NCBI RefSeq assembly: GCF_003576375.1
Contig: NZ_QWGE01000002.1
Span: forward strand, 62,001-126,000
Source: Pontibacter oryzae
Lineage (GTDB): Bacteria > Bacteroidota > Bacteroidia > Cytophagales > Hymenobacteraceae
Length of the DNA: 64,000 nt
Direction: 5' to 3'
Shown in pieces: positions 1-64,000 of the stretch. The notes beneath the pieces are model-generated. The model saw only the letters and a program-made list of their open reading frames with translations, was not told the DNA's origin and ran no database searches. Each line of letters opens with the position of its first letter. The first letter of the stretch is position 1. Made by a program: the position numbers and the translations under genes.

Positions 1-115
1 GCTCTTTCTGGAAATCGGCCACCTCGTGCTTCCAGTCGGGTTTGGCTTGCTCCTGGGCCAAAGCGGCAAAACCACTTAACAGTAAGGCCAATGGGAGTAT
101 AAATTTTAGTTTCAT
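1..115 (-). CDS. Secreted protein, N-terminal fragment (continues beyond the window)
   Basis: Only the first 38 codons are present. They encode a clear signal peptide (MKLKFILPLALLLSGFAALA followed by QEQ) and then a hydrophilic stretch, KPDWKHEVADFQKE. The ATG overlaps the stop codon of the upstream gene as TAATG, so the two are very probably co-transcribed and translationally coupled. Exported Bacteroidota SGNH/GDSL-type hydrolases sometimes begin with a similar short acidic segment, but this fragment is too short to assign a family. The protein is likely periplasmic or secreted. Confidence 0.75.
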   Translation of the reverse strand, partial: MKLKFILPLALLLSGFAALAQEQAKPDWKHEVADFQKE

Positions 116-3100
116 TAGAGAATTGTGAGTTTTTTAACAATAAGTCCGCGGTCTGTTTGCAGTTGCAATAAGTAAACGCCTGGCTTGGCCGTTTCGAGGT
201 TTACCTCCAACTTTTCGGGGCGCGGCTGCGGCAAGGCCATGGTTTGTACAAGGCTGCCCGTTGCGCTGAACACGTGGAGCTTTTGCAAATCAAAATCGGC
301 ATGCACAAAGCTGAGAGTTACCAGTCCCGTAGTAGGGTTAGGGTATAGTTCAACCGACTCTGTAGGGCTTGATTCCTCCACCTTAAAATCTGTAGCGCTG
401 CTTGCCTCGCCGCCTATGCCATACATGCTTATTTTGCCTGTGGCAGCCCCGCGAGGTACCTGAACTTTATACTTTGTGTCTGAGGCTGCCAGCACCAGTG
501 CCTTTGTGCCGTTAAAACTAATCTCATCTTGTACCTGCAGCACGCCAAAATTAAGGCCGGTTATCTCCACAACACTACCCACACTGCCGCGAGCCGGGTT
601 AAACGAGGTAATGCTTGGCGCAGGTATCACCTCAAAGGCAATAGCGCTGGTGGCAGTGCCTCCGGGTGTATGAACGGTGATGTTGCCTGAAGTGGCGCCA
701 GCAGGAACCGCAAGAGTAAGCTGCGTGGTGGTAGCGGCCAGAACCTGTGCTTCTGCTGTGCCAAAGTATACATTGTTTCGGGCGGCATCGGCAGCGAAGT
801 TTTGCCCGCTGATCTGCAGCGTGGCACCCACCTTGGCGCGTGGGCTACTGAAACCCGTTATTCCAGGCTGCTGCCATACTACAAATGCGTTGCTAGTGCT
901 TGTCTTTCCGCCTTTGGTAGCTAGTTCAAACGTACCGGTAGTTGCCTGGGCCGGGACCTTAACCACGAGACTTTGCCCGTCGTTACTGATTAACTCACAC
1001 GCATGGCTACCCAGTTTTATACTTTCGAGCAGCGCCGGGTTCAGGTGTTGGCCTTGCAGCGTCACGTTTGCTCCTGCAATGCCTTCTATCGGGCTGAAAC
1101 TTGTAATTACCGGTGGTTGGTATACTTCAAAGGCATCAGAAGAGCTTGCGCTTCCATCCGGGGTTAGTACCTTAACCGTGCCGCTGATAGAAGCAGTTGG
1201 TACAAGCACCTTCAATTCAGCTGCGGTAGCGCTTAGCACCGTGGCTGCCACACCGTTAAAGTATACTTTGTTGTCGGCGGCTGTTGCTGCGAATTTCCTG
1301 CCCGTAAGTATAACCTCCGCTCCGAACTTGCCGGCAGCAGGTGCAAAGCCGCTGATGCTTGGTGAGGCAATAACCTGCCCGGCATTCAGCTTGGCTTCCT
1401 CGTTAATTTCCAGTGGCATATCGAAGATGCGGTTTACCGTGGTGTTGGTGCGCACCGGGGAGTTGAAATCGAAGAAGATATCGGCAAAATTCTCCACGCT
1501 GGACTTCTCTGCCAAATCAGCTTTTGGCTTGATGCTGAATTGGATGTAGCCGTGGCTGCCAGGCTCATTGGAAGTGCTGTCGGGCAGCATGATGTTATCG
1601 AAGGTCCAGGTTAGTACGGGTTTGCCCTTTCCGCTTACATTGAAGCGGTAAGTATGCGAGGCTGCGCCTACTTGCAGCGTGCTCAGGTCGAGGTGCTCGG
1701 AGAGCGTATCAACCACCACCACGCGGTAAGCCACATCGCTGCCGGTATTCTGGAACCTGATTTTATACTTTAGCGCGGTGCCCGTGGCGGTGTAGTTTGC
1801 TTCCGTCAGGCCAACCGGAGATACCAGCTTGTCGTTCGGGTCATAGGAGTCGAGGATAGTGAGGCATTCTTCGGCCACTTCCGGGGCCTCGTCGCTGGTA
1901 GGCATGGCGTTCACAAAACCAGTGCTGAACGGTACACGGTTCGCGATAACGCGGCATGCCTCCACAGTGGCGCTAGCGAAGGTTTGCGTTGGGTGGCCCG
2001 CAGCCTGGTCGGCCTCAACGCGAATGGTGCGGCCCTGTGCCGGCACACGTAGCACCATGCTGTCGGCGGCGGCCAGTCTATACTTCTGCACCATGGCCAG
2101 AGTGGCATCCTGGTACACGCGTAGCTGCAGGCTATCCTTCATGTTACCCTGGCCCATGTTCTTGAGCACGAAGCGCGCAGTACCGTCGTTGTAAAAGCAG
2201 CGGCCGCTCACACGTATCTCTGATTGGTCCCAGGTTGCTGGTGGCGTGTAGTTATTCGGTGGCGTTATCCAGGCTTTGGTGCACACGGTCATACCCCTGA
2301 ACGATTCATCGCCGCATTTTACTTTGTCCTGGATGGTTACAGTGCCCGATGTACCAGCAGCCAGCGTGCCTACCTCAAACACATAGGTGCCGTTGGCCAG
2401 CTGCGTAAACGGCTTGTCTGCCGAGAGCAGTTCTACCTGCTCGGGTAGTTGCAAGTATACTTTGGCATTGCTGACAGGTGCGTACCCCTTGTTGTTGTAA
2501 TTTAATGAGGTAGTGCTCTCGAAACAGCGGCGGCGGCGCGTGGAGGAAAGGCTAACGGAGAGGTAAGGGGAGAGGGTGACCTGGTTGGCGAAGTTAACAT
2601 CGGAAACCCTGCTGCCTTGTTCTTTAAAGTTTACATTATTAGGTAACGCATTGGCAGGGTTTAGTTGCTGTATCTCCATGCCTGTTGCTTTAGGCAAGAT
2701 CTGTTCTACTTCATATGAACCATTTTCGCGAACATCAATGCTATACTTGCCCTGCAAATCAGTTTTTCCAAAATAAGGGCCAGGCTCTGCTTTAACGATT
2801 ATGTTTGGAAGCATAATATCCTGTGCGGTCAGGTTGCCAGATAAATCCACATCATGGAAAACTGTACCAGTTACAGTATTAAATTTGCCACTGGAAGCGC
2901 GGTTAAAAACAGTTAGTTGCCTTTTTTGGAAATAGCCAACCAAAACTGCGCTTCCGTCCGCACTTGTTACAATTCTATCGCCTAAATAAGGTAGAAACCC
3001 TACAGATTTACCTTCAGTATCGAAGATTTTAACAACGCTACCGGCAGTATATACTTTGCCGTCCTTCGCAACACTTACACTTTGAACTCTACTTTCTGAG

Positions 3101-4593
3101 AAGCGACCCAGTGAGCTAAAATCAAACTCAAACAGAAACTCACCCATATTGGAGTATTTAAACAACTGGTAAGTATAGGTAAAGGGCTCCGGCCCAAATC
3201 TGTACTTAACCAGATAGATACTGCCTTGCTCGTCCACTGCAAAATCAGGGTAAGTGTAGCTGTCATTATAGTCAGAAATGTTGATGCTGGTTAAATATTT
3301 ACCCTCGGGTGTATATTTTAACAAACTTCCATTTTTGTATACATACAGGTAATTATCCAGGCCAAACTTCAGCCGAGCTTCACGATTATTAAAAGTTTCA
3401 TCAAAGGCTGAGATAAATTTACCGGTTGGGGTATATCTCTGGATCTGCGCTGTTTCAATGCCATGAAGCACGTATATGGAGTTATCCGGCCCAACTGTAA
3501 TGTTTTCGATGGGGTGATCGAAGCTTGAGCCAGGCCCATTCTTTCCAAAACTCCATACTTTCATGCCTTGGTTATTATAAACCTGAATTTGTTTTGTAAA
3601 ACCGTCTGATAGTAGGCTGTATAATCCATCGTTGGTAATTGCCTGCCCTGAGATCAGGATATTGTCTTGAATATTATTGCTAATCAAATAATCTACCTGA
3701 GTGCCATTTGGATTGATTTTGAGTAGATTGCCGTGGCTAAGTTGGAATGATAAAGATCCGGAAGTGGTAATAAAAGCATTGCCTGCATGGTCAAGGCCAA
3801 TGCCTATGTGTTCTTCGCTCATAACCCCAGTAAGCTTTACCTTGTAGCTTAATTGGCCATTCTCATCAAATGCGTAAACAGTAGCGTTGCCAGAATCTGC
3901 AGCGTAGATTTTTCCATCTTTGCCAACGGCTAAGCCTGATAGCTTTATAAAAGGTTGCGACTCGCTACCAGGCTTTGTTATAATAGCGATAAGTTCTCCC
4001 GAACTGTTAAATTTTGTGATTTCGTTATTTCCTGTGTTAGCCACTAAAATAAAACCATTAGGATCAATCGCTATTGCCCCGGGTGTTTTAACGTTCTCAA
4101 ATGAGAATAAGTAATTCCCGTTTGGGTCAAACTTCCAAATCTTATTTTCGTTGGCTCTGGCAATGTAAATATACCCGTCAGGGTCTATAGCCATGCCTTC
4201 TACTACTGAAGAAGAGTAGTATGATATCGTGTGGCGCGCTTCGAAAAGCTTGTCACCACTTTTGTTATACTTAGTGAGTATCCCATCGATGGCATTCCAC
4301 ACAAAAAGATTTTCCTCTTGGTCAAAAGCAATCGATCTGTACTGCCCGACTTTTGGGTAGGCCGTGTTAATTGCATCTTTTATGAAATTACCTTCACTAT
4401 CAAGTATTCTAACATGGTACCTGTTAGCGATGTAAAGATTTCCTGAGCTGCTAACCAATACACCTTCTGGGGTCAGTAACTTATTGCCAATAACATGGTT
4501 GGCTCCGGCACTACTATTCTGAGCATGAAGGGCGTGACCATAGCAGAGAATGAATAGAGTAATGGTTAAAGTAAGCAGTAAAGCTGTTCTCAT
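115..4593 (-). CDS. Giant secreted NHL-repeat / IPT-TIG protein with T9SS type A sorting domain
   Basis: A 1492-residue surface or secreted protein. Residues 1-24 are a signal peptide ending in HAQ. Residues about 30-560 are NHL-like beta-propeller repeats (recurring patterns such as AIDPNGFILVANTGNNEI). A CnaB/SdrD-like domain starts near 574 (VTGTVFHDVDLSGN), and a DUF11-like conserved repeat starts near 915 (SYDPNDKLVSP). Four IPT/TIG immunoglobulin-like domains follow (about 1075-1408), each opening with a variant of ITSFSPxxGxxG. The last 80 residues are a type IX secretion C-terminal sorting domain (YPNPTTGLVTLSF to the lysine-rich end), so export through the T9SS and surface attachment or release is expected. 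The role is probably adhesion or polymer binding; no catalytic motif was seen. Its TAA overlaps the next gene's ATG. Confidence 0.9.
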   Translation of the reverse strand: MRTALLLTLTITLFILCYGHALHAQNSSAGANHVIGNKLLTPEGVLVSSSGNLYIANRYHVRILDSEGNFIKDAINTAYPKVGQYRSIAFDQEENLFVWNAIDGILTKYNKSGDKLFEARHTISYYSSSVVEGMAIDPDGYIYIARANENKIWKFDPNGNYLFSFENVKTPGAIAIDPNGFILVANTGNNEITKFNSSGELIAIITKPGSESQPFIKLSGLAVGKDGKIYAADSGNATVYAFDENGQLSYKVKLTGVMSEEHIGIGLDHAGNAFITTSGSLSFQLSHGNLLKINPNGTQVDYLISNNIQDNILISGQAITNDGLYSLLSDGFTKQIQVYNNQGMKVWSFGKNGPGSSFDHPIENITVGPDNSIYVLHGIETAQIQRYTPTGKFISAFDETFNNREARLKFGLDNYLYVYKNGSLLKYTPEGKYLTSINISDYNDSYTYPDFAVDEQGSIYLVKYRFGPEPFTYTYQLFKYSNMGEFLFEFDFSSLGRFSESRVQSVSVAKDGKVYTAGSVVKIFDTEGKSVGFLPYLGDRIVTSADGSAVLVGYFQKRQLTVFNRASSGKFNTVTGTVFHDVDLSGNLTAQDIMLPNIIVKAEPGPYFGKTDLQGKYSIDVRENGSYEVEQILPKATGMEIQQLNPANALPNNVNFKEQGSRVSDVNFANQVTLSPYLSVSLSSTRRRRCFESTTSLNYNNKGYAPVSNAKVYLQLPEQVELLSADKPFTQLANGTYVFEVGTLAAGTSGTVTIQDKVKCGDESFRGMTVCTKAWITPPNNYTPPATWDQSEIRVSGRCFYNDGTARFVLKNMGQGNMKDSLQLRVYQDATLAMVQKYRLAAADSMVLRVPAQGRTIRVEADQAAGHPTQTFASATVEACRVIANRVPFSTGFVNAMPTSDEAPEVAEECLTILDSYDPNDKLVSPVGLTEANYTATGTALKYKIRFQNTGSDVAYRVVVVDTLSEHLDLSTLQVGAASHTYRFNVSGKGKPVLTWTFDNIMLPDSTSNEPGSHGYIQFSIKPKADLAEKSSVENFADIFFDFNSPVRTNTTVNRIFDMPLEINEEAKLNAGQVIASPSISGFAPAAGKFGAEVILTGRKFAATAADNKVYFNGVAATVLSATAAELKVLVPTASISGTVKVLTPDGSASSSDAFEVYQPPVITSFSPIEGIAGANVTLQGQHLNPALLESIKLGSHACELISNDGQSLVVKVPAQATTGTFELATKGGKTSTSNAFVVWQQPGITGFSSPRAKVGATLQISGQNFAADAARNNVYFGTAEAQVLAATTTQLTLAVPAGATSGNITVHTPGGTATSAIAFEVIPAPSITSFNPARGSVGSVVEITGLNFGVLQVQDEISFNGTKALVLAASDTKYKVQVPRGAATGKISMYGIGGEASSATDFKVEESSPTESVELYPNPTTGLVTLSFVHADFDLQKLHVFSATGSLVQTMALPQPRPEKLEVNLETAKPGVYLLQLQTDRGLIVKKLTIL

Positions 4594-4690
4594 AGGCTAA
4601 AAGTAGGTTTGCATGATTTCGACAGCCTAAAGATATGCAAATTGTACTATGTTTTAATCGGGTAACATGCTAATAGTTATCTGATTAACG

Positions 4691-4724
4691 AACATAGCCT
4701 TTGCTGATAAGCAAAGGCTATGTT
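4691..4724 (-). terminator. Stem-loop downstream of the M24 peptidase gene
   Basis: A perfect 14-bp inverted repeat (AACATAGCCTTTGC / GCAAAGGCTATGTT) with a 6-base loop lies just after the M24 peptidase stop on the minus strand. The trailing U-tract is poor, so it may be a terminator or simply a 3' end stabiliser. Confidence 0.6.
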
Positions 4725-4746
4725 TAATAAGGCCTGCTACGTATGG

Positions 4747-6105
4747 TTACGGCCGGGGCGAGCTACTGGCCCGTGGGATAAGCAACAGCGCTGTCTGCCG
4801 GCCATCAATATAATGCATTCCTGTTGGGGTGAGCGCGGCTTGTTCTTCCAGCATCACCCTGATCTCTTTATTGTTCCAGGCGGGTAGTGTTACTTTTGCA
4901 TTCAGCTCGATGGCATAGGCTGTGTTGAGGTGCAGCGGGTAATCGCCGGTGCCGGGCACACCTTGCTGCATGTCCCACATGCCGATGGCCGGGCCTGCGC
5001 CGTGGCCGTGATACCCGATGGGATGGGAGTAGATACTGGCGTTTATTTTCTCTTTTTTTGCCTGGGCAAGCGTTTCACGAAGTGCCTCGTTCCCTGTCTT
5101 TCCGGGCTTCATGTGGGCGGTAAGTATGTCCTGGAGGCGGTTGCCGGTGGCGAGTGCTTTTTTTAAGTAGGCAGGCGCATCAGTTTCGCCGGGTTTCAGG
5201 ACGTATGCCAGCCGCTGCACATCGGTGTTCAGGCCAAGGTATGTTATGCCCAGGTCTACGTGCAGCAGGTCGCCGGGCTGTATAACATCTTCGGAAGGGC
5301 GTTGGGCAAAGCTGCGTTGCGAGTCGCCGGCACCGGGGTTGGCGCGTTGTACATCCACGGTAGGATGAAACCAGGCCTCTAGTCTTAATTCAGCTATCCG
5401 TTCCCGGAACCACCAAACCACATCTTCGGTAGTGGTAACGCCCGGTATAACGACTTTCTCAGAGAAACCTTCTGAAATGATGTCGTGACCAATTTTGCTG
5501 ATCTGCTCATACAAGGCCAGTTCCTGTTCGGTGCGCGTTTGCAGCCAATCTACAGCCAATTGCTCAGCGGATACTACGGCTTTTTGCTGAGCGGCTGGCA
5601 AGTAGTGCATCAGGCTGTCATACTCTGCCTTTGTTAAGCCATCGGCATGCGCAAACAGCGGCGAAACGTTTAAGCCGATCTTTTTGGGATTCCGCTCGGT
5701 GATCAGTTGTGCCAGCCTTTTCCATTGGTTAGGTTCTTGCTCCGGTGACCAGGCACCTTTAACCAGATTACCTATATCGTAGCGGGCTACAGCAAGTTTC
5801 TCAACCCCCTTGCCTGCACCGCGGTCGTGGAAAAGCAGGATGGTGCGGCGGCGGGCCGACAGCCAGGTGGCAGGCAACATCGTCTGGACCACGGGGTCCT
5901 CGTTGTACTCACGGGCTATCAGCACCCACATATCCATACCTTGCCGGCGCATCAGAGTGGGCAAAAGTGTTTCCAGGCGGTTTTGTAGCAGCGAGTCTTG
6001 CAGCGCGGCGCGCTCACGGAGCGGAAGTATGGTTGGCGAATGTTGTGCGCTACCAAGCACGGGGTAGAGCAACAGTAGCATCATGAGCGGTAAAAGTCTT
6101 TTCAT
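4747..6105 (-). CDS. M24 family metallopeptidase (Xaa-Pro aminopeptidase-like), exported
   Basis: A dinuclear metal aminopeptidase with the pita-bread fold that would cleave X-Pro or related N-terminal bonds outside the cytoplasm. The metal-ligand motifs are in order: two aspartates in HVDLGITYLGLNTDVQR (near residues 283-297), histidine in HPIGYHGHGAG (near 360), and glutamates in AIELNAK (near 398) and MLEEQAAL (near 422). I chose the ATG at 6105 because it opens directly with a signal peptide (MKRLLPLMMLLLLYPVLGSAQ) and because a -7 box TATCTTTG at 6136-6143 lies inside the 14-codon-longer alternative. It is monocistronic, with a stem-loop downstream. Confidence 0.9.
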   Translation of the reverse strand: MKRLLPLMMLLLLYPVLGSAQHSPTILPLRERAALQDSLLQNRLETLLPTLMRRQGMDMWVLIAREYNEDPVVQTMLPATWLSARRRTILLFHDRGAGKGVEKLAVARYDIGNLVKGAWSPEQEPNQWKRLAQLITERNPKKIGLNVSPLFAHADGLTKAEYDSLMHYLPAAQQKAVVSAEQLAVDWLQTRTEQELALYEQISKIGHDIISEGFSEKVVIPGVTTTEDVVWWFRERIAELRLEAWFHPTVDVQRANPGAGDSQRSFAQRPSEDVIQPGDLLHVDLGITYLGLNTDVQRLAYVLKPGETDAPAYLKKALATGNRLQDILTAHMKPGKTGNEALRETLAQAKKEKINASIYSHPIGYHGHGAGPAIGMWDMQQGVPGTGDYPLHLNTAYAIELNAKVTLPAWNNKEIRVMLEEQAALTPTGMHYIDGRQTALLLIPRASSSPRP

Positions 6106-6135
6106 ACAAGCGCTGTTAAAGTGTAGTGGAGGTAA

Positions 6136-6143
6136 CAAAGATA
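6136..6143 (-). promoter_or_regulatory. Bacteroidota -7 box TATCTTTG for the M24 peptidase gene
   Basis: An exact match to the phylum consensus TAnnTTTG on the minus strand. Its 3' edge is 30 bases upstream of the ATG at 6105. No clear -33 TTG is seen at the usual distance. Its position argues against the longer in-frame start at 6147. Confidence 0.45.
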
Positions 6144-6232
6144 ACAACTAATGCCACTTTTGCCAGTGCGTGCTAAACGCAGCACAATCAAGAGTATCGC
6201 TCTGAAATACAGTTGTATTGCAAACTGCCCGG

Positions 6233-7240
6233 CTATCTGGTAAGCGCCAATTCCACATAGATAGGGAAGTGATCTGACCCGAACTTCGGGAGCTTTTGCA
6301 GGCTTATCACTTTAAACTCACCGGACACAAAAACGTGGTCCAGGGGCCATCGCATAATGTAAGATTTTGCATCGAAGGAGTTGTAAAGCCCGCGCCCAAT
6401 ACGAACGTCTCCTAGATTGCTTTGGGTGCCGAACAAGCGGGATGTGTTGGACCAGGCGACATCGTTAAAATCACCTGCTACCACAGTAGGCAATTGCCTT
6501 TGCTTCACCATGCGGCCTACTTTAAGCAGCTCCACTTCTTTTTCTCCTATGTTATCGGGGTGTTTGCTGGGCTTAGGAGGTACCGGGTGCATGGCATGTA
6601 ATGTAAAGGAAGCGTTGCCTGAAATTTTTATATCGGTATGGATAGAGGGGACCTCCTTGTGGTTCAGGAATTTGATCTGCGTATTCTGGAGCGGCAATTT
6701 AGAGTAGAGCGCTATGCCATAAGTGTTATCGAGCGGGTAAATTACTCTGTGCGGGTAAACCTTATGCAGCGGGGTGAGGCGTTCTGTCCACCATTGGTTT
6801 GTTTCCATTGCCAGCACAACATCCGCGTCTGCCTTGTTTACTGTTTCCAGGAAATCGTTTACCTGCTCGTTTTTCATCCATACGTTGGCAAGCAGCAGGC
6901 TAACAGTATGGCTGTTTTCAGCCTCAGCCGGCGATATGGTACCAATAACTTTTGAGGCAAGTGGAGTATAAGGAAACACAAAATACAGCTGTAAACTAAT
7001 GCTGCTGATCAGACCGGCCAGAAATAGGTAAGACGGAACCTTCCAGTGCTTGCTTGTATGTACCACCACAAACAGTATGAGGGTAAGAGTAAGCCCAATA
7101 AGCACCTGCACCCTCGGGAAATCCAGCACTTTCAGAAACCAGAACCGAACATCGTACACCAATGACAACAGGGTAGCCAAAATCAAAAGCGTGCCTATTA
7201 CCAACAAAATATAAAAACCTAGTTTTCTTGCTTCCTTCAT
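6233..7240 (-). CDS. Membrane-anchored endonuclease/exonuclease/phosphatase (EEP) family protein
   Basis: A 335-residue protein. Three N-terminal hydrophobic segments (about residues 8-28, 39-60 and 68-90) precede an EEP (DNase I-like) domain. Visible motifs are LLANVWMKNEQV (strand leading to the first metal site), VVLAMETNQWW with the catalytic glutamate, HAMHPVPP, GDFNDVAWS (near residue 260) and the terminal SDHFPIYVEL (near 322). Together these give a complete metal-dependent phosphodiesterase or phosphatase active site. The substrate cannot be told from sequence: family members act on DNA, inositol phosphates or sphingomyelin. Hydrophobicity suggests the catalytic domain follows the third segment. 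It is divergent from the restriction-modification gene. Confidence 0.88.
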   Translation of the reverse strand: MKEARKLGFYILLVIGTLLILATLLSLVYDVRFWFLKVLDFPRVQVLIGLTLTLILFVVVHTSKHWKVPSYLFLAGLISSISLQLYFVFPYTPLASKVIGTISPAEAENSHTVSLLLANVWMKNEQVNDFLETVNKADADVVLAMETNQWWTERLTPLHKVYPHRVIYPLDNTYGIALYSKLPLQNTQIKFLNHKEVPSIHTDIKISGNASFTLHAMHPVPPKPSKHPDNIGEKEVELLKVGRMVKQRQLPTVVAGDFNDVAWSNTSRLFGTQSNLGDVRIGRGLYNSFDAKSYIMRWPLDHVFVSGEFKVISLQKLPKFGSDHFPIYVELALTR

Positions 7241-7480
7241 AGTATGCTTTCATACGCTTTTTAGGTGATGTTAAGTTATGCTTACGTGTTTGCCATACCC
7301 AGAGAAGGCCATAGTAGCCGGCATGCCCTTGCCATAAATCACGTATTAAGTAACTGCCCTGCACCTTTTCAGCTTTGGAGGCAGTGTGCCTACTGCTTAA
7401 AGTGCTTCCACACTTTCAGTATTTCCAATTCATATTTCCGCATTGATGCTTATCTTGCTGTTGAAAACAGACTCCAACCC

Positions 7481-10400
7481 ATGCAGCACACGCTACTAAA
7501 CCCGCGACAGGCCTTAAACAAAGCATACCTCAGGCTAAAAACGCCACGCACCGACATGGAAGCCTTTAAAGCGGCGCTCCAACATTTGCTGGATAGTATA
7601 AACCTGAACGAGAGCGAGGAACACGCCAAGAACCACCTGCGCGACTTCCTGAAAAGCACGTTCTACGAAAAGTATGGCGTAAACACCAAAGGCAAAACCG
7701 ACCTGGTGATACACACTGGCGCTACCACAAAAAGCAATGCCGGCGTGCTGCTGGAGGTAAAGCGGCCCACCAACAAGGCCGACATGCCCACCCCCGAAAA
7801 CCTGAACTACAAGGCCACCCACGAGCTGCTGCTATACTACCTGCGCGAGCGCGTGGAGCACCAGAACCACGACCTGCGCCACCTGGTGGTAACCAGCGTG
7901 CACGAGTGGTTTGTGTTTGATGCCCTGGAGTTTGACCGCCTGTTTTACCGCAACACGCAGCTGCGCAAAGATTTTACCGACTGGGCTGCGGGCCGCAAAG
8001 CCAGCACCAGCACCGATTTCTTTTACAAGCACATTGCCGCGCCATACATTGCCGGCCTTTCCGAAAGCATCGGTTTCACGCATTTTAACCTGCTCAGCTA
8101 CGAAAAGCCGCTGCGCAACAAAGACCTGAAAGACGATGTGAAGCTGGTGGCGCTGTACAAACTGCTCTCGCCGGCGCACCTGCTCAAAGAGCCCTTCGCT
8201 AACGATGCCAACTCCCTGGACAAAGGCTTTTACCAGGAGTTGCTGCACATTATTGGCCTGGAGGAAGTGAAGGAGGGAGGCCGCAAACTGATACGCCGCA
8301 AAGAGAAACCAAACCACGGCTCGCTGCTGGAGGCTGCTTACCAAAAGCTGCGCTCCGAAGACCTGGTGAGCGGCCTGAATAACACCCACAGCTTTGGCAG
8401 CACCCGCGAGGAACAGCTGTTTAACGTATCGCTGGAGCTGTGCATTACCTGGGTAAACCGTATCCTGTTCCTGAAACTGCTGGAGGCGCAGCTCATTAGC
8501 TACCACCAGGGCGACAAGCGCTTTGCCTTTATGAGCGCCCAGAACCTGCAGGAGTTCGACGACCTGAACGAACTGTTTTTTGACGTACTGGCCGAGCGAC
8601 CTCAAAACCGCGCCGCCAACGTGCGCCAGAAGTATGGCCATATTCCATACCTTAACTCCTCGCTGTTCGAGACCACTGAGCTGGAGAAACGCACGCTGCG
8701 CATCTCTAACCTGAAAGACCGCAGCCTGCTGCCGCTGCACCCGCAAACCGTGCTGCGCGATGCCCAGGGCAAGAGCCTGGCTAAAAGCAAAACCCCGGAG
8801 CTGCATACGCTGGAGTACCTGCTGCGCTTTTTAGGTAGTTACGATTTCGGGGCCGAAGGCAAAGAGGAGATTCAGGAAGAAAACAAAACGCTGATTACAG
8901 CCTCGGTGCTGGGGCTTATTTTTGAGAAGATAAACGGCTACCGCGACGGCTCATTCTACACGCCCGGCTTTATAACCATGTACATGAGCCGCGAAGCCAT
9001 ACGGCGCGCGGTGGTTCAGCGGTTTTCTGAAAAGTATAACTGGGACATTGATACCAGCGCTTCCGGCTCTGGGTTCGAATCCCTGCAACTCCGCATCCAC
9101 CAGAACTATACCTTAAATAAACTGCAGGAATATAACGAGGTGCTGAACAGCCTGCGCATCTGCGACCCAGCCGTGGGCTCGGGCCACTACCTGGTTAGCG
9201 CCCTGAACGAGCTGATCGTGATTAAGGCAGAGCTGCGCCTGCTGCTGAACCGGCAGGGCAAAGCGCTGCATTACGGCAGCATTGAGGTGCAGAACGACGA
9301 GCTGATCGTGACGGACTACGCCGGCGAGTTGTTCAGCTACACGGTGCACCTGCACCCCGACGGCCACCGAAGTATAAACCCGCAGGTGCAGAAGCTGCAG
9401 GAAGCCCTATTCCATGAGAAGCAGACCATTATCGAGAACTGCCTGTTTGGCGTGGACATTAACCCAAACTCGGTAAAGATCTGCCGCCTGCGCCTCTGGA
9501 TAGAACTGCTTAAAAACGCCTACTACCTGGAGCATGATGTACAGGATGCCGGCGTGGGCAGGATTTCCATGCAGGGCGATGCTGACGCAGCAAGCCCGGT
9601 GTGCTATGCCAACACCAGCAGCCTGCGCAATGGTTTTGAGCCTGAAACGCGCCCTGACAAGTACACGCAGCTGCAAACGCTGCCCAACATCGATATAAAC
9701 ATAAAGCAGGGCAACTCGCTGCTGAGCCGCTACCCGCTCTCCGCCGACCTGCACGAGGCCTTTGGCAAGAAGGGCCATAGTTTGCAGGCTTACCGCGAGG
9801 CTGTGCGCAAGTATAAACACACCAACTCCAAAGCTGATAAAAAGCAGCTGGTTACCTTTTTAGAGGAGATTAAGCAGGGCTTTAAAACCACGCTGGCCAA
9901 CAACGACCCACTGCGCCGCGACATGGCCAAACTGCGCGGGCAAATTGCCGTGATGCAGGACCCCGACCTGTTCGGAGCCAAAAAGATTGACAAGAAAGAG
10001 CTGCAACGCAAGCAAAAGCAACTGCAAAAGCTGGAAGACGAACGCGAGCAGATCGAAACAAACAAAGTATACGAAGGTGCTTTTGAGTGGCGCTTTGAGT
10101 TTCCGGAGGTGCTAGACGAGGAAGGCAAGTATAAAGGCTTCGACGTGGTGATCGGTAACCCGCCGTATATCAGGCAGGAGGAGCTTGGCAACTTTAAAGT
10201 ATACTTGCAGAAGGCATTTAGCACCTATGCAGGCACCGCCGATTTGTATGTATACTTTGTGGAGCGCGGTTTAGAGTTGCTGCACGCAGGCGGCCAGTTT
10301 AGTTACATTATCCCGAACAAGTGGATGCGTGCCGGTTACGGCAAGGCGCTGCGCCAATGGCTGCAAAACCATGCGTTGGTGCAGCTGCTGGACTTTGGCG

Positions 10401-11542
10401 ATTTGCCTGTGTTTGAGGAAGCCACCACGTACCCGCTCATACTTGCCGTGGCAAAGTATAAACCCGAGGCTGGTTATACTTTTGAGGCGGCAACGATAAA
10501 TACGTTGCAATTTGAGCAAGGGCTGAAAGGCTATGTACAGGTTCATAAGTATGATGTGCAGGCCGACCTTTTACCCGACTCAGGCTGGACGCTCTCCGAC
10601 AGCACCGCACAGCAACTGCTGGAGAAGCTGAAAAACACCGGCACACCGCTGGGCGATTATGTGGAGGGCAAAATTTATCGTGGTGTTCTTACAGGGTTGA
10701 ATGAGGCTTTTGTAATTGATGAAGCCACCAAAGATCGCCTTATTGCCGAAGACCCGCGAAGTGCAGAAGTTATAAAACCATTTTTAATTGGCAGAGATAT
10801 AAAACGATACTTAGCACCGAAATCTAACTCATATCTGCTATTCATACCTTGGCATTTTCCGCTACATAACGATACTACAATATCAGGTGTATCATTAGAA
10901 GCTGAAGAATTATTTAAGAAAGAATTCCCTGCAGTTTATAATCATCTACTTTCTTTTAAAGTAGGATTGAGCAACAGAAATAAAGCCGAGACAGGAATAA
11001 GATATGAATGGTATGCTCTACAGAGGTGTGCTGCGACATACTTTGAAGAATTCGATAAGCCAAAATTGTTTTGGCCTGGTATATCTCTAGATATAACTTC
11101 CTTCACTGCAGATTATAGTTTTCAATATTATGGAAATGATAATACTCAAATTATTATAACTGATGAAAACTATTTGCTTGGTGTACTAAATTCTAAAATA
11201 TCTAAGTATTTCTTGATGCAAGTCTGCGATTTCGTTCGAGGAGGTTATTGTAGACTTAAAGTAAATTACGTTTCTCAACTCCCCATCGCCATCCCAGACG
11301 AAGAAACGAAAGCAAGTATAACCGCATTAGTCGAGCAGATATTAAGTATAAAACAAGCCGATGCCGCTGCCGATACATCGGGGCTTGAGGCGGAGATAGA
11401 TGTGCTGGTGTACCGCCTTTACAAACTCACCTACGAGGAAGTGCTGCTGGTAGACCCAACATTCGCCCTGCCCAAAGAAGCTTACGAGCAGCAGCCCAGC
11501 ACAGCCCTGGCAGCATCCGGAGGCCCAACGGCGAACGCATAA
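7481..11542 (+). CDS. Type IIG restriction-modification enzyme (Eco57I/TaqI-like, nuclease-methylase-TRD in one chain)
   Basis: A 1353-residue fused enzyme that would methylate adenine in its target and cleave unmodified DNA. The N-terminus has a PD-(D/E)XK-type nuclease signature (KTDLVIHTG near residue 70, then GVLLEVKRP near 90). The methylase core shows SAM motif I DPAVGSGHYL (near 561), then GVDINPNSVKICRLR, and the amino-methyltransferase motif GNPPYIRQEE (near 890). The C-terminus is a TaqI-like target recognition domain (IKPFLIGRDIKRY to CRLKVNYVSQLPIAIP). I chose the ATG at 7481 because the in-frame upstream 72 residues are cysteine-rich and unlike the family. The TRD coding segment (about 10.75-11.28 kb) is 20-35 percent GC against about 55 percent elsewhere, suggesting a swapped specificity module. 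No separate S or R gene is adjacent. Confidence 0.92.
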   Translation: MQHTLLNPRQALNKAYLRLKTPRTDMEAFKAALQHLLDSINLNESEEHAKNHLRDFLKSTFYEKYGVNTKGKTDLVIHTGATTKSNAGVLLEVKRPTNKADMPTPENLNYKATHELLLYYLRERVEHQNHDLRHLVVTSVHEWFVFDALEFDRLFYRNTQLRKDFTDWAAGRKASTSTDFFYKHIAAPYIAGLSESIGFTHFNLLSYEKPLRNKDLKDDVKLVALYKLLSPAHLLKEPFANDANSLDKGFYQELLHIIGLEEVKEGGRKLIRRKEKPNHGSLLEAAYQKLRSEDLVSGLNNTHSFGSTREEQLFNVSLELCITWVNRILFLKLLEAQLISYHQGDKRFAFMSAQNLQEFDDLNELFFDVLAERPQNRAANVRQKYGHIPYLNSSLFETTELEKRTLRISNLKDRSLLPLHPQTVLRDAQGKSLAKSKTPELHTLEYLLRFLGSYDFGAEGKEEIQEENKTLITASVLGLIFEKINGYRDGSFYTPGFITMYMSREAIRRAVVQRFSEKYNWDIDTSASGSGFESLQLRIHQNYTLNKLQEYNEVLNSLRICDPAVGSGHYLVSALNELIVIKAELRLLLNRQGKALHYGSIEVQNDELIVTDYAGELFSYTVHLHPDGHRSINPQVQKLQEALFHEKQTIIENCLFGVDINPNSVKICRLRLWIELLKNAYYLEHDVQDAGVGRISMQGDADAASPVCYANTSSLRNGFEPETRPDKYTQLQTLPNIDINIKQGNSLLSRYPLSADLHEAFGKKGHSLQAYREAVRKYKHTNSKADKKQLVTFLEEIKQGFKTTLANNDPLRRDMAKLRGQIAVMQDPDLFGAKKIDKKELQRKQKQLQKLEDEREQIETNKVYEGAFEWRFEFPEVLDEEGKYKGFDVVIGNPPYIRQEELGNFKVYLQKAFSTYAGTADLYVYFVERGLELLHAGGQFSYIIPNKWMRAGYGKALRQWLQNHALVQLLDFGDLPVFEEATTYPLILAVAKYKPEAGYTFEAATINTLQFEQGLKGYVQVHKYDVQADLLPDSGWTLSDSTAQQLLEKLKNTGTPLGDYVEGKIYRGVLTGLNEAFVIDEATKDRLIAEDPRSAEVIKPFLIGRDIKRYLAPKSNSYLLFIPWHFPLHNDTTISGVSLEAEELFKKEFPAVYNHLLSFKVGLSNRNKAETGIRYEWYALQRCAATYFEEFDKPKLFWPGISLDITSFTADYSFQYYGNDNTQIIITDENYLLGVLNSKISKYFLMQVCDFVRGGYCRLKVNYVSQLPIAIPDEETKASITALVEQILSIKQADAAADTSGLEAEIDVLVYRLYKLTYEEVLLVDPTFALPKEAYEQQPSTALAASGGPTANA

Positions 11543-11583
11543 CTACCAAATAGCAACGCAAACCATACATTCACCCTAAATTA

Positions 11584-12378
11584 ATGAATATGAAAACACG
11601 CTTACTCTACCTGCTGCCATTGGCCGTACTGCTTTGGGGCTGCCCCTCCTCCGACAGCGAGACCCCTGAGCCTGAAGAAACCTGCTACCTGCAAACGTAC
11701 ACCAAATTCCAGCCGCTTGGCGGCAACAAGAAAGTGGCGTTCAGCACAAAGTATACCTACAACACACAGGGTCAACTCACCACCGTCGCCCTCGATTCTG
11801 CCAACGTAACGCTGCGAACCGGCCAGGTAAGCTACGATAGCCAGAAGCGCCTTTCCGAAATTGCTTACCCTAACAGTAAGGTGGTTTATACATACAACGC
11901 CCAAAACCAGCTTACCCGGCAAAGCCGGCACATTGCTTCCGGCAACGGAGCTTATACAGAAAATGAATACTACACCTTCGCCTACGGTAGCAAGGGGCAT
12001 CTCAGCGAGGCCAGGTATCACTTTGCGGGCACAGACCAGAGCAGTTGGTATTACACCTGGAAGTATACTTACAACGACAGCGGTAACCCCACTCGCATCG
12101 AAATGCTCGACGCGCGCGGCGACAGGCTTAGTTTAACAGAAATTAGTTTTGATAATCATCCGTCGCCGCAAAACAGCCTGCCGCCGGGCTTCTTTGAGCC
12201 GCTTTTGGCAGCGTCAGCGCATAACCCTGTTGCCGTTACCGTAACCAATCAACACCAAGGCACGCTAAGTTTTGCCGTAAGCTATACTTACAACCCGGAA
12301 GGGCTTCCGGTAAGCGCGGTTAAAACCTATGGTTCCGGGGAGCAGGAGCAAATGGCCTATACTTATACCTGTTTCTAG
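11584..12378 (+). CDS. Lipoprotein with YD-like repeats
   Basis: A 264-residue outer-surface or periplasmic lipoprotein. It begins with a lipoprotein signal (LLPLAVLLWGC, lipidated Cys20), then an acidic linker (SSDSETPEPEE), then repeated short strands of the form YTYNxxGxL (YTYNTQGQL, YTYNAQNQL, YTYNDSGNP, YTYNPEGLP), reminiscent of RHS/YD repeats and of DUF4595-type Bacteroidota lipoproteins. No catalytic motif is visible and the function is unknown. The gene at 16203 is a paralogue with the same architecture. It starts 41 bases after the restriction-modification gene and is followed after 13 bases by the DUF922 gene. An alternative ATG lies two codons downstream, at 11590. Confidence 0.8.
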   Translation: MNMKTRLLYLLPLAVLLWGCPSSDSETPEPEETCYLQTYTKFQPLGGNKKVAFSTKYTYNTQGQLTTVALDSANVTLRTGQVSYDSQKRLSEIAYPNSKVVYTYNAQNQLTRQSRHIASGNGAYTENEYYTFAYGSKGHLSEARYHFAGTDQSSWYYTWKYTYNDSGNPTRIEMLDARGDRLSLTEISFDNHPSPQNSLPPGFFEPLLAASAHNPVAVTVTNQHQGTLSFAVSYTYNPEGLPVSAVKTYGSGEQEQMAYTYTCF

Positions 12379-12391
12379 CGCAGCAGCAGGC

Positions 12392-13024
12392 ATGTTTCAT
12401 ACAAAAAAAACTACTGTGCATGCGCTACGCAGGCTGGTTAGCGGTGCCCTGCTAAGTATAGCTTTACTCTTGATGAGCGCCATTTGCTTTGGGCAGGAGG
12501 TGGAGCAATTGTTCTGGTCAGAAACTCCGCTACAAGCGCAGGATTATACTTTAATGCCTGATAACATAGATACTGGCAAACTAGGGGTATTTACTTACAC
12601 CCACGTGAGTTATAAGTATACCTTTGTTAGGCCAGGCAGTATACTGCACATGAAAATGGTAGTTACCGCTGGGTTTATCAAGGAGAAATCCTGGATTAAG
12701 GCACACGCCATGAAGGACAAGAATGCGTTAGCCCACGAGCAACTGCACTTTGACCTGACTGAGCTGTATGCCCGCAAACTAACAAAAGCCTTTGCAGAGG
12801 CAAAACCAACAGATAATTTTAAAGAAGCCTTTGATGCAGTGTTTCAGCAGGTTTTTAATGAGCTAAAGGAACAGCAGCAGCAATACGACCTGGAAACGGA
12901 TCATGGCTTTCGGGGCAAAAAGCAGCAGTATTGGCACAACCACGTAAAAAACGAGCTAAACGCACACGCAGCCTGGGCGGATAAAGTGCTTGTTTATAAT
13001 GTTGACAGGAGTCAGGCAAGCTAA
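12392..13024 (+). CDS. Exported DUF922-like protein with HExxH motif
   Basis: A 210-residue protein. The hydrophobic N-terminal segment (about residues 14-32, ending in CFGQEVE) is a signal peptide or lipoprotein-like export signal. The centre carries AHEQLHFDLTELYARKL (HExxH, near residues 115-119), the signature of DUF922, a family proposed to contain secreted zinc-dependent proteases. The C-terminal half is helical and glutamine-rich. The ATG at 12392 was chosen because the longer frame overlaps the preceding lipoprotein gene and adds an unlikely leader. It is probably co-transcribed with the lipoprotein upstream. Protease activity is inferred only from the motif. Confidence 0.75.
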   Translation: MFHTKKTTVHALRRLVSGALLSIALLLMSAICFGQEVEQLFWSETPLQAQDYTLMPDNIDTGKLGVFTYTHVSYKYTFVRPGSILHMKMVVTAGFIKEKSWIKAHAMKDKNALAHEQLHFDLTELYARKLTKAFAEAKPTDNFKEAFDAVFQQVFNELKEQQQQYDLETDHGFRGKKQQYWHNHVKNELNAHAAWADKVLVYNVDRSQAS

Positions 13025-13031
13025 GCCAGTG

Positions 13032-13088
13032 AAAGGGGGGCGCCGCAAGTATACTAAGAACGTTTATACTTACAGCGGCCCCCTTTAT
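13032..13088 (+). terminator. Long hairpin terminator containing inverted AAGTATA/TATACTT
   Basis: A GC-rich outer stem (AAAGGGGG / CCCCCTTT with CCGC/GCGG inside) is continued by AAGTATA at 13046-13052 pairing with TATACTT at 13065-13071. It lies 8 bases after the DUF922 stop. The iterated heptamer forms the upper stem here. Confidence 0.7.
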
Positions 13089-13203
13089 CTCGACAACGAT
13101 CATGCTAAACCAAGCATTAATCTTTCCCGGTTAAGCAGGGATTAAGCCACCTCTCAGAACTGCTTTGGCGCATGGCCGTACAATAGCTTGAACTAATGAA
13201 GAA

Positions 13204-13491
13204 ATGATGAAACGCAACATAACCAAAACTCTTGGTGCCGGGCTGATGGCTCTTTCTTTTCCGTTAATGCTTAGCTGCTCCGTAATATCTGGCGGTGGCG
13301 GCGTCTCCAACGATCCGGAAGTAAGCGCCCAGCAGGAGGAAGTAAGTAGGTTAAAGCAGGAACACCGTGAGGCAGAACGCCGTGCCGAAGAAGCCAGCCA
13401 ACGCGAAAAAGCTGCAAAAGACAGGCTTAAAGCCGCAGAGCACGAGTTAAAGGCGCTTGAAGAGCAAGCCAAACGCAGAAACAGTAATTAG
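13204..13491 (+). CDS. Small coiled-coil lipoprotein
   Basis: A 95-residue protein. The N-terminal lipoprotein signal ends at LMLSC (Cys25), followed by a glycine-rich patch (SGGGG). Residues about 40-92 form a continuous charged alpha-helix rich in Glu, Lys, Arg and Ala with heptad spacing, predicted to be coiled coil. It resembles Lpp-like or spacer lipoproteins in general design only; no family is recognised. ATGs at 13204 and 13207 are both possible. The stop is followed by about 260 AT-rich bases before the next gene. Confidence 0.7.
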   Translation: MMKRNITKTLGAGLMALSFPLMLSCSVISGGGGVSNDPEVSAQQEEVSRLKQEHREAERRAEEASQREKAAKDRLKAAEHELKALEEQAKRRNSN

Positions 13492-13752
13492 CGCCTAGCC
13501 AGTTTCGGATACTTGTGCAAAAGGCACTTTTAAACAAAGGTATCTACTTTACATGGCAATGCCAGAAGCACGCACTAGTATACTTCTTGGTATGTTATAG
13601 TGCCCATTCTAGTATGCAAAATTGTATCAAGTTGGTAAAGGGTAGTATGAAATAAAAGAGTTTTTAATTTTAAATTGATAATTATTTTAGTTAGTTTAGA
13701 ACTAATAATAATTCATTACAATTCACTATTAAAAATTAAACAAACTCACCTT
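13492..13752. other. AT-rich spacer upstream of the metallopeptidase lipoprotein gene
   Basis: Noncoding. One copy of TATACTT (13574-13580) and a strongly AT-rich stretch at 13660-13745 are the only notable features. It probably holds the promoter of the next gene, but no exact TAnnTTTG box was recognised. Confidence 0.5.
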
Positions 13753-15006
13753 ATGAAATTGAAGAACTTTACCCTTGCACTACTTTGCGGTGGTGTTGGC
13801 CTCCTAACTGTGTCCTGTGATAAAGAAGATGCCGCCGCCTTAGTAGAACCTCAAGCCAGCTTCGACACACTTTCTGTTAACAATGCCACAGCTGGCCACG
13901 GAAACCTTAGCCTCGACGCCAGCGCACTGGCTGCCAATACATTTAGCTGTTCTTATGATACCTTCAGTAAGGCACTTGCAGCCACCTATAGCAGCAATGC
14001 TGTAAACCCAAGCACATGCGGCCCAACACCTTTCAACAGTGCTATATCGCCGTATGCCCGGCAGTTCTCCGCCCAGGATTGGGAATGGTACGACCTGATG
14101 TCTACGCTGGCACAGCTTTATACCTACCTCGATGATTCAAAGCAATATTTCGGAGCGGATGGGAAGCTAACAAACTTTGCTGCCAAGCATAAGCGCAACC
14201 TAGAGTCGTTTTGGGACATGAAGGATGAGATAACCCTGAACGGCCAACACACCAGCAGCCTGCAAAACCGCGATGCCATTGCAGCGGTTTACGTTAATTT
14301 TGCCGGCCTTACGCCTGCGCAAGCCTTCGCCAACGCCGATTTTATCATCGCGAACATTATCCAGCCAAGTACTGCTTTCAAAACCACTCCTTTGCTGTCG
14401 TTTGACGGCTTTGCCACTTCCGGTGATCTGATTGTGGTAGGAGATGGCATTGTGCAGGTTATGACCGATGCCGGTGTAGACGAGCAAGTAACTTTTGCAG
14501 GCATACTTGCCCACGAGTGGGGCCACCAAGTGCAGTTTAACAACTATGAGCGCTGGTATGGCCCACGCCAGAACACGCCGGAGGCAACACGCAAGACAGA
14601 ACTTGAGGCCGACGTTTTCTCGAGCTACTACATGACCCACAAACGCGGCGCTACCTATAACTGGAAAAGAGCGGCTGAGTTCTTTGAACTGTTCTACAAC
14701 ATCGGCGATTGCAGCTTTACTTCCAGTGGCCACCACGGCACGCCAAACCAGCGCTTGGCTGCTTCGCGCCTCGGCTGGATTATTGCGCAGGAAACAAAGC
14801 CAATGGGCCACATCCTGAGTGCTGATGACTTGCATAGCATTTTCATGGCTGCCCTGAACGATATCATCGAAAATAAGATAGATAGCTCAGCGGCTATGGC
14901 TAGCCTGAAAAATTCGCAGTTAAAAGCTGTTTACGGAAACGTACTCAACCACAAACAAGAAATCCAGGCTATCATGAGCGGGCAGGTAGATGCTAAGAAT
15001 CTGTAA
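13753..15006 (+). CDS. Zinc metallopeptidase-like lipoprotein (HEWGHQ)
   Basis: A 417-residue protein with a lipoprotein signal (LLTVSCDKED). A zincin signature ILAHEWGHQVQF lies near residue 254, followed about 27 residues later by TELEADVFSSYY, whose acidic cluster fits the third zinc ligand of neutral-type metallopeptidases. Later HHGTPNQRLAASRLGW matches the conserved histidine/arginine tail of such families (compare YpfJ-type proteins). It is likely anchored to the cell envelope and hydrolyses peptides, or processes a neighbouring surface protein. The ATG at 13753 opens the signal peptide; the 26 upstream in-frame residues are AT-rich leader. It ends in a strong terminator. Confidence 0.82.
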   Translation: MKLKNFTLALLCGGVGLLTVSCDKEDAAALVEPQASFDTLSVNNATAGHGNLSLDASALAANTFSCSYDTFSKALAATYSSNAVNPSTCGPTPFNSAISPYARQFSAQDWEWYDLMSTLAQLYTYLDDSKQYFGADGKLTNFAAKHKRNLESFWDMKDEITLNGQHTSSLQNRDAIAAVYVNFAGLTPAQAFANADFIIANIIQPSTAFKTTPLLSFDGFATSGDLIVVGDGIVQVMTDAGVDEQVTFAGILAHEWGHQVQFNNYERWYGPRQNTPEATRKTELEADVFSSYYMTHKRGATYNWKRAAEFFELFYNIGDCSFTSSGHHGTPNQRLAASRLGWIIAQETKPMGHILSADDLHSIFMAALNDIIENKIDSSAAMASLKNSQLKAVYGNVLNHKQEIQAIMSGQVDAKNL

Positions 15007-15028
15007 TGCCATAATAATCACCTAGTAG

Positions 15029-15057
15029 AAAGGGCCTGTTTTGCAGGCCCTTTTTTT
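15029..15057 (+). terminator. Rho-independent terminator of the metallopeptidase gene
   Basis: Stem AAAGGGCCTG / CAGGCCCTTT with a TTTTG loop followed by a T-run, 22 bases after the stop at 15006. It also sits 8 bases beyond the stop of the convergent DinB gene and may serve both. Confidence 0.9.
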
Positions 15058-15064
15058 ATTCCTG

Positions 15065-15547
15065 CTACTTAATGTTTCCGAGCAATCTCCTGAGTACGAT
15101 GATCTCACCGAGATGATAGGCGCTGTGCTCTGCCATCAGCATAGCCTCGCGGAGCAGTGTTTGGCCGTCGCCATGTGGAATAGGGGTAAACAGGTCGTTG
15201 TTTGTGTCCTGCACCAGGCTTACCATCGCATGTAAGTCGTTGGTGAGTGCTTGCAGCGTTTGTTGCAACTCGCCTTCGCTTGGTGGCTGTGCGTTTTTAG
15301 GCCAGTAGTCGTCAGGCCAGGTGGGTTCCTTGTAATCGGGGTTGCGGCAAAAGTTCAGTATATCGTGCTGCGCAAAACGCATGTGCTCCAGTAGTTGCCA
15401 CAGGGTATAGGGGAGGTCTTTTACTTTTTCGCTGGCTTCCTGCAGCGTAATGCCCGCCAGCAGTTCTTGGCGTGGCCGGAAAGCCTGCCCTGTCTGCATC
15501 ATATTTACAAGCTGTTCTCGTAGTTGCTGGTCCTTGTCCTTGTCCAT
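15065..15547 (-). CDS. DinB family protein
   Basis: A 160-residue four-helix-bundle protein of the DinB/YfiT superfamily. The putative metal-binding histidines are in LLEHMRFAQHD (near residue 50-60) and AEHSAYHLGEI (near 140-150). Members are small metal-binding enzymes, some of them thiol-dependent transferases linked to bacillithiol or mycothiol; the specific reaction cannot be read from this sequence. It is a single gene convergent with the metallopeptidase gene. Confidence 0.88.
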   Translation of the reverse strand: MDKDKDQQLREQLVNMMQTGQAFRPRQELLAGITLQEASEKVKDLPYTLWQLLEHMRFAQHDILNFCRNPDYKEPTWPDDYWPKNAQPPSEGELQQTLQALTNDLHAMVSLVQDTNNDLFTPIPHGDGQTLLREAMLMAEHSAYHLGEIIVLRRLLGNIK

Positions 15548-15621
15548 GAAGTAAGCGTTTAGTTACTTCAGTGCATACTTGGTACAGGGCGTACGGGTTA
15601 AGTAAGGGGGCTGTAAATCAA

Positions 15622-15650
15622 AAAAGCCCTACACTTGGTGTAAGGCTTTT
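15622..15650 (-). terminator. Terminator of the cold-shock gene
   Basis: Read on the minus strand, AAAAGCC..GTGTA..TACAC..GGCTTTTTT forms a stem with a 3-base loop and one mismatch, followed by a U-tract. It starts 23 bases after the csp stop. Confidence 0.85.
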
Positions 15651-15673
15651 CTGGTGATCAATGTATGTTTACA

Positions 15674-15865
15674 CTAAGCGCGTTTAACATTCACAGCGTT
15701 TAGTCCCTTTCTTCCTTCTTGCAGGTCAAAAGTTACGTCGTCATTTTCTCTGATTTCATCAATTAGACCAGTTACATGTACGAAATACTCCTGATCTGTG
15801 CTCTCATCCTTAATGAATCCGAAACCTTTCTCGTCATTAAAGAATTTTACTTTTCCTTTATTCAT
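15674..15865 (-). CDS. Cold-shock domain protein (CspA family)
   Basis: A 63-residue single OB-fold protein with RNP1 KGFGFIKD (residues 13-20) and RNP2 EYFVHVTGL (near 26-34), the nucleic-acid-binding motifs of cold-shock proteins. It binds single-stranded RNA and DNA and melts secondary structure. It is monocistronic, with a clear terminator and a long AT-rich upstream region that would suit the long 5' leader typical of csp mRNAs. Confidence 0.95.
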   Translation of the reverse strand: MNKGKVKFFNDEKGFGFIKDESTDQEYFVHVTGLIDEIRENDDVTFDLQEGRKGLNAVNVKRA

Positions 15866-16202
15866 ATCTTTTATAATTGTACAACTAAGACGTTTACATC
15901 AGTAAAAGTGTTCATTTTATTTTTAATATTCAGCATTTATTTTTGGATAAAATTATAAAAGCCGCTCAACTAGCTTAAAATAGGGGTTTTGGGTCAAAAA
16001 AAAATTTAGCGAAATTTTCTTACTCGGTTTAAAAGCACTTAGGAGTGGCAGGTTGATGCTGTTCTTCCGTTTCTGTGTATAAGCACTAGGACTGATACAG
16101 ATGGGTACATGTGCTACTAGGGGGTTTCTGAAAGGTGCCACCTTTATAAGCCAGGGTCTGGCATTACAGCCCGTTAAGCCTTATCTTCGTAGCTATAGTT
16201 GT
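15866..16202. other. Divergent spacer between csp and the YD-like lipoprotein gene
   Basis: 337 noncoding bases. The csp-proximal 160 bases are about three-quarters AT and probably hold the csp 5' leader. The other half has no recognisable promoter match or hairpin that I can support. Confidence 0.5.
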
Positions 16203-17048
16203 ATGTTTATGAAAACAAGATTTCTCCTGTCGATTTTTGGGTTGCTGGCACTCTCTGCCTGTACCAGTGACGACGAGCCGACGCCCGTTACGGCAACCCC
16301 TGATACATCCAACCTTTGCTACCTGCAGCAACAGGTAGTGCGTCAGGCTGCTAATGCAGTTACCACGCGCTATACATATAACGAAGAAAACCAGATCGTC
16401 CAGTCTGCTCACTTTGTGCAGGATGTGCTGCGCGAAACACGCAAGTACACGTATGATGCCGCAGGCAAATTAACGCGGGAAGAGCTGCAGCCAACCGACG
16501 GCGATGCCACTTATACTGTGTTTAGTTATGACCCAGCCGGTAAATTGACCAAGTATGAAGTGCAGCGGCCGCTAAACCTTGGTGTGGTACACCACGTGGC
16601 TGCCTTCAAAGCCACGTACGATGTGCAGGACCGCCTGACGTCCGCAATCAATTACCGATACGTGGATAACAAGCTCGTTCAGAACGGCTCCTTTACCCAA
16701 TCATATCCTGCCGGCAAACCCATCAGTGTAGTAGTGAAAGATAATACCGGCCAGGTAGCGTATAACGCCACGTTTACCCAGGATGACCAGCGCTCCCCAC
16801 TTTCTGCGGTGCCTGCCTTTATTGGTGCCAGGCCAGCCATTGGCTTCCCTAACACCAATAACCTGCTCTCGGTAAGCGCCACTACCACGGCCACGACAGG
16901 CGGCGTAAGTACCACTGTAGGTGTGCCTGCCGAAAGCTATAGCGCAGTGTATACCCTGAACGAGCAGGACTATCCTACAAAGGCAACCCTGACTTATAAC
17001 GATGGCAAGGTAATCACGATAGATTATACCTACAGCTGCGAAGAGTAG
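16203..17048 (+). CDS. Lipoprotein with YD-like repeats (paralogue of the 11584 gene)
   Basis: A 281-residue lipoprotein with signal LLALSAC (Cys20) and linker TSDDEPTPVTATPD. It has the same leading CYLQ segment as its paralogue, then strands YTYNEENQI, YTYDAAGKL, FSYDPAGKL and a C-terminal YTYSC. The cysteine near the N-terminus of the mature domain and that in the last five residues are conserved between the paralogues (CYLQ and YTYTC/YTYSC), suggesting a disulfide closing the domain. Function unknown. The start at 16203 or the ATG at 16209 are equally plausible. It is monocistronic with a palindromic terminator. Confidence 0.8.
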   Translation: MFMKTRFLLSIFGLLALSACTSDDEPTPVTATPDTSNLCYLQQQVVRQAANAVTTRYTYNEENQIVQSAHFVQDVLRETRKYTYDAAGKLTREELQPTDGDATYTVFSYDPAGKLTKYEVQRPLNLGVVHHVAAFKATYDVQDRLTSAINYRYVDNKLVQNGSFTQSYPAGKPISVVVKDNTGQVAYNATFTQDDQRSPLSAVPAFIGARPAIGFPNTNNLLSVSATTTATTGGVSTTVGVPAESYSAVYTLNEQDYPTKATLTYNDGKVITIDYTYSCEE

Positions 17049-17074
17049 CAGAATTAACTAAGCCCGTTAAAACA

Positions 17075-17112
17075 AGCAGCCCCGTCTAAGTATACTTAGG
17101 CGGGGCTGCTTG
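17075..17112. terminator. Bidirectional terminator with AAGTATACTT at its apex
   Basis: A 38-base near-perfect palindrome (one T-G mismatch) between convergent genes. The arms AAGCAGCCCCG and CGGGGCTGCTT enclose CTAAGTATACTTAG. The iterated palindrome forms the loop-proximal stem. Confidence 0.9.
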
Positions 17113-17129
17113 CTTTAGGCTGGTTCTTG

Positions 17130-17999
17130 TTACAGGAGCTTGAAAAGCCTGTCTTTTAACCCGGAGGATGCTTCTACCAGCGGAAGTCTTACCTGGGCCG
17201 AACATACGCCGAAGCGCTCCAGCACGGCTTTTACACCAACTGGGTTGCCTTCTTCATACATCAGCGGGTTCATGTCCACAAAACTAAGAAGTAAGCTCTG
17301 TGCCTCCTTAAAGTTGCCATCCAGCGCCAGTTGGATCATGTTGCTGAACTTGCCCGGGAAAGCATTGGCCAGCACCGAGATAACGCCTTCTGCGCCCAGG
17401 GTAACCATTGGCACCGTGAGTAGGTCATCGCCACTGATCAGCATGAAGTCCTGAGGTTTGTGCTTGGCAATGTACATACACTGCTCCATGTTGCCTGATG
17501 CTTCCTTAATGCCAATGATGTTCTCGTGCGAGGCCAGCTTTACCGTGGTGTCGCCGGCCATGTTGCTGCCTGTGCGGCCCGGTACGTTGTAAAGTATAAC
17601 CGGCACTGGCGAGGCGTTGGCTACCTGCACAAAATGCTGATAAATACCTTGCTGCGAGGGCTTGTTATAGTATGGGCTCACCGAGAGTATGGCAGCTATA
17701 CCATCCAGGTCGGTAGCATTCATGGTTTCCAGCACATGCTGCGTGTTGTTGCCGCCCAAGCCATACACCAACGGCACGCGGCCATTAACGTGCTGCTTCA
17801 CTACTTTCAGGATCTCGGCTTTCTCTGCGGCAGTCGTGGTTACCGATTCGGCGGTGGTGCCGTTTACCACCAGGTAGTTTACGCCGCCATCCAGCACAAA
17901 ATCAAGCAGTTTGCGCAGCGCGTCGTAATCTACGGCTAAGTCTTTTGTAAAAGGGGTTACCAGGGCCACGCCCGTGCCTTTCAATTTTTCTCTAGTCAT
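17130..17999 (-). CDS. dapA: 4-hydroxy-tetrahydrodipicolinate synthase
   Basis: Condenses pyruvate with aspartate semialdehyde in lysine and diaminopimelate synthesis (cytoplasm, TIM barrel). With the start at 17999 (MTREKLKGTG) the protein has 289 residues. It shows the NGTTAES threonines near residue 47, the tyrosine in LYNVPGRTG (Y137) and the Schiff-base lysine in IIGIKEASG (K165). The in-frame ATG at 18011 adds four residues. It lies 150 bases downstream of the LytR-type regulator gene on the same strand, but a separate promoter is possible. Confidence 0.95.
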   Translation of the reverse strand: MTREKLKGTGVALVTPFTKDLAVDYDALRKLLDFVLDGGVNYLVVNGTTAESVTTTAAEKAEILKVVKQHVNGRVPLVYGLGGNNTQHVLETMNATDLDGIAAILSVSPYYNKPSQQGIYQHFVQVANASPVPVILYNVPGRTGSNMAGDTTVKLASHENIIGIKEASGNMEQCMYIAKHKPQDFMLISGDDLLTVPMVTLGAEGVISVLANAFPGKFSNMIQLALDGNFKEAQSLLLSFVDMNPLMYEEGNPVGVKAVLERFGVCSAQVRLPLVEASSGLKDRLFKLL

Positions 18000-18148
18000 C
18001 ACACACTTCATAAGGATTCTGAACTACGAATTACGAATTATGAATCGGAATCTGCAAATATCATACTTCGCGTTTCAGGTTTGAAACCTCGTGTGTAAGT
18101 ATACGCAGCGGGCCGGCAACCCTGTATGTTTCTATACCTGCCTGAGAA

Positions 18149-18883
18149 TCACTGGATATTGTTTTCCTCCACCCACTTCAGGAACTGCTCTTTGTATACT
18201 TCCCCGATCGGGATTTCTTTGCTGCCTATGCGGATGCGGCTTTTCTCGATGCTGTCTATTTTCTGAAGCGAGGCGATGAAAGAGCGGTGCACCCGTAGGA
18301 ACTTTGTGTCGGGCAGCTTTTCCATCATTTTGTTCATGGAGAGCAGCGTGATGATCTTCTGATCCTTGGTCTGGATAATGATGTAATCTTTGAGGCCCTC
18401 GATCCAGAGCACGTCCTTAAAGTCCACCCGGATGGTTTTGTAATCGGCCTTCACAAACATAAAATCGTGCTCCGGGGCGGCTTGCTGTGGTGCGGCAGGC
18501 GCTTCTACAGTTTTACTGGCACTGCGCTGCAGTCTTTCCTGCGCTTTGGTAACAGCCTTCAGAAAACGATCGAAGGGGATGGGCTTGAGCAGGTAATCCA
18601 CGGCATCCTGGTTAAAGCCCTCGAGGGCGTAATCGGGGTAGGCGGTGGTGAAGATGATGAGCGGCTGGTGCTTCAGTATGTTCAGGAACTGAATGCCGGT
18701 GAGCTCAGGCATCTCAATATCCAGAAACATCAGGTCTATTTGCTCTTCCTGCAGCACCTGCATGGCCTCGGTGGCGCTGGAGCAGGTTTTCACCAGTTTC
18801 AGGAAGGGCAGCTTGCTAACGTAACTTTCAATAATATCGAGGGCGAGCGGCTCATCGTCCACGGCTAGGCATCGGATTGTCAT
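18149..18883 (-). CDS. LytTR-family response regulator
   Basis: A 244-residue protein with a receiver domain (residues 1-120; phosphoacceptor Asp55 in LMFLDIEMPELTG, conserved DDEP near 9-12, lysine in LLKPIPF), a linker of Ala/Pro/Gln, and a LytTR DNA-binding domain (about 140-240; ILWIEGLKDYIIIQT, FLRVHRSFI). It is the transcriptional partner of the upstream histidine kinase, 4 bases away. Such Bacteroidota pairs act as typical two-component systems; the target genes are not shown by sequence. Confidence 0.93.
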   Translation of the reverse strand: MTIRCLAVDDEPLALDIIESYVSKLPFLKLVKTCSSATEAMQVLQEEQIDLMFLDIEMPELTGIQFLNILKHQPLIIFTTAYPDYALEGFNQDAVDYLLKPIPFDRFLKAVTKAQERLQRSASKTVEAPAAPQQAAPEHDFMFVKADYKTIRVDFKDVLWIEGLKDYIIIQTKDQKIITLLSMNKMMEKLPDTKFLRVHRSFIASLQKIDSIEKSRIRIGSKEIPIGEVYKEQFLKWVEENNIQ

Positions 18884-18887
18884 AGTT

Positions 18888-19907
18888 TTATTTGGCTTTA
18901 GGCTTGAAGTATAGTTTAAGTGTGGCGTAAAACGTTCCTTCTTTCTCCTCGAAAGTCAGTTCGTGGCGTTTGTTGTACAGCAGGTTCAGGCGGCGCTTCA
19001 GGTTCTCGAGGCCAATGCCCCCGAACTGGCGTTTCTTGTGCTGGCTGGTGTTGTTAATGGTGCTGAACAGCAGGAAATCGTCTTGCACCACCAGGTTCAG
19101 GATAATTCCGATCTCGTTTCGGCTGACAAGGCCGTGCTTAAAGGCGTTCTCTACCAGCGTCATGAGTAGCATGGGCGCGATCTGCTTGCCTTCCAACTCG
19201 CCCTGGATGTTCAGTTTTATACTTGTCTGCTCGCGCAGGCGCAGTTTCTGCAAGTCAATAAAATTGCGGATGTGGTCCACTTCCTTCTCCAGGCTCACCA
19301 GCGTGTCGTTGCTCTCATACAGCATGTAACGCATCAGCAAAGAAAGCTTCATGATGGCATCGGGCGTTTCGGGGTGCTGCTTGTAGGCCAGCGAGTATAT
19401 GTTGTTGAGCGTGTTAAACAGGAAGTGCGGGTTCACCTGCGATTTTAAGAAGGCAAGCTCAGCGGTAAGTTTCTGCGTTTCCAGCTCCTTGTTTCGCCGC
19501 TCGTTGCGGATGTAATTGCCCGTTACTTTCAGGGCCGAAGAGATAAAGACCAGTACCAGGCCACCCATTATGTACTGCATCATGCGCTCGTAAGTATAGA
19601 GCGTGCTCATTTCGCGGTTATACTCCCGGAACACGTAAAAATCCAGGGGAGCGCGGATGGCTGCGATGCTTAGCAGGGTGGTAAGCACGGCGGCGATGTA
19701 TAAAAGAATGCGGTTGCGGGCCAGGTACTTCGGGATCAGCACATACCAGTTAAAGTAAAAGATAAGTATGTTGATCAGGAGGCCCACCAGCACATCCAGC
19801 ACCTTCCCGAAGGAGAGCGTGCTGTTACCGTACAGGAAATAAAACACCCACGCACCGAACAGCAGCCATGCCGCCACGTGCAGGGCAATGGTGTATCGCT
19901 TTTTCAT
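18888..19907 (-). CDS. LytS-type sensor histidine kinase (His_kinase PF06580 class)
   Basis: A 339-residue kinase with four N-terminal transmembrane segments (about residues 8-150), a short coiled coil (NERRNKELETQKLTAEL), the phosphoacceptor motif QVNPHFLFNTLNN, and a HATPase region (LVENAFKHGL, GIGLENLKRRL). It has no extracytoplasmic sensor domain, so the membrane bundle or its lipids probably provide the signal. ATG 19907 (MKKRYTIALHVAAW) was preferred over 19943, whose extra 12 residues precede the first helix without purpose. It is in an operon with the LytTR regulator. Confidence 0.92.
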   Translation of the reverse strand: MKKRYTIALHVAAWLLFGAWVFYFLYGNSTLSFGKVLDVLVGLLINILIFYFNWYVLIPKYLARNRILLYIAAVLTTLLSIAAIRAPLDFYVFREYNREMSTLYTYERMMQYIMGGLVLVFISSALKVTGNYIRNERRNKELETQKLTAELAFLKSQVNPHFLFNTLNNIYSLAYKQHPETPDAIMKLSLLMRYMLYESNDTLVSLEKEVDHIRNFIDLQKLRLREQTSIKLNIQGELEGKQIAPMLLMTLVENAFKHGLVSRNEIGIILNLVVQDDFLLFSTINNTSQHKKRQFGGIGLENLKRRLNLLYNKRHELTFEEKEGTFYATLKLYFKPKAK

Positions 19908-20220
19908 GGTGGTTTCCGGTAAAACGAGGCTGGCGTTGGGCAAAGTTGTTAGGGTAGTTATACGTAAAGCGGGCAGCCATCCCTTGGTGCCTTTCCATTA
20001 CCTTAAAGATAAGCAAAGTATCAGATTTAATCTTTTCCGGCGCTGATGTCTATACAAAAATGACTTATGTGGCTACCAAAGGTAAATTTTACCGGATTAA
20101 ACGCAGCACAGGTATACTTTGGTATTTGGTATAGGGAATATTCTTGTTTGTATATTCTATTTTTTTGATACTGAAAGTAATAGCTCTTTTGTAGGGTGCA
20201 CCTACAAACGCCATCATACT
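19908..20220. other. Divergent spacer between the kinase and the ABC exporter genes
   Basis: Noncoding, AT-rich near 20140-20180. Apart from the palindrome at 20188-20208, one TATACTT copy and AT-rich tracts, nothing supportable is seen. Confidence 0.5.
20188..20208. promoter_or_regulatory. Candidate operator palindrome upstream of the ABC exporter
   Basis: TTTGTAG and CTACAAA flank a central GTGCAC with one extra G, giving a near-perfect 21-base dyad that ends 12 bases before the ATG at 20221. The position suits a repressor site or a 5' untranslated hairpin. No regulator gene lies next to it. Confidence 0.4.
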
Positions 20221-21156
20221 ATGAATCCATACATCATCGAAACCCACGGCCTGAGCTATAGCTTCGGAAAACGGCAGGTGCTGCAAAACCTGGAACTGCG
20301 TGTGCCTAAAGGTACGATCTTCGGTTTCCTGGGCCCGAACGGTGCCGGTAAGTCCACCACCATCCGGATTTTGCTTGGGCTGCTGCCCGTACCCAAAGGG
20401 CAGGTTTTGCTGCATGGGCTGGACTTAAAGGATAACCGCCTGGATATTTTGCGCCAAACCGGGGCCCTGATTGAGATGCCTACACTGTACCGCCACCTTT
20501 CCGGCTACGATAACCTGGAGATGCACCGCCGCATGGTTCGCGCGCCAAAGCACCGCATTGCCGAAGTGCTCAAAATTGTAGGTCTGGCCCAGGATGCGCA
20601 CCGCAAAACCAGCGAATACTCCTTAGGCATGAGCCAGCGCCTCGGTATCGCGCTGGCACTGCTACCGGACCCGCAACTGCTTATACTTGACGAGCCGACC
20701 AACGGCCTTGACCCGAGCGGCATCCGCGAGGTGCGCGAGCTAATTCTTCGGCTCAACCGCGACCTCGGCAAAACGATCTTCTTATCGAGCCACCTGCTCT
20801 CCGAAATTGAAAAGTGCGCCACCGAGCTCGCCATCATCGACAAGGGGGAAACCTTGTACCAGGGGAGCTTAAAGCAGCTCTACCAGAGCGCCTTCCGAAC
20901 CAATGTGCTGCGCCTGGAAACCAATAATAACTCTGTGGCGCACAAGCTGCTGCAAGACCATCAGTATCAACTACTAGCGCAGGAAGCCGACATACTTACC
21001 GTGCAGGTAAAAGAAAAGGAGCAGGCAGCGGCCATTAACAAACTGCTGGTCGAGAACGGAATTTCTGTGTACAGCCTGCAGGCCAACTCCCAAAACCTGG
21101 AAGAGCTTTTCCTGTCCATCACCAACAAGGGCGCCATCACGCCAGCCATGCACTAA
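20221..21156 (+). CDS. ABC transporter ATP-binding protein (BcrA-like exporter class)
   Basis: A 311-residue nucleotide-binding subunit: Walker A GPNGAGKST (residues 39-47), signature region YSLGMSQRLGIA (near 134), Walker B LLILDEPTNGLDP (near 152-163), H-loop SSHLLSE. The extended C-terminus (about residues 220-311) is typical of drug, bacitracin or lantibiotic-type and ABC-2 exporters. The ATG at 20221 was chosen; the 34 residues upstream in frame cover the candidate operator. It forms an operon with the permease gene 20 bases downstream. The substrate is unknown. Confidence 0.92.
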   Translation: MNPYIIETHGLSYSFGKRQVLQNLELRVPKGTIFGFLGPNGAGKSTTIRILLGLLPVPKGQVLLHGLDLKDNRLDILRQTGALIEMPTLYRHLSGYDNLEMHRRMVRAPKHRIAEVLKIVGLAQDAHRKTSEYSLGMSQRLGIALALLPDPQLLILDEPTNGLDPSGIREVRELILRLNRDLGKTIFLSSHLLSEIEKCATELAIIDKGETLYQGSLKQLYQSAFRTNVLRLETNNNSVAHKLLQDHQYQLLAQEADILTVQVKEKEQAAAINKLLVENGISVYSLQANSQNLEELFLSITNKGAITPAMH

Positions 21157-21176
21157 TTTATACTTTGCCCCGAACT

Positions 21177-21956
21177 ATGAACGCTATACTTTACTACCGC
21201 AGCAGCCTGAGCGCCGAGGCGCTTAAACTGAAAAATACCTTCTCGCTATGGCTTGCCATACTTGCGCCGTGCGCGCTGGTAAGTATGTATGTGATTGTGT
21301 TCTGGTCGAAGGGGGAGCATTTTGTGCCCGCCGACGCGAATGCCTGGCACCGCTTTGCGCAGCAAAACTTCGGTATTTACACGCTGCTGCTCATGCCCAT
21401 TTTTATTGCGCTGCTCACCAGCCTTACCAACGGCATAGAGCACAAGGCCAACGGCTGGAAGCACCTTTACACCACTCCGCTACCCAAAAGCACCATTTAT
21501 ATCGCCAAAGCCACAACGGTAGTGGGCTTGGTACTGCTTAGCACGGTGGTGTTTATACTTGCTTTCCTGGCGGGCGGGTGGTTTCTGAACCTGGTGCGGC
21601 CCGAGCTCGGCTTCGGCAGTACGGCAGGCTTGGGGCTCGTTTTTATCACCAGTTTGAAGCTATTTCTGGCTACGTTTGTAATTATAGCCGTGCAGTTTTG
21701 GCTAAGTATGCGCTGGAGCAGCTTTGCCCTAAGTATGGGAGCCGGCGTAGTGGCAATCATTACCGTGGTGGTAGGTATGCGCTGGGAGCACATGCACTAC
21801 TATCCGTTTGCCTACCCGTTTTTCACCATCTATACGTTCCCCTCTGGCCCAAACACAGCTACAATTTTCACGCAGGAGGTGCTGCTTAGCCTTGGGGTTG
21901 GGTTGCTAGTGTTTCTGTTAGGCTACTTCGATATTTCCCGGAAGCGCATCGCTTAA
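21177..21956 (+). CDS. ABC-2 type permease
   Basis: A 259-residue membrane protein with six predicted transmembrane segments (first about 22-42, last near 232-250) and the ABC-2 pattern LLMPIFIALLTSLTNGIEHK followed by WKHLYTTPLPKSTIYIAK, as in BcrB/NosY-like permeases. It pairs with the ATPase immediately upstream. The start at 21177 avoids an improbable four-residue extension. It ends in a bidirectional terminator shared with ligA. Confidence 0.88.
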   Translation: MNAILYYRSSLSAEALKLKNTFSLWLAILAPCALVSMYVIVFWSKGEHFVPADANAWHRFAQQNFGIYTLLLMPIFIALLTSLTNGIEHKANGWKHLYTTPLPKSTIYIAKATTVVGLVLLSTVVFILAFLAGGWFLNLVRPELGFGSTAGLGLVFITSLKLFLATFVIIAVQFWLSMRWSSFALSMGAGVVAIITVVVGMRWEHMHYYPFAYPFFTIYTFPSGPNTATIFTQEVLLSLGVGLLVFLLGYFDISRKRIA

Positions 21957-21970
21957 ATTGATCTTACACT

Positions 21971-22010
21971 AAAAAGCCCTGCCAAAACATACTTTCGGCA
22001 GGGCTTTTTA
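21971..22010. terminator. Bidirectional terminator between ABC permease and ligA
   Basis: AAAAAGCCCTGCC and GGCAGGGCTTTTT form a 13-bp stem with A/T runs on both sides, between convergent genes. Confidence 0.92.
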
Positions 22011-22029
22011 TACTTAGTATGTGTTTGAT

Positions 22030-24281
<2,252 letters not shown>

Positions 24282-24450
24282 CTTAATGGGTCCGTTTTTA
24301 ACTTGCGTTAGGCGAAGTTATACCTGGTCTTTAAGAATGATTGGTATATCTGCGTTGTAGCTGAAAATATAAATCAGCATTTTAAACGGGTATAAAAGCT
24401 AGATGATGTGTTTGGAAATATAGCTCAGGCCGGGAAATGCAGAACAAAAC

Positions 24451-24840
24451 ATCAACGACAAGCTTGTAAGCCGGGTTCTGTCGCGAGGCCCGGGGGCCGC
24501 ACGTCTTATCATTTATCTAGGCCTGCACTCACGCACAGGCTCCATCGACCTACCCACTGACATCGGGCGAGCCGCCCTTAGCCCCACCGAAGCGAGGCGC
24601 TGCCAGCCTATTTGGTCTTTCAACTCCTAAGGTTTACCCAGCCGGACTGGTCACCCAGCCGCTGGTGCGCTCTTACCGCACCTTTTCACCCTTACCAGCA
24701 CAAGGCTGGCGGTTATTTTCTGTGGCACTGGCTGTATCCCGCTTGCGCAGGACCCTTCCCGTTAGGAAGTAGGATGCTCTATGTTGCCCGGACTTTCCTC
24801 TCCCCCCGATAGGGCAGCGATAAGACGGCTTGCCGTTGAT
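24451..24840 (-). ncRNA. rnpB: RNase P RNA (bacterial class A)
   Basis: The catalytic RNA of RNase P, which matures tRNA 5' ends. Read on the minus strand it has the conserved 5' segment GAGGAAAGTCCGGGC, the internal GGTAAGGGTGAAAAGG region, and the 3' segment ACAGAACCCGGCTTAC. The ends pair as a 13-base P1 helix (ATCAACGGCAAGC with GCTTGTCGTTGAT, one G-T pair), which sets the boundaries at about 24840 and 24451. The length of about 390 bases is normal. A -7 box lies at 24855-24862. Confidence 0.96.
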
Positions 24841-24854
24841 ACTTTATTCTGATA

Positions 24855-24862
24855 CAAATATA
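24855..24862 (-). promoter_or_regulatory. -7 box TATATTTG of rnpB
   Basis: An exact TAnnTTTG match on the minus strand, placing transcription start near 24848, eight bases before the P1 helix. The octamer array lies immediately upstream, where a -33 element would be sought. Confidence 0.55.
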
Positions 24863-24882
24863 AGCATAAATCAGCTCTAGAA

Positions 24883-24933
24883 GTTAGAAAGTCTGAAAGT
24901 TAAAAAGTTGGAAAGTTAGAATGTTAAAAGGTT
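24883..24933 (+). repeat. Degenerate octamer tandem array, left arm
   Basis: Six consecutive 8-base units of the pattern GTTNNAAA (GTTAGAAA, GTCTGAAA, GTTAAAAA, GTTGGAAA, GTTAGAAT, GTTAAAAG) and a final GTT. It faces a similar array on the other strand at 24960-25010 across a 26-base spacer, so the pair could fold into a long imperfect hairpin. Confidence 0.8.
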
Positions 24934-24959
24934 GTCTCACACTTAGCAAACAACTCACA

Positions 24960-25010
24960 AACTCTTAACCTCTCTAACTTTTTAACTTCCCGACTTCCCA
25001 ACTTTCTAAC
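24960..25010 (-). repeat. Degenerate octamer tandem array, right arm
   Basis: Read on the minus strand: GTTAGAAA, GTTGGGAA, GTCGGGAA, GTTAAAAA, GTTAGAGA, then an imperfect unit. It abuts the stop codon of the DUF2027-Smr gene at 25011 and may form its transcript's 3' end by pairing with 24883-24933. Confidence 0.8.
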
Positions 25011-25964
25011 CTACTTCAGTCTTACCAGCGTGGCGCCGAAGCCGAATTTCTCTTTGCGGGCATCCTCGAAGAATTTGATGCCTTGGATGCGGCTCAGAAT
25101 TTTCTGAAGTTCCTTGCGTAGCACACCGTTGCCAGCGCCATGTATAAACACGATTTCGTGCATGTTGGTGGCCATGGCACGGTCCAGGGCATCCTGGAAG
25201 CGCTCCAGCTGTAGTTTTAGGATGGCGTTGTTGCTCATGCCGCTGTGGTCTTCTACCAGTTTCTCGATGTGCAGGTCTACCTCGTGCTCCGGGGCGGTGA
25301 GTTTATAGTTCTCGCTTTTCTCCACTGCCTCTGAGAGCTGCTCTTTTATCTTGTTCGGGTCAACGCTTACAGGTTTCTGGTCGAGTTGGAACAAGTAGGC
25401 TTCTTTGTTAAGCACTGGTGCCGTACGCTTGCTTTTGTAGAAGGAGCTGGCCTTAAACTGCACGCGCTTTACAACTGGCTCAAACATGGTTGGGCTGCCG
25501 TTGCGGTGCTGAATAAACTGGATCAGCAGGTTTGGCCATTTCTCGAACTCCTTGAGGTGGTAGTGCGTGATAACGCGGGTAGCTTTAGGGGCCAGTTTGT
25601 CGTTTTGCAGGCCACGGTAGTTCTTTTCGCGCTCCTCGCCGCTGGTAAACAGCACATCGTAGTCCGAGTTATTCACCACCGTTACGGCCAGCAGCTCATC
25701 GGATTGGTGCACTAGCGCCAGGTAAATGCCCTGCGCCGCCAGAACAGGCGCGACAGGCTCTTTACGCTTACTTGGCTGGATCACGTCATCGTCCTGCTGC
25801 ATATATTTTTTTTCCTCGGCAGCGATAACCACAACCTCGCGCTTGGCAACAGGTATGGTAAAATCATTGTCGATGGCTACTTCTACTATATTATTATCCA
25901 AAAGTCGCGTGATGATGCCTTCCTCGCGGCCAGACATCAGGCGAACACGGTCTCCTACGTTCAT
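25011..25964 (-). CDS. DUF2027 and Smr domain protein
   Basis: A 317-residue protein typical of Bacteroidota. The N-terminal part (MNVGDRVRLMSGREEG, residues 1-50) is an SH3-like fold. The middle (about 75-215) matches DUF2027, with strands such as GIYLALVHQSDELLAVTVVN. The C-terminal Smr domain starts at EVDLHIEKL (the DLH motif) and contains IHGAGNGVLRKEL (HGxGxG). Smr domains are nicking endonucleases or RNA/DNA-binding modules, as in MutS2 and ribosome-rescue factors. MutS ATPase domains are absent, so this is not MutS2. The start at 25964 was preferred over 26024. Confidence 0.9.
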   Translation of the reverse strand: MNVGDRVRLMSGREEGIITRLLDNNIVEVAIDNDFTIPVAKREVVVIAAEEKKYMQQDDDVIQPSKRKEPVAPVLAAQGIYLALVHQSDELLAVTVVNNSDYDVLFTSGEEREKNYRGLQNDKLAPKATRVITHYHLKEFEKWPNLLIQFIQHRNGSPTMFEPVVKRVQFKASSFYKSKRTAPVLNKEAYLFQLDQKPVSVDPNKIKEQLSEAVEKSENYKLTAPEHEVDLHIEKLVEDHSGMSNNAILKLQLERFQDALDRAMATNMHEIVFIHGAGNGVLRKELQKILSRIQGIKFFEDARKEKFGFGATLVRLK

Positions 25965-26035
25965 ATGTATGCTCTTCGGTTTATGGTTAAGTATGATGCC
26001 GCCTTTATAAGATTGGCAGCTCAATCATACGTTAA

Positions 26036-26043
26036 CAAAGATA
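26036..26043 (-). promoter_or_regulatory. -7 box TATCTTTG upstream of the DUF2027-Smr gene
   Basis: An exact TAnnTTTG match; its 3' edge lies 71 bases before the ATG at 25964. No clear -33 element. Confidence 0.45.
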
Positions 26044-26091
26044 CGGATTTATACTTTGGGTTGTCGTGCCCGGTATTTTTGAATGACGCGG

Positions 26092-26985
26092 CTAAAAATA
26101 CAGCGGATGCACTTTAAAGCCATTCTTGCGGTTGTACTCCAGGGCAGGGGCGGGGATTTTGATGATGCTGAGCACATATAGGGCAGTATTCCATACTTTG
26201 CTACGGCCTTTAAAGTACATCAGGTTCAGGTCGGGGCTAAGATAGAACTGGCGGTAAGCATCTAAGCCAGCTGCTGCGTTTACCTCGGGGTCGTTGTACA
26301 CCATTTGCTGGGCGCCATAGCCTACGGCAATGTTCAGCCATTTAGGGTAGTTGCTTTTCTCATTCAGGAACGCGCCAACATCCACAGATAGCCAGTAGGT
26401 TTGCCCGTTATAGTCTTTTAGCGCCTGCTCGCCGAGGTTGCTGCCCAGCACGCTGGGGCGCATATCGGCATAGCGGGTCGTGTGGAAGGAGTACTTGGGC
26501 ATAATGCGTATTTCCTGCCAGGCCAGTTCCTGGGCTACTACAGCGGCAGAACCAACAGTGTTTGCCACTAAGTCGCCAACCGATGCGCCGTAATCAGCCT
26601 GATAGCCATCAAAGATCTCGATTGGAGTTTGCAGGGCCACACCCAGCAAACCGCCGTAAAGGATGGCTTTTTTCTCGGGTACACCTGCCCAGCGCAGCAT
26701 GTCAATGCCGGCGCGACTCTCATGGAAAGCGCTCCAGAAGTGCCCGGCCTTATCTACCTGCCGCCACTGCCGGTTATCGTTAAAGAAATGAAAGTCGGTA
26801 CGCTCTTCCTCAGAGTACCAGGCCTTGTTAAGCGACACCAGCATGGACGTGTACCCAACTCCAAACGTAGCCCCAAGCACAGCCAGCCGCTTTTTTTGGA
26901 TAGCCGCACTATCGACTGGCGCCTGTGCCATACTTTGAAAAGGCAGGCAAAGTATAAAAAAGTATAGTATACGTCGCTGAAGCAT
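26092..26985 (-). CDS. DUF2279 family exported protein
   Basis: A 297-residue protein with a signal peptide (MLQRRILYFFILCLPFQSMAQ). The body matches DUF2279, a predicted outer-membrane or periplasmic family: WYSEEERTDFHFFNDN, QVDKAGHFWSAFHESR with its conserved DKxGHF, then EIFDGYQADYGASVGD. The role is unknown; the aspartate and histidine cluster suggests a buried polar site. The ATG at 26985 is supported by a -7 box only 5 bases upstream, which implies an almost leaderless transcript. The longer in-frame start at 27054 would put the promoter inside the gene. Confidence 0.85.
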   Translation of the reverse strand: MLQRRILYFFILCLPFQSMAQAPVDSAAIQKKRLAVLGATFGVGYTSMLVSLNKAWYSEEERTDFHFFNDNRQWRQVDKAGHFWSAFHESRAGIDMLRWAGVPEKKAILYGGLLGVALQTPIEIFDGYQADYGASVGDLVANTVGSAAVVAQELAWQEIRIMPKYSFHTTRYADMRPSVLGSNLGEQALKDYNGQTYWLSVDVGAFLNEKSNYPKWLNIAVGYGAQQMVYNDPEVNAAAGLDAYRQFYLSPDLNLMYFKGRSKVWNTALYVLSIIKIPAPALEYNRKNGFKVHPLYF

Positions 26986-26990
26986 CAGGG

Positions 26991-26998
26991 CAAAGATA
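26991..26998 (-). promoter_or_regulatory. -7 box TATCTTTG immediately upstream of the DUF2279 ATG
   Basis: An exact TAnnTTTG match ending 5 bases before the ATG at 26985. Transcription would begin at or next to the start codon. Confidence 0.4.
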
Positions 26999-27088
26999 AA
27001 GCTTATTCTTGTGTTTATTTTGTTGATAGTTGCTGAGAAGAGAGGGCTAAGCAAGGAATTGACCTAGCTTGAAATCAGCATATGTATT

Positions 27089-27124
27089 TTTCTGCTTGCG
27101 CAGAAAGCCAGTTACAAACTGGCT
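27089..27124. repeat. Two adjacent hairpins next to repeat copy B
   Basis: TTTCTGC/GCAGAAA (27089-27106, 4-base loop) and AGCCAGTT/AACTGGCT (27106-27124, ACA loop) abut the structured repeat. I found no equivalent next to copy A. They may be an extra module of the same element. Confidence 0.6.
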
Positions 27125-27337
27125 ACATGTAAAGCCACAAGTTACACTTCCGCTAAAGTTGCGGCATGTAAGTCTCTCCTGGCGCGAATCTCGGATTCGT
27201 GCCGACGTATAACGTTGCGTCTGCGACGCAACTGGCCTGAAAGGCCAAAACCAGCAGTCAGAAAGTTTTAGCGAAATATCCCTTTACTCCTCTAAAATCA
27301 CAAACAATCCCGTCCCTCCAAAAATCCTGATTCGGGC
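27124..27337 (-). repeat. Multi-hairpin repeat element, copy B
   Basis: The reverse complement matches copy A at 24078-24281, including the 79-base identical core. The central stem reads GTTGCGTC/GACGCAAC here against GTTGCATC/GATGCAAC in copy A, a compensatory pair change. It ends 12 bases from the pdhB terminator. With copy A it brackets about 2.8 kb containing rnpB, the octamer arrays, DUF2027-Smr and DUF2279. Confidence 0.85.
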
Positions 27338-27349
27338 AAAGTATAAACA

Positions 27350-27380
27350 AAAGCGGCGAAGCTATTAGGCTTCGCCGCTC
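27350..27380 (-). terminator. Terminator of pdhB
   Basis: AGCGGCGAAGC/GCTTCGCCGCT stem followed on the minus strand by TTTTGTTTAT, 25 bases after the pdhB stop. Confidence 0.88.
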
Positions 27381-27405
27381 GGAGTATGTTCGACAGAAAG
27401 TATAC

Positions 27406-28389
27406 TTAGGCTTTCTTATACATTACTTTTTTAACAGCCTCTACAGTGCGCTCTACGTTAGGCAGGGAAGCATCGATAAGGGTTGGCGCATACGGAAGCG
27501 GCACATCGCGGCAAGTAACGCGTTTTACAGGGGCATCCATGTAGTCGAATGCGTTGCTTTGGATGTGATAAGCGATCTCAGATGAGATAGAGGCCAGTGG
27601 CCATGCTTCTTCTACCACTACCATGCGGTTAGTCTTCTTAACAGACTCGATCAGCGTTTTGTAATCGATAGGGCGGACAGTGCGCAAGTCAATTACCTCG
27701 GCATTGATACCTTCCTTAGCAAGTTCTTCTGCAGCAGCCAGGGCCACTTTCATCATCTTGCCAAATGACACAATAGTTACATCAGAGCCTTCGCGCTTGA
27801 TATCGGCTACGCCAATTGGAATAGTGTATTCTTCCTCTGGAACCTCGCCTTTATCGCCGTACATCTGCTCAGACTCCATGAAGATCACAGGGTCGTTGTC
27901 GCGGATCGCTGATTTTAGCAAGCCCTTTGCATCGTAAGGGTTAGACGGAACGATCACTTTCAGGCCTGGCGTGTTTGCGTACCAGTTCTCAAAGTTCTGC
28001 GAGTGCTGCGAAGACAGCATACCGGCGCTACCTGTCGGGCCACGGAACACCATCGGCGCACCGTACTGGCCACCAGACATAGACATGAGCTTGGCGGCAG
28101 AGTTGATCACCTGGTCGATGGCAACCAGAGAGAAGTTGAATGTCATGAACTCAATGATCGGGCGCAGGCCGTTCATGGCGGCACCCACACCGATACCTGC
28201 AAAACCCAGCTCGGCTATGGGTGTATCGATGATACGCTCCGGACCAAACTCGTCCAGCATGCCTTGGCTAACTTTGTAAGCACCGTTGTATTCGGCCACT
28301 TCTTCACCCATCAAAAACACGCTCTTATCGCGGCGCATCTCTTCAGACATCGCTTCGCGCAGGGCTTCTCTAAACTGTATACTTCGCAT
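27406..28389 (-). CDS. pdhB: Pyruvate dehydrogenase E1 component, beta subunit
   Basis: A 327-residue thiamine-diphosphate enzyme subunit which, with E1-alpha, decarboxylates pyruvate for acetyl-CoA formation. Recognisable features are [14 protein letters not shown], the conserved [17 protein letters not shown] with the ThDP-contacting glutamate, [18 protein letters not shown], and the transketolase C-terminal domain ([23 protein letters not shown]). It is full length. The E1-alpha gene is not adjacent, so the complex is encoded at more than one place. The stop codon overlaps an AAGTATACTT palindrome. A -33/-7 promoter is visible upstream. Confidence 0.95.
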
Positions 28390-28418
28390 ATATGATGTTT
28401 AATTCTCGGTTCAGAAGG

Positions 28419-28448
28419 TAAAATTAAAAGAACTCTGCGAATTTACAA
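28419..28448 (-). promoter_or_regulatory. Candidate promoter of pdhB (-33 TTG, -7 TAATTTTA)
   Basis: On the minus strand TTG (28446-28448) is separated by 19 bases from TAATTTTA (28419-28426), which matches TAnnTTTG at all but the last position. The spacing fits the Bacteroidota sigma factor consensus. Confidence 0.45.
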
Positions 28449-28476
28449 TGTAGAGTTGCGTTTTCTGCAAGCCTGG

Positions 28477-30261
28477 TTAGCGGATAAGAGCGTCTTTATA
28501 GGCCGGTTTGTCGCGGTAGTTGCTGAACTCCAGATCAGTTATAGCTTTCTGCATGAGCGATTTATCTGCATTTACGGCACGGCGCAGGTTTTGCTCCAAC
28601 AGCTGCTCGTTTTGCGTTCGGGCACCTATCAGTGCCAGGCTATAATAGGCCATTCCGTCGTTCGGCTTCAGTTTCAAAGCCTTGTTGTAGAATTCCTCAG
28701 CGCCTTCGTAGTTCTCCTTCAGCAAGTAACTCAGGCCAAGGTTCATGTTGGTCTGGTAGGTATCGCCGGCATACTGCAGCGATTGTATCGCTTCGTCATA
28801 CTTACCGGTTTCGATTTCAAGGGCGGCCTTGTCGGCAAAAATGCGCGTAAGGGTTTGCTCGTCGCCGGCAAGGGTAGGGGCGTAGGTATAGTACTCCATT
28901 GCCTCCTCATACTTATCGAGCAGGTGGTAGGCGCTGGCCAGGCTGTAGTATACTTTAGCGGTCGGGTTTCTGTAGCCGGCGTAGGTCAGGTTATGAATGG
29001 CCTGCTCCAATAGTGCTTTTTTAACCTTCGGGCGATATTCTTTGCGGGCCATTTCGGTGTACACCACGCCGAGGTTATAGTATGCGGGCCACTTATCTGT
29101 GGTTTTAACGGCTGCCTCGTAGAGTTTGCGCTTTTCAGCTAGAATGGGCGTGAGCGTGGCGGCGTGCTGCAATTCTTCCTCGGTTAGAGTTTCTGCGCTT
29201 GCTTTCTCGTTTGCCAGCTGTTTTGCCAATACATACAGTTTGTAATCAGGCTTGCGGCTTCTATCATAGTTTACCTGAACTTCGGCGGCACGCAAACCCG
29301 GGAAAACATATTGCTTCAGATAAGTGTAAGCCTGCGAGTTTTGCAGGGCCTGTAGCTTTTCCGGTTGGCTTTGGTTACCGTTAAGTATGTTCAGAACTTC
29401 CTGCTTCTGTATTTTAGGAAGGGCAGTGGCTCCTATCTTTTCACGCAGGGCCTCCAGGGTGTTTGCTTTCACCTCGGTGCTGATGCTCACTTTTTTGCCG
29501 CTGTAGTCTAGGGCTTTTACCTTTTGCTGGTAGTACTGCTCCAACTCCTGGGCACGTTTAGCTGCCAGTCGCGTTCCTTTCTCGTTGGGTGCCTGCCAGG
29601 CCGTTATTTTTATGGTTTGGCTGGGCACGTTATCCAGCGCATACTTTTCCAGGGCAGGCAGGTTGGAGCCTGTGTAATTCTTTAACTCGGTGCTGTTCTC
29701 CTCAAAATAGAAAATCAGTTTGCCCGCTGCATTCTCGGCTTCTGCATAAGTATCCTGTGTAAAAGTATACGCGTTGTTGCGCACGAGCAGGAGCGGGGTT
29801 GTATTAAGGCCCACGGCCACTTGCCTCGGGGAGGTATAGGCCATGTCGCCATCTTCCTTGTCCACGGCGCGGCCCTGCACCATTAGGCGGCCTGTTGTTT
29901 TCTCGGGAGCGTAGGGGAAGGTGATTTGTTGGGTAATGGTGGGCTGTTTGTCTTCGTACAGGAAATTGCCAAACTCAAAACTGTAGGTTGACAGGTTCTC
30001 GCGCTGTTGCTGTTCCCCGTACTCGTAGTATACATCTAGTTTGTAAACTTCTTTATCTCGGATGAGTTTTTCGGGCACCTGCGCCTTCAGCTCGAAATTT
30101 ATACTTTGGCCATTAGTAACCAGCGGGGATGGCTCCACGGTTATCTGCTGGTATTTTTCGGCGGTTTTAACCATGCGTTGCAGCGTGCAGCCGCTGCTGC
30201 CAAGGCCAACGGAAAGCGTAAGAAATAGGAGGATTTTTTTACTTTTATGGTACTGTTGCAT
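28477..30261 (-). CDS. TPR-repeat lipoprotein
   Basis: A 594-residue protein with a lipoprotein signal (LSVGLGSSGC, Cys25). The first half (about 30-350) is beta-rich, with an OmpA-like segment (LIFYFEENSTELKN, then AAKRAQELEQYY). The second half holds tandem TPRs (WPAYYNLGVVYTEMARK, AKVYYSLASAYHLLDKYEEA, ALEIETGKYDEAIQSL, NMNLGLSYLLKENYEGAEEF, GMAYYSLALIG). It is probably an envelope scaffold on the periplasmic side of a membrane. Bacteroidota T9SS and gliding loci contain comparable OmpA/TPR proteins, but no specific family name is supported. Divergent from pspC. Confidence 0.85.
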   Translation of the reverse strand: MQQYHKSKKILLFLTLSVGLGSSGCTLQRMVKTAEKYQQITVEPSPLVTNGQSINFELKAQVPEKLIRDKEVYKLDVYYEYGEQQQRENLSTYSFEFGNFLYEDKQPTITQQITFPYAPEKTTGRLMVQGRAVDKEDGDMAYTSPRQVAVGLNTTPLLLVRNNAYTFTQDTYAEAENAAGKLIFYFEENSTELKNYTGSNLPALEKYALDNVPSQTIKITAWQAPNEKGTRLAAKRAQELEQYYQQKVKALDYSGKKVSISTEVKANTLEALREKIGATALPKIQKQEVLNILNGNQSQPEKLQALQNSQAYTYLKQYVFPGLRAAEVQVNYDRSRKPDYKLYVLAKQLANEKASAETLTEEELQHAATLTPILAEKRKLYEAAVKTTDKWPAYYNLGVVYTEMARKEYRPKVKKALLEQAIHNLTYAGYRNPTAKVYYSLASAYHLLDKYEEAMEYYTYAPTLAGDEQTLTRIFADKAALEIETGKYDEAIQSLQYAGDTYQTNMNLGLSYLLKENYEGAEEFYNKALKLKPNDGMAYYSLALIGARTQNEQLLEQNLRRAVNADKSLMQKAITDLEFSNYRDKPAYKDALIR

Positions 30262-30401
30262 ATCCTGATTTTTACTATCGACGTAAAGTGGTGTACACCA
30301 TAAACCTAGTTTGTTCGTTTAGGGTTATACAGCTTTAGGCATCTTTTTTAATTTTGATGTCTTGCGAACAAAGTATAATTTAGATTTTAAACCAGATTCC
30401 A

Positions 30402-30620
30402 ATGAAACGGCTTCAGTACTATATCGAATCACAGGCATTCGGCGTGTGCACGATGCTGGGGGAGAAGCTTGGCTTTGCTTCCAGTAGCATCCGCCTGACT
30501 TTTATTTACGTTTCGTTTCTCACGATGGGCTCTCCTGTGCTCATTTACCTGATGCTGGCGTTCTGGATGAACGTGAGCAAGCACCTGCGCCGCGAACGCA
30601 ACACCGTTTGGGATTTATAG
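30402..30620 (+). CDS. PspC domain protein
   Basis: A 72-residue single-domain PspC protein with one long hydrophobic stretch that can form one or two membrane segments (about 26-58: SIRLTFIYVSF, PVLIYLMLAFWM) after a short head (QAFGVCTMLGEKLG). PspC proteins respond to envelope stress in proteobacteria; in Bacteroidota the domain is common but less studied. Its stop overlaps the stop of the convergent glycosyltransferase gene by 6 bases. Confidence 0.88.
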   Translation: MKRLQYYIESQAFGVCTMLGEKLGFASSSIRLTFIYVSFLTMGSPVLIYLMLAFWMNVSKHLRRERNTVWDL

Positions 30621-31637
30621 ATCCTGCACTACGCGTTTCTGCTGAATAAAATACTTCCAGACAATACTACCGTCGTAAACACCAGACTGCTGTGGGAAAC
30701 TGCCCTTAGGTTGCTGTTCGCGCCTGCGCCTGCGCCAATAGGCACTGTTGCGCAAAAGGTCGGTGTGCGCATCTAACACAGCACGTGCATCTTTGTGCTG
30801 GCCTGCAAATATCATCCGTAGTGCGGCCACCCAATCCAAAAGCACGCGCAGCATTATGCTTGATATCAGCTCTTTGGTGGGCGTATTCTTGTATAGCAGG
30901 GCCAGGCCATTGCGGAAGTTGAGGTATGTTTTGCGCGGGTTTGATTTATGCAAGGTGCCTCCACCCACGTGGTACACACGGCTGTGGCCGTTATACATCA
31001 CCTTGAAGCCAACATTCTTGGCGCGCCAGCAAAAGTCAATTTCCTCCATGTGGGCAAAAAATGCGGGCTCTAGGCCTCCCAACCCATGAAAAACCTCCGC
31101 GCGCACAAACATGCATGCACCGGTTGCCCAGAAAACCTCCTGCACATCGTTATACTGCCCCAGGTCTTCTTCCAGCGTCTCGAACAGGCGGCCGCGGCAG
31201 AAGGGGTAGCCAAGCACATCCAGCATGCCGCCGCCCGCTCCGGCGTACTCAAAAAAGCCAGGGTGCTGCTGCGAGAGTATCTTGGGTTGGCACACGGCTA
31301 TACTTGTGTCCTGCTCCATCAGCTCGATGATCGGCTCCGTCCAGCCGGGCGGCACCTCCACATCGGAGTTAAGCAGCACATAGTATTTGGCATCGACTTG
31401 TTGCAAGGCTTTGTTGTACCCCTCGCAGAAACCAAAGTTTTCGGAGTGAAGTATAAGCCGCACCTGCGGGAAGTGCTGCTGCAAAAAAACAACAGAGCCA
31501 TCGGTGGAGGCATTATCAGCCACAATGATTTCCGCGTTGCCGCTGTTAGCCACCACCGATGGCAGGAACTGCTGTAAAAAGCGCAAGCCGTTCCAGTTCA
31601 GGATTACGACTGCCGTGTGTGCCGGATTATAGTCCAA
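30615..31637 (-). CDS. Glycosyltransferase family 2
   Basis: A 340-residue GT-A fold inverting transferase. Motifs: TAVVILNWNGLRFL at the N-terminus, the nucleotide-binding aspartate in IIVADNASTDGS, the DxD-equivalent VLLNSDVEV, and the family's acceptor region FFAHMEEIDFCWRAK (ED-type catalytic base) followed by YHVGGGTL. Resembles rhamnosyl- and N-acetylglucosaminyl-type GT2 enzymes. The start overlaps the ybaB stop by 11 bases, so the two are coupled. A single transferase far from the main polysaccharide locus; donor and acceptor unknown. Confidence 0.9.
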   Translation of the reverse strand: MDYNPAHTAVVILNWNGLRFLQQFLPSVVANSGNAEIIVADNASTDGSVVFLQQHFPQVRLILHSENFGFCEGYNKALQQVDAKYYVLLNSDVEVPPGWTEPIIELMEQDTSIAVCQPKILSQQHPGFFEYAGAGGGMLDVLGYPFCRGRLFETLEEDLGQYNDVQEVFWATGACMFVRAEVFHGLGGLEPAFFAHMEEIDFCWRAKNVGFKVMYNGHSRVYHVGGGTLHKSNPRKTYLNFRNGLALLYKNTPTKELISSIMLRVLLDWVAALRMIFAGQHKDARAVLDAHTDLLRNSAYWRRRRREQQPKGSFPQQSGVYDGSIVWKYFIQQKRVVQDL

Positions 31638-31962
31638 AGCTGCCGAGGTCTAAGCCTGGGATATTAGGGATGAGTCCTTCGGTGTGTTTGCGCATTTCCT
31701 CTTGGGCGCGCTCGCCGGCAGTTAGCATGGCGTTGTTCACGGCGGCCACCACCAGGTCGTTTACCATTTCGCGGTCGCTTACGTTCATGATGGACTCGTC
31801 GATCTCTATTTTCAGGAGCTGGCGCTGTCCGTTTACGGTGGCTTTTACCAGCCCTGCACCCGACTCAGCGGTTACGGTTACGTCCTTCAGTTTTTCCTGC
31901 GCCTCTTTCATTTTGGCCTGGGCTTCCTTAATCTTGCCCATCATGCCGAACATATCAAACAT
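31627..31962 (-). CDS. YbaB/EbfC family nucleoid-associated protein
   Basis: A 111-residue homodimeric DNA-binding protein: MFDMFGMMGKIKEAQAKMKE coiled head, then the beta sheet VKATVNGQRQLLKIEID, the NDLVVAAVNNAM helix and a short glycine-rich tail. Members coat DNA and in many bacteria sit next to recR or dnaX; here the partner is a glycosyltransferase with overlapping ends, which is unusual. A -7 box lies 59 bases upstream. Confidence 0.93.
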   Translation of the reverse strand: MFDMFGMMGKIKEAQAKMKEAQEKLKDVTVTAESGAGLVKATVNGQRQLLKIEIDESIMNVSDREMVNDLVVAAVNNAMLTAGERAQEEMRKHTEGLIPNIPGLDLGSFGL

Positions 31963-32021
31963 AGTTTTCTTCTTTTATAGTATGTGTACGTGCTAAAAGG
32001 CCATTTATTGGCTGGCCCGCG

Positions 32022-32029
32022 CAAATATA
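32022..32029 (-). promoter_or_regulatory. -7 box TATATTTG for ybaB
   Basis: An exact TAnnTTTG match on the minus strand, 59 bases before the ybaB ATG at 31962. Confidence 0.45.
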
Positions 32030-32110
32030 AGCAATAAATATACTTTGCAGTGAAGGCGGCAAGCCCGAATGCTGGCTCTTGAAGTATGATTGGCCGCTTG
32101 CCAGACCAAG

Positions 32111-34045
32111 TTAACGAAGCAAGGTGACTGTGCCACGCCTGCTTTTAACGGTGCCGAAGCTGGTGGTAAAGGTTAGCTCATAGGCATAAGCGCCTGCCAG
32201 TGCCTTCTGGCCGTTATCGGTACCGTCCCAGGCCGGATCAGCATTGGTGCCCTCAAAAATAACATTGCCCAGTCGGTTATAGATGCGCAACGTGTAGCTG
32301 CTGAAAAACTTGCCTTTGATCTCGAAGGTGTCGTTCAGGCCATCGCCGTTTGGGGTGAAGGCACTCGGAATGTAAAGCAGCGCATCCTGCTCAACCTGCA
32401 CCACATTGGAAAAGCTTTGGTAAGCCCCATCCTGCGAGGTGGCTGTAACCCTGTAGCGCAAAACCTGCAAGGCGTTGCTAAGTGTGTTGTCGGTGAAGGT
32501 TAGGCCAGTGGCCGGGTAAGCATTTACGGTATTTCCGCTGTCGTCTAAAAGCTCAACAGTATAGTTAGGGGCACTCTGAAAGCCATTATAGGCGGACCAG
32601 GTAAGTATAACACTGCCATCGGTTTGGCGCTCGGCAGTAAGTATAACCGGGCAGCTTGTGTTACTCACGGCGGCGCTGTTGCCGCAGGCATTGGTAAAGG
32701 TTGCGCGGTAGCAAACGGGTTGTACACCGGCTTCTGTATCAAGGTAAACGGGTTGGGTAACGGTTGACAGTGGCTTGTAGGCAGCGCCGTTAATACTTCG
32801 TTCAATGGCTGTGCGTCCATCCGGCTCTGTGCCTTGCAAGGTCAGCTCTATTTGGTTGTTCATGTTAAAGCTGCTCAGCAGAAAAGGAGTGGCAGGTATG
32901 GCCGTGGAGGTTACTTCGGTTTGGAGGGTAGCCGAAACGGAGGAGTAGCTATCGCCTTGCGGGTCCGTGCCTGAGCCTACTATATAGTAGCTGTAAACCT
33001 GACCGCAGCCTACATCGAGGTCAGTGTAGTTGCGAGCATCAGAGTCGAAGGTTTGCAGAAGCGTTCCGTTTCGGTAAAGATCATACTTCTCAAAATCGGG
33101 GAGGTTATCCCAGGTGACATCAACTTTCAGTTCATCAGTGCTTAGCTCCAAATAAATTGCGCTTACGATGTTGGAGTTGATCGAGAAGCTGCCGCAGGCA
33201 TCAACGGGGCGCACCAAGTACCAGGTCCCTTCCTCGGTATCGATGTTATTGATAGTATGCGTTAGTGTCGCGGCGTTTACGTTTTGTATCAGGCCAATCT
33301 CGCGGTAAGGATTTCTGAAATCGCCTGTGTACTGCTCCACGGCGTAATCATACCCCGGAACAAGGCCCGAGAGCTCGAGTTGTACACTTCCATTAATATC
33401 ATCTTGGCGCAGCACGGTCAACTTGTTTAACTGCGTAGGGTTTTCCTCATCGAGAAGCGGGAGAGCGGTTACCGTGGTGGTTTTACTGCCTCCGCAGGCC
33501 AGAGCGTCGTCATAATTGCCCGTAAACGTAACGGTATAATCTCCGGGGGAGCTGTACCTGGTGCTTATGCCAACACCGGGTGTTACGGTACTGGTGCTGC
33601 CGTTCCCGAAATCAATGGTATAGGTATCGTAGTTTGTGTCCGTAATGGAGAAGTTTACGAACCCGTTAGAACAGCTCTGCACGTTAAATTCTGGCTCAGG
33701 ACTGCCCTTTACCTCAAAAGTCTGCTCAAAAACCTGGGTGCCACCGCCTCCTTGCTTGTTAATGACCTGCGTGATGATGTATGAGCGGGGATTTGTGAAT
33801 GTGGTACTTGCTTCGCCTTGCAGCAGGTCGTTTTGGTTAAAATTTTGTGGGTCGAATTTGCCAGGGCCTGGATAGTAGAAAATGACTGCGCTAGGGTCCG
33901 GGTTGGGGGTGCAGTCGCGGAAGTATACGGGGATGTCTGCACAGATCACCTTTACAGGCTGTCCGTTTTGGATGGCCTCAAAGCAGCCTTGCGCCCAAAG
34001 TGCCGGGGCGATAAGCAAAAAAAATATGGAAAGCAGGTATTTCAA
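32111..34045 (-). CDS. Secreted protein with gliding-type C-terminal (CHU_C, T9SS type B) domain
   Basis: A 644-residue protein: signal peptide MKYLLSIFFLLIAPALWAQG, PKD-like or Ig-like domains in the first third (SYIITQVINKQGGGG, YTIDFGNGSTSTVTPG), fibronectin-like repeats in the middle (paired YxVxAT patterns), and a C-terminal domain with the hallmark YIPSAFTPNGDGLNDTFEI, then LRIYNRLGNVIFE, PAWDGT and LAGAYAYEL. This tail is the type B signal for T9SS export, which may anchor the protein through PorP/SprF-like partners. Likely a surface adhesin or matrix component. No SprF gene is adjacent. Confidence 0.92.
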   Translation of the reverse strand: MKYLLSIFFLLIAPALWAQGCFEAIQNGQPVKVICADIPVYFRDCTPNPDPSAVIFYYPGPGKFDPQNFNQNDLLQGEASTTFTNPRSYIITQVINKQGGGGTQVFEQTFEVKGSPEPEFNVQSCSNGFVNFSITDTNYDTYTIDFGNGSTSTVTPGVGISTRYSSPGDYTVTFTGNYDDALACGGSKTTTVTALPLLDEENPTQLNKLTVLRQDDINGSVQLELSGLVPGYDYAVEQYTGDFRNPYREIGLIQNVNAATLTHTINNIDTEEGTWYLVRPVDACGSFSINSNIVSAIYLELSTDELKVDVTWDNLPDFEKYDLYRNGTLLQTFDSDARNYTDLDVGCGQVYSYYIVGSGTDPQGDSYSSVSATLQTEVTSTAIPATPFLLSSFNMNNQIELTLQGTEPDGRTAIERSINGAAYKPLSTVTQPVYLDTEAGVQPVCYRATFTNACGNSAAVSNTSCPVILTAERQTDGSVILTWSAYNGFQSAPNYTVELLDDSGNTVNAYPATGLTFTDNTLSNALQVLRYRVTATSQDGAYQSFSNVVQVEQDALLYIPSAFTPNGDGLNDTFEIKGKFFSSYTLRIYNRLGNVIFEGTNADPAWDGTDNGQKALAGAYAYELTFTTSFGTVKSRRGTVTLLR

Positions 34046-34113
34046 CAGTGTCTTTTCTGATGCCTCTACGAAGTTATTTAATTTAAGTACAGCAGAAAAG
34101 TATAATCTCCAGC

Positions 34114-34155
34114 AAAAAAAACTCCCCTGCCACGGCCGCAGCAGGGGAGTTTTTA
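34114..34155 (-). terminator. Terminator of hisS-hutH
   Basis: Stem ACTCCCCTGC/GCAGGGGAGT flanked by A- and T-runs, just after the hutH stop at 34175. Confidence 0.9.
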
Positions 34156-34174
34156 CTTAAAGCGAAAGCAACTG

Positions 34175-35665
34175 CTAAATGCTATACTTTCTCAGGAAGC
34201 TGATACTCTGCTGTATATCGTCGTGCAGGATTCTGTCGGTGGATACAAAGGTAACCACTTTACGATAGGCTTTTACCAATTTTTCCAACGGGGCTGAGCT
34301 TTGCATGGGTCTTCTGAAGTCTAGTGCCTGAGCGGCGTTCATCAGTTCGATGGCCAGCACGCGCTCGGTGTTGTGCACCACCTGGTATAGTTTGGTAGCG
34401 GCGTTGGCTCCCATACTTACATGGTCCTCCTGGTTGTTAGAGGAAGGGATGGAATCTATGGAGGCCGGGGAGCACAGCTGTTTGCTCTGACTTACGATGG
34501 AGGCTGCCGTGTACTGGCTGATCATGAAGCCGGAGTTTAGGCCGGGCTCAGCAACCAGAAAAGCCGGTAAACCGCGCAAGCCAGAGATAAGCTGGTAGGT
34601 TCTGCGCTCAGATATGCTGCCCAACTCGGCCATGGCGATCGCCATAAAATCCAGGGCTAGCGCCAATGGCTGCCCATGGAAGTTGCCGCCCGAGATGATC
34701 TCGTCCTCGTCCGGGAAAATGTTCGGGTTATCGGTAACGGCGTTGATCTCGGTCAGGAAAACCTGTTCTACATAGGCCAGCGCATCTTTAGAGGCACCGT
34801 GCACTTGCGGCATGCAACGGAACGAGTAGGGGTCCTGCACATGCTGTTTTTCCTGAGCGGAAAGTTTGCTGCCATCTAGCAAGGCTCTTACGGCTTCCGC
34901 AGTTTGCAACTGCCCCTTGTGCGGGCGCACCTGGTGTATAAGCTGGTTAAACGGCTCTATGCGGCCATCAAAGGCATCCAACGACAGTGCGCCAACCACA
35001 TCTGCCTGCCGTGAAAGCCGTTTGGCCATCAGCAAAGTATAAACACCATATGCGCTCATAAACTGCGTACCGTTAAGCAGGGCAAGTCCTTCTTTGGCTT
35101 TCAGGGCAATGGGCTCCCAGCCGAACATTTCGAGCACATGCTTGCTATCTAAAGTATAACCCTGATAACTCACTTGCCCTAGGCCCAGCAGGGGCAGGCA
35201 CAAATGCGCCATCGGGGCCAGGTCGCCGCTGGCGCCTAGCGAGCCAAGCTGATACACCACCGGGTATACTTCGCGGTTAAAGAAATCGATCAGGCGTTTC
35301 ACGGTTTGCAGTTGCACGCCGCTGTGCCCATAGGCCAGCGACTGGATCTTAAGCAGCAGCATCAGCTTTACCAGCTCCTGCGGTACCTCAGCCCCTGTGC
35401 CGCAAGCATGCGACATAACAAGATTTCGCTGCAATTGCTCCAGGTCAGAAGGGGAGATCTTTTTATCGCAGAGCGAGCCAAAGCCCGTGTTTATGCCGTA
35501 AATGGTTTGGCTGCTTGCTTTTATTTTCTGATGCAGGTAATCGTGGCAACGCACTATTTTCTGCTCCGCCTCTTCTGAAAGCGCAAGAGATAAGTTTTGT
35601 GTCAGGATGCTTTCTATAACCTCCAGGCTTAGAAACTCGCTCGAAATATAATGATCTTTTGCCAT
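34175..35665 (-). CDS. hutH: Histidine ammonia-lyase (aromatic amino acid lyase family)
   Basis: A 496-residue enzyme that eliminates ammonia from histidine to urocanate. The MIO prosthetic-group tripeptide is present in LGSLGASGDLAPMAHL (Ala145-Ser146-Gly147). The catalytic tyrosine is in TIYGINTGFGSL (Y56), and the C-terminal NQEDHVSMG motif is intact. The rest of the hut pathway is not here; instead it lies 7 bases after hisS on the same transcript. A tyrosine or other aromatic substrate is possible in this superfamily, but the motifs favour histidine. Confidence 0.9.
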   Translation of the reverse strand: MAKDHYISSEFLSLEVIESILTQNLSLALSEEAEQKIVRCHDYLHQKIKASSQTIYGINTGFGSLCDKKISPSDLEQLQRNLVMSHACGTGAEVPQELVKLMLLLKIQSLAYGHSGVQLQTVKRLIDFFNREVYPVVYQLGSLGASGDLAPMAHLCLPLLGLGQVSYQGYTLDSKHVLEMFGWEPIALKAKEGLALLNGTQFMSAYGVYTLLMAKRLSRQADVVGALSLDAFDGRIEPFNQLIHQVRPHKGQLQTAEAVRALLDGSKLSAQEKQHVQDPYSFRCMPQVHGASKDALAYVEQVFLTEINAVTDNPNIFPDEDEIISGGNFHGQPLALALDFMAIAMAELGSISERRTYQLISGLRGLPAFLVAEPGLNSGFMISQYTAASIVSQSKQLCSPASIDSIPSSNNQEDHVSMGANAATKLYQVVHNTERVLAIELMNAAQALDFRRPMQSSAPLEKLVKAYRKVVTFVSTDRILHDDIQQSISFLRKYSI

Positions 35666-35672
35666 GATTTAC

Positions 35673-37070
35673 CTAGGCTTTTAATTGAGCAATGATGTCG
35701 TCGATGTACAGTTCATCCTGCTCGCCGTTCTGCATGTCGCGGAGCTTTAGCTTGCCGCTTTTCATTTCTTCGGAGCCGATCAAAAGCACAAACGGAATGT
35801 TTTTCTGGTCGGCGTAGCTCATCTGCTTTTTCAATTTGGCGGCCTCAGGGTATAGCTCGGTGGCAATGCCGGCATCGCGCAGCTTTTGCAGTAGCGGCAG
35901 CGAGTATAGTTCAGACTCCTTGTCGAACTGCACCATCAGCACTTTGGTGCCCACCTGGCTACTAGTTGGGAAAAGCTCCAGTTCTTCCAGCACATCGTAA
36001 ATGCGGTCTACGCCAAACGAAAAGCCCACACCCGACACGCCTGGCATGCCAAACATGCCCGTTAGGTTGTCGTAGCGGCCACCGCCACTTATGCTGCCCA
36101 TACTTACGTTATTCACCTTCACCTCAAAGATGCAGCCGGTATAGTAGGAGAGGCCTCTGGCCAGCGTTACATCCAGCATCAGGCGCGGTTGCCCCGATGG
36201 GTTTTGCGTGCTGAGTGCGTAGCTGCCAAGTTGCTCCAGGTATTGCCATACTTCGCGCAGGTCCTTCAGGCCGCGCTGGCCTTCCTCGGTGTCGCCAAGT
36301 ATGGATTGCAGTTGGTCCAGAATTTCCTCGTTGGAGCCGGAAAGGGAATAAAGCGGCTCCAGCTTATTTACAGCCTGCTCCGATATGCCGCGTTCCAAGA
36401 GCTCTTTGCGTACGCCTTCCTGGCCAATTTTATCCAGTTTATCGATGGCCACGCAGATATCTCCCTCACGCCCTTTCTCGCCAATGGCTTCCGCAATGCC
36501 GGCAAGTATGCCACGGTGGTTTATCTTAATGGTAAAATCCTTCAGCTCCAACGAAGTAAGCACCTCGTCGATCATTTGCACGATCTCGGCCTCGCAAAGC
36601 AGGGAGTTCGTGCCCACCACATCGGCATCGCACTGATAAAACTCGCGGTAGCGGCCTTTTTGTGGACGGTCGGCACGCCAAACCGGCTGTATCTGGTAGC
36701 GCTTGAACGGGAAGGTGATCTCGTTGCGGTTCATCACGACAAAGCGCGCAAAAGGTACGGTTAGGTCGTAGCGCAAGGCTTTCTCAGAGATCTTGCGGGT
36801 TAAATGCTTGGAGCCCTCTTCAATGTCCTCGGGCTTTGTCTTGCTTAGGAAATCTCCGGAGTTTAGAACTTTGAAAATCAACTGGTCGCCCTCGTCGCCA
36901 TACTTGCCGGTGAGCACAGAAAGCTGCTCCATAGCCGGCGTTTCGAGTGGCAGGTAGCCATACTTCTCGAAGGTGCGCTTTATTACGCCAAAGATATAGT
37001 TTCGCTTGACCACTATAGCTGGGCCAAAATCGCGGGTTCCTTTCGGTATAGAGGGTTTTTCTTTGCTCAT
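35673..37070 (-). CDS. hisS: Histidine-tRNA ligase
   Basis: A 465-residue class II synthetase: start region IPKGTRDFGP, motif 1 FEKYGYLPLETPAME, motif 2 RADRPQKGRYREFYQCD, histidine-specific LARGLSYYTG, motif 3 GVGFSFGVDRI, and the C-terminal anticodon-binding domain (about 370-465). It is essential for translation. First gene of a two-gene operon with hutH. Confidence 0.96.
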   Translation of the reverse strand: MSKEKPSIPKGTRDFGPAIVVKRNYIFGVIKRTFEKYGYLPLETPAMEQLSVLTGKYGDEGDQLIFKVLNSGDFLSKTKPEDIEEGSKHLTRKISEKALRYDLTVPFARFVVMNRNEITFPFKRYQIQPVWRADRPQKGRYREFYQCDADVVGTNSLLCEAEIVQMIDEVLTSLELKDFTIKINHRGILAGIAEAIGEKGREGDICVAIDKLDKIGQEGVRKELLERGISEQAVNKLEPLYSLSGSNEEILDQLQSILGDTEEGQRGLKDLREVWQYLEQLGSYALSTQNPSGQPRLMLDVTLARGLSYYTGCIFEVKVNNVSMGSISGGGRYDNLTGMFGMPGVSGVGFSFGVDRIYDVLEELELFPTSSQVGTKVLMVQFDKESELYSLPLLQKLRDAGIATELYPEAAKLKKQMSYADQKNIPFVLLIGSEEMKSGKLKLRDMQNGEQDELYIDDIIAQLKA

Positions 37071-37141
37071 GTCATTCAGGTTTGCCGGCGAAGTTACTAA
37101 AAGCTTGGGAAAGGAGGGAATGAGATGTGTAAGTTAAGGCA

Positions 37142-38026
37142 TTAAACTGTTGTCTGGTGCAAAGCTACTGTCTTTGTTTTACGCATAGCTGCTTTATTAA
37201 TCGCTTTCCGTTGCGGGTCCGAAACCCAACCCCATTTGTTAAAATACTTTACAAAAGAGTGAATGTGATGAAATAACGAGCTTAAATGCTTTGCGGAGGC
37301 CCTTTCATAGACGTGGTAAATATACTTTTCGCCATAATATACCACCTGATATAACCTGCTGATACGCCGGCACAAATCCAGATCTTCCATGTACATAAAA
37401 TACCGTGGGTCAAAGCCGCCGCAGTTGGCCAAAGCCTCTGAGCGGATAAACAGAAAACACCCTAACAAAAAAGGCACTTCAAGTACTTCCTCTACTGACA
37501 CTTCCTCATATTGTTTAGCGGCTACCTGGGCTTTCAAAGCCTGTTTAACTATAGGAAGCCGGCGAATAATCAGGTCAAACGGAGAAGGTAATAAGCGTCT
37601 GGATATCTGCGGACTGCCATTGGGGTACCTTACCTGTGGGGCGGCAACACCTATCCTAGGGTTCAGTTCTAGATGTAGAAAGAGCGAAGGCAATACATCT
37701 GGTGAAAAGTATACGTCTGGGTTTAGGACCAGGAAATATTTACTGGCCCTCACACTCTTCTCTATAGCTACATTGTGCCCAGCTCCGTACCCTAGGTTAG
37801 CGGGCCTGTGCAGGTAGGTTATTCTTTCATCTGGAGGGAGTGTTTTATGCAGACCTGAAGTAGGAGAGTTATCTATTATATACAAATGCACTTGCAGTGT
37901 AGTATCTAAAAAACTCTGAATGGCACGGTTTATAACATCATCATCGGAGCAATAAGCCACAATTGAAGCAATTACATCCAATTGGGGCTTTTCTTCTTTG
38001 GTATAAGGTGCGTTTGATTCACGCAT
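37142..38026 (-). CDS. Glycosyltransferase family 2
   Basis: A 294-residue GT-A transferase: DVIASIVAYCSDDDVINRA, LYIIDNSPTSGL, YLHRPANLGYGAGHNVAI (typical rhamnosyltransferase-like patch), LVLNPDVYF (DxD equivalent) and PRYFMYMEDLDLCRR with the catalytic-base acidic cluster. The last gene of the polysaccharide cluster in transcription order, 47 bases after the initiating transferase gene. Donor sugar not determinable. Confidence 0.88.
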   Translation of the reverse strand: MRESNAPYTKEEKPQLDVIASIVAYCSDDDVINRAIQSFLDTTLQVHLYIIDNSPTSGLHKTLPPDERITYLHRPANLGYGAGHNVAIEKSVRASKYFLVLNPDVYFSPDVLPSLFLHLELNPRIGVAAPQVRYPNGSPQISRRLLPSPFDLIIRRLPIVKQALKAQVAAKQYEEVSVEEVLEVPFLLGCFLFIRSEALANCGGFDPRYFMYMEDLDLCRRISRLYQVVYYGEKYIYHVYERASAKHLSSLFHHIHSFVKYFNKWGWVSDPQRKAINKAAMRKTKTVALHQTTV

Positions 38027-38073
38027 AGATTGTTGAATTATCCAGTGCTCTTAAGCCGCTGCAAACCTTGCGC

Positions 38074-39459
38074 TTAGCAGGCCTGCTCGTCTCCTCTTAC
38101 AATATTAAGAATTGTAATAAAAATTATCTTAATATCGAGAAAAAATGACCAGTTCTCCAGATAAAATAAATCCAACTTTACACGCCCCCGAACCTGGTAG
38201 TCAGCCGATGTTTCTCCTCTGTAACCGCGCACCTGGGATAAACCAGTTATTCCGGGTTTAACAAGCTGGCGCACCATATATTTGTTGGCAATAAGGGCGT
38301 ATTCCCGATTAGCTTTAAGCATGTGCGGCCGTGGACCAACCACAGACATTTGGCCTAAAAATACGTTGAAGAACTGCGGCAACTCATCGAGGCTAGTTTT
38401 TCTTAGAAATGCACCCACTGGAGTAATTCTGCTGTCGCCGCGCTTTGTCAGCAGCAAGTTGGCATCGCTGTTTATGTACATGGAGCGTAGCTTGAGGCAG
38501 CGAAACGTTTTGTTATTTATGCCTGATCTTTCTTGGCTGAAAAAAATAGGACCTTTAGAATCTAATCGGATAATTAGGCCAATTAGTGGTAAGAGCCATG
38601 ATAATAGAAAAATAATCACAATCGAAGAAAACACAAGGTCAAACGTACGCTTTAAAAACTTATTAATGACATCATCCAGCGGTAAGGTACGAATAACAAG
38701 CACTGGCAGTATATCATAGAAGTCAATTTTCAAGTTTTTATTTGGCAGCACATGCGGGCCGGGTAAAAATTTCATGCGTACCATATTGTTATCTACAAAC
38801 TCCAGCAGTTCTTGCACTTGATTTTTCTTAAGGTCAAAAGGGCTGCAGTAAATTTCATTTACCTCGTTCTCAATCACGTAACGCTCCACATCAGCTATGG
38901 AGCCCAGAATATTTGCGGCCTGCTGGTTTGCGTTATCATCGAAGAAACCCAAGAAACGATAGCCATACTCGGGATGGTCCTGAAAAAATTGCTCTAATTC
39001 CCTACCGCTTTCTCCGTAGCCAGTTATGATGACTTTCCGAGAGTTGTAACCTTTCCTCCTAAAAATATTGATGGCTGTGATTACTAAAAGCCGCCAGAAC
39101 ATTACCAGCAGCGACAACAGCATGTAGTGAATAAGCCTGAAATTTTTTGGAAAAAGATCGATTGCAAGTAAGTTTAATGTTGCTTCGACGAGAAGAATAT
39201 AGAGTAACGTTACTTTTAAAACACCAAGTATGATCGAGGTCATACTTGTAACTCTTGTAAGCTGATACGCACTGATAAGTGCTGTACAGATGAACCAGGC
39301 GGGTATTGCGAAGTATAGTAGTTTCAGATATCCCGAGGCAAAAAGCCCACTAAACGCGCCATGATAAAGCACATAGGTAATCACAGATGAAAACACAATG
39401 GCTGTGAGGTCTCCGCTGACGTGGACTAGCTTATTATATTTAGAATAAAGGCCTGGCAT
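38074..39459 (-). CDS. Initiating sugar-1-phosphate transferase (WcaJ/WbaP-like)
   Basis: A 461-residue polyprenyl-phosphate hexose-1-phosphate transferase that starts repeat-unit synthesis on undecaprenyl phosphate. The N-terminal half has four membrane helices and a CoA-binding-like Rossmann region (KVIITGYGESGRELEQF). A further membrane segment (LVFSSIVIIFLLSW) precedes the catalytic domain with LKLRSMYIN, LRKTSLDELPQFFNV, SVVGPRPHM and KPGITGLSQVRG. Its presence identifies a lipid-linked polysaccharide pathway. 26 bases after the polymerase-like gene. Confidence 0.94.
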   Translation of the reverse strand: MPGLYSKYNKLVHVSGDLTAIVFSSVITYVLYHGAFSGLFASGYLKLLYFAIPAWFICTALISAYQLTRVTSMTSIILGVLKVTLLYILLVEATLNLLAIDLFPKNFRLIHYMLLSLLVMFWRLLVITAINIFRRKGYNSRKVIITGYGESGRELEQFFQDHPEYGYRFLGFFDDNANQQAANILGSIADVERYVIENEVNEIYCSPFDLKKNQVQELLEFVDNNMVRMKFLPGPHVLPNKNLKIDFYDILPVLVIRTLPLDDVINKFLKRTFDLVFSSIVIIFLLSWLLPLIGLIIRLDSKGPIFFSQERSGINNKTFRCLKLRSMYINSDANLLLTKRGDSRITPVGAFLRKTSLDELPQFFNVFLGQMSVVGPRPHMLKANREYALIANKYMVRQLVKPGITGLSQVRGYRGETSADYQVRGRVKLDLFYLENWSFFLDIKIIFITILNIVRGDEQAC

Positions 39460-39485
39460 CGCTATTCTTGTTCTGCAAGTTACTC

Positions 39486-40751
39486 CTAAGATATTATTTT
39501 CTTAGCTTGCCTTGTGCCTTTAAGATTAAAACTTTCTGTGTTTTCTGTGGAAATTAGTAAGGTTGATAAAAAAACAAAGAAAATAATGCCCTTTTGTGTT
39601 TCTAAAGTGCTTTCGGTTATAGCACAACTCATAAACAGCAAAACAAAAGCCGCTAGCAGGTGATTTTTATACTTAAATGCAGTATATAGCATTAAAACGA
39701 GATAAGCCATAAACACAGAAAAGCCAGTAAAACCCAAAGCCAATAGTATTTGTACATATTGGTTATGTGGGTCCATCTGGTCTGCAAAGGCTTCTGAATA
39801 ACCATCTTGATGAAACTTTGCCGTAAGCTCTCGTTTAGTGTCACCGGAGCCAACTCCAAATATTGGGTTTTCTGAGATGACGCTTGCACTTGCCATCCAA
39901 AGCTGTTGACGTTGGTTAATTCCGTAGCTGTTTTCCAGTTTCATTTTCAAATAAGGCGTGCTCAAAACTACGATTAGACTTATCACAAATAGTAATGCAG
40001 TGGAACCTATAGCAAACCATATTTTCTTATTATATGCTAAATAAGCAAAGCCTCCTGCAGCCAATATTAATAAGCCAGCAATTAAAGCCGTTCGAGAAGA
40101 CAAAACAACGGTAAAACCCAGTAAGTATAAAAGTAGTACCAACCAATGCCAGTATCCTGAAAACCGTTTGCCATTAGCTAAGCTAGCAAGTATCACATAA
40201 AAGACCACCAGCGCGGCCATCATTGTATACATGCTAAAGTATGGCGGATGAAAATCAATTTGCTTGGGCAGGAAATAGGAAAAGTATATCCAGTCAATTT
40301 CAGATGAATTTCCTGTTACCCTAAATTCATTCAAGAGAGCAACCTTGTAAACCATAATCGATAAGGTGACTAAGGTAGCGAGTGTAACAGTTCCTACAAA
40401 GGCTTTCAGAAAGTTTAGCCGCTCAACGTCTTTAAGCCTAAGCGATGAGATGACTAGCGGGAACAACAGTAAGGTACTCTTTAGCTCCAACTGAGCCAAA
40501 GCGGCTTTAGTATCTAAACTATTGGGTACGCTGAGAATATAAAGTGCATAAAGTAAGTACAGGAGAATATACGGTGGCTTCTTAAACGAACTCTTTGCAT
40601 CCTGAAGTATTTGGAATCTGCTTATCCAGGCTGCAACAATTAAAATTATCGAGAAAGAGTTGAGCGTTATGCCGAAAGGCATGGTAAGTATAAAGGCGTA
40701 AATAGCAAGTATTAGCAAAGTACGCCTGCTAAGAGAATTTTTTTTAATCAT
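39486..40751 (-). CDS. O-antigen ligase/polymerase-like membrane protein (first of two)
   Basis: A 421-residue protein with about 11 membrane helices and a large periplasmic loop carrying the WaaL/Wzy_C pattern: ENPIFGVGSGDTKREL and then DQMDPHNQYVQILLALG. Such proteins polymerise repeat units (Wzy) or transfer glycan to an acceptor (WaaL, PglL class); sequence alone does not separate these. A second family member lies at 43054, so one may be the polymerase and the other a ligase. Confidence 0.85.
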   Translation of the reverse strand: MIKKNSLSRRTLLILAIYAFILTMPFGITLNSFSIILIVAAWISRFQILQDAKSSFKKPPYILLYLLYALYILSVPNSLDTKAALAQLELKSTLLLFPLVISSLRLKDVERLNFLKAFVGTVTLATLVTLSIMVYKVALLNEFRVTGNSSEIDWIYFSYFLPKQIDFHPPYFSMYTMMAALVVFYVILASLANGKRFSGYWHWLVLLLYLLGFTVVLSSRTALIAGLLILAAGGFAYLAYNKKIWFAIGSTALLFVISLIVVLSTPYLKMKLENSYGINQRQQLWMASASVISENPIFGVGSGDTKRELTAKFHQDGYSEAFADQMDPHNQYVQILLALGFTGFSVFMAYLVLMLYTAFKYKNHLLAAFVLLFMSCAITESTLETQKGIIFFVFLSTLLISTENTESFNLKGTRQAKKIIS

Positions 40752-40776
40752 GCTACAGGTTTCTACTGATAGGGGC

Positions 40777-41895
40777 TTAGGCTGTTGTGGGTAATTTGCT
40801 GGAGACCAGTGCTGCTATCTTGGCACGGAATTGATCTTTGTTGAACCGCTCCGCATGCCCCCTAATTTGGCTTGGGCTAAAAATCAGACTTCCAGACTCA
40901 AATTCTAGTATTGCTTCTGTTAGTGAGGCGACCGTTTGTTCTGGATAAAGTATCCCTGTTTTTCTATCTAGTACTGTTTCCACGGCCCCGCCCTTGCCAA
41001 AAGCTATTACAGGCGTACCGCAAGCCTGCGCCTCTACCGGAAGTATGCCGAAATCTTCCTCCGCAGCGAATACAAAAGCCTTTGCTCGTTGTAAATAATC
41101 TTTCAGCACGTCGAATGGTTGGTAACCCAGCATAGTTATGTTTGGAGTAGCCTGTGCTTTAAGCTTTTCGTAATTTGGCCCGGTGCCTATTATGACAAGC
41201 TTTTTATCCGGCATTTTTGCAAAAGCCTCTATAATAAGATCTACTTTTTTGTATGGCACCAACCTTGAGGCGGTTACATAGAAATCCTCCTTATTTGCAG
41301 CTAAAGTAAAATTTTCTACATCTACTGGCGGGTAGATAACTGTTGCCTCCCGTCTGTAAACTTTTTGGATTCTTCGGGCAATGTAGCTGGAGTTTGCGAT
41401 GAAATGATCCACACGGTTAGCGGTGCTGTAGTCCCAGATTCGGATATAATGCAGGATTAACTTTGCAAGAGTTCCCTTAAATCCGCTAGTTAAGCCTGCT
41501 TCCTTTAAATACTGCTGGTATAAATCCCAAGCATATCGAATAGGAGAGTGGCAATAGCATATATGCGTCTGGTAACTATGTGTGAGGATGCCTTTGGCTA
41601 CAGCATGGCTACTACTAATAACCAACTTATATGCGGATAGATCAAGTTGTTCAATAGCAAATGGCATAAATGCCAGGTAACTGCGATAATGTTTTTTAGC
41701 GAAGGGAAGCTTTTGTATAAAGGTTGTATGTACCTTTTTTTGCAATAAGTGTTTCCGGAGATGCTCTGGCATGAAGTCAATCAGCGAGAAGAGGTCTGCA
41801 CTAGGGTAAAGCGTTAGCAACTCTTCTACAACTCTTTCTGAGCCAGCATACTCCACAAACCAATCATGTACGATGGCTACTTTCAATCCTTCCAA
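40777..41895 (-). CDS. Glycosyltransferase family 4
   Basis: A 372-residue GT-B transferase. The N-terminal domain begins LKVAIVHDWFVEYAGSERVV; the central ICYCHSPIRYAWD and VDHFIANSSYIARRI are typical of WbaZ-like mannosyltransferases. The C-terminal donor-binding region contains GTGPNYEKLK and FGILPVEAQACGTPVIAFG (E-x7-E type glutamates). Mannosyl transfer is plausible by resemblance but not proven. Confidence 0.9.
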   Translation of the reverse strand: MEGLKVAIVHDWFVEYAGSERVVEELLTLYPSADLFSLIDFMPEHLRKHLLQKKVHTTFIQKLPFAKKHYRSYLAFMPFAIEQLDLSAYKLVISSSHAVAKGILTHSYQTHICYCHSPIRYAWDLYQQYLKEAGLTSGFKGTLAKLILHYIRIWDYSTANRVDHFIANSSYIARRIQKVYRREATVIYPPVDVENFTLAANKEDFYVTASRLVPYKKVDLIIEAFAKMPDKKLVIIGTGPNYEKLKAQATPNITMLGYQPFDVLKDYLQRAKAFVFAAEEDFGILPVEAQACGTPVIAFGKGGAVETVLDRKTGILYPEQTVASLTEAILEFESGSLIFSPSQIRGHAERFNKDQFRAKIAALVSSKLPTTA

Positions 41896-41951
41896 ACCAG
41901 AGTAGTCGTTAATTATGTGTTTATAAAAAATATTTTACTAGATAAAGGCTC

Positions 41952-43073
41952 TTACGTCTTAAGTAAGGATTCAAAAACCCTTTGATGTTGTATAGCTGAT
42001 TGCTGCCAACTATACAGTTCTATTTGTTTTAAGCCGCGTTCAATTAAATCTGAACGCAAGATTTCGTTAGTCAAAGCTTGGTGCATGCGGTGCTCCAAAA
42101 TTGAAGCATCGGATGGTGGGAAATACAGGGCGGCATCTGCACATACCTCTGGCATACTGGCCGTTTCAGATACTATAACAGGGCAACCACATGCCATTGC
42201 TTCGAGAGGAGGCAAGCCAAAACCCTCATACAACGATGGAAAAACGAACAAAGATGCGGAATTATATAGAAGTTGCAGCTGCTTTTCTGAAACTTGACCC
42301 GTAAAGAAAACACGCTGATTTAATGTGTGGTTAGCCTGAAGCAATTTAAATACGTTTTGATCGCTCGTGATGAAGCCATCCTTTTTCCCAACGATTACTA
42401 AAGTGTACTTCTCATCCAGGGTTTCTAATAATCCCGAAAATGCCTTAACCAGCGTGCTGAGGTTTTTGTGTGGTTTCACGTTACCTACATAAAGTATAAA
42501 TTTACCCTCCGGTAAGTTTGGTATACTTTGTTTTAAGGCCGTCTGTGCTTCAACTTTATCTAACTGCCTAAATATTTCCTTATCCAGGCCATTATGAATG
42601 ACCTCAACATCTGCCGGCCTTAGGTTAAGGTATTTTTGCAATTCCTTCTTAGAAAACTCTGAAACCGTGATAACTTTATCTGAGACCCTGGAGCCAGCCC
42701 ATAATAGCAGGTTGCAATAGAGCCTTTGGGCTAATGAAAGGGTATGTTGGAACGCCAGGTGATAGGTATCGTGGATAGTTACCACACGTTTATGGGCGGG
42801 CACGGGCAACAGTGGTATATTATAGTGCGGTGACCAGAATATATCGCAGGTAGGTGCAAACTTGTAAAGCTCCCATTGCTCTTTAATAGTATAGATGCGA
42901 GTTTTAGGAGCTATAACCTTTGTGCTTGGGGGTAAATTGAGTTTTGCTACTTCCTCTGGGTTGCCTAATAGTCTGACATCGAAGGCTTGTGCCAATGATG
43001 GAATAAGGTTTTGGAGGTAGGTGCCAATACCCGAGGCTCCTAGCATCCGAGCATCAACGACTAGCGAAGCCAT
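41952..43073 (-). CDS. Glycosyltransferase family 4
   Basis: A 373-residue GT-B retaining transferase: ASGIGTYLQNLIPSLA at the acceptor-domain start, HDTYHLAFQH, VITVSEFSKKELQKYL, then ILYVGNVKPHKNLSTL and PSLYEGFGLPPLEAMACGCP in the donor domain. Start placed at 43073 (MASLVVDARMLG); a longer in-frame start at 43106 overlaps the upstream gene further. With the chosen start the gene overlaps the preceding O-antigen gene by 20 bases. Confidence 0.9.
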   Translation of the reverse strand: MASLVVDARMLGASGIGTYLQNLIPSLAQAFDVRLLGNPEEVAKLNLPPSTKVIAPKTRIYTIKEQWELYKFAPTCDIFWSPHYNIPLLPVPAHKRVVTIHDTYHLAFQHTLSLAQRLYCNLLLWAGSRVSDKVITVSEFSKKELQKYLNLRPADVEVIHNGLDKEIFRQLDKVEAQTALKQSIPNLPEGKFILYVGNVKPHKNLSTLVKAFSGLLETLDEKYTLVIVGKKDGFITSDQNVFKLLQANHTLNQRVFFTGQVSEKQLQLLYNSASLFVFPSLYEGFGLPPLEAMACGCPVIVSETASMPEVCADAALYFPPSDASILEHRMHQALTNEILRSDLIERGLKQIELYSWQQSAIQHQRVFESLLKT

Positions 43074-44355
43074 ATATTTTTTTCTTTTCAATGAGATGCT
43101 CTCCAACTAAAAGACCAAAGAGTATCCAGTAAATAATAAAATTTGTTCTGCCGGCAAAGGCTGAGTTCAGAAAGCTGGCAGCACCGAAGTATACGCTAAA
43201 GCATATGAAAGACATGCACAGTTGTTTCTGCAACAAATTACGGGTGCGATAAAACTCCCTCAGAGCGAAGGTAAAGCAACTCACATAAAAAAACAGATAA
43301 AGCGAGCCAAGTAGTATGCCGTTCTCTAAAAACAATTGCAGCCAATAACCATCTGTAATCATTTTGCTGCTACCACCACTTGGTCCTTGCGAGCCCACTC
43401 CAATCCCAGCAAAGGGACGTTGGGCCAAGTATGAAAGTGATGCTTCGATCTGGGTGAAATGCTCATTGTTAGATTGCAACGAGTTTATGTCCTGCCCTGT
43501 GAAGCGCTTGATCATGAGGGAGTCTTGGTAAAAAATATAGGCTCCGAGAGCAAGGATTACAAGCAGAAGGGCTATTCCGAACATCCTTAAGATAAATGAC
43601 ACAGACAGGCGCCCGTAGCGCAGGTATAATCCAACAAAAACAACTATGATAAGTCCAGCTAGCGCCGCCCGTGTAAAAGTCAGCAGCGTTGCCACTGCTA
43701 TAAGCAATAACACAAAAAAGCACTTCCAAGTGGTGTTGTATAAATATTTTGCGAAGTAAAAACTGAACAGTATAATCGTAAAGCTGGAGAAGATTATCGT
43801 ATTACCTACGAGTGCCGTAGGTCTGACTATGCTTGTGCCCCAAAAGCCAAAGGTAGCTTCGCTCCTGAGTACCATCAGTGATTTTGGAAGCGATGTGGCA
43901 AACACAAACTGGAAGTACGAAAATACGACGAGCAGTAAGCCGATAGCTATCAAAAGATTCAGCGTTTTGATTATATGCCTTTCCCTTTTGAAAAAGAGCG
44001 GGATGTAGAGCAAGGGCGCGATATAAATTAGATTATTCCGCAGGCCTAGCACTTTCTCAGGGAAAGGATTCCTATCGATAAGCAATAGTTTACCAAGCGT
44101 TAAGATGAAAAGTATGCTTAAGCTGCCTAGAATGAAACAGTATACTTTATCTACCTGCACGCTGTAGTACAAACTGTAAGCATACCAAAGCAGCAGGTGT
44201 ATAAGTATGAGCGAGAGTAAAAGGTCAACGAGTACAGTACCGGTATTGATCTGTGAAAAAGACAGGAAGTTTGTAAAAAAGCCACTCAGGAGTAAAGCTA
44301 TGATGATAGCTTTTACAAGCAGCGCCGATAGAGAAAATTTAGCCAGTATAAACAT
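43054..44355 (-). CDS. O-antigen ligase/polymerase-like membrane protein (second of two)
   Basis: A 433-residue multi-helix protein with the Wzy_C/WaaL-type loop: LAQRPFAGIGVGSQGPSGG and then DGYWLQLFLENGILLGSLY. Ten or more hydrophobic segments. The start ATG overlaps the stop of the GT2 gene upstream as TAATG. See the partner at 39486; the locus thus has two such proteins. Confidence 0.85.
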   Translation of the reverse strand: MFILAKFSLSALLVKAIIIALLLSGFFTNFLSFSQINTGTVLVDLLLSLILIHLLLWYAYSLYYSVQVDKVYCFILGSLSILFILTLGKLLLIDRNPFPEKVLGLRNNLIYIAPLLYIPLFFKRERHIIKTLNLLIAIGLLLVVFSYFQFVFATSLPKSLMVLRSEATFGFWGTSIVRPTALVGNTIIFSSFTIILFSFYFAKYLYNTTWKCFFVLLLIAVATLLTFTRAALAGLIIVVFVGLYLRYGRLSVSFILRMFGIALLLVILALGAYIFYQDSLMIKRFTGQDINSLQSNNEHFTQIEASLSYLAQRPFAGIGVGSQGPSGGSSKMITDGYWLQLFLENGILLGSLYLFFYVSCFTFALREFYRTRNLLQKQLCMSFICFSVYFGAASFLNSAFAGRTNFIIYWILFGLLVGEHLIEKKKIYGFASR

Positions 44356-45353
44356 TACACGCCACGTTGGATCATCAGCCGTAAAATAGACTTTGCTCTA
44401 TTAAACTGCAACCTCTTTAATCGCAGGAACACTGAAGCTAGCAAAATCAAATAGAGTAACGGCATTTTCGCGGGATAAAACTTTTTGACGAAGTGTATTT
44501 TGCTCCGAACCCCTTCAATGTCGGCCAAGATGCTTTTCTTCGCTCCATTAGAACTAGACCCAATAGTCTGGCCCTCTTTATGGTATACCCTACTTTCGGA
44601 AGCATACCCTAACTGAAAGCCTTTTTGCCTGCCTCGTGTGGCCCAGTCTAGCTCCTCAAAGTATAAAAAGTAATTTTCGTCAAGCAGCCCTACTTTTGTA
44701 ACAAACTCTGCGCTCACAAACATAGAGGCACCTACAATATAGTCAGCTTCCAGAACAGTCTCATCTGCTGCAGGGGAATCAGCTTGGTTTTCGCCGATAT
44801 GTTTGGTTGTGAAGGTCGTATGGTTAAACTTTCCGCCTAGGGCTTGAATGATAGTGGGTCGGTGATAAAAAAGAAGCTTTGATCCCCATATGCCAATGTT
44901 GTTGTTTTTTGAGCAGTCATTCACGGCCTGATTTATCAATGCTGAAAGGCTTTCCTTATCAACGGTTGTATCATTGTTTAAGAGCCACAGGTAGTTAAAA
45001 TCCGCTTTACCGAGCGCGTACTGCATAGCAATATTATTGCCTGCAGCAAACCCTCTGTTGGCGTTAGCCTCGATAAAAATGATGCGGGCAGCCAGTTCAG
45101 AAGTCGGCTTGCTGCGCGTATTGCTTAGAGCTTCAGACTCCTTGAGTACAGAAAAAGCATCGGGAGCATTCTTAAAATAGGTGTTAGCCCACGTTGTAAG
45201 CTGACTGAACGAGTGGTCAGGGGAGTTATTATCAACCACCAGTATCTGGTAGTTATCATACTTCAAGCTCAACACACTGATAAGGCACTCAATGGTATCT
45301 TTCCAGCCCTTATAGTTAAGAATAATGATATATACTTTAGCAGCTTGGAACAT
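44355..45353 (-). CDS. Glycosyltransferase family 2
   Basis: A 332-residue GT-A enzyme when started at 45353 (MFQAAKVYIIILNYKGWKDT), which matches family N-termini. The longer start at 45416 would overlap the upstream gene by 37 bases. Motifs: QILVVDNNSPDHS, FIEANANRGFAAGNNIA, WLLNNDTTVD, and YFLYFEELDWATRGRQKG with the catalytic-base cluster. The C-terminus has a short hydrophobic stretch (LLYLILLASVFLRL) that may anchor it. Rhamnosyltransferase-like. Confidence 0.88.
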   Translation of the reverse strand: MFQAAKVYIIILNYKGWKDTIECLISVLSLKYDNYQILVVDNNSPDHSFSQLTTWANTYFKNAPDAFSVLKESEALSNTRSKPTSELAARIIFIEANANRGFAAGNNIAMQYALGKADFNYLWLLNNDTTVDKESLSALINQAVNDCSKNNNIGIWGSKLLFYHRPTIIQALGGKFNHTTFTTKHIGENQADSPAADETVLEADYIVGASMFVSAEFVTKVGLLDENYFLYFEELDWATRGRQKGFQLGYASESRVYHKEGQTIGSSSNGAKKSILADIEGVRSKIHFVKKFYPAKMPLLYLILLASVFLRLKRLQFNRAKSILRLMIQRGV

Positions 45354-45379
45354 GGCAATAGGTATGATATTACTAATTT

Positions 45380-46315
45380 TTAAGCCCTTAGTAGTACATT
45401 GGCTACTTTGGTCCACGTGCTACCGAAAAATGAATATTTGAAAATCAGCCATTTTCGATATATAAAGTTACGTGATTTTAAGGAAATAAAAGCTTCCAGA
45501 ATTTTTCTGTCTTCTAAGCTGAGTTGATTTAAGTATTTTTTGTAAAATGAGTCTGCCTGAGCTATTTCATCGTTGAGAAGCCGGAGTTTACCCTGACGCA
45601 TCTTTCTGTAAAGTTTAACCAATTTTTGAGCGCGATTTTCTCGCGCTGCCCCAACAACATTACGGCCATGCTGACGATACAAAACCAATGGCTTATTTAC
45701 GTATCCAGTTTGACCGAAACAGGTAGCAACCAACGTTAGCCAAACATCGTGCATCAGGGCTTCAGGAGGCATTGGCTGTGCTTGATCAAGAAGCGGCCTG
45801 TTGATTAGCGCCGTGCAACCGGTAACCACATTTTCGACAAGCACCCGATTCAATTGCTTATAGTTTGGGTTTAACTGCATGTATTGCCAATATGAGGGGC
45901 AAATGCAATTCAGGTCTTCGTTAACTACTTGTAAGTCGGTATACACAAGTGCAGGAGTGCCAGCAGGGGCGTTAGCCTCCAGATCGTTCATTTTAGCAAG
46001 GCTGAGTTGAAGTTTCTCCGGTAGCCATACATCATCCTGGTCGCAAAGGGCGAGGTACATGCCTGATGCCAATTTCATTCCTTTCGCAAAGTTCTGCACT
46101 ACACCTAGTTTTTCTTGGTTGATATAGTACTTAAGCCCATGCACTGATGCATAGTGTTGCAAAACTTCGTGTGTGGCATCATCAGATCTGTCATCGCATA
46201 CAATCACTTCTATGTTTTTATAACTTTGGCCATACACAGAGTTCAATTGCGCCTCCAGAAACCGAGCGCCATTATAGGTTGCAATCACTACTGTGATGAG
46301 AGGAGTATTTGCCAT
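45380..46315 (-). CDS. Glycosyltransferase family 2
   Basis: A 311-residue GT-A transferase: ITVVIATYNGARFLEAQLNS, VIVCDDRSDDAT, ALCDQDDVWLPEKL (DxD with the QDD signature of alpha-rhamnosyl or galactosyl-type enzymes), MHDVWLTLVA and YRQHGRNVVG. The QDDVW/HD arrangement resembles dTDP-rhamnose transferases, but the donor is unproven. It lies 80 bases after the GT2 gene at 46396. Confidence 0.9.
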   Translation of the reverse strand: MANTPLITVVIATYNGARFLEAQLNSVYGQSYKNIEVIVCDDRSDDATHEVLQHYASVHGLKYYINQEKLGVVQNFAKGMKLASGMYLALCDQDDVWLPEKLQLSLAKMNDLEANAPAGTPALVYTDLQVVNEDLNCICPSYWQYMQLNPNYKQLNRVLVENVVTGCTALINRPLLDQAQPMPPEALMHDVWLTLVATCFGQTGYVNKPLVLYRQHGRNVVGAARENRAQKLVKLYRKMRQGKLRLLNDEIAQADSFYKKYLNQLSLEDRKILEAFISLKSRNFIYRKWLIFKYSFFGSTWTKVANVLLRA

Positions 46316-46395
46316 AAAAGCTTTAGAACTATGTTTGCCTGCGTATGTTCAGGGTAAGCAAGTATAGTAAAACAGGGGTCTACTTTGAGGAATGA

Positions 46396-47247
46396 TTATT
46401 TGTGATTGTATCTGCCAAACTTTCTTCTTTTAAAGTCCAGGTAGCCTAGTATAAAACTTTTAAGCTTTCTAAGTTTATCCTTTTCAAACGCCAGGACTTT
46501 AAGTATTTCTACAAAGTTTTTATTTTTTTCCGAAGCTGCAAATTCAGGAAAATACTTTTTAAACTGATGTAATATTTCCAGTCTGTTTCTAGTGATGTAA
46601 TACCTTCTCAGGTAATTGTGGTTGCTTGTGCAGAGCCGCCAGCCGAACAGATTATGACATGTTTGGTTGCCAAGTTGATGCGATAGCCTAGCCGCGTGGT
46701 TTATGATGATTTTATACTTTTGCACCTGTAACCTAAGGCAATATTCATGGTCCACGAAATCTATAAACAGATTCTCTCGAAAAGGCCCCACTTGGGCATA
46801 AGCCCTTAGGTTCAAAATACTACCGGAAGTAATGGCGGAATTAACCTCCTCGAGTAATGCTTCGGTGTGAGAGGTGGGCGCTGCTGTGTAGCCTGCCGCC
46901 ACAATGCCAATTTCATTTAGTGGCTGTGCTTTTAGCGTGGCAAGTAGTTGTTCTATCATGCTAACGCCACATTTGCTGTCCTGGTCCATCATCAAGAGCC
47001 AGCTATAACCGGCCTCCAGCGCTTGGGTTGCGGCAATGTTGAGCGCCTTTGCCATACCCAAATTTTCACCAAGACTACGGTATACAGCATGTGGAAACCG
47101 CTTTGCCATCTCCTCAATAAATTGGGGCGACACTTCCTCTGAATTATCTATAACATACAGTTTTTCAACTGCCATGCTATAAGATGCCATGTTGAGAAGT
47201 ACATCTGCATCCGGGCGGTAAAGTACGACAACTGCTGCAATCTGCAT
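46396..47247 (-). CDS. Glycosyltransferase family 2 (rhamnosyltransferase-like)
   Basis: A 283-residue protein: IAAVVVLYRPDADVLLNMAS, KLYVIDNSEEVS, SLGENLGMAKALNIA, LLMMDQDSKC (DxD equivalent) and FIDFVDHEYCLRL as acidic catalytic cluster. This arrangement is that of RfbF/WbbL-type rhamnosyltransferases. No rml genes for dTDP-rhamnose synthesis are in the window, so the donor may be supplied from elsewhere or be another sugar. Four-base spacing to its upstream neighbour. Confidence 0.9.
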   Translation of the reverse strand: MQIAAVVVLYRPDADVLLNMASYSMAVEKLYVIDNSEEVSPQFIEEMAKRFPHAVYRSLGENLGMAKALNIAATQALEAGYSWLLMMDQDSKCGVSMIEQLLATLKAQPLNEIGIVAAGYTAAPTSHTEALLEEVNSAITSGSILNLRAYAQVGPFRENLFIDFVDHEYCLRLQVQKYKIIINHAARLSHQLGNQTCHNLFGWRLCTSNHNYLRRYYITRNRLEILHQFKKYFPEFAASEKNKNFVEILKVLAFEKDKLRKLKSFILGYLDFKRRKFGRYNHK

Positions 47248-47250
47248 CCC

Positions 47251-48243
47251 TTATATTTCCTGCTTCTTGAAAATGGAAATAATCTCGTGCTCAAAGTGTT
47301 TTTCCTCCTGCAAGACACGCTTTCTGTACAAATCAAAATCTTGGGTCAGTGTTTCAAAGTGGGTAAAGCATTGTTTAATCAAGTTTATAATTTCAGTGGA
47401 CGACGATGCTACGTGCTGGAACTTATACTTATCCAATATGGGCACGTCCTCTTGGAAATTAGCGGAGCCATCCCGGCCTGTAATCACGCAACATTCGTTC
47501 ATAACGGCTTCCCTGGGGAAACGGTCTTTGCCAGGGTGCGCACCAAAGTCAACGTAAACTTTACTTTTGGCGAGCAGTTGTTTCACTTCAGGAACCGTCA
47601 TGTTTTCTATCGGAATCCAAGTGATTTCCGGCGATGCCTCAATGAGTACCCGCGTGTTCTCAATACCTTTTTTGGGATTGTAAAGTACTTGGTCGTGCTT
47701 TTTCTGCCTGGTATAGCCCTCAAAATAAGAAGCGTTCAGATAATCTGAAAGGTAATAAAGGTTTGCGATGCCGCGGTTCTCTAAAAAAGTATAGGCATAC
47801 GTTGATTGGGCAAAATGATAATGCTGGTTCGCCTGCGTATCGTCCAGACGAAAATGCCTTTTGAGCGTTATCAGCCGCTTCAGTGCGCTAAAGCCTGATC
47901 TGTTTCTTTCAAGAGCCAGAGAGGCAAAATAGTTATCAACGCTTAACCACCAGATGGCTTTCTGGATATGTTTGTAAGTGCTGAGCAGAAACGTTGATAC
48001 CTCGGGCACAATAAGTACGTGCTTTGCGTTGTCCTCTATCTTTGTAACAAATGTGGGCTTATATTGCTGATAGCGTGGTGGTACAGGGTCTTTAGTGTTT
48101 CCCGGGAAATAGTAAAGTTGCGCGTTATAGCCCAGGCACGTCAGTTTATAAAAAAGCTGGTGCATGGCTTCGGGGCCACCGGTTACCTCCCTGGCCGGGC
48201 AGGCTATATAAATGACCGAATCAGATGAAAGAGTAACTGCCAT
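47251..48243 (-). CDS. Unassigned protein, probable GT-B-type glycosyltransferase
   Basis: A 330-residue soluble protein of no family I can name. Its N-terminus (VIYIACPAREVTGGPEAMHQL) resembles the acceptor-domain loop of GT-B enzymes. The C-terminal part has LLAKSKVYVDFGAHPGKDRFPREAVMNECCVITG, split here by residues 240-275, which parallels the donor-binding E-x7-E region of GT4 proteins (REAVMNECCVITG). Both neighbours are glycan genes and the start ATG overlaps the glf stop as TAATG, so a role in the same polysaccharide is likely. Confidence 0.65.
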   Translation of the reverse strand: MAVTLSSDSVIYIACPAREVTGGPEAMHQLFYKLTCLGYNAQLYYFPGNTKDPVPPRYQQYKPTFVTKIEDNAKHVLIVPEVSTFLLSTYKHIQKAIWWLSVDNYFASLALERNRSGFSALKRLITLKRHFRLDDTQANQHYHFAQSTYAYTFLENRGIANLYYLSDYLNASYFEGYTRQKKHDQVLYNPKKGIENTRVLIEASPEITWIPIENMTVPEVKQLLAKSKVYVDFGAHPGKDRFPREAVMNECCVITGRDGSANFQEDVPILDKYKFQHVASSSTEIINLIKQCFTHFETLTQDFDLYRKRVLQEEKHFEHEIISIFKKQEI

Positions 48244-49358
48244 TATACTTTCTGGGCTTTTATTGCTTTAACCTTAGCCAGCGCCGACCCCACAATCTGG
48301 TGCATGTCATAATATTTGTATTCTGCCAGCCGGCCTCCAAAAAGAACACCGGGGCACGACCTGGCAAGCTGCTCATACTTTCGGTACATGGCGTTATTCT
48401 TCTCGTCGTTTACCGGGTAGTAGGGTATTTTGTCGCGGGTATAAGTATCCGGATACTCCCATGTTACCACGGTATGCTTTTGCCTGCCGAAGTTAAAATG
48501 CTTGTGCTCTAGCACGCGTGTGTAAGGCACTTCGCTATCGGTGTAGTTAAACACGGCATTGCCTTGGTAGTTGCCTTCCAGCAGCTTCGTTTCAAACCGA
48601 AGGGAACGATATTCCAACTCTCCAAACCTGTACCCAAAGAACTCATCAATCTTGCCGGTGTAAACAAGCGTTTTGGCCAATTCGTTAAAATGCTCTTTAT
48701 CAGAAAAGTAGTCAGTGTTTAGTCTTACTTCTATGCCTTTCAGTAAGTTTCCGATCAGGAAAGTATAGCCCTCTTTTGGAATACCCTGATATATATCCTC
48801 AAAGTAATTTTCCTCAAAGTTTAGCCGAATGGGTAGGCGCTTGATGATAAAAGCCGGCAGTTCTTTAGGATGTTTCTGCCATTGTTTCATCGTGTAGCCC
48901 TTAATAAACAGCTCATACAGCTCCAGCCCAACTTGTGACAGAATCCACTCTTCTAGGTTGGCCGGGTTAGCGATTGTCACACGCACTTCTTGTAGTTTTT
49001 TCTCAGCTTCCTGCGGAGTTGTTACACCGTAGACTTGATACAGCGTCATAAGGTTAATAGGGAAGGAGTATACTTTGCCTTTGTAATTTACCTTTGGCTT
49101 GTTGATATAATGGTTGAATGTGGCAAAGCGATTCACATAGTCCCAAATACCTTTATCGCTTGTATGAAAAATGTGCGCGCCATACTTATGCACGTCAATT
49201 CCCTCTACCTTTTCGGTATATACATTGCCGCCAATGTGCGGGCGCTTGTCTATTACAAGGCATTTGTAGCCGGCATCGGTCATCTCACGGGCAAAGACTG
49301 CCCCAAATAATCCTGCCCCAACTATTACATAATCATACATACGCTGAGCTTTAGACAC
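48243..49358 (-). CDS. glf: UDP-galactopyranose mutase
   Basis: A 371-residue flavoenzyme that converts UDP-galactopyranose to UDP-galactofuranose. FAD-binding GxGxxG is in YVIVGAGLFGAVFAREM, followed by IDKRPHIGGNVYTE and the substrate-site KYGAHIFHTSDK. Conserved arginine-containing segments include YRSLRFETK and VVTWEYPDT. It implies a galactofuranose-containing surface glycan. Overlaps the flippase gene by 8 bases and the next gene as TAATG. Confidence 0.95.
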   Translation of the reverse strand: MSKAQRMYDYVIVGAGLFGAVFAREMTDAGYKCLVIDKRPHIGGNVYTEKVEGIDVHKYGAHIFHTSDKGIWDYVNRFATFNHYINKPKVNYKGKVYSFPINLMTLYQVYGVTTPQEAEKKLQEVRVTIANPANLEEWILSQVGLELYELFIKGYTMKQWQKHPKELPAFIIKRLPIRLNFEENYFEDIYQGIPKEGYTFLIGNLLKGIEVRLNTDYFSDKEHFNELAKTLVYTGKIDEFFGYRFGELEYRSLRFETKLLEGNYQGNAVFNYTDSEVPYTRVLEHKHFNFGRQKHTVVTWEYPDTYTRDKIPYYPVNDEKNNAMYRKYEQLARSCPGVLFGGRLAEYKYYDMHQIVGSALAKVKAIKAQKV

Positions 49359-50724
49359 GGCTTTTCAGCAGCCTGAATCCTTTTCTACGCAAGGTAATAA
49401 AGAAGCTGACGGTTATAAACACTTCTGTGACTAGCCAGGCCAGTGCAGTGCCTTTTTCGGCTAGGATGGGAACCAGTATAAGATTTAAGGCAACTGATGT
49501 AACGGCTCCTGTTGTGGTTATCATCAAAAAGATTTTATCCATTTTCAGATTCAGAACACCTTGCGTGCCGAAAATATTGTTAAGGCCGATTACAAATGGC
49601 AGGAAAGCCAGAATGCGCAGGCTGTCGGCGGCGGCAGTAAACTGAGCACCATAAATAAGGGTTATAATGTAATCCGACAGTAATAAGATGCCGCAGGAGA
49701 GTATGAAGGTGGCCCCTCCTACAAGGTAAGTCGCTTTGCGCAAGGCATTCATGCCACTTTGGTGCGATATGCTAAGCTTTTTCCCTATAAACGGGAACAA
49801 GGTTAAACCCACAGGAAACATAACGGCGGAAACAAAAATTAAGATCAATTTACTGGAAGCCGCATAATAGCCAACCACCGTATCTGAGACCATAAACCCA
49901 AGCACAACTAGGTTTGTAGTTGTATAAAGATTAACTGCAACTGTAGATGCAAAAATTGGCAATCCTTCACGTAATGAGCTTACTACTGCCTTAAGTTTTG
50001 CCACATAAGGCTTTAAATTAAATAGCTTGATGGCAAGGATAAACGAAACCACTCCTACAAGAAATTGACCGATTGCCGTACTTAAGGGGATATATAGATA
50101 ATCTGCATTACTTTTTACGAGCAGGAAAATCAAACCAGTAAAAATTATCCGGATTCCAAAGCTGAACAGCGCAATATAACTTAGCCTCTCCATGCCTTGG
50201 TATAACCAACTTGGCATAAGTATAATACCGATGTTAACCAAAAACGTAATCAGGTAAACGTCAGCGTGTGCAGTAAACTTTGGAATTGTATAAATTACCG
50301 GAAAATATACCAGTAGAGTAAGCGCAAATAAAAGAACTTTGGCTGAAATTGTAGTACTGAAAACGGTGGAGATTTTCTGCGTATTGCCCCGGTTCGCGGC
50401 AACTTCCCTTGTAGCGGTATAGTCAAACCCGAAGTTTATGAACAGCGTGGTATACCCGATAAATGCTTGGGAGTAGTTAATCAGCCCGAAGTTCTCGACA
50501 GATAATGTACGGGCAATATAAGGTACTGTAACCAGCGGCAACAGGTAATTGGCACCCTGTAACAGAACCATGAAGAGAAAGTTCCTAAACAGTACCTTCT
50601 CTGTGCTCCGCGAGGCCAGCGATTTCACCTGATTTATAACGATGGAAAACAATACAGATTTACTATTTATAAGCTTATAACATTCGCTTCGAGGTGTCAG
50701 AATGCTATTTTGGAAACACAACAA
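49351..50724 (-). CDS. Wzx-like polysaccharide flippase
   Basis: A 457-residue MOP-superfamily protein with 12-14 membrane helices that would translocate the lipid-linked repeat unit. Segments include LFRNFLFMVLLQGANYLLPL, ARTLSVENFGLINYSQAF, FINFGFDYTATREVA and SWLYQGMERL, all typical of Wzx/RfbX. The true start may lie about 35 residues inside the frame, since family members begin close to LFRNFL. First gene of the minus-strand cluster; a -7 box lies at 50738-50745. Confidence 0.88.
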   Translation of the reverse strand: MLCFQNSILTPRSECYKLINSKSVLFSIVINQVKSLASRSTEKVLFRNFLFMVLLQGANYLLPLVTVPYIARTLSVENFGLINYSQAFIGYTTLFINFGFDYTATREVAANRGNTQKISTVFSTTISAKVLLFALTLLVYFPVIYTIPKFTAHADVYLITFLVNIGIILMPSWLYQGMERLSYIALFSFGIRIIFTGLIFLLVKSNADYLYIPLSTAIGQFLVGVVSFILAIKLFNLKPYVAKLKAVVSSLREGLPIFASTVAVNLYTTTNLVVLGFMVSDTVVGYYAASSKLILIFVSAVMFPVGLTLFPFIGKKLSISHQSGMNALRKATYLVGGATFILSCGILLLSDYIITLIYGAQFTAAADSLRILAFLPFVIGLNNIFGTQGVLNLKMDKIFLMITTTGAVTSVALNLILVPILAEKGTALAWLVTEVFITVSFFITLRRKGFRLLKSRV

Positions 50725-50737
50725 AGTATATAGCCAG

Positions 50738-50745
50738 CAAAGGTA
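50738..50745 (-). promoter_or_regulatory. -7 box TACCTTTG for the polysaccharide operon
   Basis: An exact TAnnTTTG match on the minus strand upstream of the flippase. It is close to the longest start (50724), which favours an internal start codon or a short leader. Confidence 0.4.
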
Positions 50746-50831
50746 AATTGATTTAGTTTATAATCTTTAACTTGTTGCTTCATTTTGCTTTAAGCCGTTT
50801 GTAATACTAACTTCTGCAAGCATTATTTCAG

Positions 50832-50839
50832 TACATTTG
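50832..50839 (+). promoter_or_regulatory. -7 box TACATTTG for the divergent GT2-Wzz pair
   Basis: An exact TAnnTTTG match; its 3' edge is 20 bases before the ATG at 50859. With the box at 50738-50745 it gives back-to-back promoters. Confidence 0.45.
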
Positions 50840-50858
50840 ATAGGTAAATTAATCACCC

Positions 50859-51590
50859 ATGGAAATCAGTTTTGTAATACTTACCTGGAATCGCTACAAG
50901 TTTCTGGAAAAATGCCTTGAGCAACTCTTAAGTAGCATTAAAGATATTAACCAGTGTGAGGTTGTGGTGATGGATAACGGCTCTACAGATGCAACTGCCG
51001 CAGTTCTGGAGGCTTATGCTGACAACAAGCATGTTAAAGTGATTACCCGGGATGCTAACTACGGTCTTAACGCATATAAAAAACTGTTTAAGGCTGCGGC
51101 AGGCGAGTATATCGTTATCGTTGATGATGATGTGCTCGGCTTTCCGGAGGGTGTGGATAAGATTTTCCTGGATTACATGAAAGCTTTTCCAGATTATGGT
51201 TTCTTAGCGCTGAACGTTATCCAAAATGAGTTTACAAATGGCGCCAAGCCAGGCCCGGAGGCTTATGTGGAAGAAACTCGAGACGGCAAAGTGATTGAAC
51301 GCGGCCCTACTGGCGGTTGGTGCGCATGCTTTAGAGCAAAAGAGTTTAGAAAAATTAAATTTTTGTTTTCGCTTATGAATCTCAATATGAAGCGCAGCGA
51401 AGACGGTCTTTTGGCTAAGCTTTTCCAAAAAAGACTTGGCCTAAAGTCTGGGCTGATTAAGGAAGCAACATGTTTCCATGCCTGCGGCCCGTACTACGCC
51501 AAAGAATTTGGGCACTTGGAGCGTGAAATTGAGAAATATGCAAAATCGGGGCTCAAAAATTTTGTGGATGAGTACAAAAAGTATATATAG
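50859..51590 (+). CDS. Glycosyltransferase family 2
   Basis: A 243-residue GT-A protein: EISFVILTWNRYKFLEKCL, CEVVVMDNGSTDATAA, and YIVIVDDDVLGFPEG as the metal-binding DDD. Shorter than the other GT2 proteins of the locus and lacking a clear acceptor-side extension. The first plus-strand gene of a two-gene unit, 31 bases before the Wzz gene. Confidence 0.9.
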   Translation: MEISFVILTWNRYKFLEKCLEQLLSSIKDINQCEVVVMDNGSTDATAAVLEAYADNKHVKVITRDANYGLNAYKKLFKAAAGEYIVIVDDDVLGFPEGVDKIFLDYMKAFPDYGFLALNVIQNEFTNGAKPGPEAYVEETRDGKVIERGPTGGWCACFRAKEFRKIKFLFSLMNLNMKRSEDGLLAKLFQKRLGLKSGLIKEATCFHACGPYYAKEFGHLEREIEKYAKSGLKNFVDEYKKYI

Positions 51591-51621
51591 GTTTACCAGA
51601 GAGTGATTGAGACGAAGCAAC

Positions 51622-52533
51622 ATGTACAAGAAACTTCAGGACGAACAAGAAGAAAGAATAGCCCGTTACAACGACGAGATTGACCTGCGTCTCGTCTTTA
51701 ACCGGATCGGCAATGCCTTCGAGCGCATGGGAAACGGATTGAAATATCTACTGAATATTGCGATTAAGCGCTTTATACTTATTTTGATATTTACAGTTGC
51801 AGGCCTTGGGTTAGCCTATGCTATCTTTGCAACAGCACGCCCTTACTACACCTCCTCCATGACACTGGTACTGTCCAAAATCCGTAACGACTTTGTGGAG
51901 ACTCAGCTGCAAAGCCTTTCTGACATGATTAATGAAGGTAACCTTGTTGGTGTTTCAGAAGAATTGGAAATCACGCCTGAATCGGCGCAATCGCTAAAGG
52001 AGTTAAGTTTTTCTAATTTGGATGATGATATGATAGGAGATGACAGCGTGCTAACTGGTTCGCCTTTTAAAGTTGAGTTGTCGCTATATCAAAACAGCCT
52101 GTTTGCAGCGATGGAGCCTGCCATTGTTAGCTATTTGGAGAACAATAGCTATTTCATGCGCCAGAAAAAAATCCGGGAGCAGGAGCTGAGAAGCATGATC
52201 GAGAAACTAAACCAGGAAATTAGCTCCATCGACAGCCTAAAACGTGCTGTTGGGGACCCGCGCGGGCCTGTCAATGGATTCGTTTATGGCGAGCCCATCG
52301 ACCCGACAAACCTTTATAAAGAAAGCATTGCAATGTATGAGCACAAGGTTGAGCTAGAGGCCAAGCTTAACAGCCTAGATAATATACAGGTGGTGGGCGG
52401 CTTTACGCCAAGGTCAATGCCAACCGGGCCAAGCCTGCTTAAATATTTACTAATTGGCGGAAGCGTTTGTTTTCTGTTTGGTTTGATAATCGCTGTATAC
52501 TTGGAAAGCAATAAAAATCGGCGACTGGCTTAA
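51622..52533 (+). CDS. Wzz-like chain-length determinant protein
   Basis: A 303-residue inner-membrane protein with the polysaccharide co-polymerase layout: N-terminal amphipathic region, first membrane helix (FILILIFTVAGLGLAYAIF, about 47-66), a long periplasmic helical domain with coiled coil (KIREQELRSMIEKLNQEISS), a proline-rich segment (TPRSMPTGPSLLKY) and the second membrane helix (LLIGGSVCFLFGLIIAVYL, near 278-297). No tyrosine-kinase domain follows, so it resembles Wzz of O-antigen systems more than Wzc. Start at 51622 preferred over 51607. Confidence 0.85.
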   Translation: MYKKLQDEQEERIARYNDEIDLRLVFNRIGNAFERMGNGLKYLLNIAIKRFILILIFTVAGLGLAYAIFATARPYYTSSMTLVLSKIRNDFVETQLQSLSDMINEGNLVGVSEELEITPESAQSLKELSFSNLDDDMIGDDSVLTGSPFKVELSLYQNSLFAAMEPAIVSYLENNSYFMRQKKIREQELRSMIEKLNQEISSIDSLKRAVGDPRGPVNGFVYGEPIDPTNLYKESIAMYEHKVELEAKLNSLDNIQVVGGFTPRSMPTGPSLLKYLLIGGSVCFLFGLIIAVYLESNKNRRLA

Positions 52534-52550
52534 CAATAAACAATAGCTAC

Positions 52551-52587
52551 AAAAAAGGGCTGCTATTTCAGATAGCAGCCCTTTTTT
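52551..52587. terminator. Bidirectional terminator between Wzz and GNAT-nitrilase genes
   Basis: AAAAAAGGGCTGCTAT/ATAGCAGCCCTTTTTT, a 16-base stem with a 5-base loop between convergent genes. Confidence 0.95.
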
Positions 52588-52603
52588 AAGTCAAATTTTG
52601 AGA

Positions 52604-54154
52604 CTAGTCCTCTTTCCGGGTAACCCAGCTCAGGTTATACAGGTCGCGGCGGCGGTCCTTTAGGTTGCGCACGCTGCCTGCGGTGTTCAGGTCTTTCAGC
52701 AGATCCAGGTCAAGGTCTGCGATCAGGGTCATCTCGGTGTTTGGCGTGGCTTCGGCAATTACCGCATCATGCGGGAAGGCGAAGTCAGAAGGGGAGAAGA
52801 CAGCAGATTGAGAATACTGAATGTCCATGTTTTCTACCCGTGGCAGGTTGCCTACACTACCCGTAATGGCCACGTAACACTCATTCTCAATGGCACGCGC
52901 CTGTGAGCAAAGCCTTACGCGCAAGTACGCATTTTTGGTATCCGTCCAGAATGGTACAAAGAGAATCTTCATATCCATATCCGAGAGCATACGCGCCAGT
53001 TCCGGGAACTCCACATCGTAGCAGATCAGGATGCCGATCTTACCGATATCTGTATCGAAAATCTTGAGCTTATGTCCGCCACGCATTCCCCAATAATGAG
53101 ATTCGTCTGGGGTAACGTGCAGTTTGTACTGGGCATCGTAGGTGCCATCGCGGCGGCAAAGGTAGCTGACGTTGTAAAGCTTGTTATCGTAATACTCCGG
53201 CATACTACCGGCAATTATATTGATGTTATACGACAAGGCAAGTTGCACCATACGCTCCCGAATTTCCTCGGTATACTCAGCCATACTTCTGATTGCCTCC
53301 GAAGGTGATTCCTCATTGGTCAGCGCCATTAAAGGCGCATTGAAGAACTCCGGGAACATCACGATATCCGATTTATAGGAGCTCACTGTATCTACGAAGA
53401 ACTCAACTTGTTGCATAAAATCGTCGAGGTCCTTAACGGCGCGCATCTGCCACTGCACAATACCGATGCGCACAACGGTTTTGCGCCCACCAATTAGCTT
53501 TTCTTTCTCCTCGAAGTATACGTTTATCCATTCCAGCAGCGTAGCGTAAGCCTTGGAGTCTGTGTCATCGGGCAGATAGCCCTTCAGGATACGGCGCACG
53601 TGGAAGCCATTGCTCAACTGGAAAGATAGCACCGGGTCGGAAAGTTCCTTGTTACGCACCATCTCAATATACTTGGCTGGGGTAAGCTTGTTAGAGTAGT
53701 CCTTATAGCCAGGTATGCGGCCACCGGCAATAATTCCACGCAGGTTCAGTTTTTCGCAAATCTCCTTGCGGGCATCGTATAAGCGGCGGCCCAGGCGCAG
53801 GTTACGGTACTCTGGGTGCACAAAAACATCGATGCCATATAAGGTGTCGCCCTCTGGGTCGTGGGTTTTGAAGGAGCCTTTGTCGATGATCTGATCATAC
53901 GTATGCTTATCGCCATACTCATCGTAGTCGATAACAAGGCTAAGGGCCGCGGCTACTACTTTTCCGTTATCTTCAATGCAAATCTGTCCTTCAGGGAATT
54001 TCTTTAGCAGGTTAGAAAACTCCTTGCGGGTCCAGGCGCCGTCGATGCTGGAGTATACGATCTCCATGATCTCCTTTACCTCTTTGTAATCCTTCAGCTC
54101 TAGTTGGCGGAGCAGCAATCTATGTTCAAAACTGGTTTCTTCTCTTTCACTCAT
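52604..54154 (-). CDS. GNAT acetyltransferase - carbon-nitrogen hydrolase fusion
   Basis: A 516-residue two-domain enzyme. The N-terminal GNAT domain (about 12-200) shows the acetyl-CoA pyrophosphate-loop region YRNLRLGRRLYDARKEI. The C-terminal nitrilase-superfamily domain (about 225-510) keeps the Glu-Lys-Cys triad: VMFPEFFNAP, YKLHVTPDE, ILICYDVEFPE. Such fusions are common in Bacteroidota; the substrate is unknown, though an amide or N-acyl product is implied. Single gene. Confidence 0.93.
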   Translation of the reverse strand: MSEREETSFEHRLLLRQLELKDYKEVKEIMEIVYSSIDGAWTRKEFSNLLKKFPEGQICIEDNGKVVAAALSLVIDYDEYGDKHTYDQIIDKGSFKTHDPEGDTLYGIDVFVHPEYRNLRLGRRLYDARKEICEKLNLRGIIAGGRIPGYKDYSNKLTPAKYIEMVRNKELSDPVLSFQLSNGFHVRRILKGYLPDDTDSKAYATLLEWINVYFEEKEKLIGGRKTVVRIGIVQWQMRAVKDLDDFMQQVEFFVDTVSSYKSDIVMFPEFFNAPLMALTNEESPSEAIRSMAEYTEEIRERMVQLALSYNINIIAGSMPEYYDNKLYNVSYLCRRDGTYDAQYKLHVTPDESHYWGMRGGHKLKIFDTDIGKIGILICYDVEFPELARMLSDMDMKILFVPFWTDTKNAYLRVRLCSQARAIENECYVAITGSVGNLPRVENMDIQYSQSAVFSPSDFAFPHDAVIAEATPNTEMTLIADLDLDLLKDLNTAGSVRNLKDRRRDLYNLSWVTRKED

Positions 54155-54263
54155 TTTATGTAAGTAATTTTTATACTTTTAGGGTGTATACGAGGCGCAA
54201 GTATGATTTTGGTATAATATACTTATAGCGCCAGATAATGCAACATACGCGTTACGAATTTAA

Positions 54264-54302
54264 CCAAAAAAAGCGCAGCCATAAAGCTGCGCTTTTTTTG
54301 GT
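54264..54302 (-). terminator. Terminator of the CoA-transferase operon
   Basis: CCAAAAAAAGCGCAGC/GCTGCGCTTTTTTTGG, a perfect 16-bp stem with a short loop just past the subunit B stop at 54320. Confidence 0.95.
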
Positions 54303-54319
54303 TAGGGCCTTTTAAATAA

Positions 54320-54976
54320 TTATACCTGAGTTTCTGGCACTTCCCCGTCAATAATCAGGTTGCCAGCTGTGGCTGCCTTAATGTCGTCCACGCTAACGCC
54401 AGGGGCGCGCTCAAGAAGCTTAAAACCGCCGTCCACCACTTCCAGCACAGCCAGATCGGTTACAATTTTCTTAACGCACTTTACACCAGTTATCGGTAAG
54501 GTGCAAGCCTTTAACAACTTGGAGGAGCCATCGCGGGCAGTGTGCTGCATGGCCACAATGATGTTTTTAGCTGAGGCTACTAAGTCCATGGCGCCGCCCA
54601 TGCCTTTTACCATTTTACCCGGGATCTTCCAGTTGGCAATGTCGCCGTTTTCAGATACCTCCATGGCGCCAAGTATGGTCAGGTCTACGTGCTCGCCGCG
54701 TATCATGCCAAAGCTTTCGGCAGAGTTGAAGATAGATGATCCTGGCAGCGTGGTAATGGTCTGTTTGCCGGCGTTTATCAGGTCGGCGTCTACTTCAGCT
54801 TCGGTAGGGAAGGGGCCCATGCCCAGCAAGCCGTTCTCCGACTGCAGCACCACCTCTGTGCCTTCCGGAATGTAATTGGCAACCAGGGTCGGTATGCCGA
54901 TGCCCAGGTTAACGTACATGCCGTTTTTTACTTCTTTTGCAATGCGTTTCGCTATTCCGTGTTTATCTAAGCTCAT
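54320..54976 (-). CDS. scoB: 3-oxoacid CoA-transferase subunit B
   Basis: A 218-residue beta subunit with the catalytic-glutamate motif [16 protein letters not shown] (Glu near residue 47), [13 protein letters not shown] at the start and [12 protein letters not shown] in the middle. Together with subunit A it moves CoA between succinyl-CoA and acetoacetate or another short 3-oxoacid, in the cytoplasm. 17 bases after subunit A. Confidence 0.93.
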
Positions 54977-54993
54977 AACTAAGTCGGGTTGGG

Positions 54994-55692
54994 TTAAACT
55001 ACTCTTACCGTGCGCTGCTCAATGCGTTTCTCATACTTCTCGCCCTGGAAAATGCGCTGCACATAAATGCCCGGCGTGTGGATCATGTTCGGGTCCAACT
55101 CGCCGGCGGGCACCAGTTCCTCTACCTCGGCAACGGTAATCTTACCGGCAGCGGCCATCATGGGGTTAAAGTTACGGGCTGTGCCTTTGTAGATAAGGTT
55201 GCCGGCAGTGTCGCCTCTCCAGGCCTTTACAAATGAGAAATCGGCTTTCAGCCAGCTTTCCATCAGGTACATCTTGCCGTTAAACTCGCGGGCCTCTTTG
55301 CCTTCGCCCACCTCGGTGCCGTAACCAGCCGGCGTAAAAAAGGCCGGAATGCCTGCTCCGCCAGCCCTTATGCGCTCAGCCAGCGTGCCCTGCGGAATCA
55401 GCTCCACCTCCAGCTCGCCGCTTAGCAGCTGGCGCTCAAACTCCGCGTTCTCACCAACATAACTAGAAATCATTTTCTTAACTTGGTGCTGCTGCAAAAG
55501 CAGTCCAATGCCAAAATCATCGACGCCGGCATTGTTAGAGATACAGGTAAGGTCTTTCACGCCAAGGCGCAGCAGTTCCGAAATCGAGTTCTCCGGTATA
55601 CCACACAGTCCAAATCCGCCAAGCATCAGCGTCATGCCGCTTTGGATGCCTTGCAATGCCTCTTGTGCGTTTTTTACAGTTTTATTTATCAT
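54994..55692 (-). CDS. scoA: 3-oxoacid CoA-transferase subunit A
   Basis: A 232-residue alpha subunit: [19 protein letters not shown] start ([17 protein letters not shown]), [32 protein letters not shown] and the C-terminal [11 protein letters not shown]. First gene of the two-gene unit. Confidence 0.93.
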
Positions 55693-55789
55693 AGTTTTTA
55701 ACCAGTGGATGTTGTAGGTAATTTATATAGAAAAAGGGCCATATCGAAATATACAAGCCGCTTTCAGCTGAAATATTGCAGGCCGCAGG

Positions 55790-55797
55790 CAAAAATA
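55790..55797 (-). promoter_or_regulatory. -7 box TATTTTTG upstream of scoAB
   Basis: An exact TAnnTTTG match about 98 bases before the scoA ATG on the minus strand; other AT-rich sequence nearby makes this uncertain. Confidence 0.3.
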
Positions 55798-55816
55798 TTA
55801 GTTAAAGAGCACTTTT

Positions 55817-57688
55817 TTATCGCTTAATGCTTAGGATTATCTCTAGTTCCACTTCTTTGCCAACTTTTGAGGCGATAGCGTTCTTTAGTTGATCGAGCTT
55901 TGACTCACTCACCGGTTTATCAGAAACGAGCCGAACTTGCAAAAGCATGGGCTCGCCGCTTTTAATTACACTAACATCCCGTATAACTACGCCATCCACG
56001 GAATAATCTTTCAGTGAGTGGATCACATTGTTCTCACGGACCAATTTCACGAAACCAAAGCCTAATGGCAGACTAACCAGCATAACCACCATCATGGAAA
56101 TAATCAGGCCTTTCCGCGCCAGATGAAACGGGCTGAAACCAAGCAACATAAACGTAATCGATCCGGCAAGTATAATACCGGTTAAGTTGGTTGTAAACAG
56201 CAAGAGTGCTCCCGAGAAAACCTCCCAGTCGCCCCACCCGATACCAATGCCAGAAACAGCCAAAGGTGGCACCAGCGCAACGGCAATAGCAACGCCCGCC
56301 AGTGTTTTAGCTACCTCTTTGCGAGCGTGCGCGTAGGCTCCTGCTATGCCTGAAAGTATGGCAATGCCCAAATCAAGCAGGTTGGGGCGTATGCGTGCAA
56401 TTATCTCTCCGTTAAGGTTCTGAAGCGGCGTGATGAGCGTCAGAAGTATGGCTGCGCAGTAACTCAGCAGCAAACCCAAGCCAATGGTTTTAGCACTAGT
56501 ATAAACCAGGCTTTTTTCCTGCCTAAGCACCCCCATAGACATGGATATGATAGGTGCCATCAGTGGTGCGAGAATCATGGCCCCGATTATTACCGGAGAT
56601 GAATTGGAGAATAAGCCCAGTGTGGCCAATAAGGTGGAAAGCACCATCAGGCTAAGGAAAGGATTGGTGGCCCTCGCGCTCTCACGGAGCATTACAAAAA
56701 GGTCCTTAAACTCCTCGGTTGAAGCATGATAAATAAGCGATAATGGCTTAGCTACAATTTCGCTCAGGTAAGCTTCGCCTTGTGGCATGTTGCTCACCTT
56801 ATATACTTCAATGGGCTCTCCCGCCGGCACCTCGGCATCAAGGTTGCGCCCCGGAATAATTTGCAGCGCATCCTCCAAAACCTCGAAGCTTATACTTTTT
56901 GCGCTTACCAGGTTATTGTCGTGGGCATAATTAATCGGCTCCGGGCTATCTATAGTTATAGCCTTCGACTTAATATGCCCAATAAACGAGGGCAAGCGGC
57001 TCTTGCCGGAATCAAACACGGATTTTGCGTAAAACCGTACTAGCTGCATGATGCTCTTTGGGGCTAATATCAAACTGTGCATCCGGGCATCGTTCAGGTA
57101 GGAGTCTTTGAGCAATTGGCGCGAGAGCAAATTGCTTCTGCCATGCAACACGGCTATGATACCGAGTGCAGCTGTTTGCAAAGGTGCATGGTTCTCGGTA
57201 GTGATGGTGTATGCCTGTGGCACATGTGTTACCGTGAAAACCTTGCCTAATTTCTCGAAGGCCGCTAAAAAGGTATTTCTAGCTACACTGCCTGACATCA
57301 GGCTTAGGCTCTCCCCGATCACCACTTTGCTGAAAACAGGTTTGCCGTTGCAGAGCAATAAATCAGCTTTTATGCTTTTCTCGGCGCGCTCAATGTCTGC
57401 TACCGCTTCGTTCAAGTCGGAGGAGATGCCATAGCCCTGCCGGGCCTCCTTCATGTCGGGGTGCGGCAGAAAAGAAAAGCTACAGTTTTTGCCGAGTGCC
57501 TGCATTACCACATCCGAAAGCATCTCGTCGCTTAGGTAAGTCATATAGCAGGAATCAGAAAGTATAAGTCGTTCATCCGCCTTGCTGTACGGTACTGCTT
57601 CTAAGGCTAGTGCCCTGAAGGCGGGTATAATCTTCTCGTATACAAATTCCTCCGATGAGGGGTCGTAAAGTAAGGTAAGCACATTCAT
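55817..57688 (-). CDS. DUF389 (TIGR00341) membrane protein with degenerate diacylglycerol-kinase-like N-terminus
   Basis: 623 residues from 57688 (an in-frame ATG at 57757 adds 23). Residues about 1-300 align by eye to the lipid-kinase fold: FLPHPDMKEARQGYGISSDL mirrors the kinase PxGTxNDxARxLGI segment and LLCNGKPVFSKVVIGESL the strand after it, but the GGDGT nucleotide motif is absent. Residues about 335-560 are the DUF389 membrane domain, about six helices (VIIGAMILAPLMAPI, LAGVAIAVALVPPLAVSG). The C-terminal about 70 residues form a soluble alpha/beta tail. Function unknown; a ligand-sensing role for the inactive kinase part is an inference. Confidence 0.8.
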   Translation of the reverse strand: MNVLTLLYDPSSEEFVYEKIIPAFRALALEAVPYSKADERLILSDSCYMTYLSDEMLSDVVMQALGKNCSFSFLPHPDMKEARQGYGISSDLNEAVADIERAEKSIKADLLLCNGKPVFSKVVIGESLSLMSGSVARNTFLAAFEKLGKVFTVTHVPQAYTITTENHAPLQTAALGIIAVLHGRSNLLSRQLLKDSYLNDARMHSLILAPKSIMQLVRFYAKSVFDSGKSRLPSFIGHIKSKAITIDSPEPINYAHDNNLVSAKSISFEVLEDALQIIPGRNLDAEVPAGEPIEVYKVSNMPQGEAYLSEIVAKPLSLIYHASTEEFKDLFVMLRESARATNPFLSLMVLSTLLATLGLFSNSSPVIIGAMILAPLMAPIISMSMGVLRQEKSLVYTSAKTIGLGLLLSYCAAILLTLITPLQNLNGEIIARIRPNLLDLGIAILSGIAGAYAHARKEVAKTLAGVAIAVALVPPLAVSGIGIGWGDWEVFSGALLLFTTNLTGIILAGSITFMLLGFSPFHLARKGLIISMMVVMLVSLPLGFGFVKLVRENNVIHSLKDYSVDGVVIRDVSVIKSGEPMLLQVRLVSDKPVSESKLDQLKNAIASKVGKEVELEIILSIKR

Positions 57689-57843
57689 GCGGCTTTTTCG
57701 GGCGTAAAGTACAAGTAATGTTTTATCCGGAGCCGTGCAAGGTATCGCCTTGAGCAATCCACGCTAAGCTATTAAGCGATACTATACGGTAAGAATGCTG
57801 GCTTAGCTAGGTAGCAAGGGATTATTTACATAGAATAAGGCAC

Positions 57844-57875
57844 AAAAAAAGCGACTGCTGCTGCAGTCGCTTTTT
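57844..57875 (-). terminator. Terminator of the ftsX-to-ribF operon
   Basis: AAAAAGCGACTGC/GCAGTCGCTTTTT with a 4-base loop, 23 bases after the ribF stop at 57899. Confidence 0.92.
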
Positions 57876-57898
57876 AAGGTATAAATGGGTTCGCAGAT

Positions 57899-58828
57899 CT
57901 ATGCTCTCAGCACTTGCTCGCTTTCTCTTTTGTCTTGAGCCAACTGTGCCTGCAGTGCCTCCAGGCTACTGAATTTACGCTCTTTCCGTATTTGCTCCAC
58001 AAACTCGATGGTCATTGTTTTTCCATACAGGTCGTCGCGATAGTTTAAGAGGTGTGCCTCCAGCCTCAAGTGCTTACCGTCTACTGTTGGGCGCAGGCCT
58101 ATATTCATCATGGCTGGGTGGCGCTCTCCGTTCACGGTTGCCCATACGGCATACACACCGTTGCCTGGTATAAGTTTATGAGATGGCGGCAGTGCCAGGT
58201 TAGCCGTCGGGAACCCTATGGTGCGCCCAAGTTTGTCGCCTTCTTCCACATAAGATGTAAGGCTGTACTTTCTGCCGAGGTAGCGGTTGGCCGTTTCAAT
58301 ATCACCACTCACTAGTGCTCTCCTGATTTTTGTGGAGCTCACGCCGATATCATCTACATCCTGTCGCGGAATCTCTTCCACTTCAAAGCCATACTGCGCA
58401 GACCTTGCTTTCAGGTGCTCGAAGCTGCCTTCGCGGTTCTTGCCGAAGCGGTGATCGTACCCGATAACGAGCAGTTTGGTGTTAATAGCCCGAACAAGTA
58501 TGTCAGTGATAAAGCTGCGCGATGAGGTGCGCGAAAACTCTTTGGTAAAAGGGATGATCAGCAAGTAATCGATGCCGAAGCTGCGCAGCTGCTCAATGCG
58601 CTCATCAATGGTGGAGAGCAGCTTGAGGTCGTTGTCTTCGGGGAATAGCACCAAGCGTGGGTGCGGCCAGTAGGTGATCACTACACTTTGTCCATTACTC
58701 TGGCGCGCACGCTCCATCACACGGCGCAGAATTTTCTGGTGGCCAATGTGCACGCCATCGAAGGTGCCACTGGTTACTACGGCATAGCTCAGTTGCGGAA
58801 AATCAGCGATATCACGAATTACTTCCAT
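57899..58828 (-). CDS. ribF: Bifunctional riboflavin kinase / FAD synthetase
   Basis: A 309-residue enzyme that makes FMN from riboflavin and then FAD. N-terminal adenylyltransferase: VTSGTFDGVHIGHQKIL (HIGH-type motif), VIGYDHRFGKNREG, DIGVSSTKIRRAL. C-terminal flavokinase (about 180-300): GRTIGFPTANLALP (PTAN motif) and GVYAVWATVNG. Its start overlaps truB by 17 bases. Last gene in the operon. Confidence 0.95.
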   Translation of the reverse strand: MEVIRDIADFPQLSYAVVTSGTFDGVHIGHQKILRRVMERARQSNGQSVVITYWPHPRLVLFPEDNDLKLLSTIDERIEQLRSFGIDYLLIIPFTKEFSRTSSRSFITDILVRAINTKLLVIGYDHRFGKNREGSFEHLKARSAQYGFEVEEIPRQDVDDIGVSSTKIRRALVSGDIETANRYLGRKYSLTSYVEEGDKLGRTIGFPTANLALPPSHKLIPGNGVYAVWATVNGERHPAMMNIGLRPTVDGKHLRLEAHLLNYRDDLYGKTMTIEFVEQIRKERKFSSLEALQAQLAQDKRESEQVLRA

Positions 58829-59510
58829 CCGTTTCCTCCAGCTGCTTTTTTCTTATAGCGATAATATCCTCTATAGTGAGGGCATCTTCGAGTTTATACT
58901 CCCCGATGCGCGTGCGCTCCAGTTTGCTTAGGTGGCCACCTACTCCAAGCTTCTGCCCCAGATCATGCGCCAAACTGCGTATGTAAGTGCCTTTACTACA
59001 AATTACTTTAAATGTAACCTCCGGGCCATTTATACTTGTAATGTCAAAAGCCTGAATCGTTACGCTACGAGATTTTAGCTCTACTTCTTTGCCTTTTCGG
59101 GCCAGATCATAGGCACGCTTTCCATCAATCTGCACAGCAGAATAAATAGGAGGGATTTGATCTATCGTTCCTACAAAAGTTTGCGCAGCGGCTTTAATAT
59201 CGTCCTCCGTCAGGTGGCTAATGTCTTTAGTCTCGGTAACTTCTGTTTCGCGATCATAGGAGGGCGTGGTTTCGCCGAGGCGGATGATGCCCGTATACTC
59301 TTTTTCCTGCCCCTGAATCTCATCGATGCGCTTGGTAAACTTACCAGTGCAAAGTATGAGCAAACCAGTGGCCAGCGGATCTAATGTACCAGCATGGCCT
59401 ACTTTCTTTACACGGATGGTGTTGCGTACTTTTTTTACCACATCGAAGGATGTCCAGTCGAGTGGCTTGTTTATGAGCAGTATTTCGCCGGCGGCAAAAT
59501 CGTATTGCAT
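58812..59510 (-). CDS. truB: tRNA pseudouridine-55 synthase
   Basis: A 232-residue enzyme that makes pseudouridine at tRNA position 55. ILLINKPLDWTSFDVV at the start, catalytic aspartate in GHAGTLDPLATGLLI, then PPIYSAVQIDGKRAYDLARKG and GTYIRSLAHDLG. Compared with longer homologues it lacks a PUA domain, as is common in this phylum. Two bases after uppP. Confidence 0.95.
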   Translation of the reverse strand: MQYDFAAGEILLINKPLDWTSFDVVKKVRNTIRVKKVGHAGTLDPLATGLLILCTGKFTKRIDEIQGQEKEYTGIIRLGETTPSYDRETEVTETKDISHLTEDDIKAAAQTFVGTIDQIPPIYSAVQIDGKRAYDLARKGKEVELKSRSVTIQAFDITSINGPEVTFKVICSKGTYIRSLAHDLGQKLGVGGHLSKLERTRIGEYKLEDALTIEDIIAIRKKQLEETDGSNS

Positions 59511-59512
59511 AG

Positions 59513-60346
59513 TTATACTTTTAAATCCACACCCATGGCCAATAGAGCCAGCAGGGTTAAGCCTAAGGCAATTCTATAATAGCCAAACATTTTAAAGCCA
59601 TACTTTGTCAGGAAACTGATGAAGAAGCGGATGGCAACCATAGCTACCACAAACGCTACCACATTCCCGATCAGCAGCAGTTCAATGTCTTCCTGATGGA
59701 TGACTTCAAAGCTGTTCTTAATCTTTACGAGGTCAAACTTCACCAAGTCAGAAATTTCCAGCTTCAAAAGGTCCTTCACGAGTTTATAGCCAGCGGCGGC
59801 CAGCATGGTGGGCACTGCCAGAAAGAACGAGAACTCAGCGGCCGCCTTCCGGCTCACGCCCTGCGATAAACCACCAATAATTGAAGCAGCAGACCGAGAT
59901 ACACCCGGAATCATGGCGATGCACTGGAAAAAACCTATGACTAGGGCATTTTTATAGGTTACGTTCTCGCGGGTGGCGTTGCTGAACCATTTGTCCACGA
60001 ACAGCAGTACTATACCGCCTAGCATAAGCATGACGGCGGTGATGGCAACGCTCTCAAGCATGGCATCTATCAGGTCGTTAAGGGCGAAGCCTATAACGGC
60101 GGCAGGTAGAAATGCCAGCAATAGTTTTTTATAGAAATCCAGCCCCTGCACAAAGCGCCGCCAATAAAGCACCACCACCGAAAGTATGGCACCGAACTGG
60201 ATGTTAACTTCAAAAATCTTTGTGATCGGGAGTTCGTTAATGCCCATCAGGCTGGAGGCAATAATCATGTGCCCCGTAGATGAAACAGGCAAGAACTCTG
60301 TTAAACCTTCAACAATGGCTAATATAATAGCCTGCCAAGTACTCAT
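59513..60346 (-). CDS. uppP: Undecaprenyl-diphosphatase
   Basis: A 277-residue BacA/UppP-family membrane enzyme that recycles undecaprenyl pyrophosphate to the carrier lipid used for peptidoglycan and for the polysaccharide locus above. Motifs: [16 protein letters not shown] (residues 13-28) and [16 protein letters not shown], with eight membrane segments. Its ATG directly abuts the DUF3098 stop. Confidence 0.95.
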
Positions 60347-60565
60347 TTATTCCTGGGTTTTATCTTTAGCCATAATCGCGAAAAACTCCAGGGCAAAACC
60401 TGCCAGCACCACCAATGGGCCCAGTGTTATTCCCAGAAAGCCAAGGCCATACGGCTCGGTATCAAGCGTCATGATAAAAAAGCCGATCGCCAGCGCCACG
60501 ATGCCTACCAGCATCAGGATGTAATTCTTTTTGCCAAAGGCAAGGTTGTTTTTCTTATCCTCCAT
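60347..60565 (-). CDS. DUF3098 small membrane protein
   Basis: A 72-residue protein with two membrane helices (about 15-32 and 43-63), matching DUF3098, a Bacteroidota family that commonly lies beside ftsX and uppP. The positively charged N-terminus suggests both ends are cytoplasmic. Function unknown; it is between ftsX (4 bases) and uppP (0 bases), so an envelope or division role is plausible. Confidence 0.88.
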   Translation of the reverse strand: MEDKKNNLAFGKKNYILMLVGIVALAIGFFIMTLDTEPYGLGFLGITLGPLVVLAGFALEFFAIMAKDKTQE

Positions 60566-60569
60566 TGTA

Positions 60570-61466
60570 TTAATAAAGTTCGTCTAAAGACATGCGCAGG
60601 TATTTGCGCACAGAACGGTATGAGCTCATAAAGCCGATAATCAGCCCGATAACCACTAAAGCGGCCATCAGGATGTAAGTTTGCTCGTCGTCGCGAAGTA
60701 ATTGCAGCTCTGTAATCTCGGTGTAGGCATATTGCATCAGCACAAACAGGAGTATAGAGGCGAAAACGCCGCTCATTATGCCCTGCCAGGCCGCACGGTT
60801 CAGGAATGGCCGCTGAATGAAAAACGAGGTAGCCCCAACTAACTGCATACTTCTGATGAGGAACCGCTGCGAGTATAACGCCAACTTAATCGTGTTATTA
60901 ATAAGTATGGTTACAACCAGCACCAATATGCCGGCAAAAGCCAAAAGTATAATGCTGATTTTCTGGATGTTTGTATTGATTGACTCGATCAGGCTTTCCA
61001 CATACTGCACCTCATGCACACCATCGATTTCCTCCAGGTCCAGTTTTATACTTTTAAGCATGGCTGAGCTGGAGTGGTCTGCATTGATGCGCAGGGTATA
61101 GGCATCGCGCAGGGGGTTATCGCCCAGGAAAGCCATGAAATCCTCGCCGGTTTCGTCCAGAAAAGCTTTGGCACCTTCTTCTTTAGAGATAAAGCGAACC
61201 TGTGCCGTGTCGTTTTTATAGGCGATGTATTCTTTGGCGGCAAAAGTTTTTTGTAAGCGTACCAGCTGCACCTCTGTCAGGTCACGGTCCAGGTATACTT
61301 GCATCTCAATGCTTTCCTTCACCTTTTCTGATAACTTGCCTGCATGTATCAGCAGCAAACCGAACAAGCCGATTACAAACAGCGCCAGCGTAATGCTGAA
61401 CACCACCATAAAGTGTGGGTAGCTGCCTAATTTCTTTTTCTTGATGTGTTTTACTTTTGTTGCCAT
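60570..61466 (-). CDS. ftsX: Cell-division protein FtsX-like permease
   Basis: A 298-residue protein with four membrane helices: helix 1 (FSITLALFVIGLFGLLLIHA, about 25-44), an extracellular domain (about 50-165, with VYLDRDLTEVQLVRL), then helices near 172-192, 215-240 and 266-285. FtsX with FtsE controls peptidoglycan hydrolases at division. ftsE is not adjacent, which is usual in this phylum. First gene of the operon. Confidence 0.92.
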   Translation of the reverse strand: MATKVKHIKKKKLGSYPHFMVVFSITLALFVIGLFGLLLIHAGKLSEKVKESIEMQVYLDRDLTEVQLVRLQKTFAAKEYIAYKNDTAQVRFISKEEGAKAFLDETGEDFMAFLGDNPLRDAYTLRINADHSSSAMLKSIKLDLEEIDGVHEVQYVESLIESINTNIQKISIILLAFAGILVLVVTILINNTIKLALYSQRFLIRSMQLVGATSFFIQRPFLNRAAWQGIMSGVFASILLFVLMQYAYTEITELQLLRDDEQTYILMAALVVIGLIIGFMSSYRSVRKYLRMSLDELY

Positions 61467-61482
61467 ACGTTACGCTTCATCA

Positions 61483-61490
61483 CAAAATTA
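61483..61490 (-). promoter_or_regulatory. -7 box TAATTTTG for the ftsX operon
   Basis: An exact TAnnTTTG match, 16 bases upstream of the ftsX ATG on the minus strand. Confidence 0.45.
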
Positions 61491-61534
61491 GAAATATATT
61501 TTACAAATGTGCAGGCGCAATTCCTAAAGAAATG

Positions 61535-61562
61535 AAAAAGCCCGCTTTGGTAGCGGGCTTAT
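61535..61562 (-). terminator. Terminator of the TamB-like gene
   Basis: AAGCCCGCT/AGCGGGCTT stem followed on the minus strand by TTTTC, immediately after the stop at 61566. Confidence 0.9.
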
Positions 61563-61565
61563 GTG

Positions 61566-64000
61566 CTAAAGTTCTAAACGTGGGTCAGAGTCGAGTATGA
61601 TGCGGTCGCGTTCCATTTCCATGCGCTGCCTGCGCCGCTCGCGCTTCTCGCTCCCAAAAAGCTCGCGCAAGCTGTCAAAGCGCTTGGTGTGCAACAAGCT
61701 GATACTCTGGCTTTGCGTGATGCGCTGGGTATAAATATTTGGTGTGGAGTTGTACTCTAGTCGCGCGCGCAGCTCACCAGTTTGGGAAATGTAATAGTCC
61801 AGCAACCAGTCGCCTACATAGGCATTTCCGGTGACATCGTCGGATGTCCCCCCAAAGCCTGTTTCGTTGGTAACGCGCAGCCTGCCCTGGAAGAACGTAT
61901 AACTCAGGCGCACCTGGAGCGAGGCCAGGGCATCTTGGCCGAGGTTTCCGAGCCCGATGTCTACTTCCAGGTTACTGTCTATACTATTAAAGAAGTTGTT
62001 CAGCTGGCTGGAAAGCAAACTGCCCAAGCTGCCACCCACGGCACCCGCACCCACGCTGCTATCAAAGGCAAGCGTGCCTTGCGGAGACAGGCGTTGAAGA
62101 ACAAGCAGGCTGAATACCTGTCTGTTCAGTTCGCTTTCATCGCTCTTTATAGAGTTAATGAGCGAGTATTGTGAGGTTTGCACCTCCTGCGGCAGCTGAT
62201 CGAAGCTTAGCCCGAGCTGAATTTGAGGCGTAAGCAATGGGCCGTTCAAGTCTATGACAGCCGTAACAGGATAGCGGCCCGATACATCTGACTGGCTCCC
62301 CGACAGCCCACTAAACGACGTAAGCTGGGTATAATTCGCGGTGATATCCATGACGCCGGCCGTTGGGTCACCGTTCCAGGTAATGGTGCCGCCTGGTACA
62401 ACCCTGAACTCCTTAGATACCAGACCTTCCAGCAGGTTCAGGTTGTAAGCTCCCTGGGTTATTTCGAAGGTGCCAAACATGTTGAAGTCTCCGCGTGTGT
62501 CGATCGTCATTTGGATGTCGCCGTTGCCGGTTCCCCGGATCACGTCTCCTGTAGTGCGATCAATGATGATTTCAAAGTATGCGTCATCCGTCACATCCAG
62601 GTTAAAGTCCAGGTTTATTCCGGAAAGGTCAATGGCTGTGTTTTCAGCGGCTATCTCCACACCGGTGCTATCGCCTTGGTTGCGGTTCACGAACTTGATA
62701 AAGTCTTTGCGTGCCACGTCGGTCTGGTAATCAAGTGGGAGCACAATGCGCGTATTGTCTTCGCTGCGGGCATCTACCTTTACCTTAAGGTTCTCGGTTG
62801 GGCCCAGCACGCTAGCGGTGCCGGTAGCGAAAGCAGTCCCATAAAAGAGCTCGTTCTGATCTTCTGTGGTGTTAAGCACCATAAAGTTGCGGTAGCGTGC
62901 TTCCAGGTCTATCACCATATCCCGGAAACCGTCGTGGGTAATTCCGCCGCTAACGGTGGCGCGGTTGCCATAGAGGTCTTGTAACTGCGCGTTTCTGAAA
63001 CTGATGCTGTTTGGGCCAAAGTATACCCGATCGCTGAAGCGGTAGGCGGTATTAAGGTAATCAAAGGTAAACTGACCATCTGATACCATTACCGAACCCT
63101 TGAGCACTGGGTAAGAAAGGCTGCCAAGTATACGAATCCTGCCCTCCATGGAGCCATCCAGGTCAGAGAACAAGCCTCGGAGCACAGGCTCTACCAATTT
63201 CATGTTAGCTTGGTCCATAACGGCAAGCAGGTCCAATTGGTCGTCTTGCGCCTGTGGGTAATAGTTTCCGGAAACAGAAAGCACTTTTTTACTGTCTCGC
63301 TCGATGCCAATATCAACTACAGCCTGGCTGTTGGCTTTGCTCCAGTCTGTTTTGCCCGATATATTTCCAATAAATACCTGATCGAGGTAAAAGGAGTCGA
63401 CTTGCATGGCTGCGGTTACCTTTGCCTGGTTGTAGATGTCCTGCGCTGTGAGTTCTGCCGTTAAATCGCCGGCGATTTTCATGGAGAGGAGCGGGTTAAG
63501 GTTGCGCAGGTCGAAGTTTTCAACGTTTAGGAGCAACTTACTTTGAGGATCGTCTGAGATTGTGCCTTCCGCTCGAATAACCTGGTTTTGGTTAGTTAAG
63601 GCAAAGTTTTCGAACTGCAGGTTTTTTCCAGCTTCGCTTATATAGATGGTGTTGCCAGGCACAAAAGCCCAAGGGTTTTGCTGTAGCGTAATATTCGACT
63701 CATCAAAAACGATCTGCAGCTGGTTTTGCAAAAAATTAAGGTCACCGGTTATTAAGGCCCGGTTATTTTGCTCGGGTTGGCGAATGCTGGTAGAAAACTG
63801 AATGGTGCGCTCACTCCAGATTCCCTCCAGGAAAAAGTTTTGCGTGTTCCCGGCTCCGGGCAGCATCTGCTTTTGCGAGGTAAACAATGCGGCTGCCAGC
63901 ACGTCCGGGCTCTGCTGTATCTTAGAGGTATTGATCTCAATGGCGTTGCCATAAAGCTGGTAATCCTGGTATTGAATAGTGTCAATGTCTGCGTAGAGCT
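61566..64000 (-). CDS. TamB-like (DUF490) translocation/assembly protein, C-terminal part
   Basis: The frame stays open through the window edge, so only the C-terminal 810 or so residues are here; a GTG at 63902 is internal, not a start. Repeating beta strands dominate (LQLRIHQ-like alternation is absent; instead LLNVENFDLRNLNPLLSM, MVIDLEARYRNFMVLNTT). The DUF490 core near the end shows GDIQMTIDTRGDFNMFGTFE, ITQGAYNLNLLEG and then GTITWNGDPTAGVMDITANY. Such AsmA/TamB proteins span the periplasm and carry lipids or aid outer-membrane protein assembly. The tail (KRERRRQRMEMERDR) is highly charged. Full-length homologues in this phylum are much longer. Confidence 0.9.
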   Translation of the reverse strand, partial: LYADIDTIQYQDYQLYGNAIEINTSKIQQSPDVLAAALFTSQKQMLPGAGNTQNFFLEGIWSERTIQFSTSIRQPEQNNRALITGDLNFLQNQLQIVFDESNITLQQNPWAFVPGNTIYISEAGKNLQFENFALTNQNQVIRAEGTISDDPQSKLLLNVENFDLRNLNPLLSMKIAGDLTAELTAQDIYNQAKVTAAMQVDSFYLDQVFIGNISGKTDWSKANSQAVVDIGIERDSKKVLSVSGNYYPQAQDDQLDLLAVMDQANMKLVEPVLRGLFSDLDGSMEGRIRILGSLSYPVLKGSVMVSDGQFTFDYLNTAYRFSDRVYFGPNSISFRNAQLQDLYGNRATVSGGITHDGFRDMVIDLEARYRNFMVLNTTEDQNELFYGTAFATGTASVLGPTENLKVKVDARSEDNTRIVLPLDYQTDVARKDFIKFVNRNQGDSTGVEIAAENTAIDLSGINLDFNLDVTDDAYFEIIIDRTTGDVIRGTGNGDIQMTIDTRGDFNMFGTFEITQGAYNLNLLEGLVSKEFRVVPGGTITWNGDPTAGVMDITANYTQLTSFSGLSGSQSDVSGRYPVTAVIDLNGPLLTPQIQLGLSFDQLPQEVQTSQYSLINSIKSDESELNRQVFSLLVLQRLSPQGTLAFDSSVGAGAVGGSLGSLLSSQLNNFFNSIDSNLEVDIGLGNLGQDALASLQVRLSYTFFQGRLRVTNETGFGGTSDDVTGNAYVGDWLLDYYISQTGELRARLEYNSTPNIYTQRITQSQSISLLHTKRFDSLRELFGSEKRERRRQRMEMERDRIILDSDPRLEL

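Follow-up and report, generated by a model that had tools for sequence, protein, structure and literature searches.

The window analyzed here, 64,000 nucleotides of contig 2 of the Pontibacter oryzae genome (4.23 Mb, 99.99% complete), carries over its whole length (1 to 64000) a dispersed motif, AAGTATR/YATACTT, in 177 copies, 89 on the plus and 88 on the minus strand, or about one every 360 bases. These comprise 58 AAGTATA, 58 TATACTT, 31 AAGTATG, and 30 CATACTT. Six times, two opposite copies share their TATA and form the palindrome AAGTATACTT (1259 to 1268, 2453 to 2462, 10197 to 10206, 12061 to 12070, 17088 to 17097, and 27398 to 27407). The third of these palindromes, like the plus-strand AAGTATA copies at 9032 to 9038 and 9370 to 9376, falls within the gene for a type IIG restriction-modification protein (Eco57I, TaqI_C; plus strand, 7265 to 11542), which we tested as a reader of the motif. 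The ligA gene (minus strand, 22030 to 24039) was our source of orthologous loci and of a tree. A first-pass annotation of this DNA had likewise counted six palindromes and had given the sites at 9032, 9370, and 10197 exactly.

AAGTATA/TATACTT is the leading 7-mer of the window by a wide margin, with 116 copies where a dinucleotide Markov model expects 7.9, so that the first-pass figure of roughly 100 to 110 against 8 to 10 was, if anything, an understatement. The same annotation took AAGTATA as the unit and left AAGTATG/CATACTT, which contributes 61 further copies, unmentioned. Measured against a trinucleotide model in 864 kb (the window and 800 kb from contig 1), AAGTATA is 7.05-fold and AAGTATG 5.07-fold enriched, while the remaining single-base neighbors of AAGTATA lie at 0.74- to 1.91-fold; the full word is therefore AAGTATR, and it is sharply bounded. 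In the whole genome, AAGTATACTT occurs 220 times, compared to 2 for a reversed-pattern control.

Words that contain TATA are frequent in AT-rich DNA, and one could suppose that base composition, codon usage, or codon-pair bias has produced the excess, but we regard the chance of this as next to negligible. In a synonymous-codon shuffle of 612 ORFs with 245,432 codons (from the window and 800 kb of contig 1; ORFs from a simple purpose-made caller without annotation), AAGTATA was observed 902 times against 173 expected (5.2-fold) and AAGTATG 670 times against 129. AAGTATA ranks first among 7-mers by z in this test, and the first word in the ranked list that does not overlap the motif reaches only 2.2-fold. 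Given this excess and the lack of an equally enriched unrelated word, neither of the two outcomes that the first-pass annotation had held to speak against its claim, a count close to a codon-aware null or many unrelated heptamers enriched to the same degree, was found. One short word is over-represented genome-wide beyond codon constraints, which is what is looked for in an uptake sequence. Copies occupy every frame of the window ORFs on both strands (sense 17/16/12, antisense 12/14/17) and are denser between ORFs (3.4 per kb) than inside them (2.1 per kb), in keeping with the first-pass description of a motif present in all frames, on both strands, and in spacers. Its further statement that base composition does not explain the motif also holds, as the AT-rich part of the window at 40001 to 48000 (GC 0.42) has 13 copies compared to 11 to 23 in the other 8-kb blocks, and related species with similar GC use different words. 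Its statement that the word forces the use of an otherwise uncommon ATA codon has to be dropped: ATA makes up 4,020 of 14,609 Ile codons, of which 580 overlap the motif by at least 2 bases.

Along contig 1, density rises just past gene ends. The first three 25-base bins past stop codons hold 99, 78, and 78 copies, compared to 22 to 38 per bin before the stop, and density peaks between convergent genes (4.9 per kb, versus 3.2 to 3.3 in tandem and divergent spacers). Closely spaced inverted pairs of uptake sequences serve as terminators; a scan of contig 1 found no favored inverted-pair spacing apart from the overlapping palindromes at offset 3 (44 overlapping opposite pairs), and we dropped terminator hairpins, judged by spacing alone and without folding, for want of a preferred value. 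Regular spacing was likewise sought and not seen, the coefficient of variation being 1.25 in contig 1 and 0.99 in the window; the spacing is over-dispersed.

Over 800 kb of contig 1 with uniformly negative GC skew, 879 copies lie on the plus strand and 995 on the minus strand (47:53), a replichore bias that is small, though not a negligible departure from even. This balance bears on the idea of a Chi-like recombination hotspot read by an AddAB- or RecBCD-type enzyme with an altered recognition subunit. Chi words are, like the motif, short, over-represented, and lineage-specific, and few substitutions change their specificity, but the known ones lean strongly to the leading strand, and a lean of this kind was not found in the 800 kb. 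On this strand balance, we have set the explanation aside as distinctly improbable.

The motif is also thinner in atypical DNA. Relative to shuffled expectation, ORFs in the most typical quintile of codon usage carry it at 6.2-fold and those in the least typical at 3.9-fold. The lowest 12-gene stretches lie in contig 1 at 473 to 520 kb (GC 0.40 to 0.41, about 1.55-fold), the lowest of all being 473 to 500 kb at 1.55-fold, and such DNA may have been acquired horizontally. Two more low stretches, at 229 to 246 kb (1.57-fold) and 248 to 266 kb (1.78-fold), have an ordinary GC of 0.47. A gene for an N6 methylase sits in the AT-rich stretch at 473 to 520 kb.

Related species spell the word differently. 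The LigA of the window is up to 85% identical to named Pontibacter proteins, from which we place the host in this genus (Bacteroidota, Hymenobacteraceae). We surveyed the ligA loci (12 to 22 kb each) of 38 Pontibacter and Botryobacter genomes, assigning dialect labels by eye and rechecking eleven species with 72 to 82 kb and 172403-2 with 42 kb. Dialect A, AAGTATR, is used by 12 of these genomes and the window; dialect B, AACTATAG, by three clean genomes and two in which it is mixed with A; and dialect C, AGGTATAG, by 12, while two (E15-1 and harenae) have a weak motif and seven have none. Species that exemplify A, mixed A and B, B, and C are ruber, fetidus, burrus, and roseus, respectively. 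P. cellulosilyticus is a strong case of A (45 copies in its ligA locus versus 4.0 expected), and in extended sequence the mixed genome unc903 has 166 copies of B versus 17 expected (9.7-fold) and 119 of A versus 25 (4.8-fold). The seven species without a strong motif show AAGTATA at 1.1- to 2.2-fold in extended sequence, and further words based on TATA appear in G140 (CTATATA, 5.5-fold) and E15-1 (RGGTATA, about 4-fold). All three dialects have a common TATA core and differ in the preceding bases (AAG versus AGG or AAC), so that clade-wise dialects around an invariant core, another feature expected of uptake sequences, are present. Their flanks differ as well: A is preferred on both sides in dialect A, A or C before and G after in dialect B, and, in dialect C, A or C followed by A ahead of GG, with GC after.

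Whole-genome counts agree with these labels. Each of the 12 C genomes has 2,823 to 5,222 copies of AGGTATAG, and each of the other 28 has 173 to 751, a clean cut (backwards controls, 65 to 230 per genome). In six genomes of Pontibacter, AAGTATACTT was counted 220, 259, 112, 39, 18, and 5 times, compared to 47 at most elsewhere in a 291-genome sample of the order. In the LigA tree, dialect C forms a single branch (support 100/99) and dialect A requires five changes, with strong branches forcing three or more of them. The sister group of C is vulgaris plus ruber, both with dialect A (95/92), and that of the B group is arcticus, also with dialect A (99/95). That A is ancestral is the simplest reading of this tree, not a proof, as it rests on one gene and a midpoint root. 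Genome size is 5.2 to 6.5 Mb in the seven species that lack a strong motif and 3.8 to 5.1 Mb in the strong bearers, with the weak-motif E15-1 and harenae at 5.6 and 4.9 Mb; we conclude nothing from this because related species share both size and motif state.

Sites are kept within a lineage and respelled between lineages. At the ligA locus, among relatives that are 76 to 91% identical, the motif was intact in fractions of 0.38 to 0.80, compared to 0.18 to 0.58 for control words of the same AT content, unmatched for codon position and place. Retention was above control in 20 of 20 comparisons, which reuse species and are not independent. All respelling counts used controls of the same kind, and those between A and C drew on three loci in each species (about 62 kb). 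From vulgaris (A) to roseus (C), 11 of 45 sites face AGGTATA and 2 are unchanged (control, 3.9%; Fisher P = 2e-6), and from ruber (A) to roseus, 12 of 43 are respelled and 3 unchanged (control, 3.7%; Fisher P = 1e-7), whereas the same-dialect pair of vulgaris and ruber has 29 of 62 sites unchanged and a single one respelled. In the reverse direction, from roseus, the counts are 12 of 40 and 14 of 60, with some sites counted twice because the roseus set has two overlapping pieces. With the ligA locus only, single pairs reached P < 0.05 in three of the six A-to-C, one of the three C-to-A, and one of the six A-to-B comparisons. Pooled A-to-B respelling amounts to 26 of 557 sites versus 0 of 859 controls, in which sites are reused across pairs and controls come from a subset of pairs, and our claim rests on the single-pair, three-locus counts rather than on this pooled count. 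Maintenance of sites and their evolution by point mutation are well established between A and C but not in B, where respelling from A is not firm and sites seem to be mostly new.

Because the word persists within a dialect yet is rewritten at orthologous positions between dialects, we consider it well supported that something acts in trans: probably, a reader maintains the word and has changed its specificity. Such a reader could serve chromosome organization, if a nucleoid, segregation, or repair protein needed a site every 400 bases or so, with selection keeping the sites and its specificity altered in B and C. This would account for most of the same features, including conservation, respelling in place, and the high density right after stop codons and in spacers, and it would not require competence. 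Sites of nucleoid proteins are typically graded, however, and here the word is all or nothing. The near-even strand split, the over-dispersed spacing, and the seven sampled relatives that live without a strong motif also weigh against a reader with a chromosomal function, though not decisively, and we consider it unlikely.

A second candidate for the trans-acting factor is a methylase. An orphan methylase that acts on the word could bias mismatch repair such that copies accumulate without function, as in the Elhai 2015 model for the cyanobacterial palindrome HIP1. HIP1 and the alternate forms differ between lineages in step with methylases (PMC4390886), and in dialect B the palindrome AACTATAGTT accounts for a sizeable minority of copies (58 of 280 oriented AACTATA copies). 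In A and C, by contrast, a palindromic unit is absent; the dialect A palindrome arises where two opposite copies overlap, since the pooled flank profile shows no preference for the completing base C. Words one base off show neither depletion nor strong enrichment. Methylase families are patchy as well: PF01555 is found in 24, PF02086 in 10, and PF00145 in 16 of 40 genomes. PF02384 is matched in 40 of 40, but in P. ruber at 22.2 bits and in P. cellulosilyticus at 23.0 and 20.6 bits (cutoff, 20.4), and we read the latter as other methyltransferases. Those two weak matches are all that P. cellulosilyticus has, with none of the other three families and no match to the type IIG enzyme, and it is strong in dialect A. 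Among these four families and the type IIG enzyme, we thus found no convincing cognate methylase common to all motif-bearing genomes and rejected them as a common cause; a cognate methylase is unlikely in that role, families outside this search aside, and accumulation driven by methylation appears to us quite improbable. The type IIG enzyme of the window is also rejected as a reader, since it is patchy within the genus: any match occurs in just 27 of 40 genomes, nine strong bearers lack one, and full-length copies are present in A and C species alike. Overall, a trans-acting reader is a better fit than codon bias, Chi, or a palindrome driven by methylation.

Pontibacter is not known to be competent, a point against uptake. 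Matches to comEC are found in 39 of 39 genomes and to dprA in 40 of 40, yet they do not discriminate, as they include the seven species without a strong motif. P. sp. HSC-14F20 has stops in both its comEC and dprA matches and nevertheless a full C dialect. For the type IV pilus ATPase (PF00437), 44 genome handles, 40 distinct genomes since four handle pairs gave identical places, yielded only short matches of 18.8 to 25.3 bits, 2 of the 44 barely above the cutoff of 24.9; this search covered the PF00437 family only, and in many genomes some first-look candidates stayed unscored. We read the matches as unrelated ATPases, and pilus motors accordingly appear to be absent. Transformation without a pilus likely has a precedent in the phylum: the available part of a study of Riemerella anatipestifer, a transformable member of Bacteroidota, lists comEC, dprA, comF, and recA as required, along with four proteins unlike known uptake parts, one of which carries DUF5689 (PMC8459023). 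As a reader in Pontibacter, a DUF5689 protein was rejected, because it occurs in only 16 of 40 genomes, unrelated to dialect or motif presence.

Our results lead us to propose that the word acts across the genome as a mark of self DNA, in the manner of a DNA uptake sequence; we give this reading an even chance, and in it uptake itself is argued by analogy. One reader with sequence specificity, probably a DNA receptor at the cell surface or in the periplasm that feeds ComEC and DprA, would favor DNA that bears the word, and fragments from kin would be preferentially taken up and recombined. Driven by transformation, copies would build up wherever protein and regulatory constraints permit, and decayed copies would be restored. 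When the reader shifts its specificity, from AAG to AGG or AAC before TATA, existing sites would be respelled and new ones built, giving clade dialects. Accumulation of this kind would be expected to yield a sharp word on both strands, denser in spacers than in genes, thinner in atypical DNA, with dialects and respelling in place. Several observations count against uptake: no convincing pilus ATPase was found in the PF00437 search, while pilins are the known or predicted receptors of uptake sequences; matches to comEC and dprA extend to non-bearers, and HSC-14F20 keeps its dialect despite the stops; no inverted-pair spacing is favored; two low stretches have ordinary GC; A-to-B respelling is weak; and DUF5689 does not track the motif. 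The putative receptor would apparently have to work without a type IV pilus, and since that trait of the known pilus-dependent uptake-sequence systems was looked for and not found, we do not file the motif among them, though it would work like one. More tentatively, and with somewhat less than an even chance, we speculate that Pontibacter has a pilus-independent DNA uptake specificity in which a fast-evolving receptor of a new class sets dialects, respells thousands of sites, and partitions gene flow among species, as may perhaps be the case for other Hymenobacteraceae with iterated words of their own (CCTAGG, GGGGTAGG).

The first-pass annotation knew of no description of the motif in this phylum, and openly licensed PMC literature (titles and abstract starts) does not contradict this, with no description of the AAGTATR word or of uptake words in Bacteroidota among the matches listed. 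Most of what is known of uptake words comes from two families of Proteobacteria, in which the receptor is a pilin or a predicted pilin. If our proposal is true, dialects maintained in Bacteroidota with no pilus motor would point to a receptor of a different kind, and a genome-wide signal could be observed while it is being respelled, as A, A with B, B, and C are all extant. Related species that have and lack the word could then be used to test whether selection or mere drive accounts for such words, and there might be a practical way to transform the genus.

Uptake signal sequences of Pasteurellaceae fall, like the Pontibacter word, into subtypes by clade. The Pontibacter word differs from them in its Bacteroidota host, in the lack of a convincing pilus ATPase, and in the lack of a favored inverted-pair spacing. 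As described in the available part of PMC1939737, they share with it a sharp, over-represented core and a steep fall-off at one mismatch, and the Haemophilus consensus has extended flanking AT tracts in place of the weak preferences over the nearest 2 to 3 bases found here. HIP1 and the alternate HIPs resemble it in being iterated words, near one per kb, that are replaced in some lineages, but they are GC-rich palindromes tied to methylases with sporadic exceptions (PMC4390886, in part), in contrast to a TATA-cored word that is non-palindromic in A and C, has C as a clade, and comes with no consistent methylase. The first-pass annotation had likened the motif to both DNA uptake sequences and HIP1; the first likeness is the better one, in view of the sharp word, dialects around a common TATA core, respelling, lower density in atypical DNA, and comEC and dprA, notwithstanding the lack of a convincing pilus ATPase, and the second is the weaker.

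R. anatipestifer is alike in being a member of Bacteroidota with comEC and dprA and without a type IV pilus gene among its eight essential genes; it differs in that the available part of PMC8459023 mentions no uptake word and in that DUF5689 is inconsistent in Pontibacter. A further likeness is to the DNA uptake sequences of Neisseriaceae, where the available part of Frye et al. 2013 (PMC3630211) describes eight dialects with a common CTG core. Unlike those, the Pontibacter word has a Bacteroidota host, no favored inverted-pair spacing, 7 to 8 bases instead of 10, and, given the lack of a convincing pilus ATPase, presumably no ComP-type pilin receptor, and the likeness is one of sequence. Both systems, as far as that part of PMC3630211 extends, consist of a short, over-represented word with lineage dialects that keep an invariant core and are congruent with phylogeny, and in both, two dialects can coexist in one species, as in S. 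muelleri of the Neisseriaceae and in unc903 here.

The motif AAGTATR (dialect A), which is dispersed throughout the host genome, shows little enrichment in two stretches of host contig C1, at 473-520 kb and at 229-266 kb. The first of these is AT-rich and carries an N6 methylase gene at position 490941; the second has an ordinary GC content. Among the other features of the window are a type IIG restriction-modification gene at 7265-11542 (PDLC03612, 915 bits), which in many relatives is present only as fragments or as versions containing stops, and a class A RNase P RNA on the minus strand at 24451-24836 (267.6 bits).

Pontibacter sp. HSC-14F20 carries the full C dialect, a spelling that is strong in one Pontibacter clade only, despite stops in its matches to two competence genes: the comEC match contains one in-frame stop, and the dprA match is split into two pieces, with stops. 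These stops may represent assembly errors or a recent loss of competence.

Other iterated words were found in the order. CCTAGG, in many copies with G or T as the next base, was counted 56 to 82 times over the two strands together in sequences of 20-22 kb from Hymenobacter (L043, L044, and L056) and from family f1, genus g5 (L224 and L226), where 8 to 15 copies are expected. GGGGTAGG is present in 19 to 23 copies, against about 1 expected, in L055 (Hymenobacter ginkgonis) and L218 (genome G191), which are probably one genome, and AGGTACGT / ACGTACC words reach 10 to 25 copies in Fibrella and Fibrivirga (L063 and L064), against about 1 to 5 expected. In the whole genomes (9.3-9.8 Mb) of G047 and G102, both members of family f14, genus g41, in the same order, AAGTATACTT occurs 47 and 46 times, and the same pattern read backwards occurs 3 and 5 times. 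The very high counts of GAGTACTC in L231 from family f4, genus g8 (218 in 20 kb) and of TGGACTGC in L230 from family f3 (24 in 20 kb) probably reflect local repeat arrays. Within Pontibacter itself, CTATATA/TATATAG stands at 5.5 times expectation in genome G140 (sequences L188 to L193) and is possibly a further dialect.
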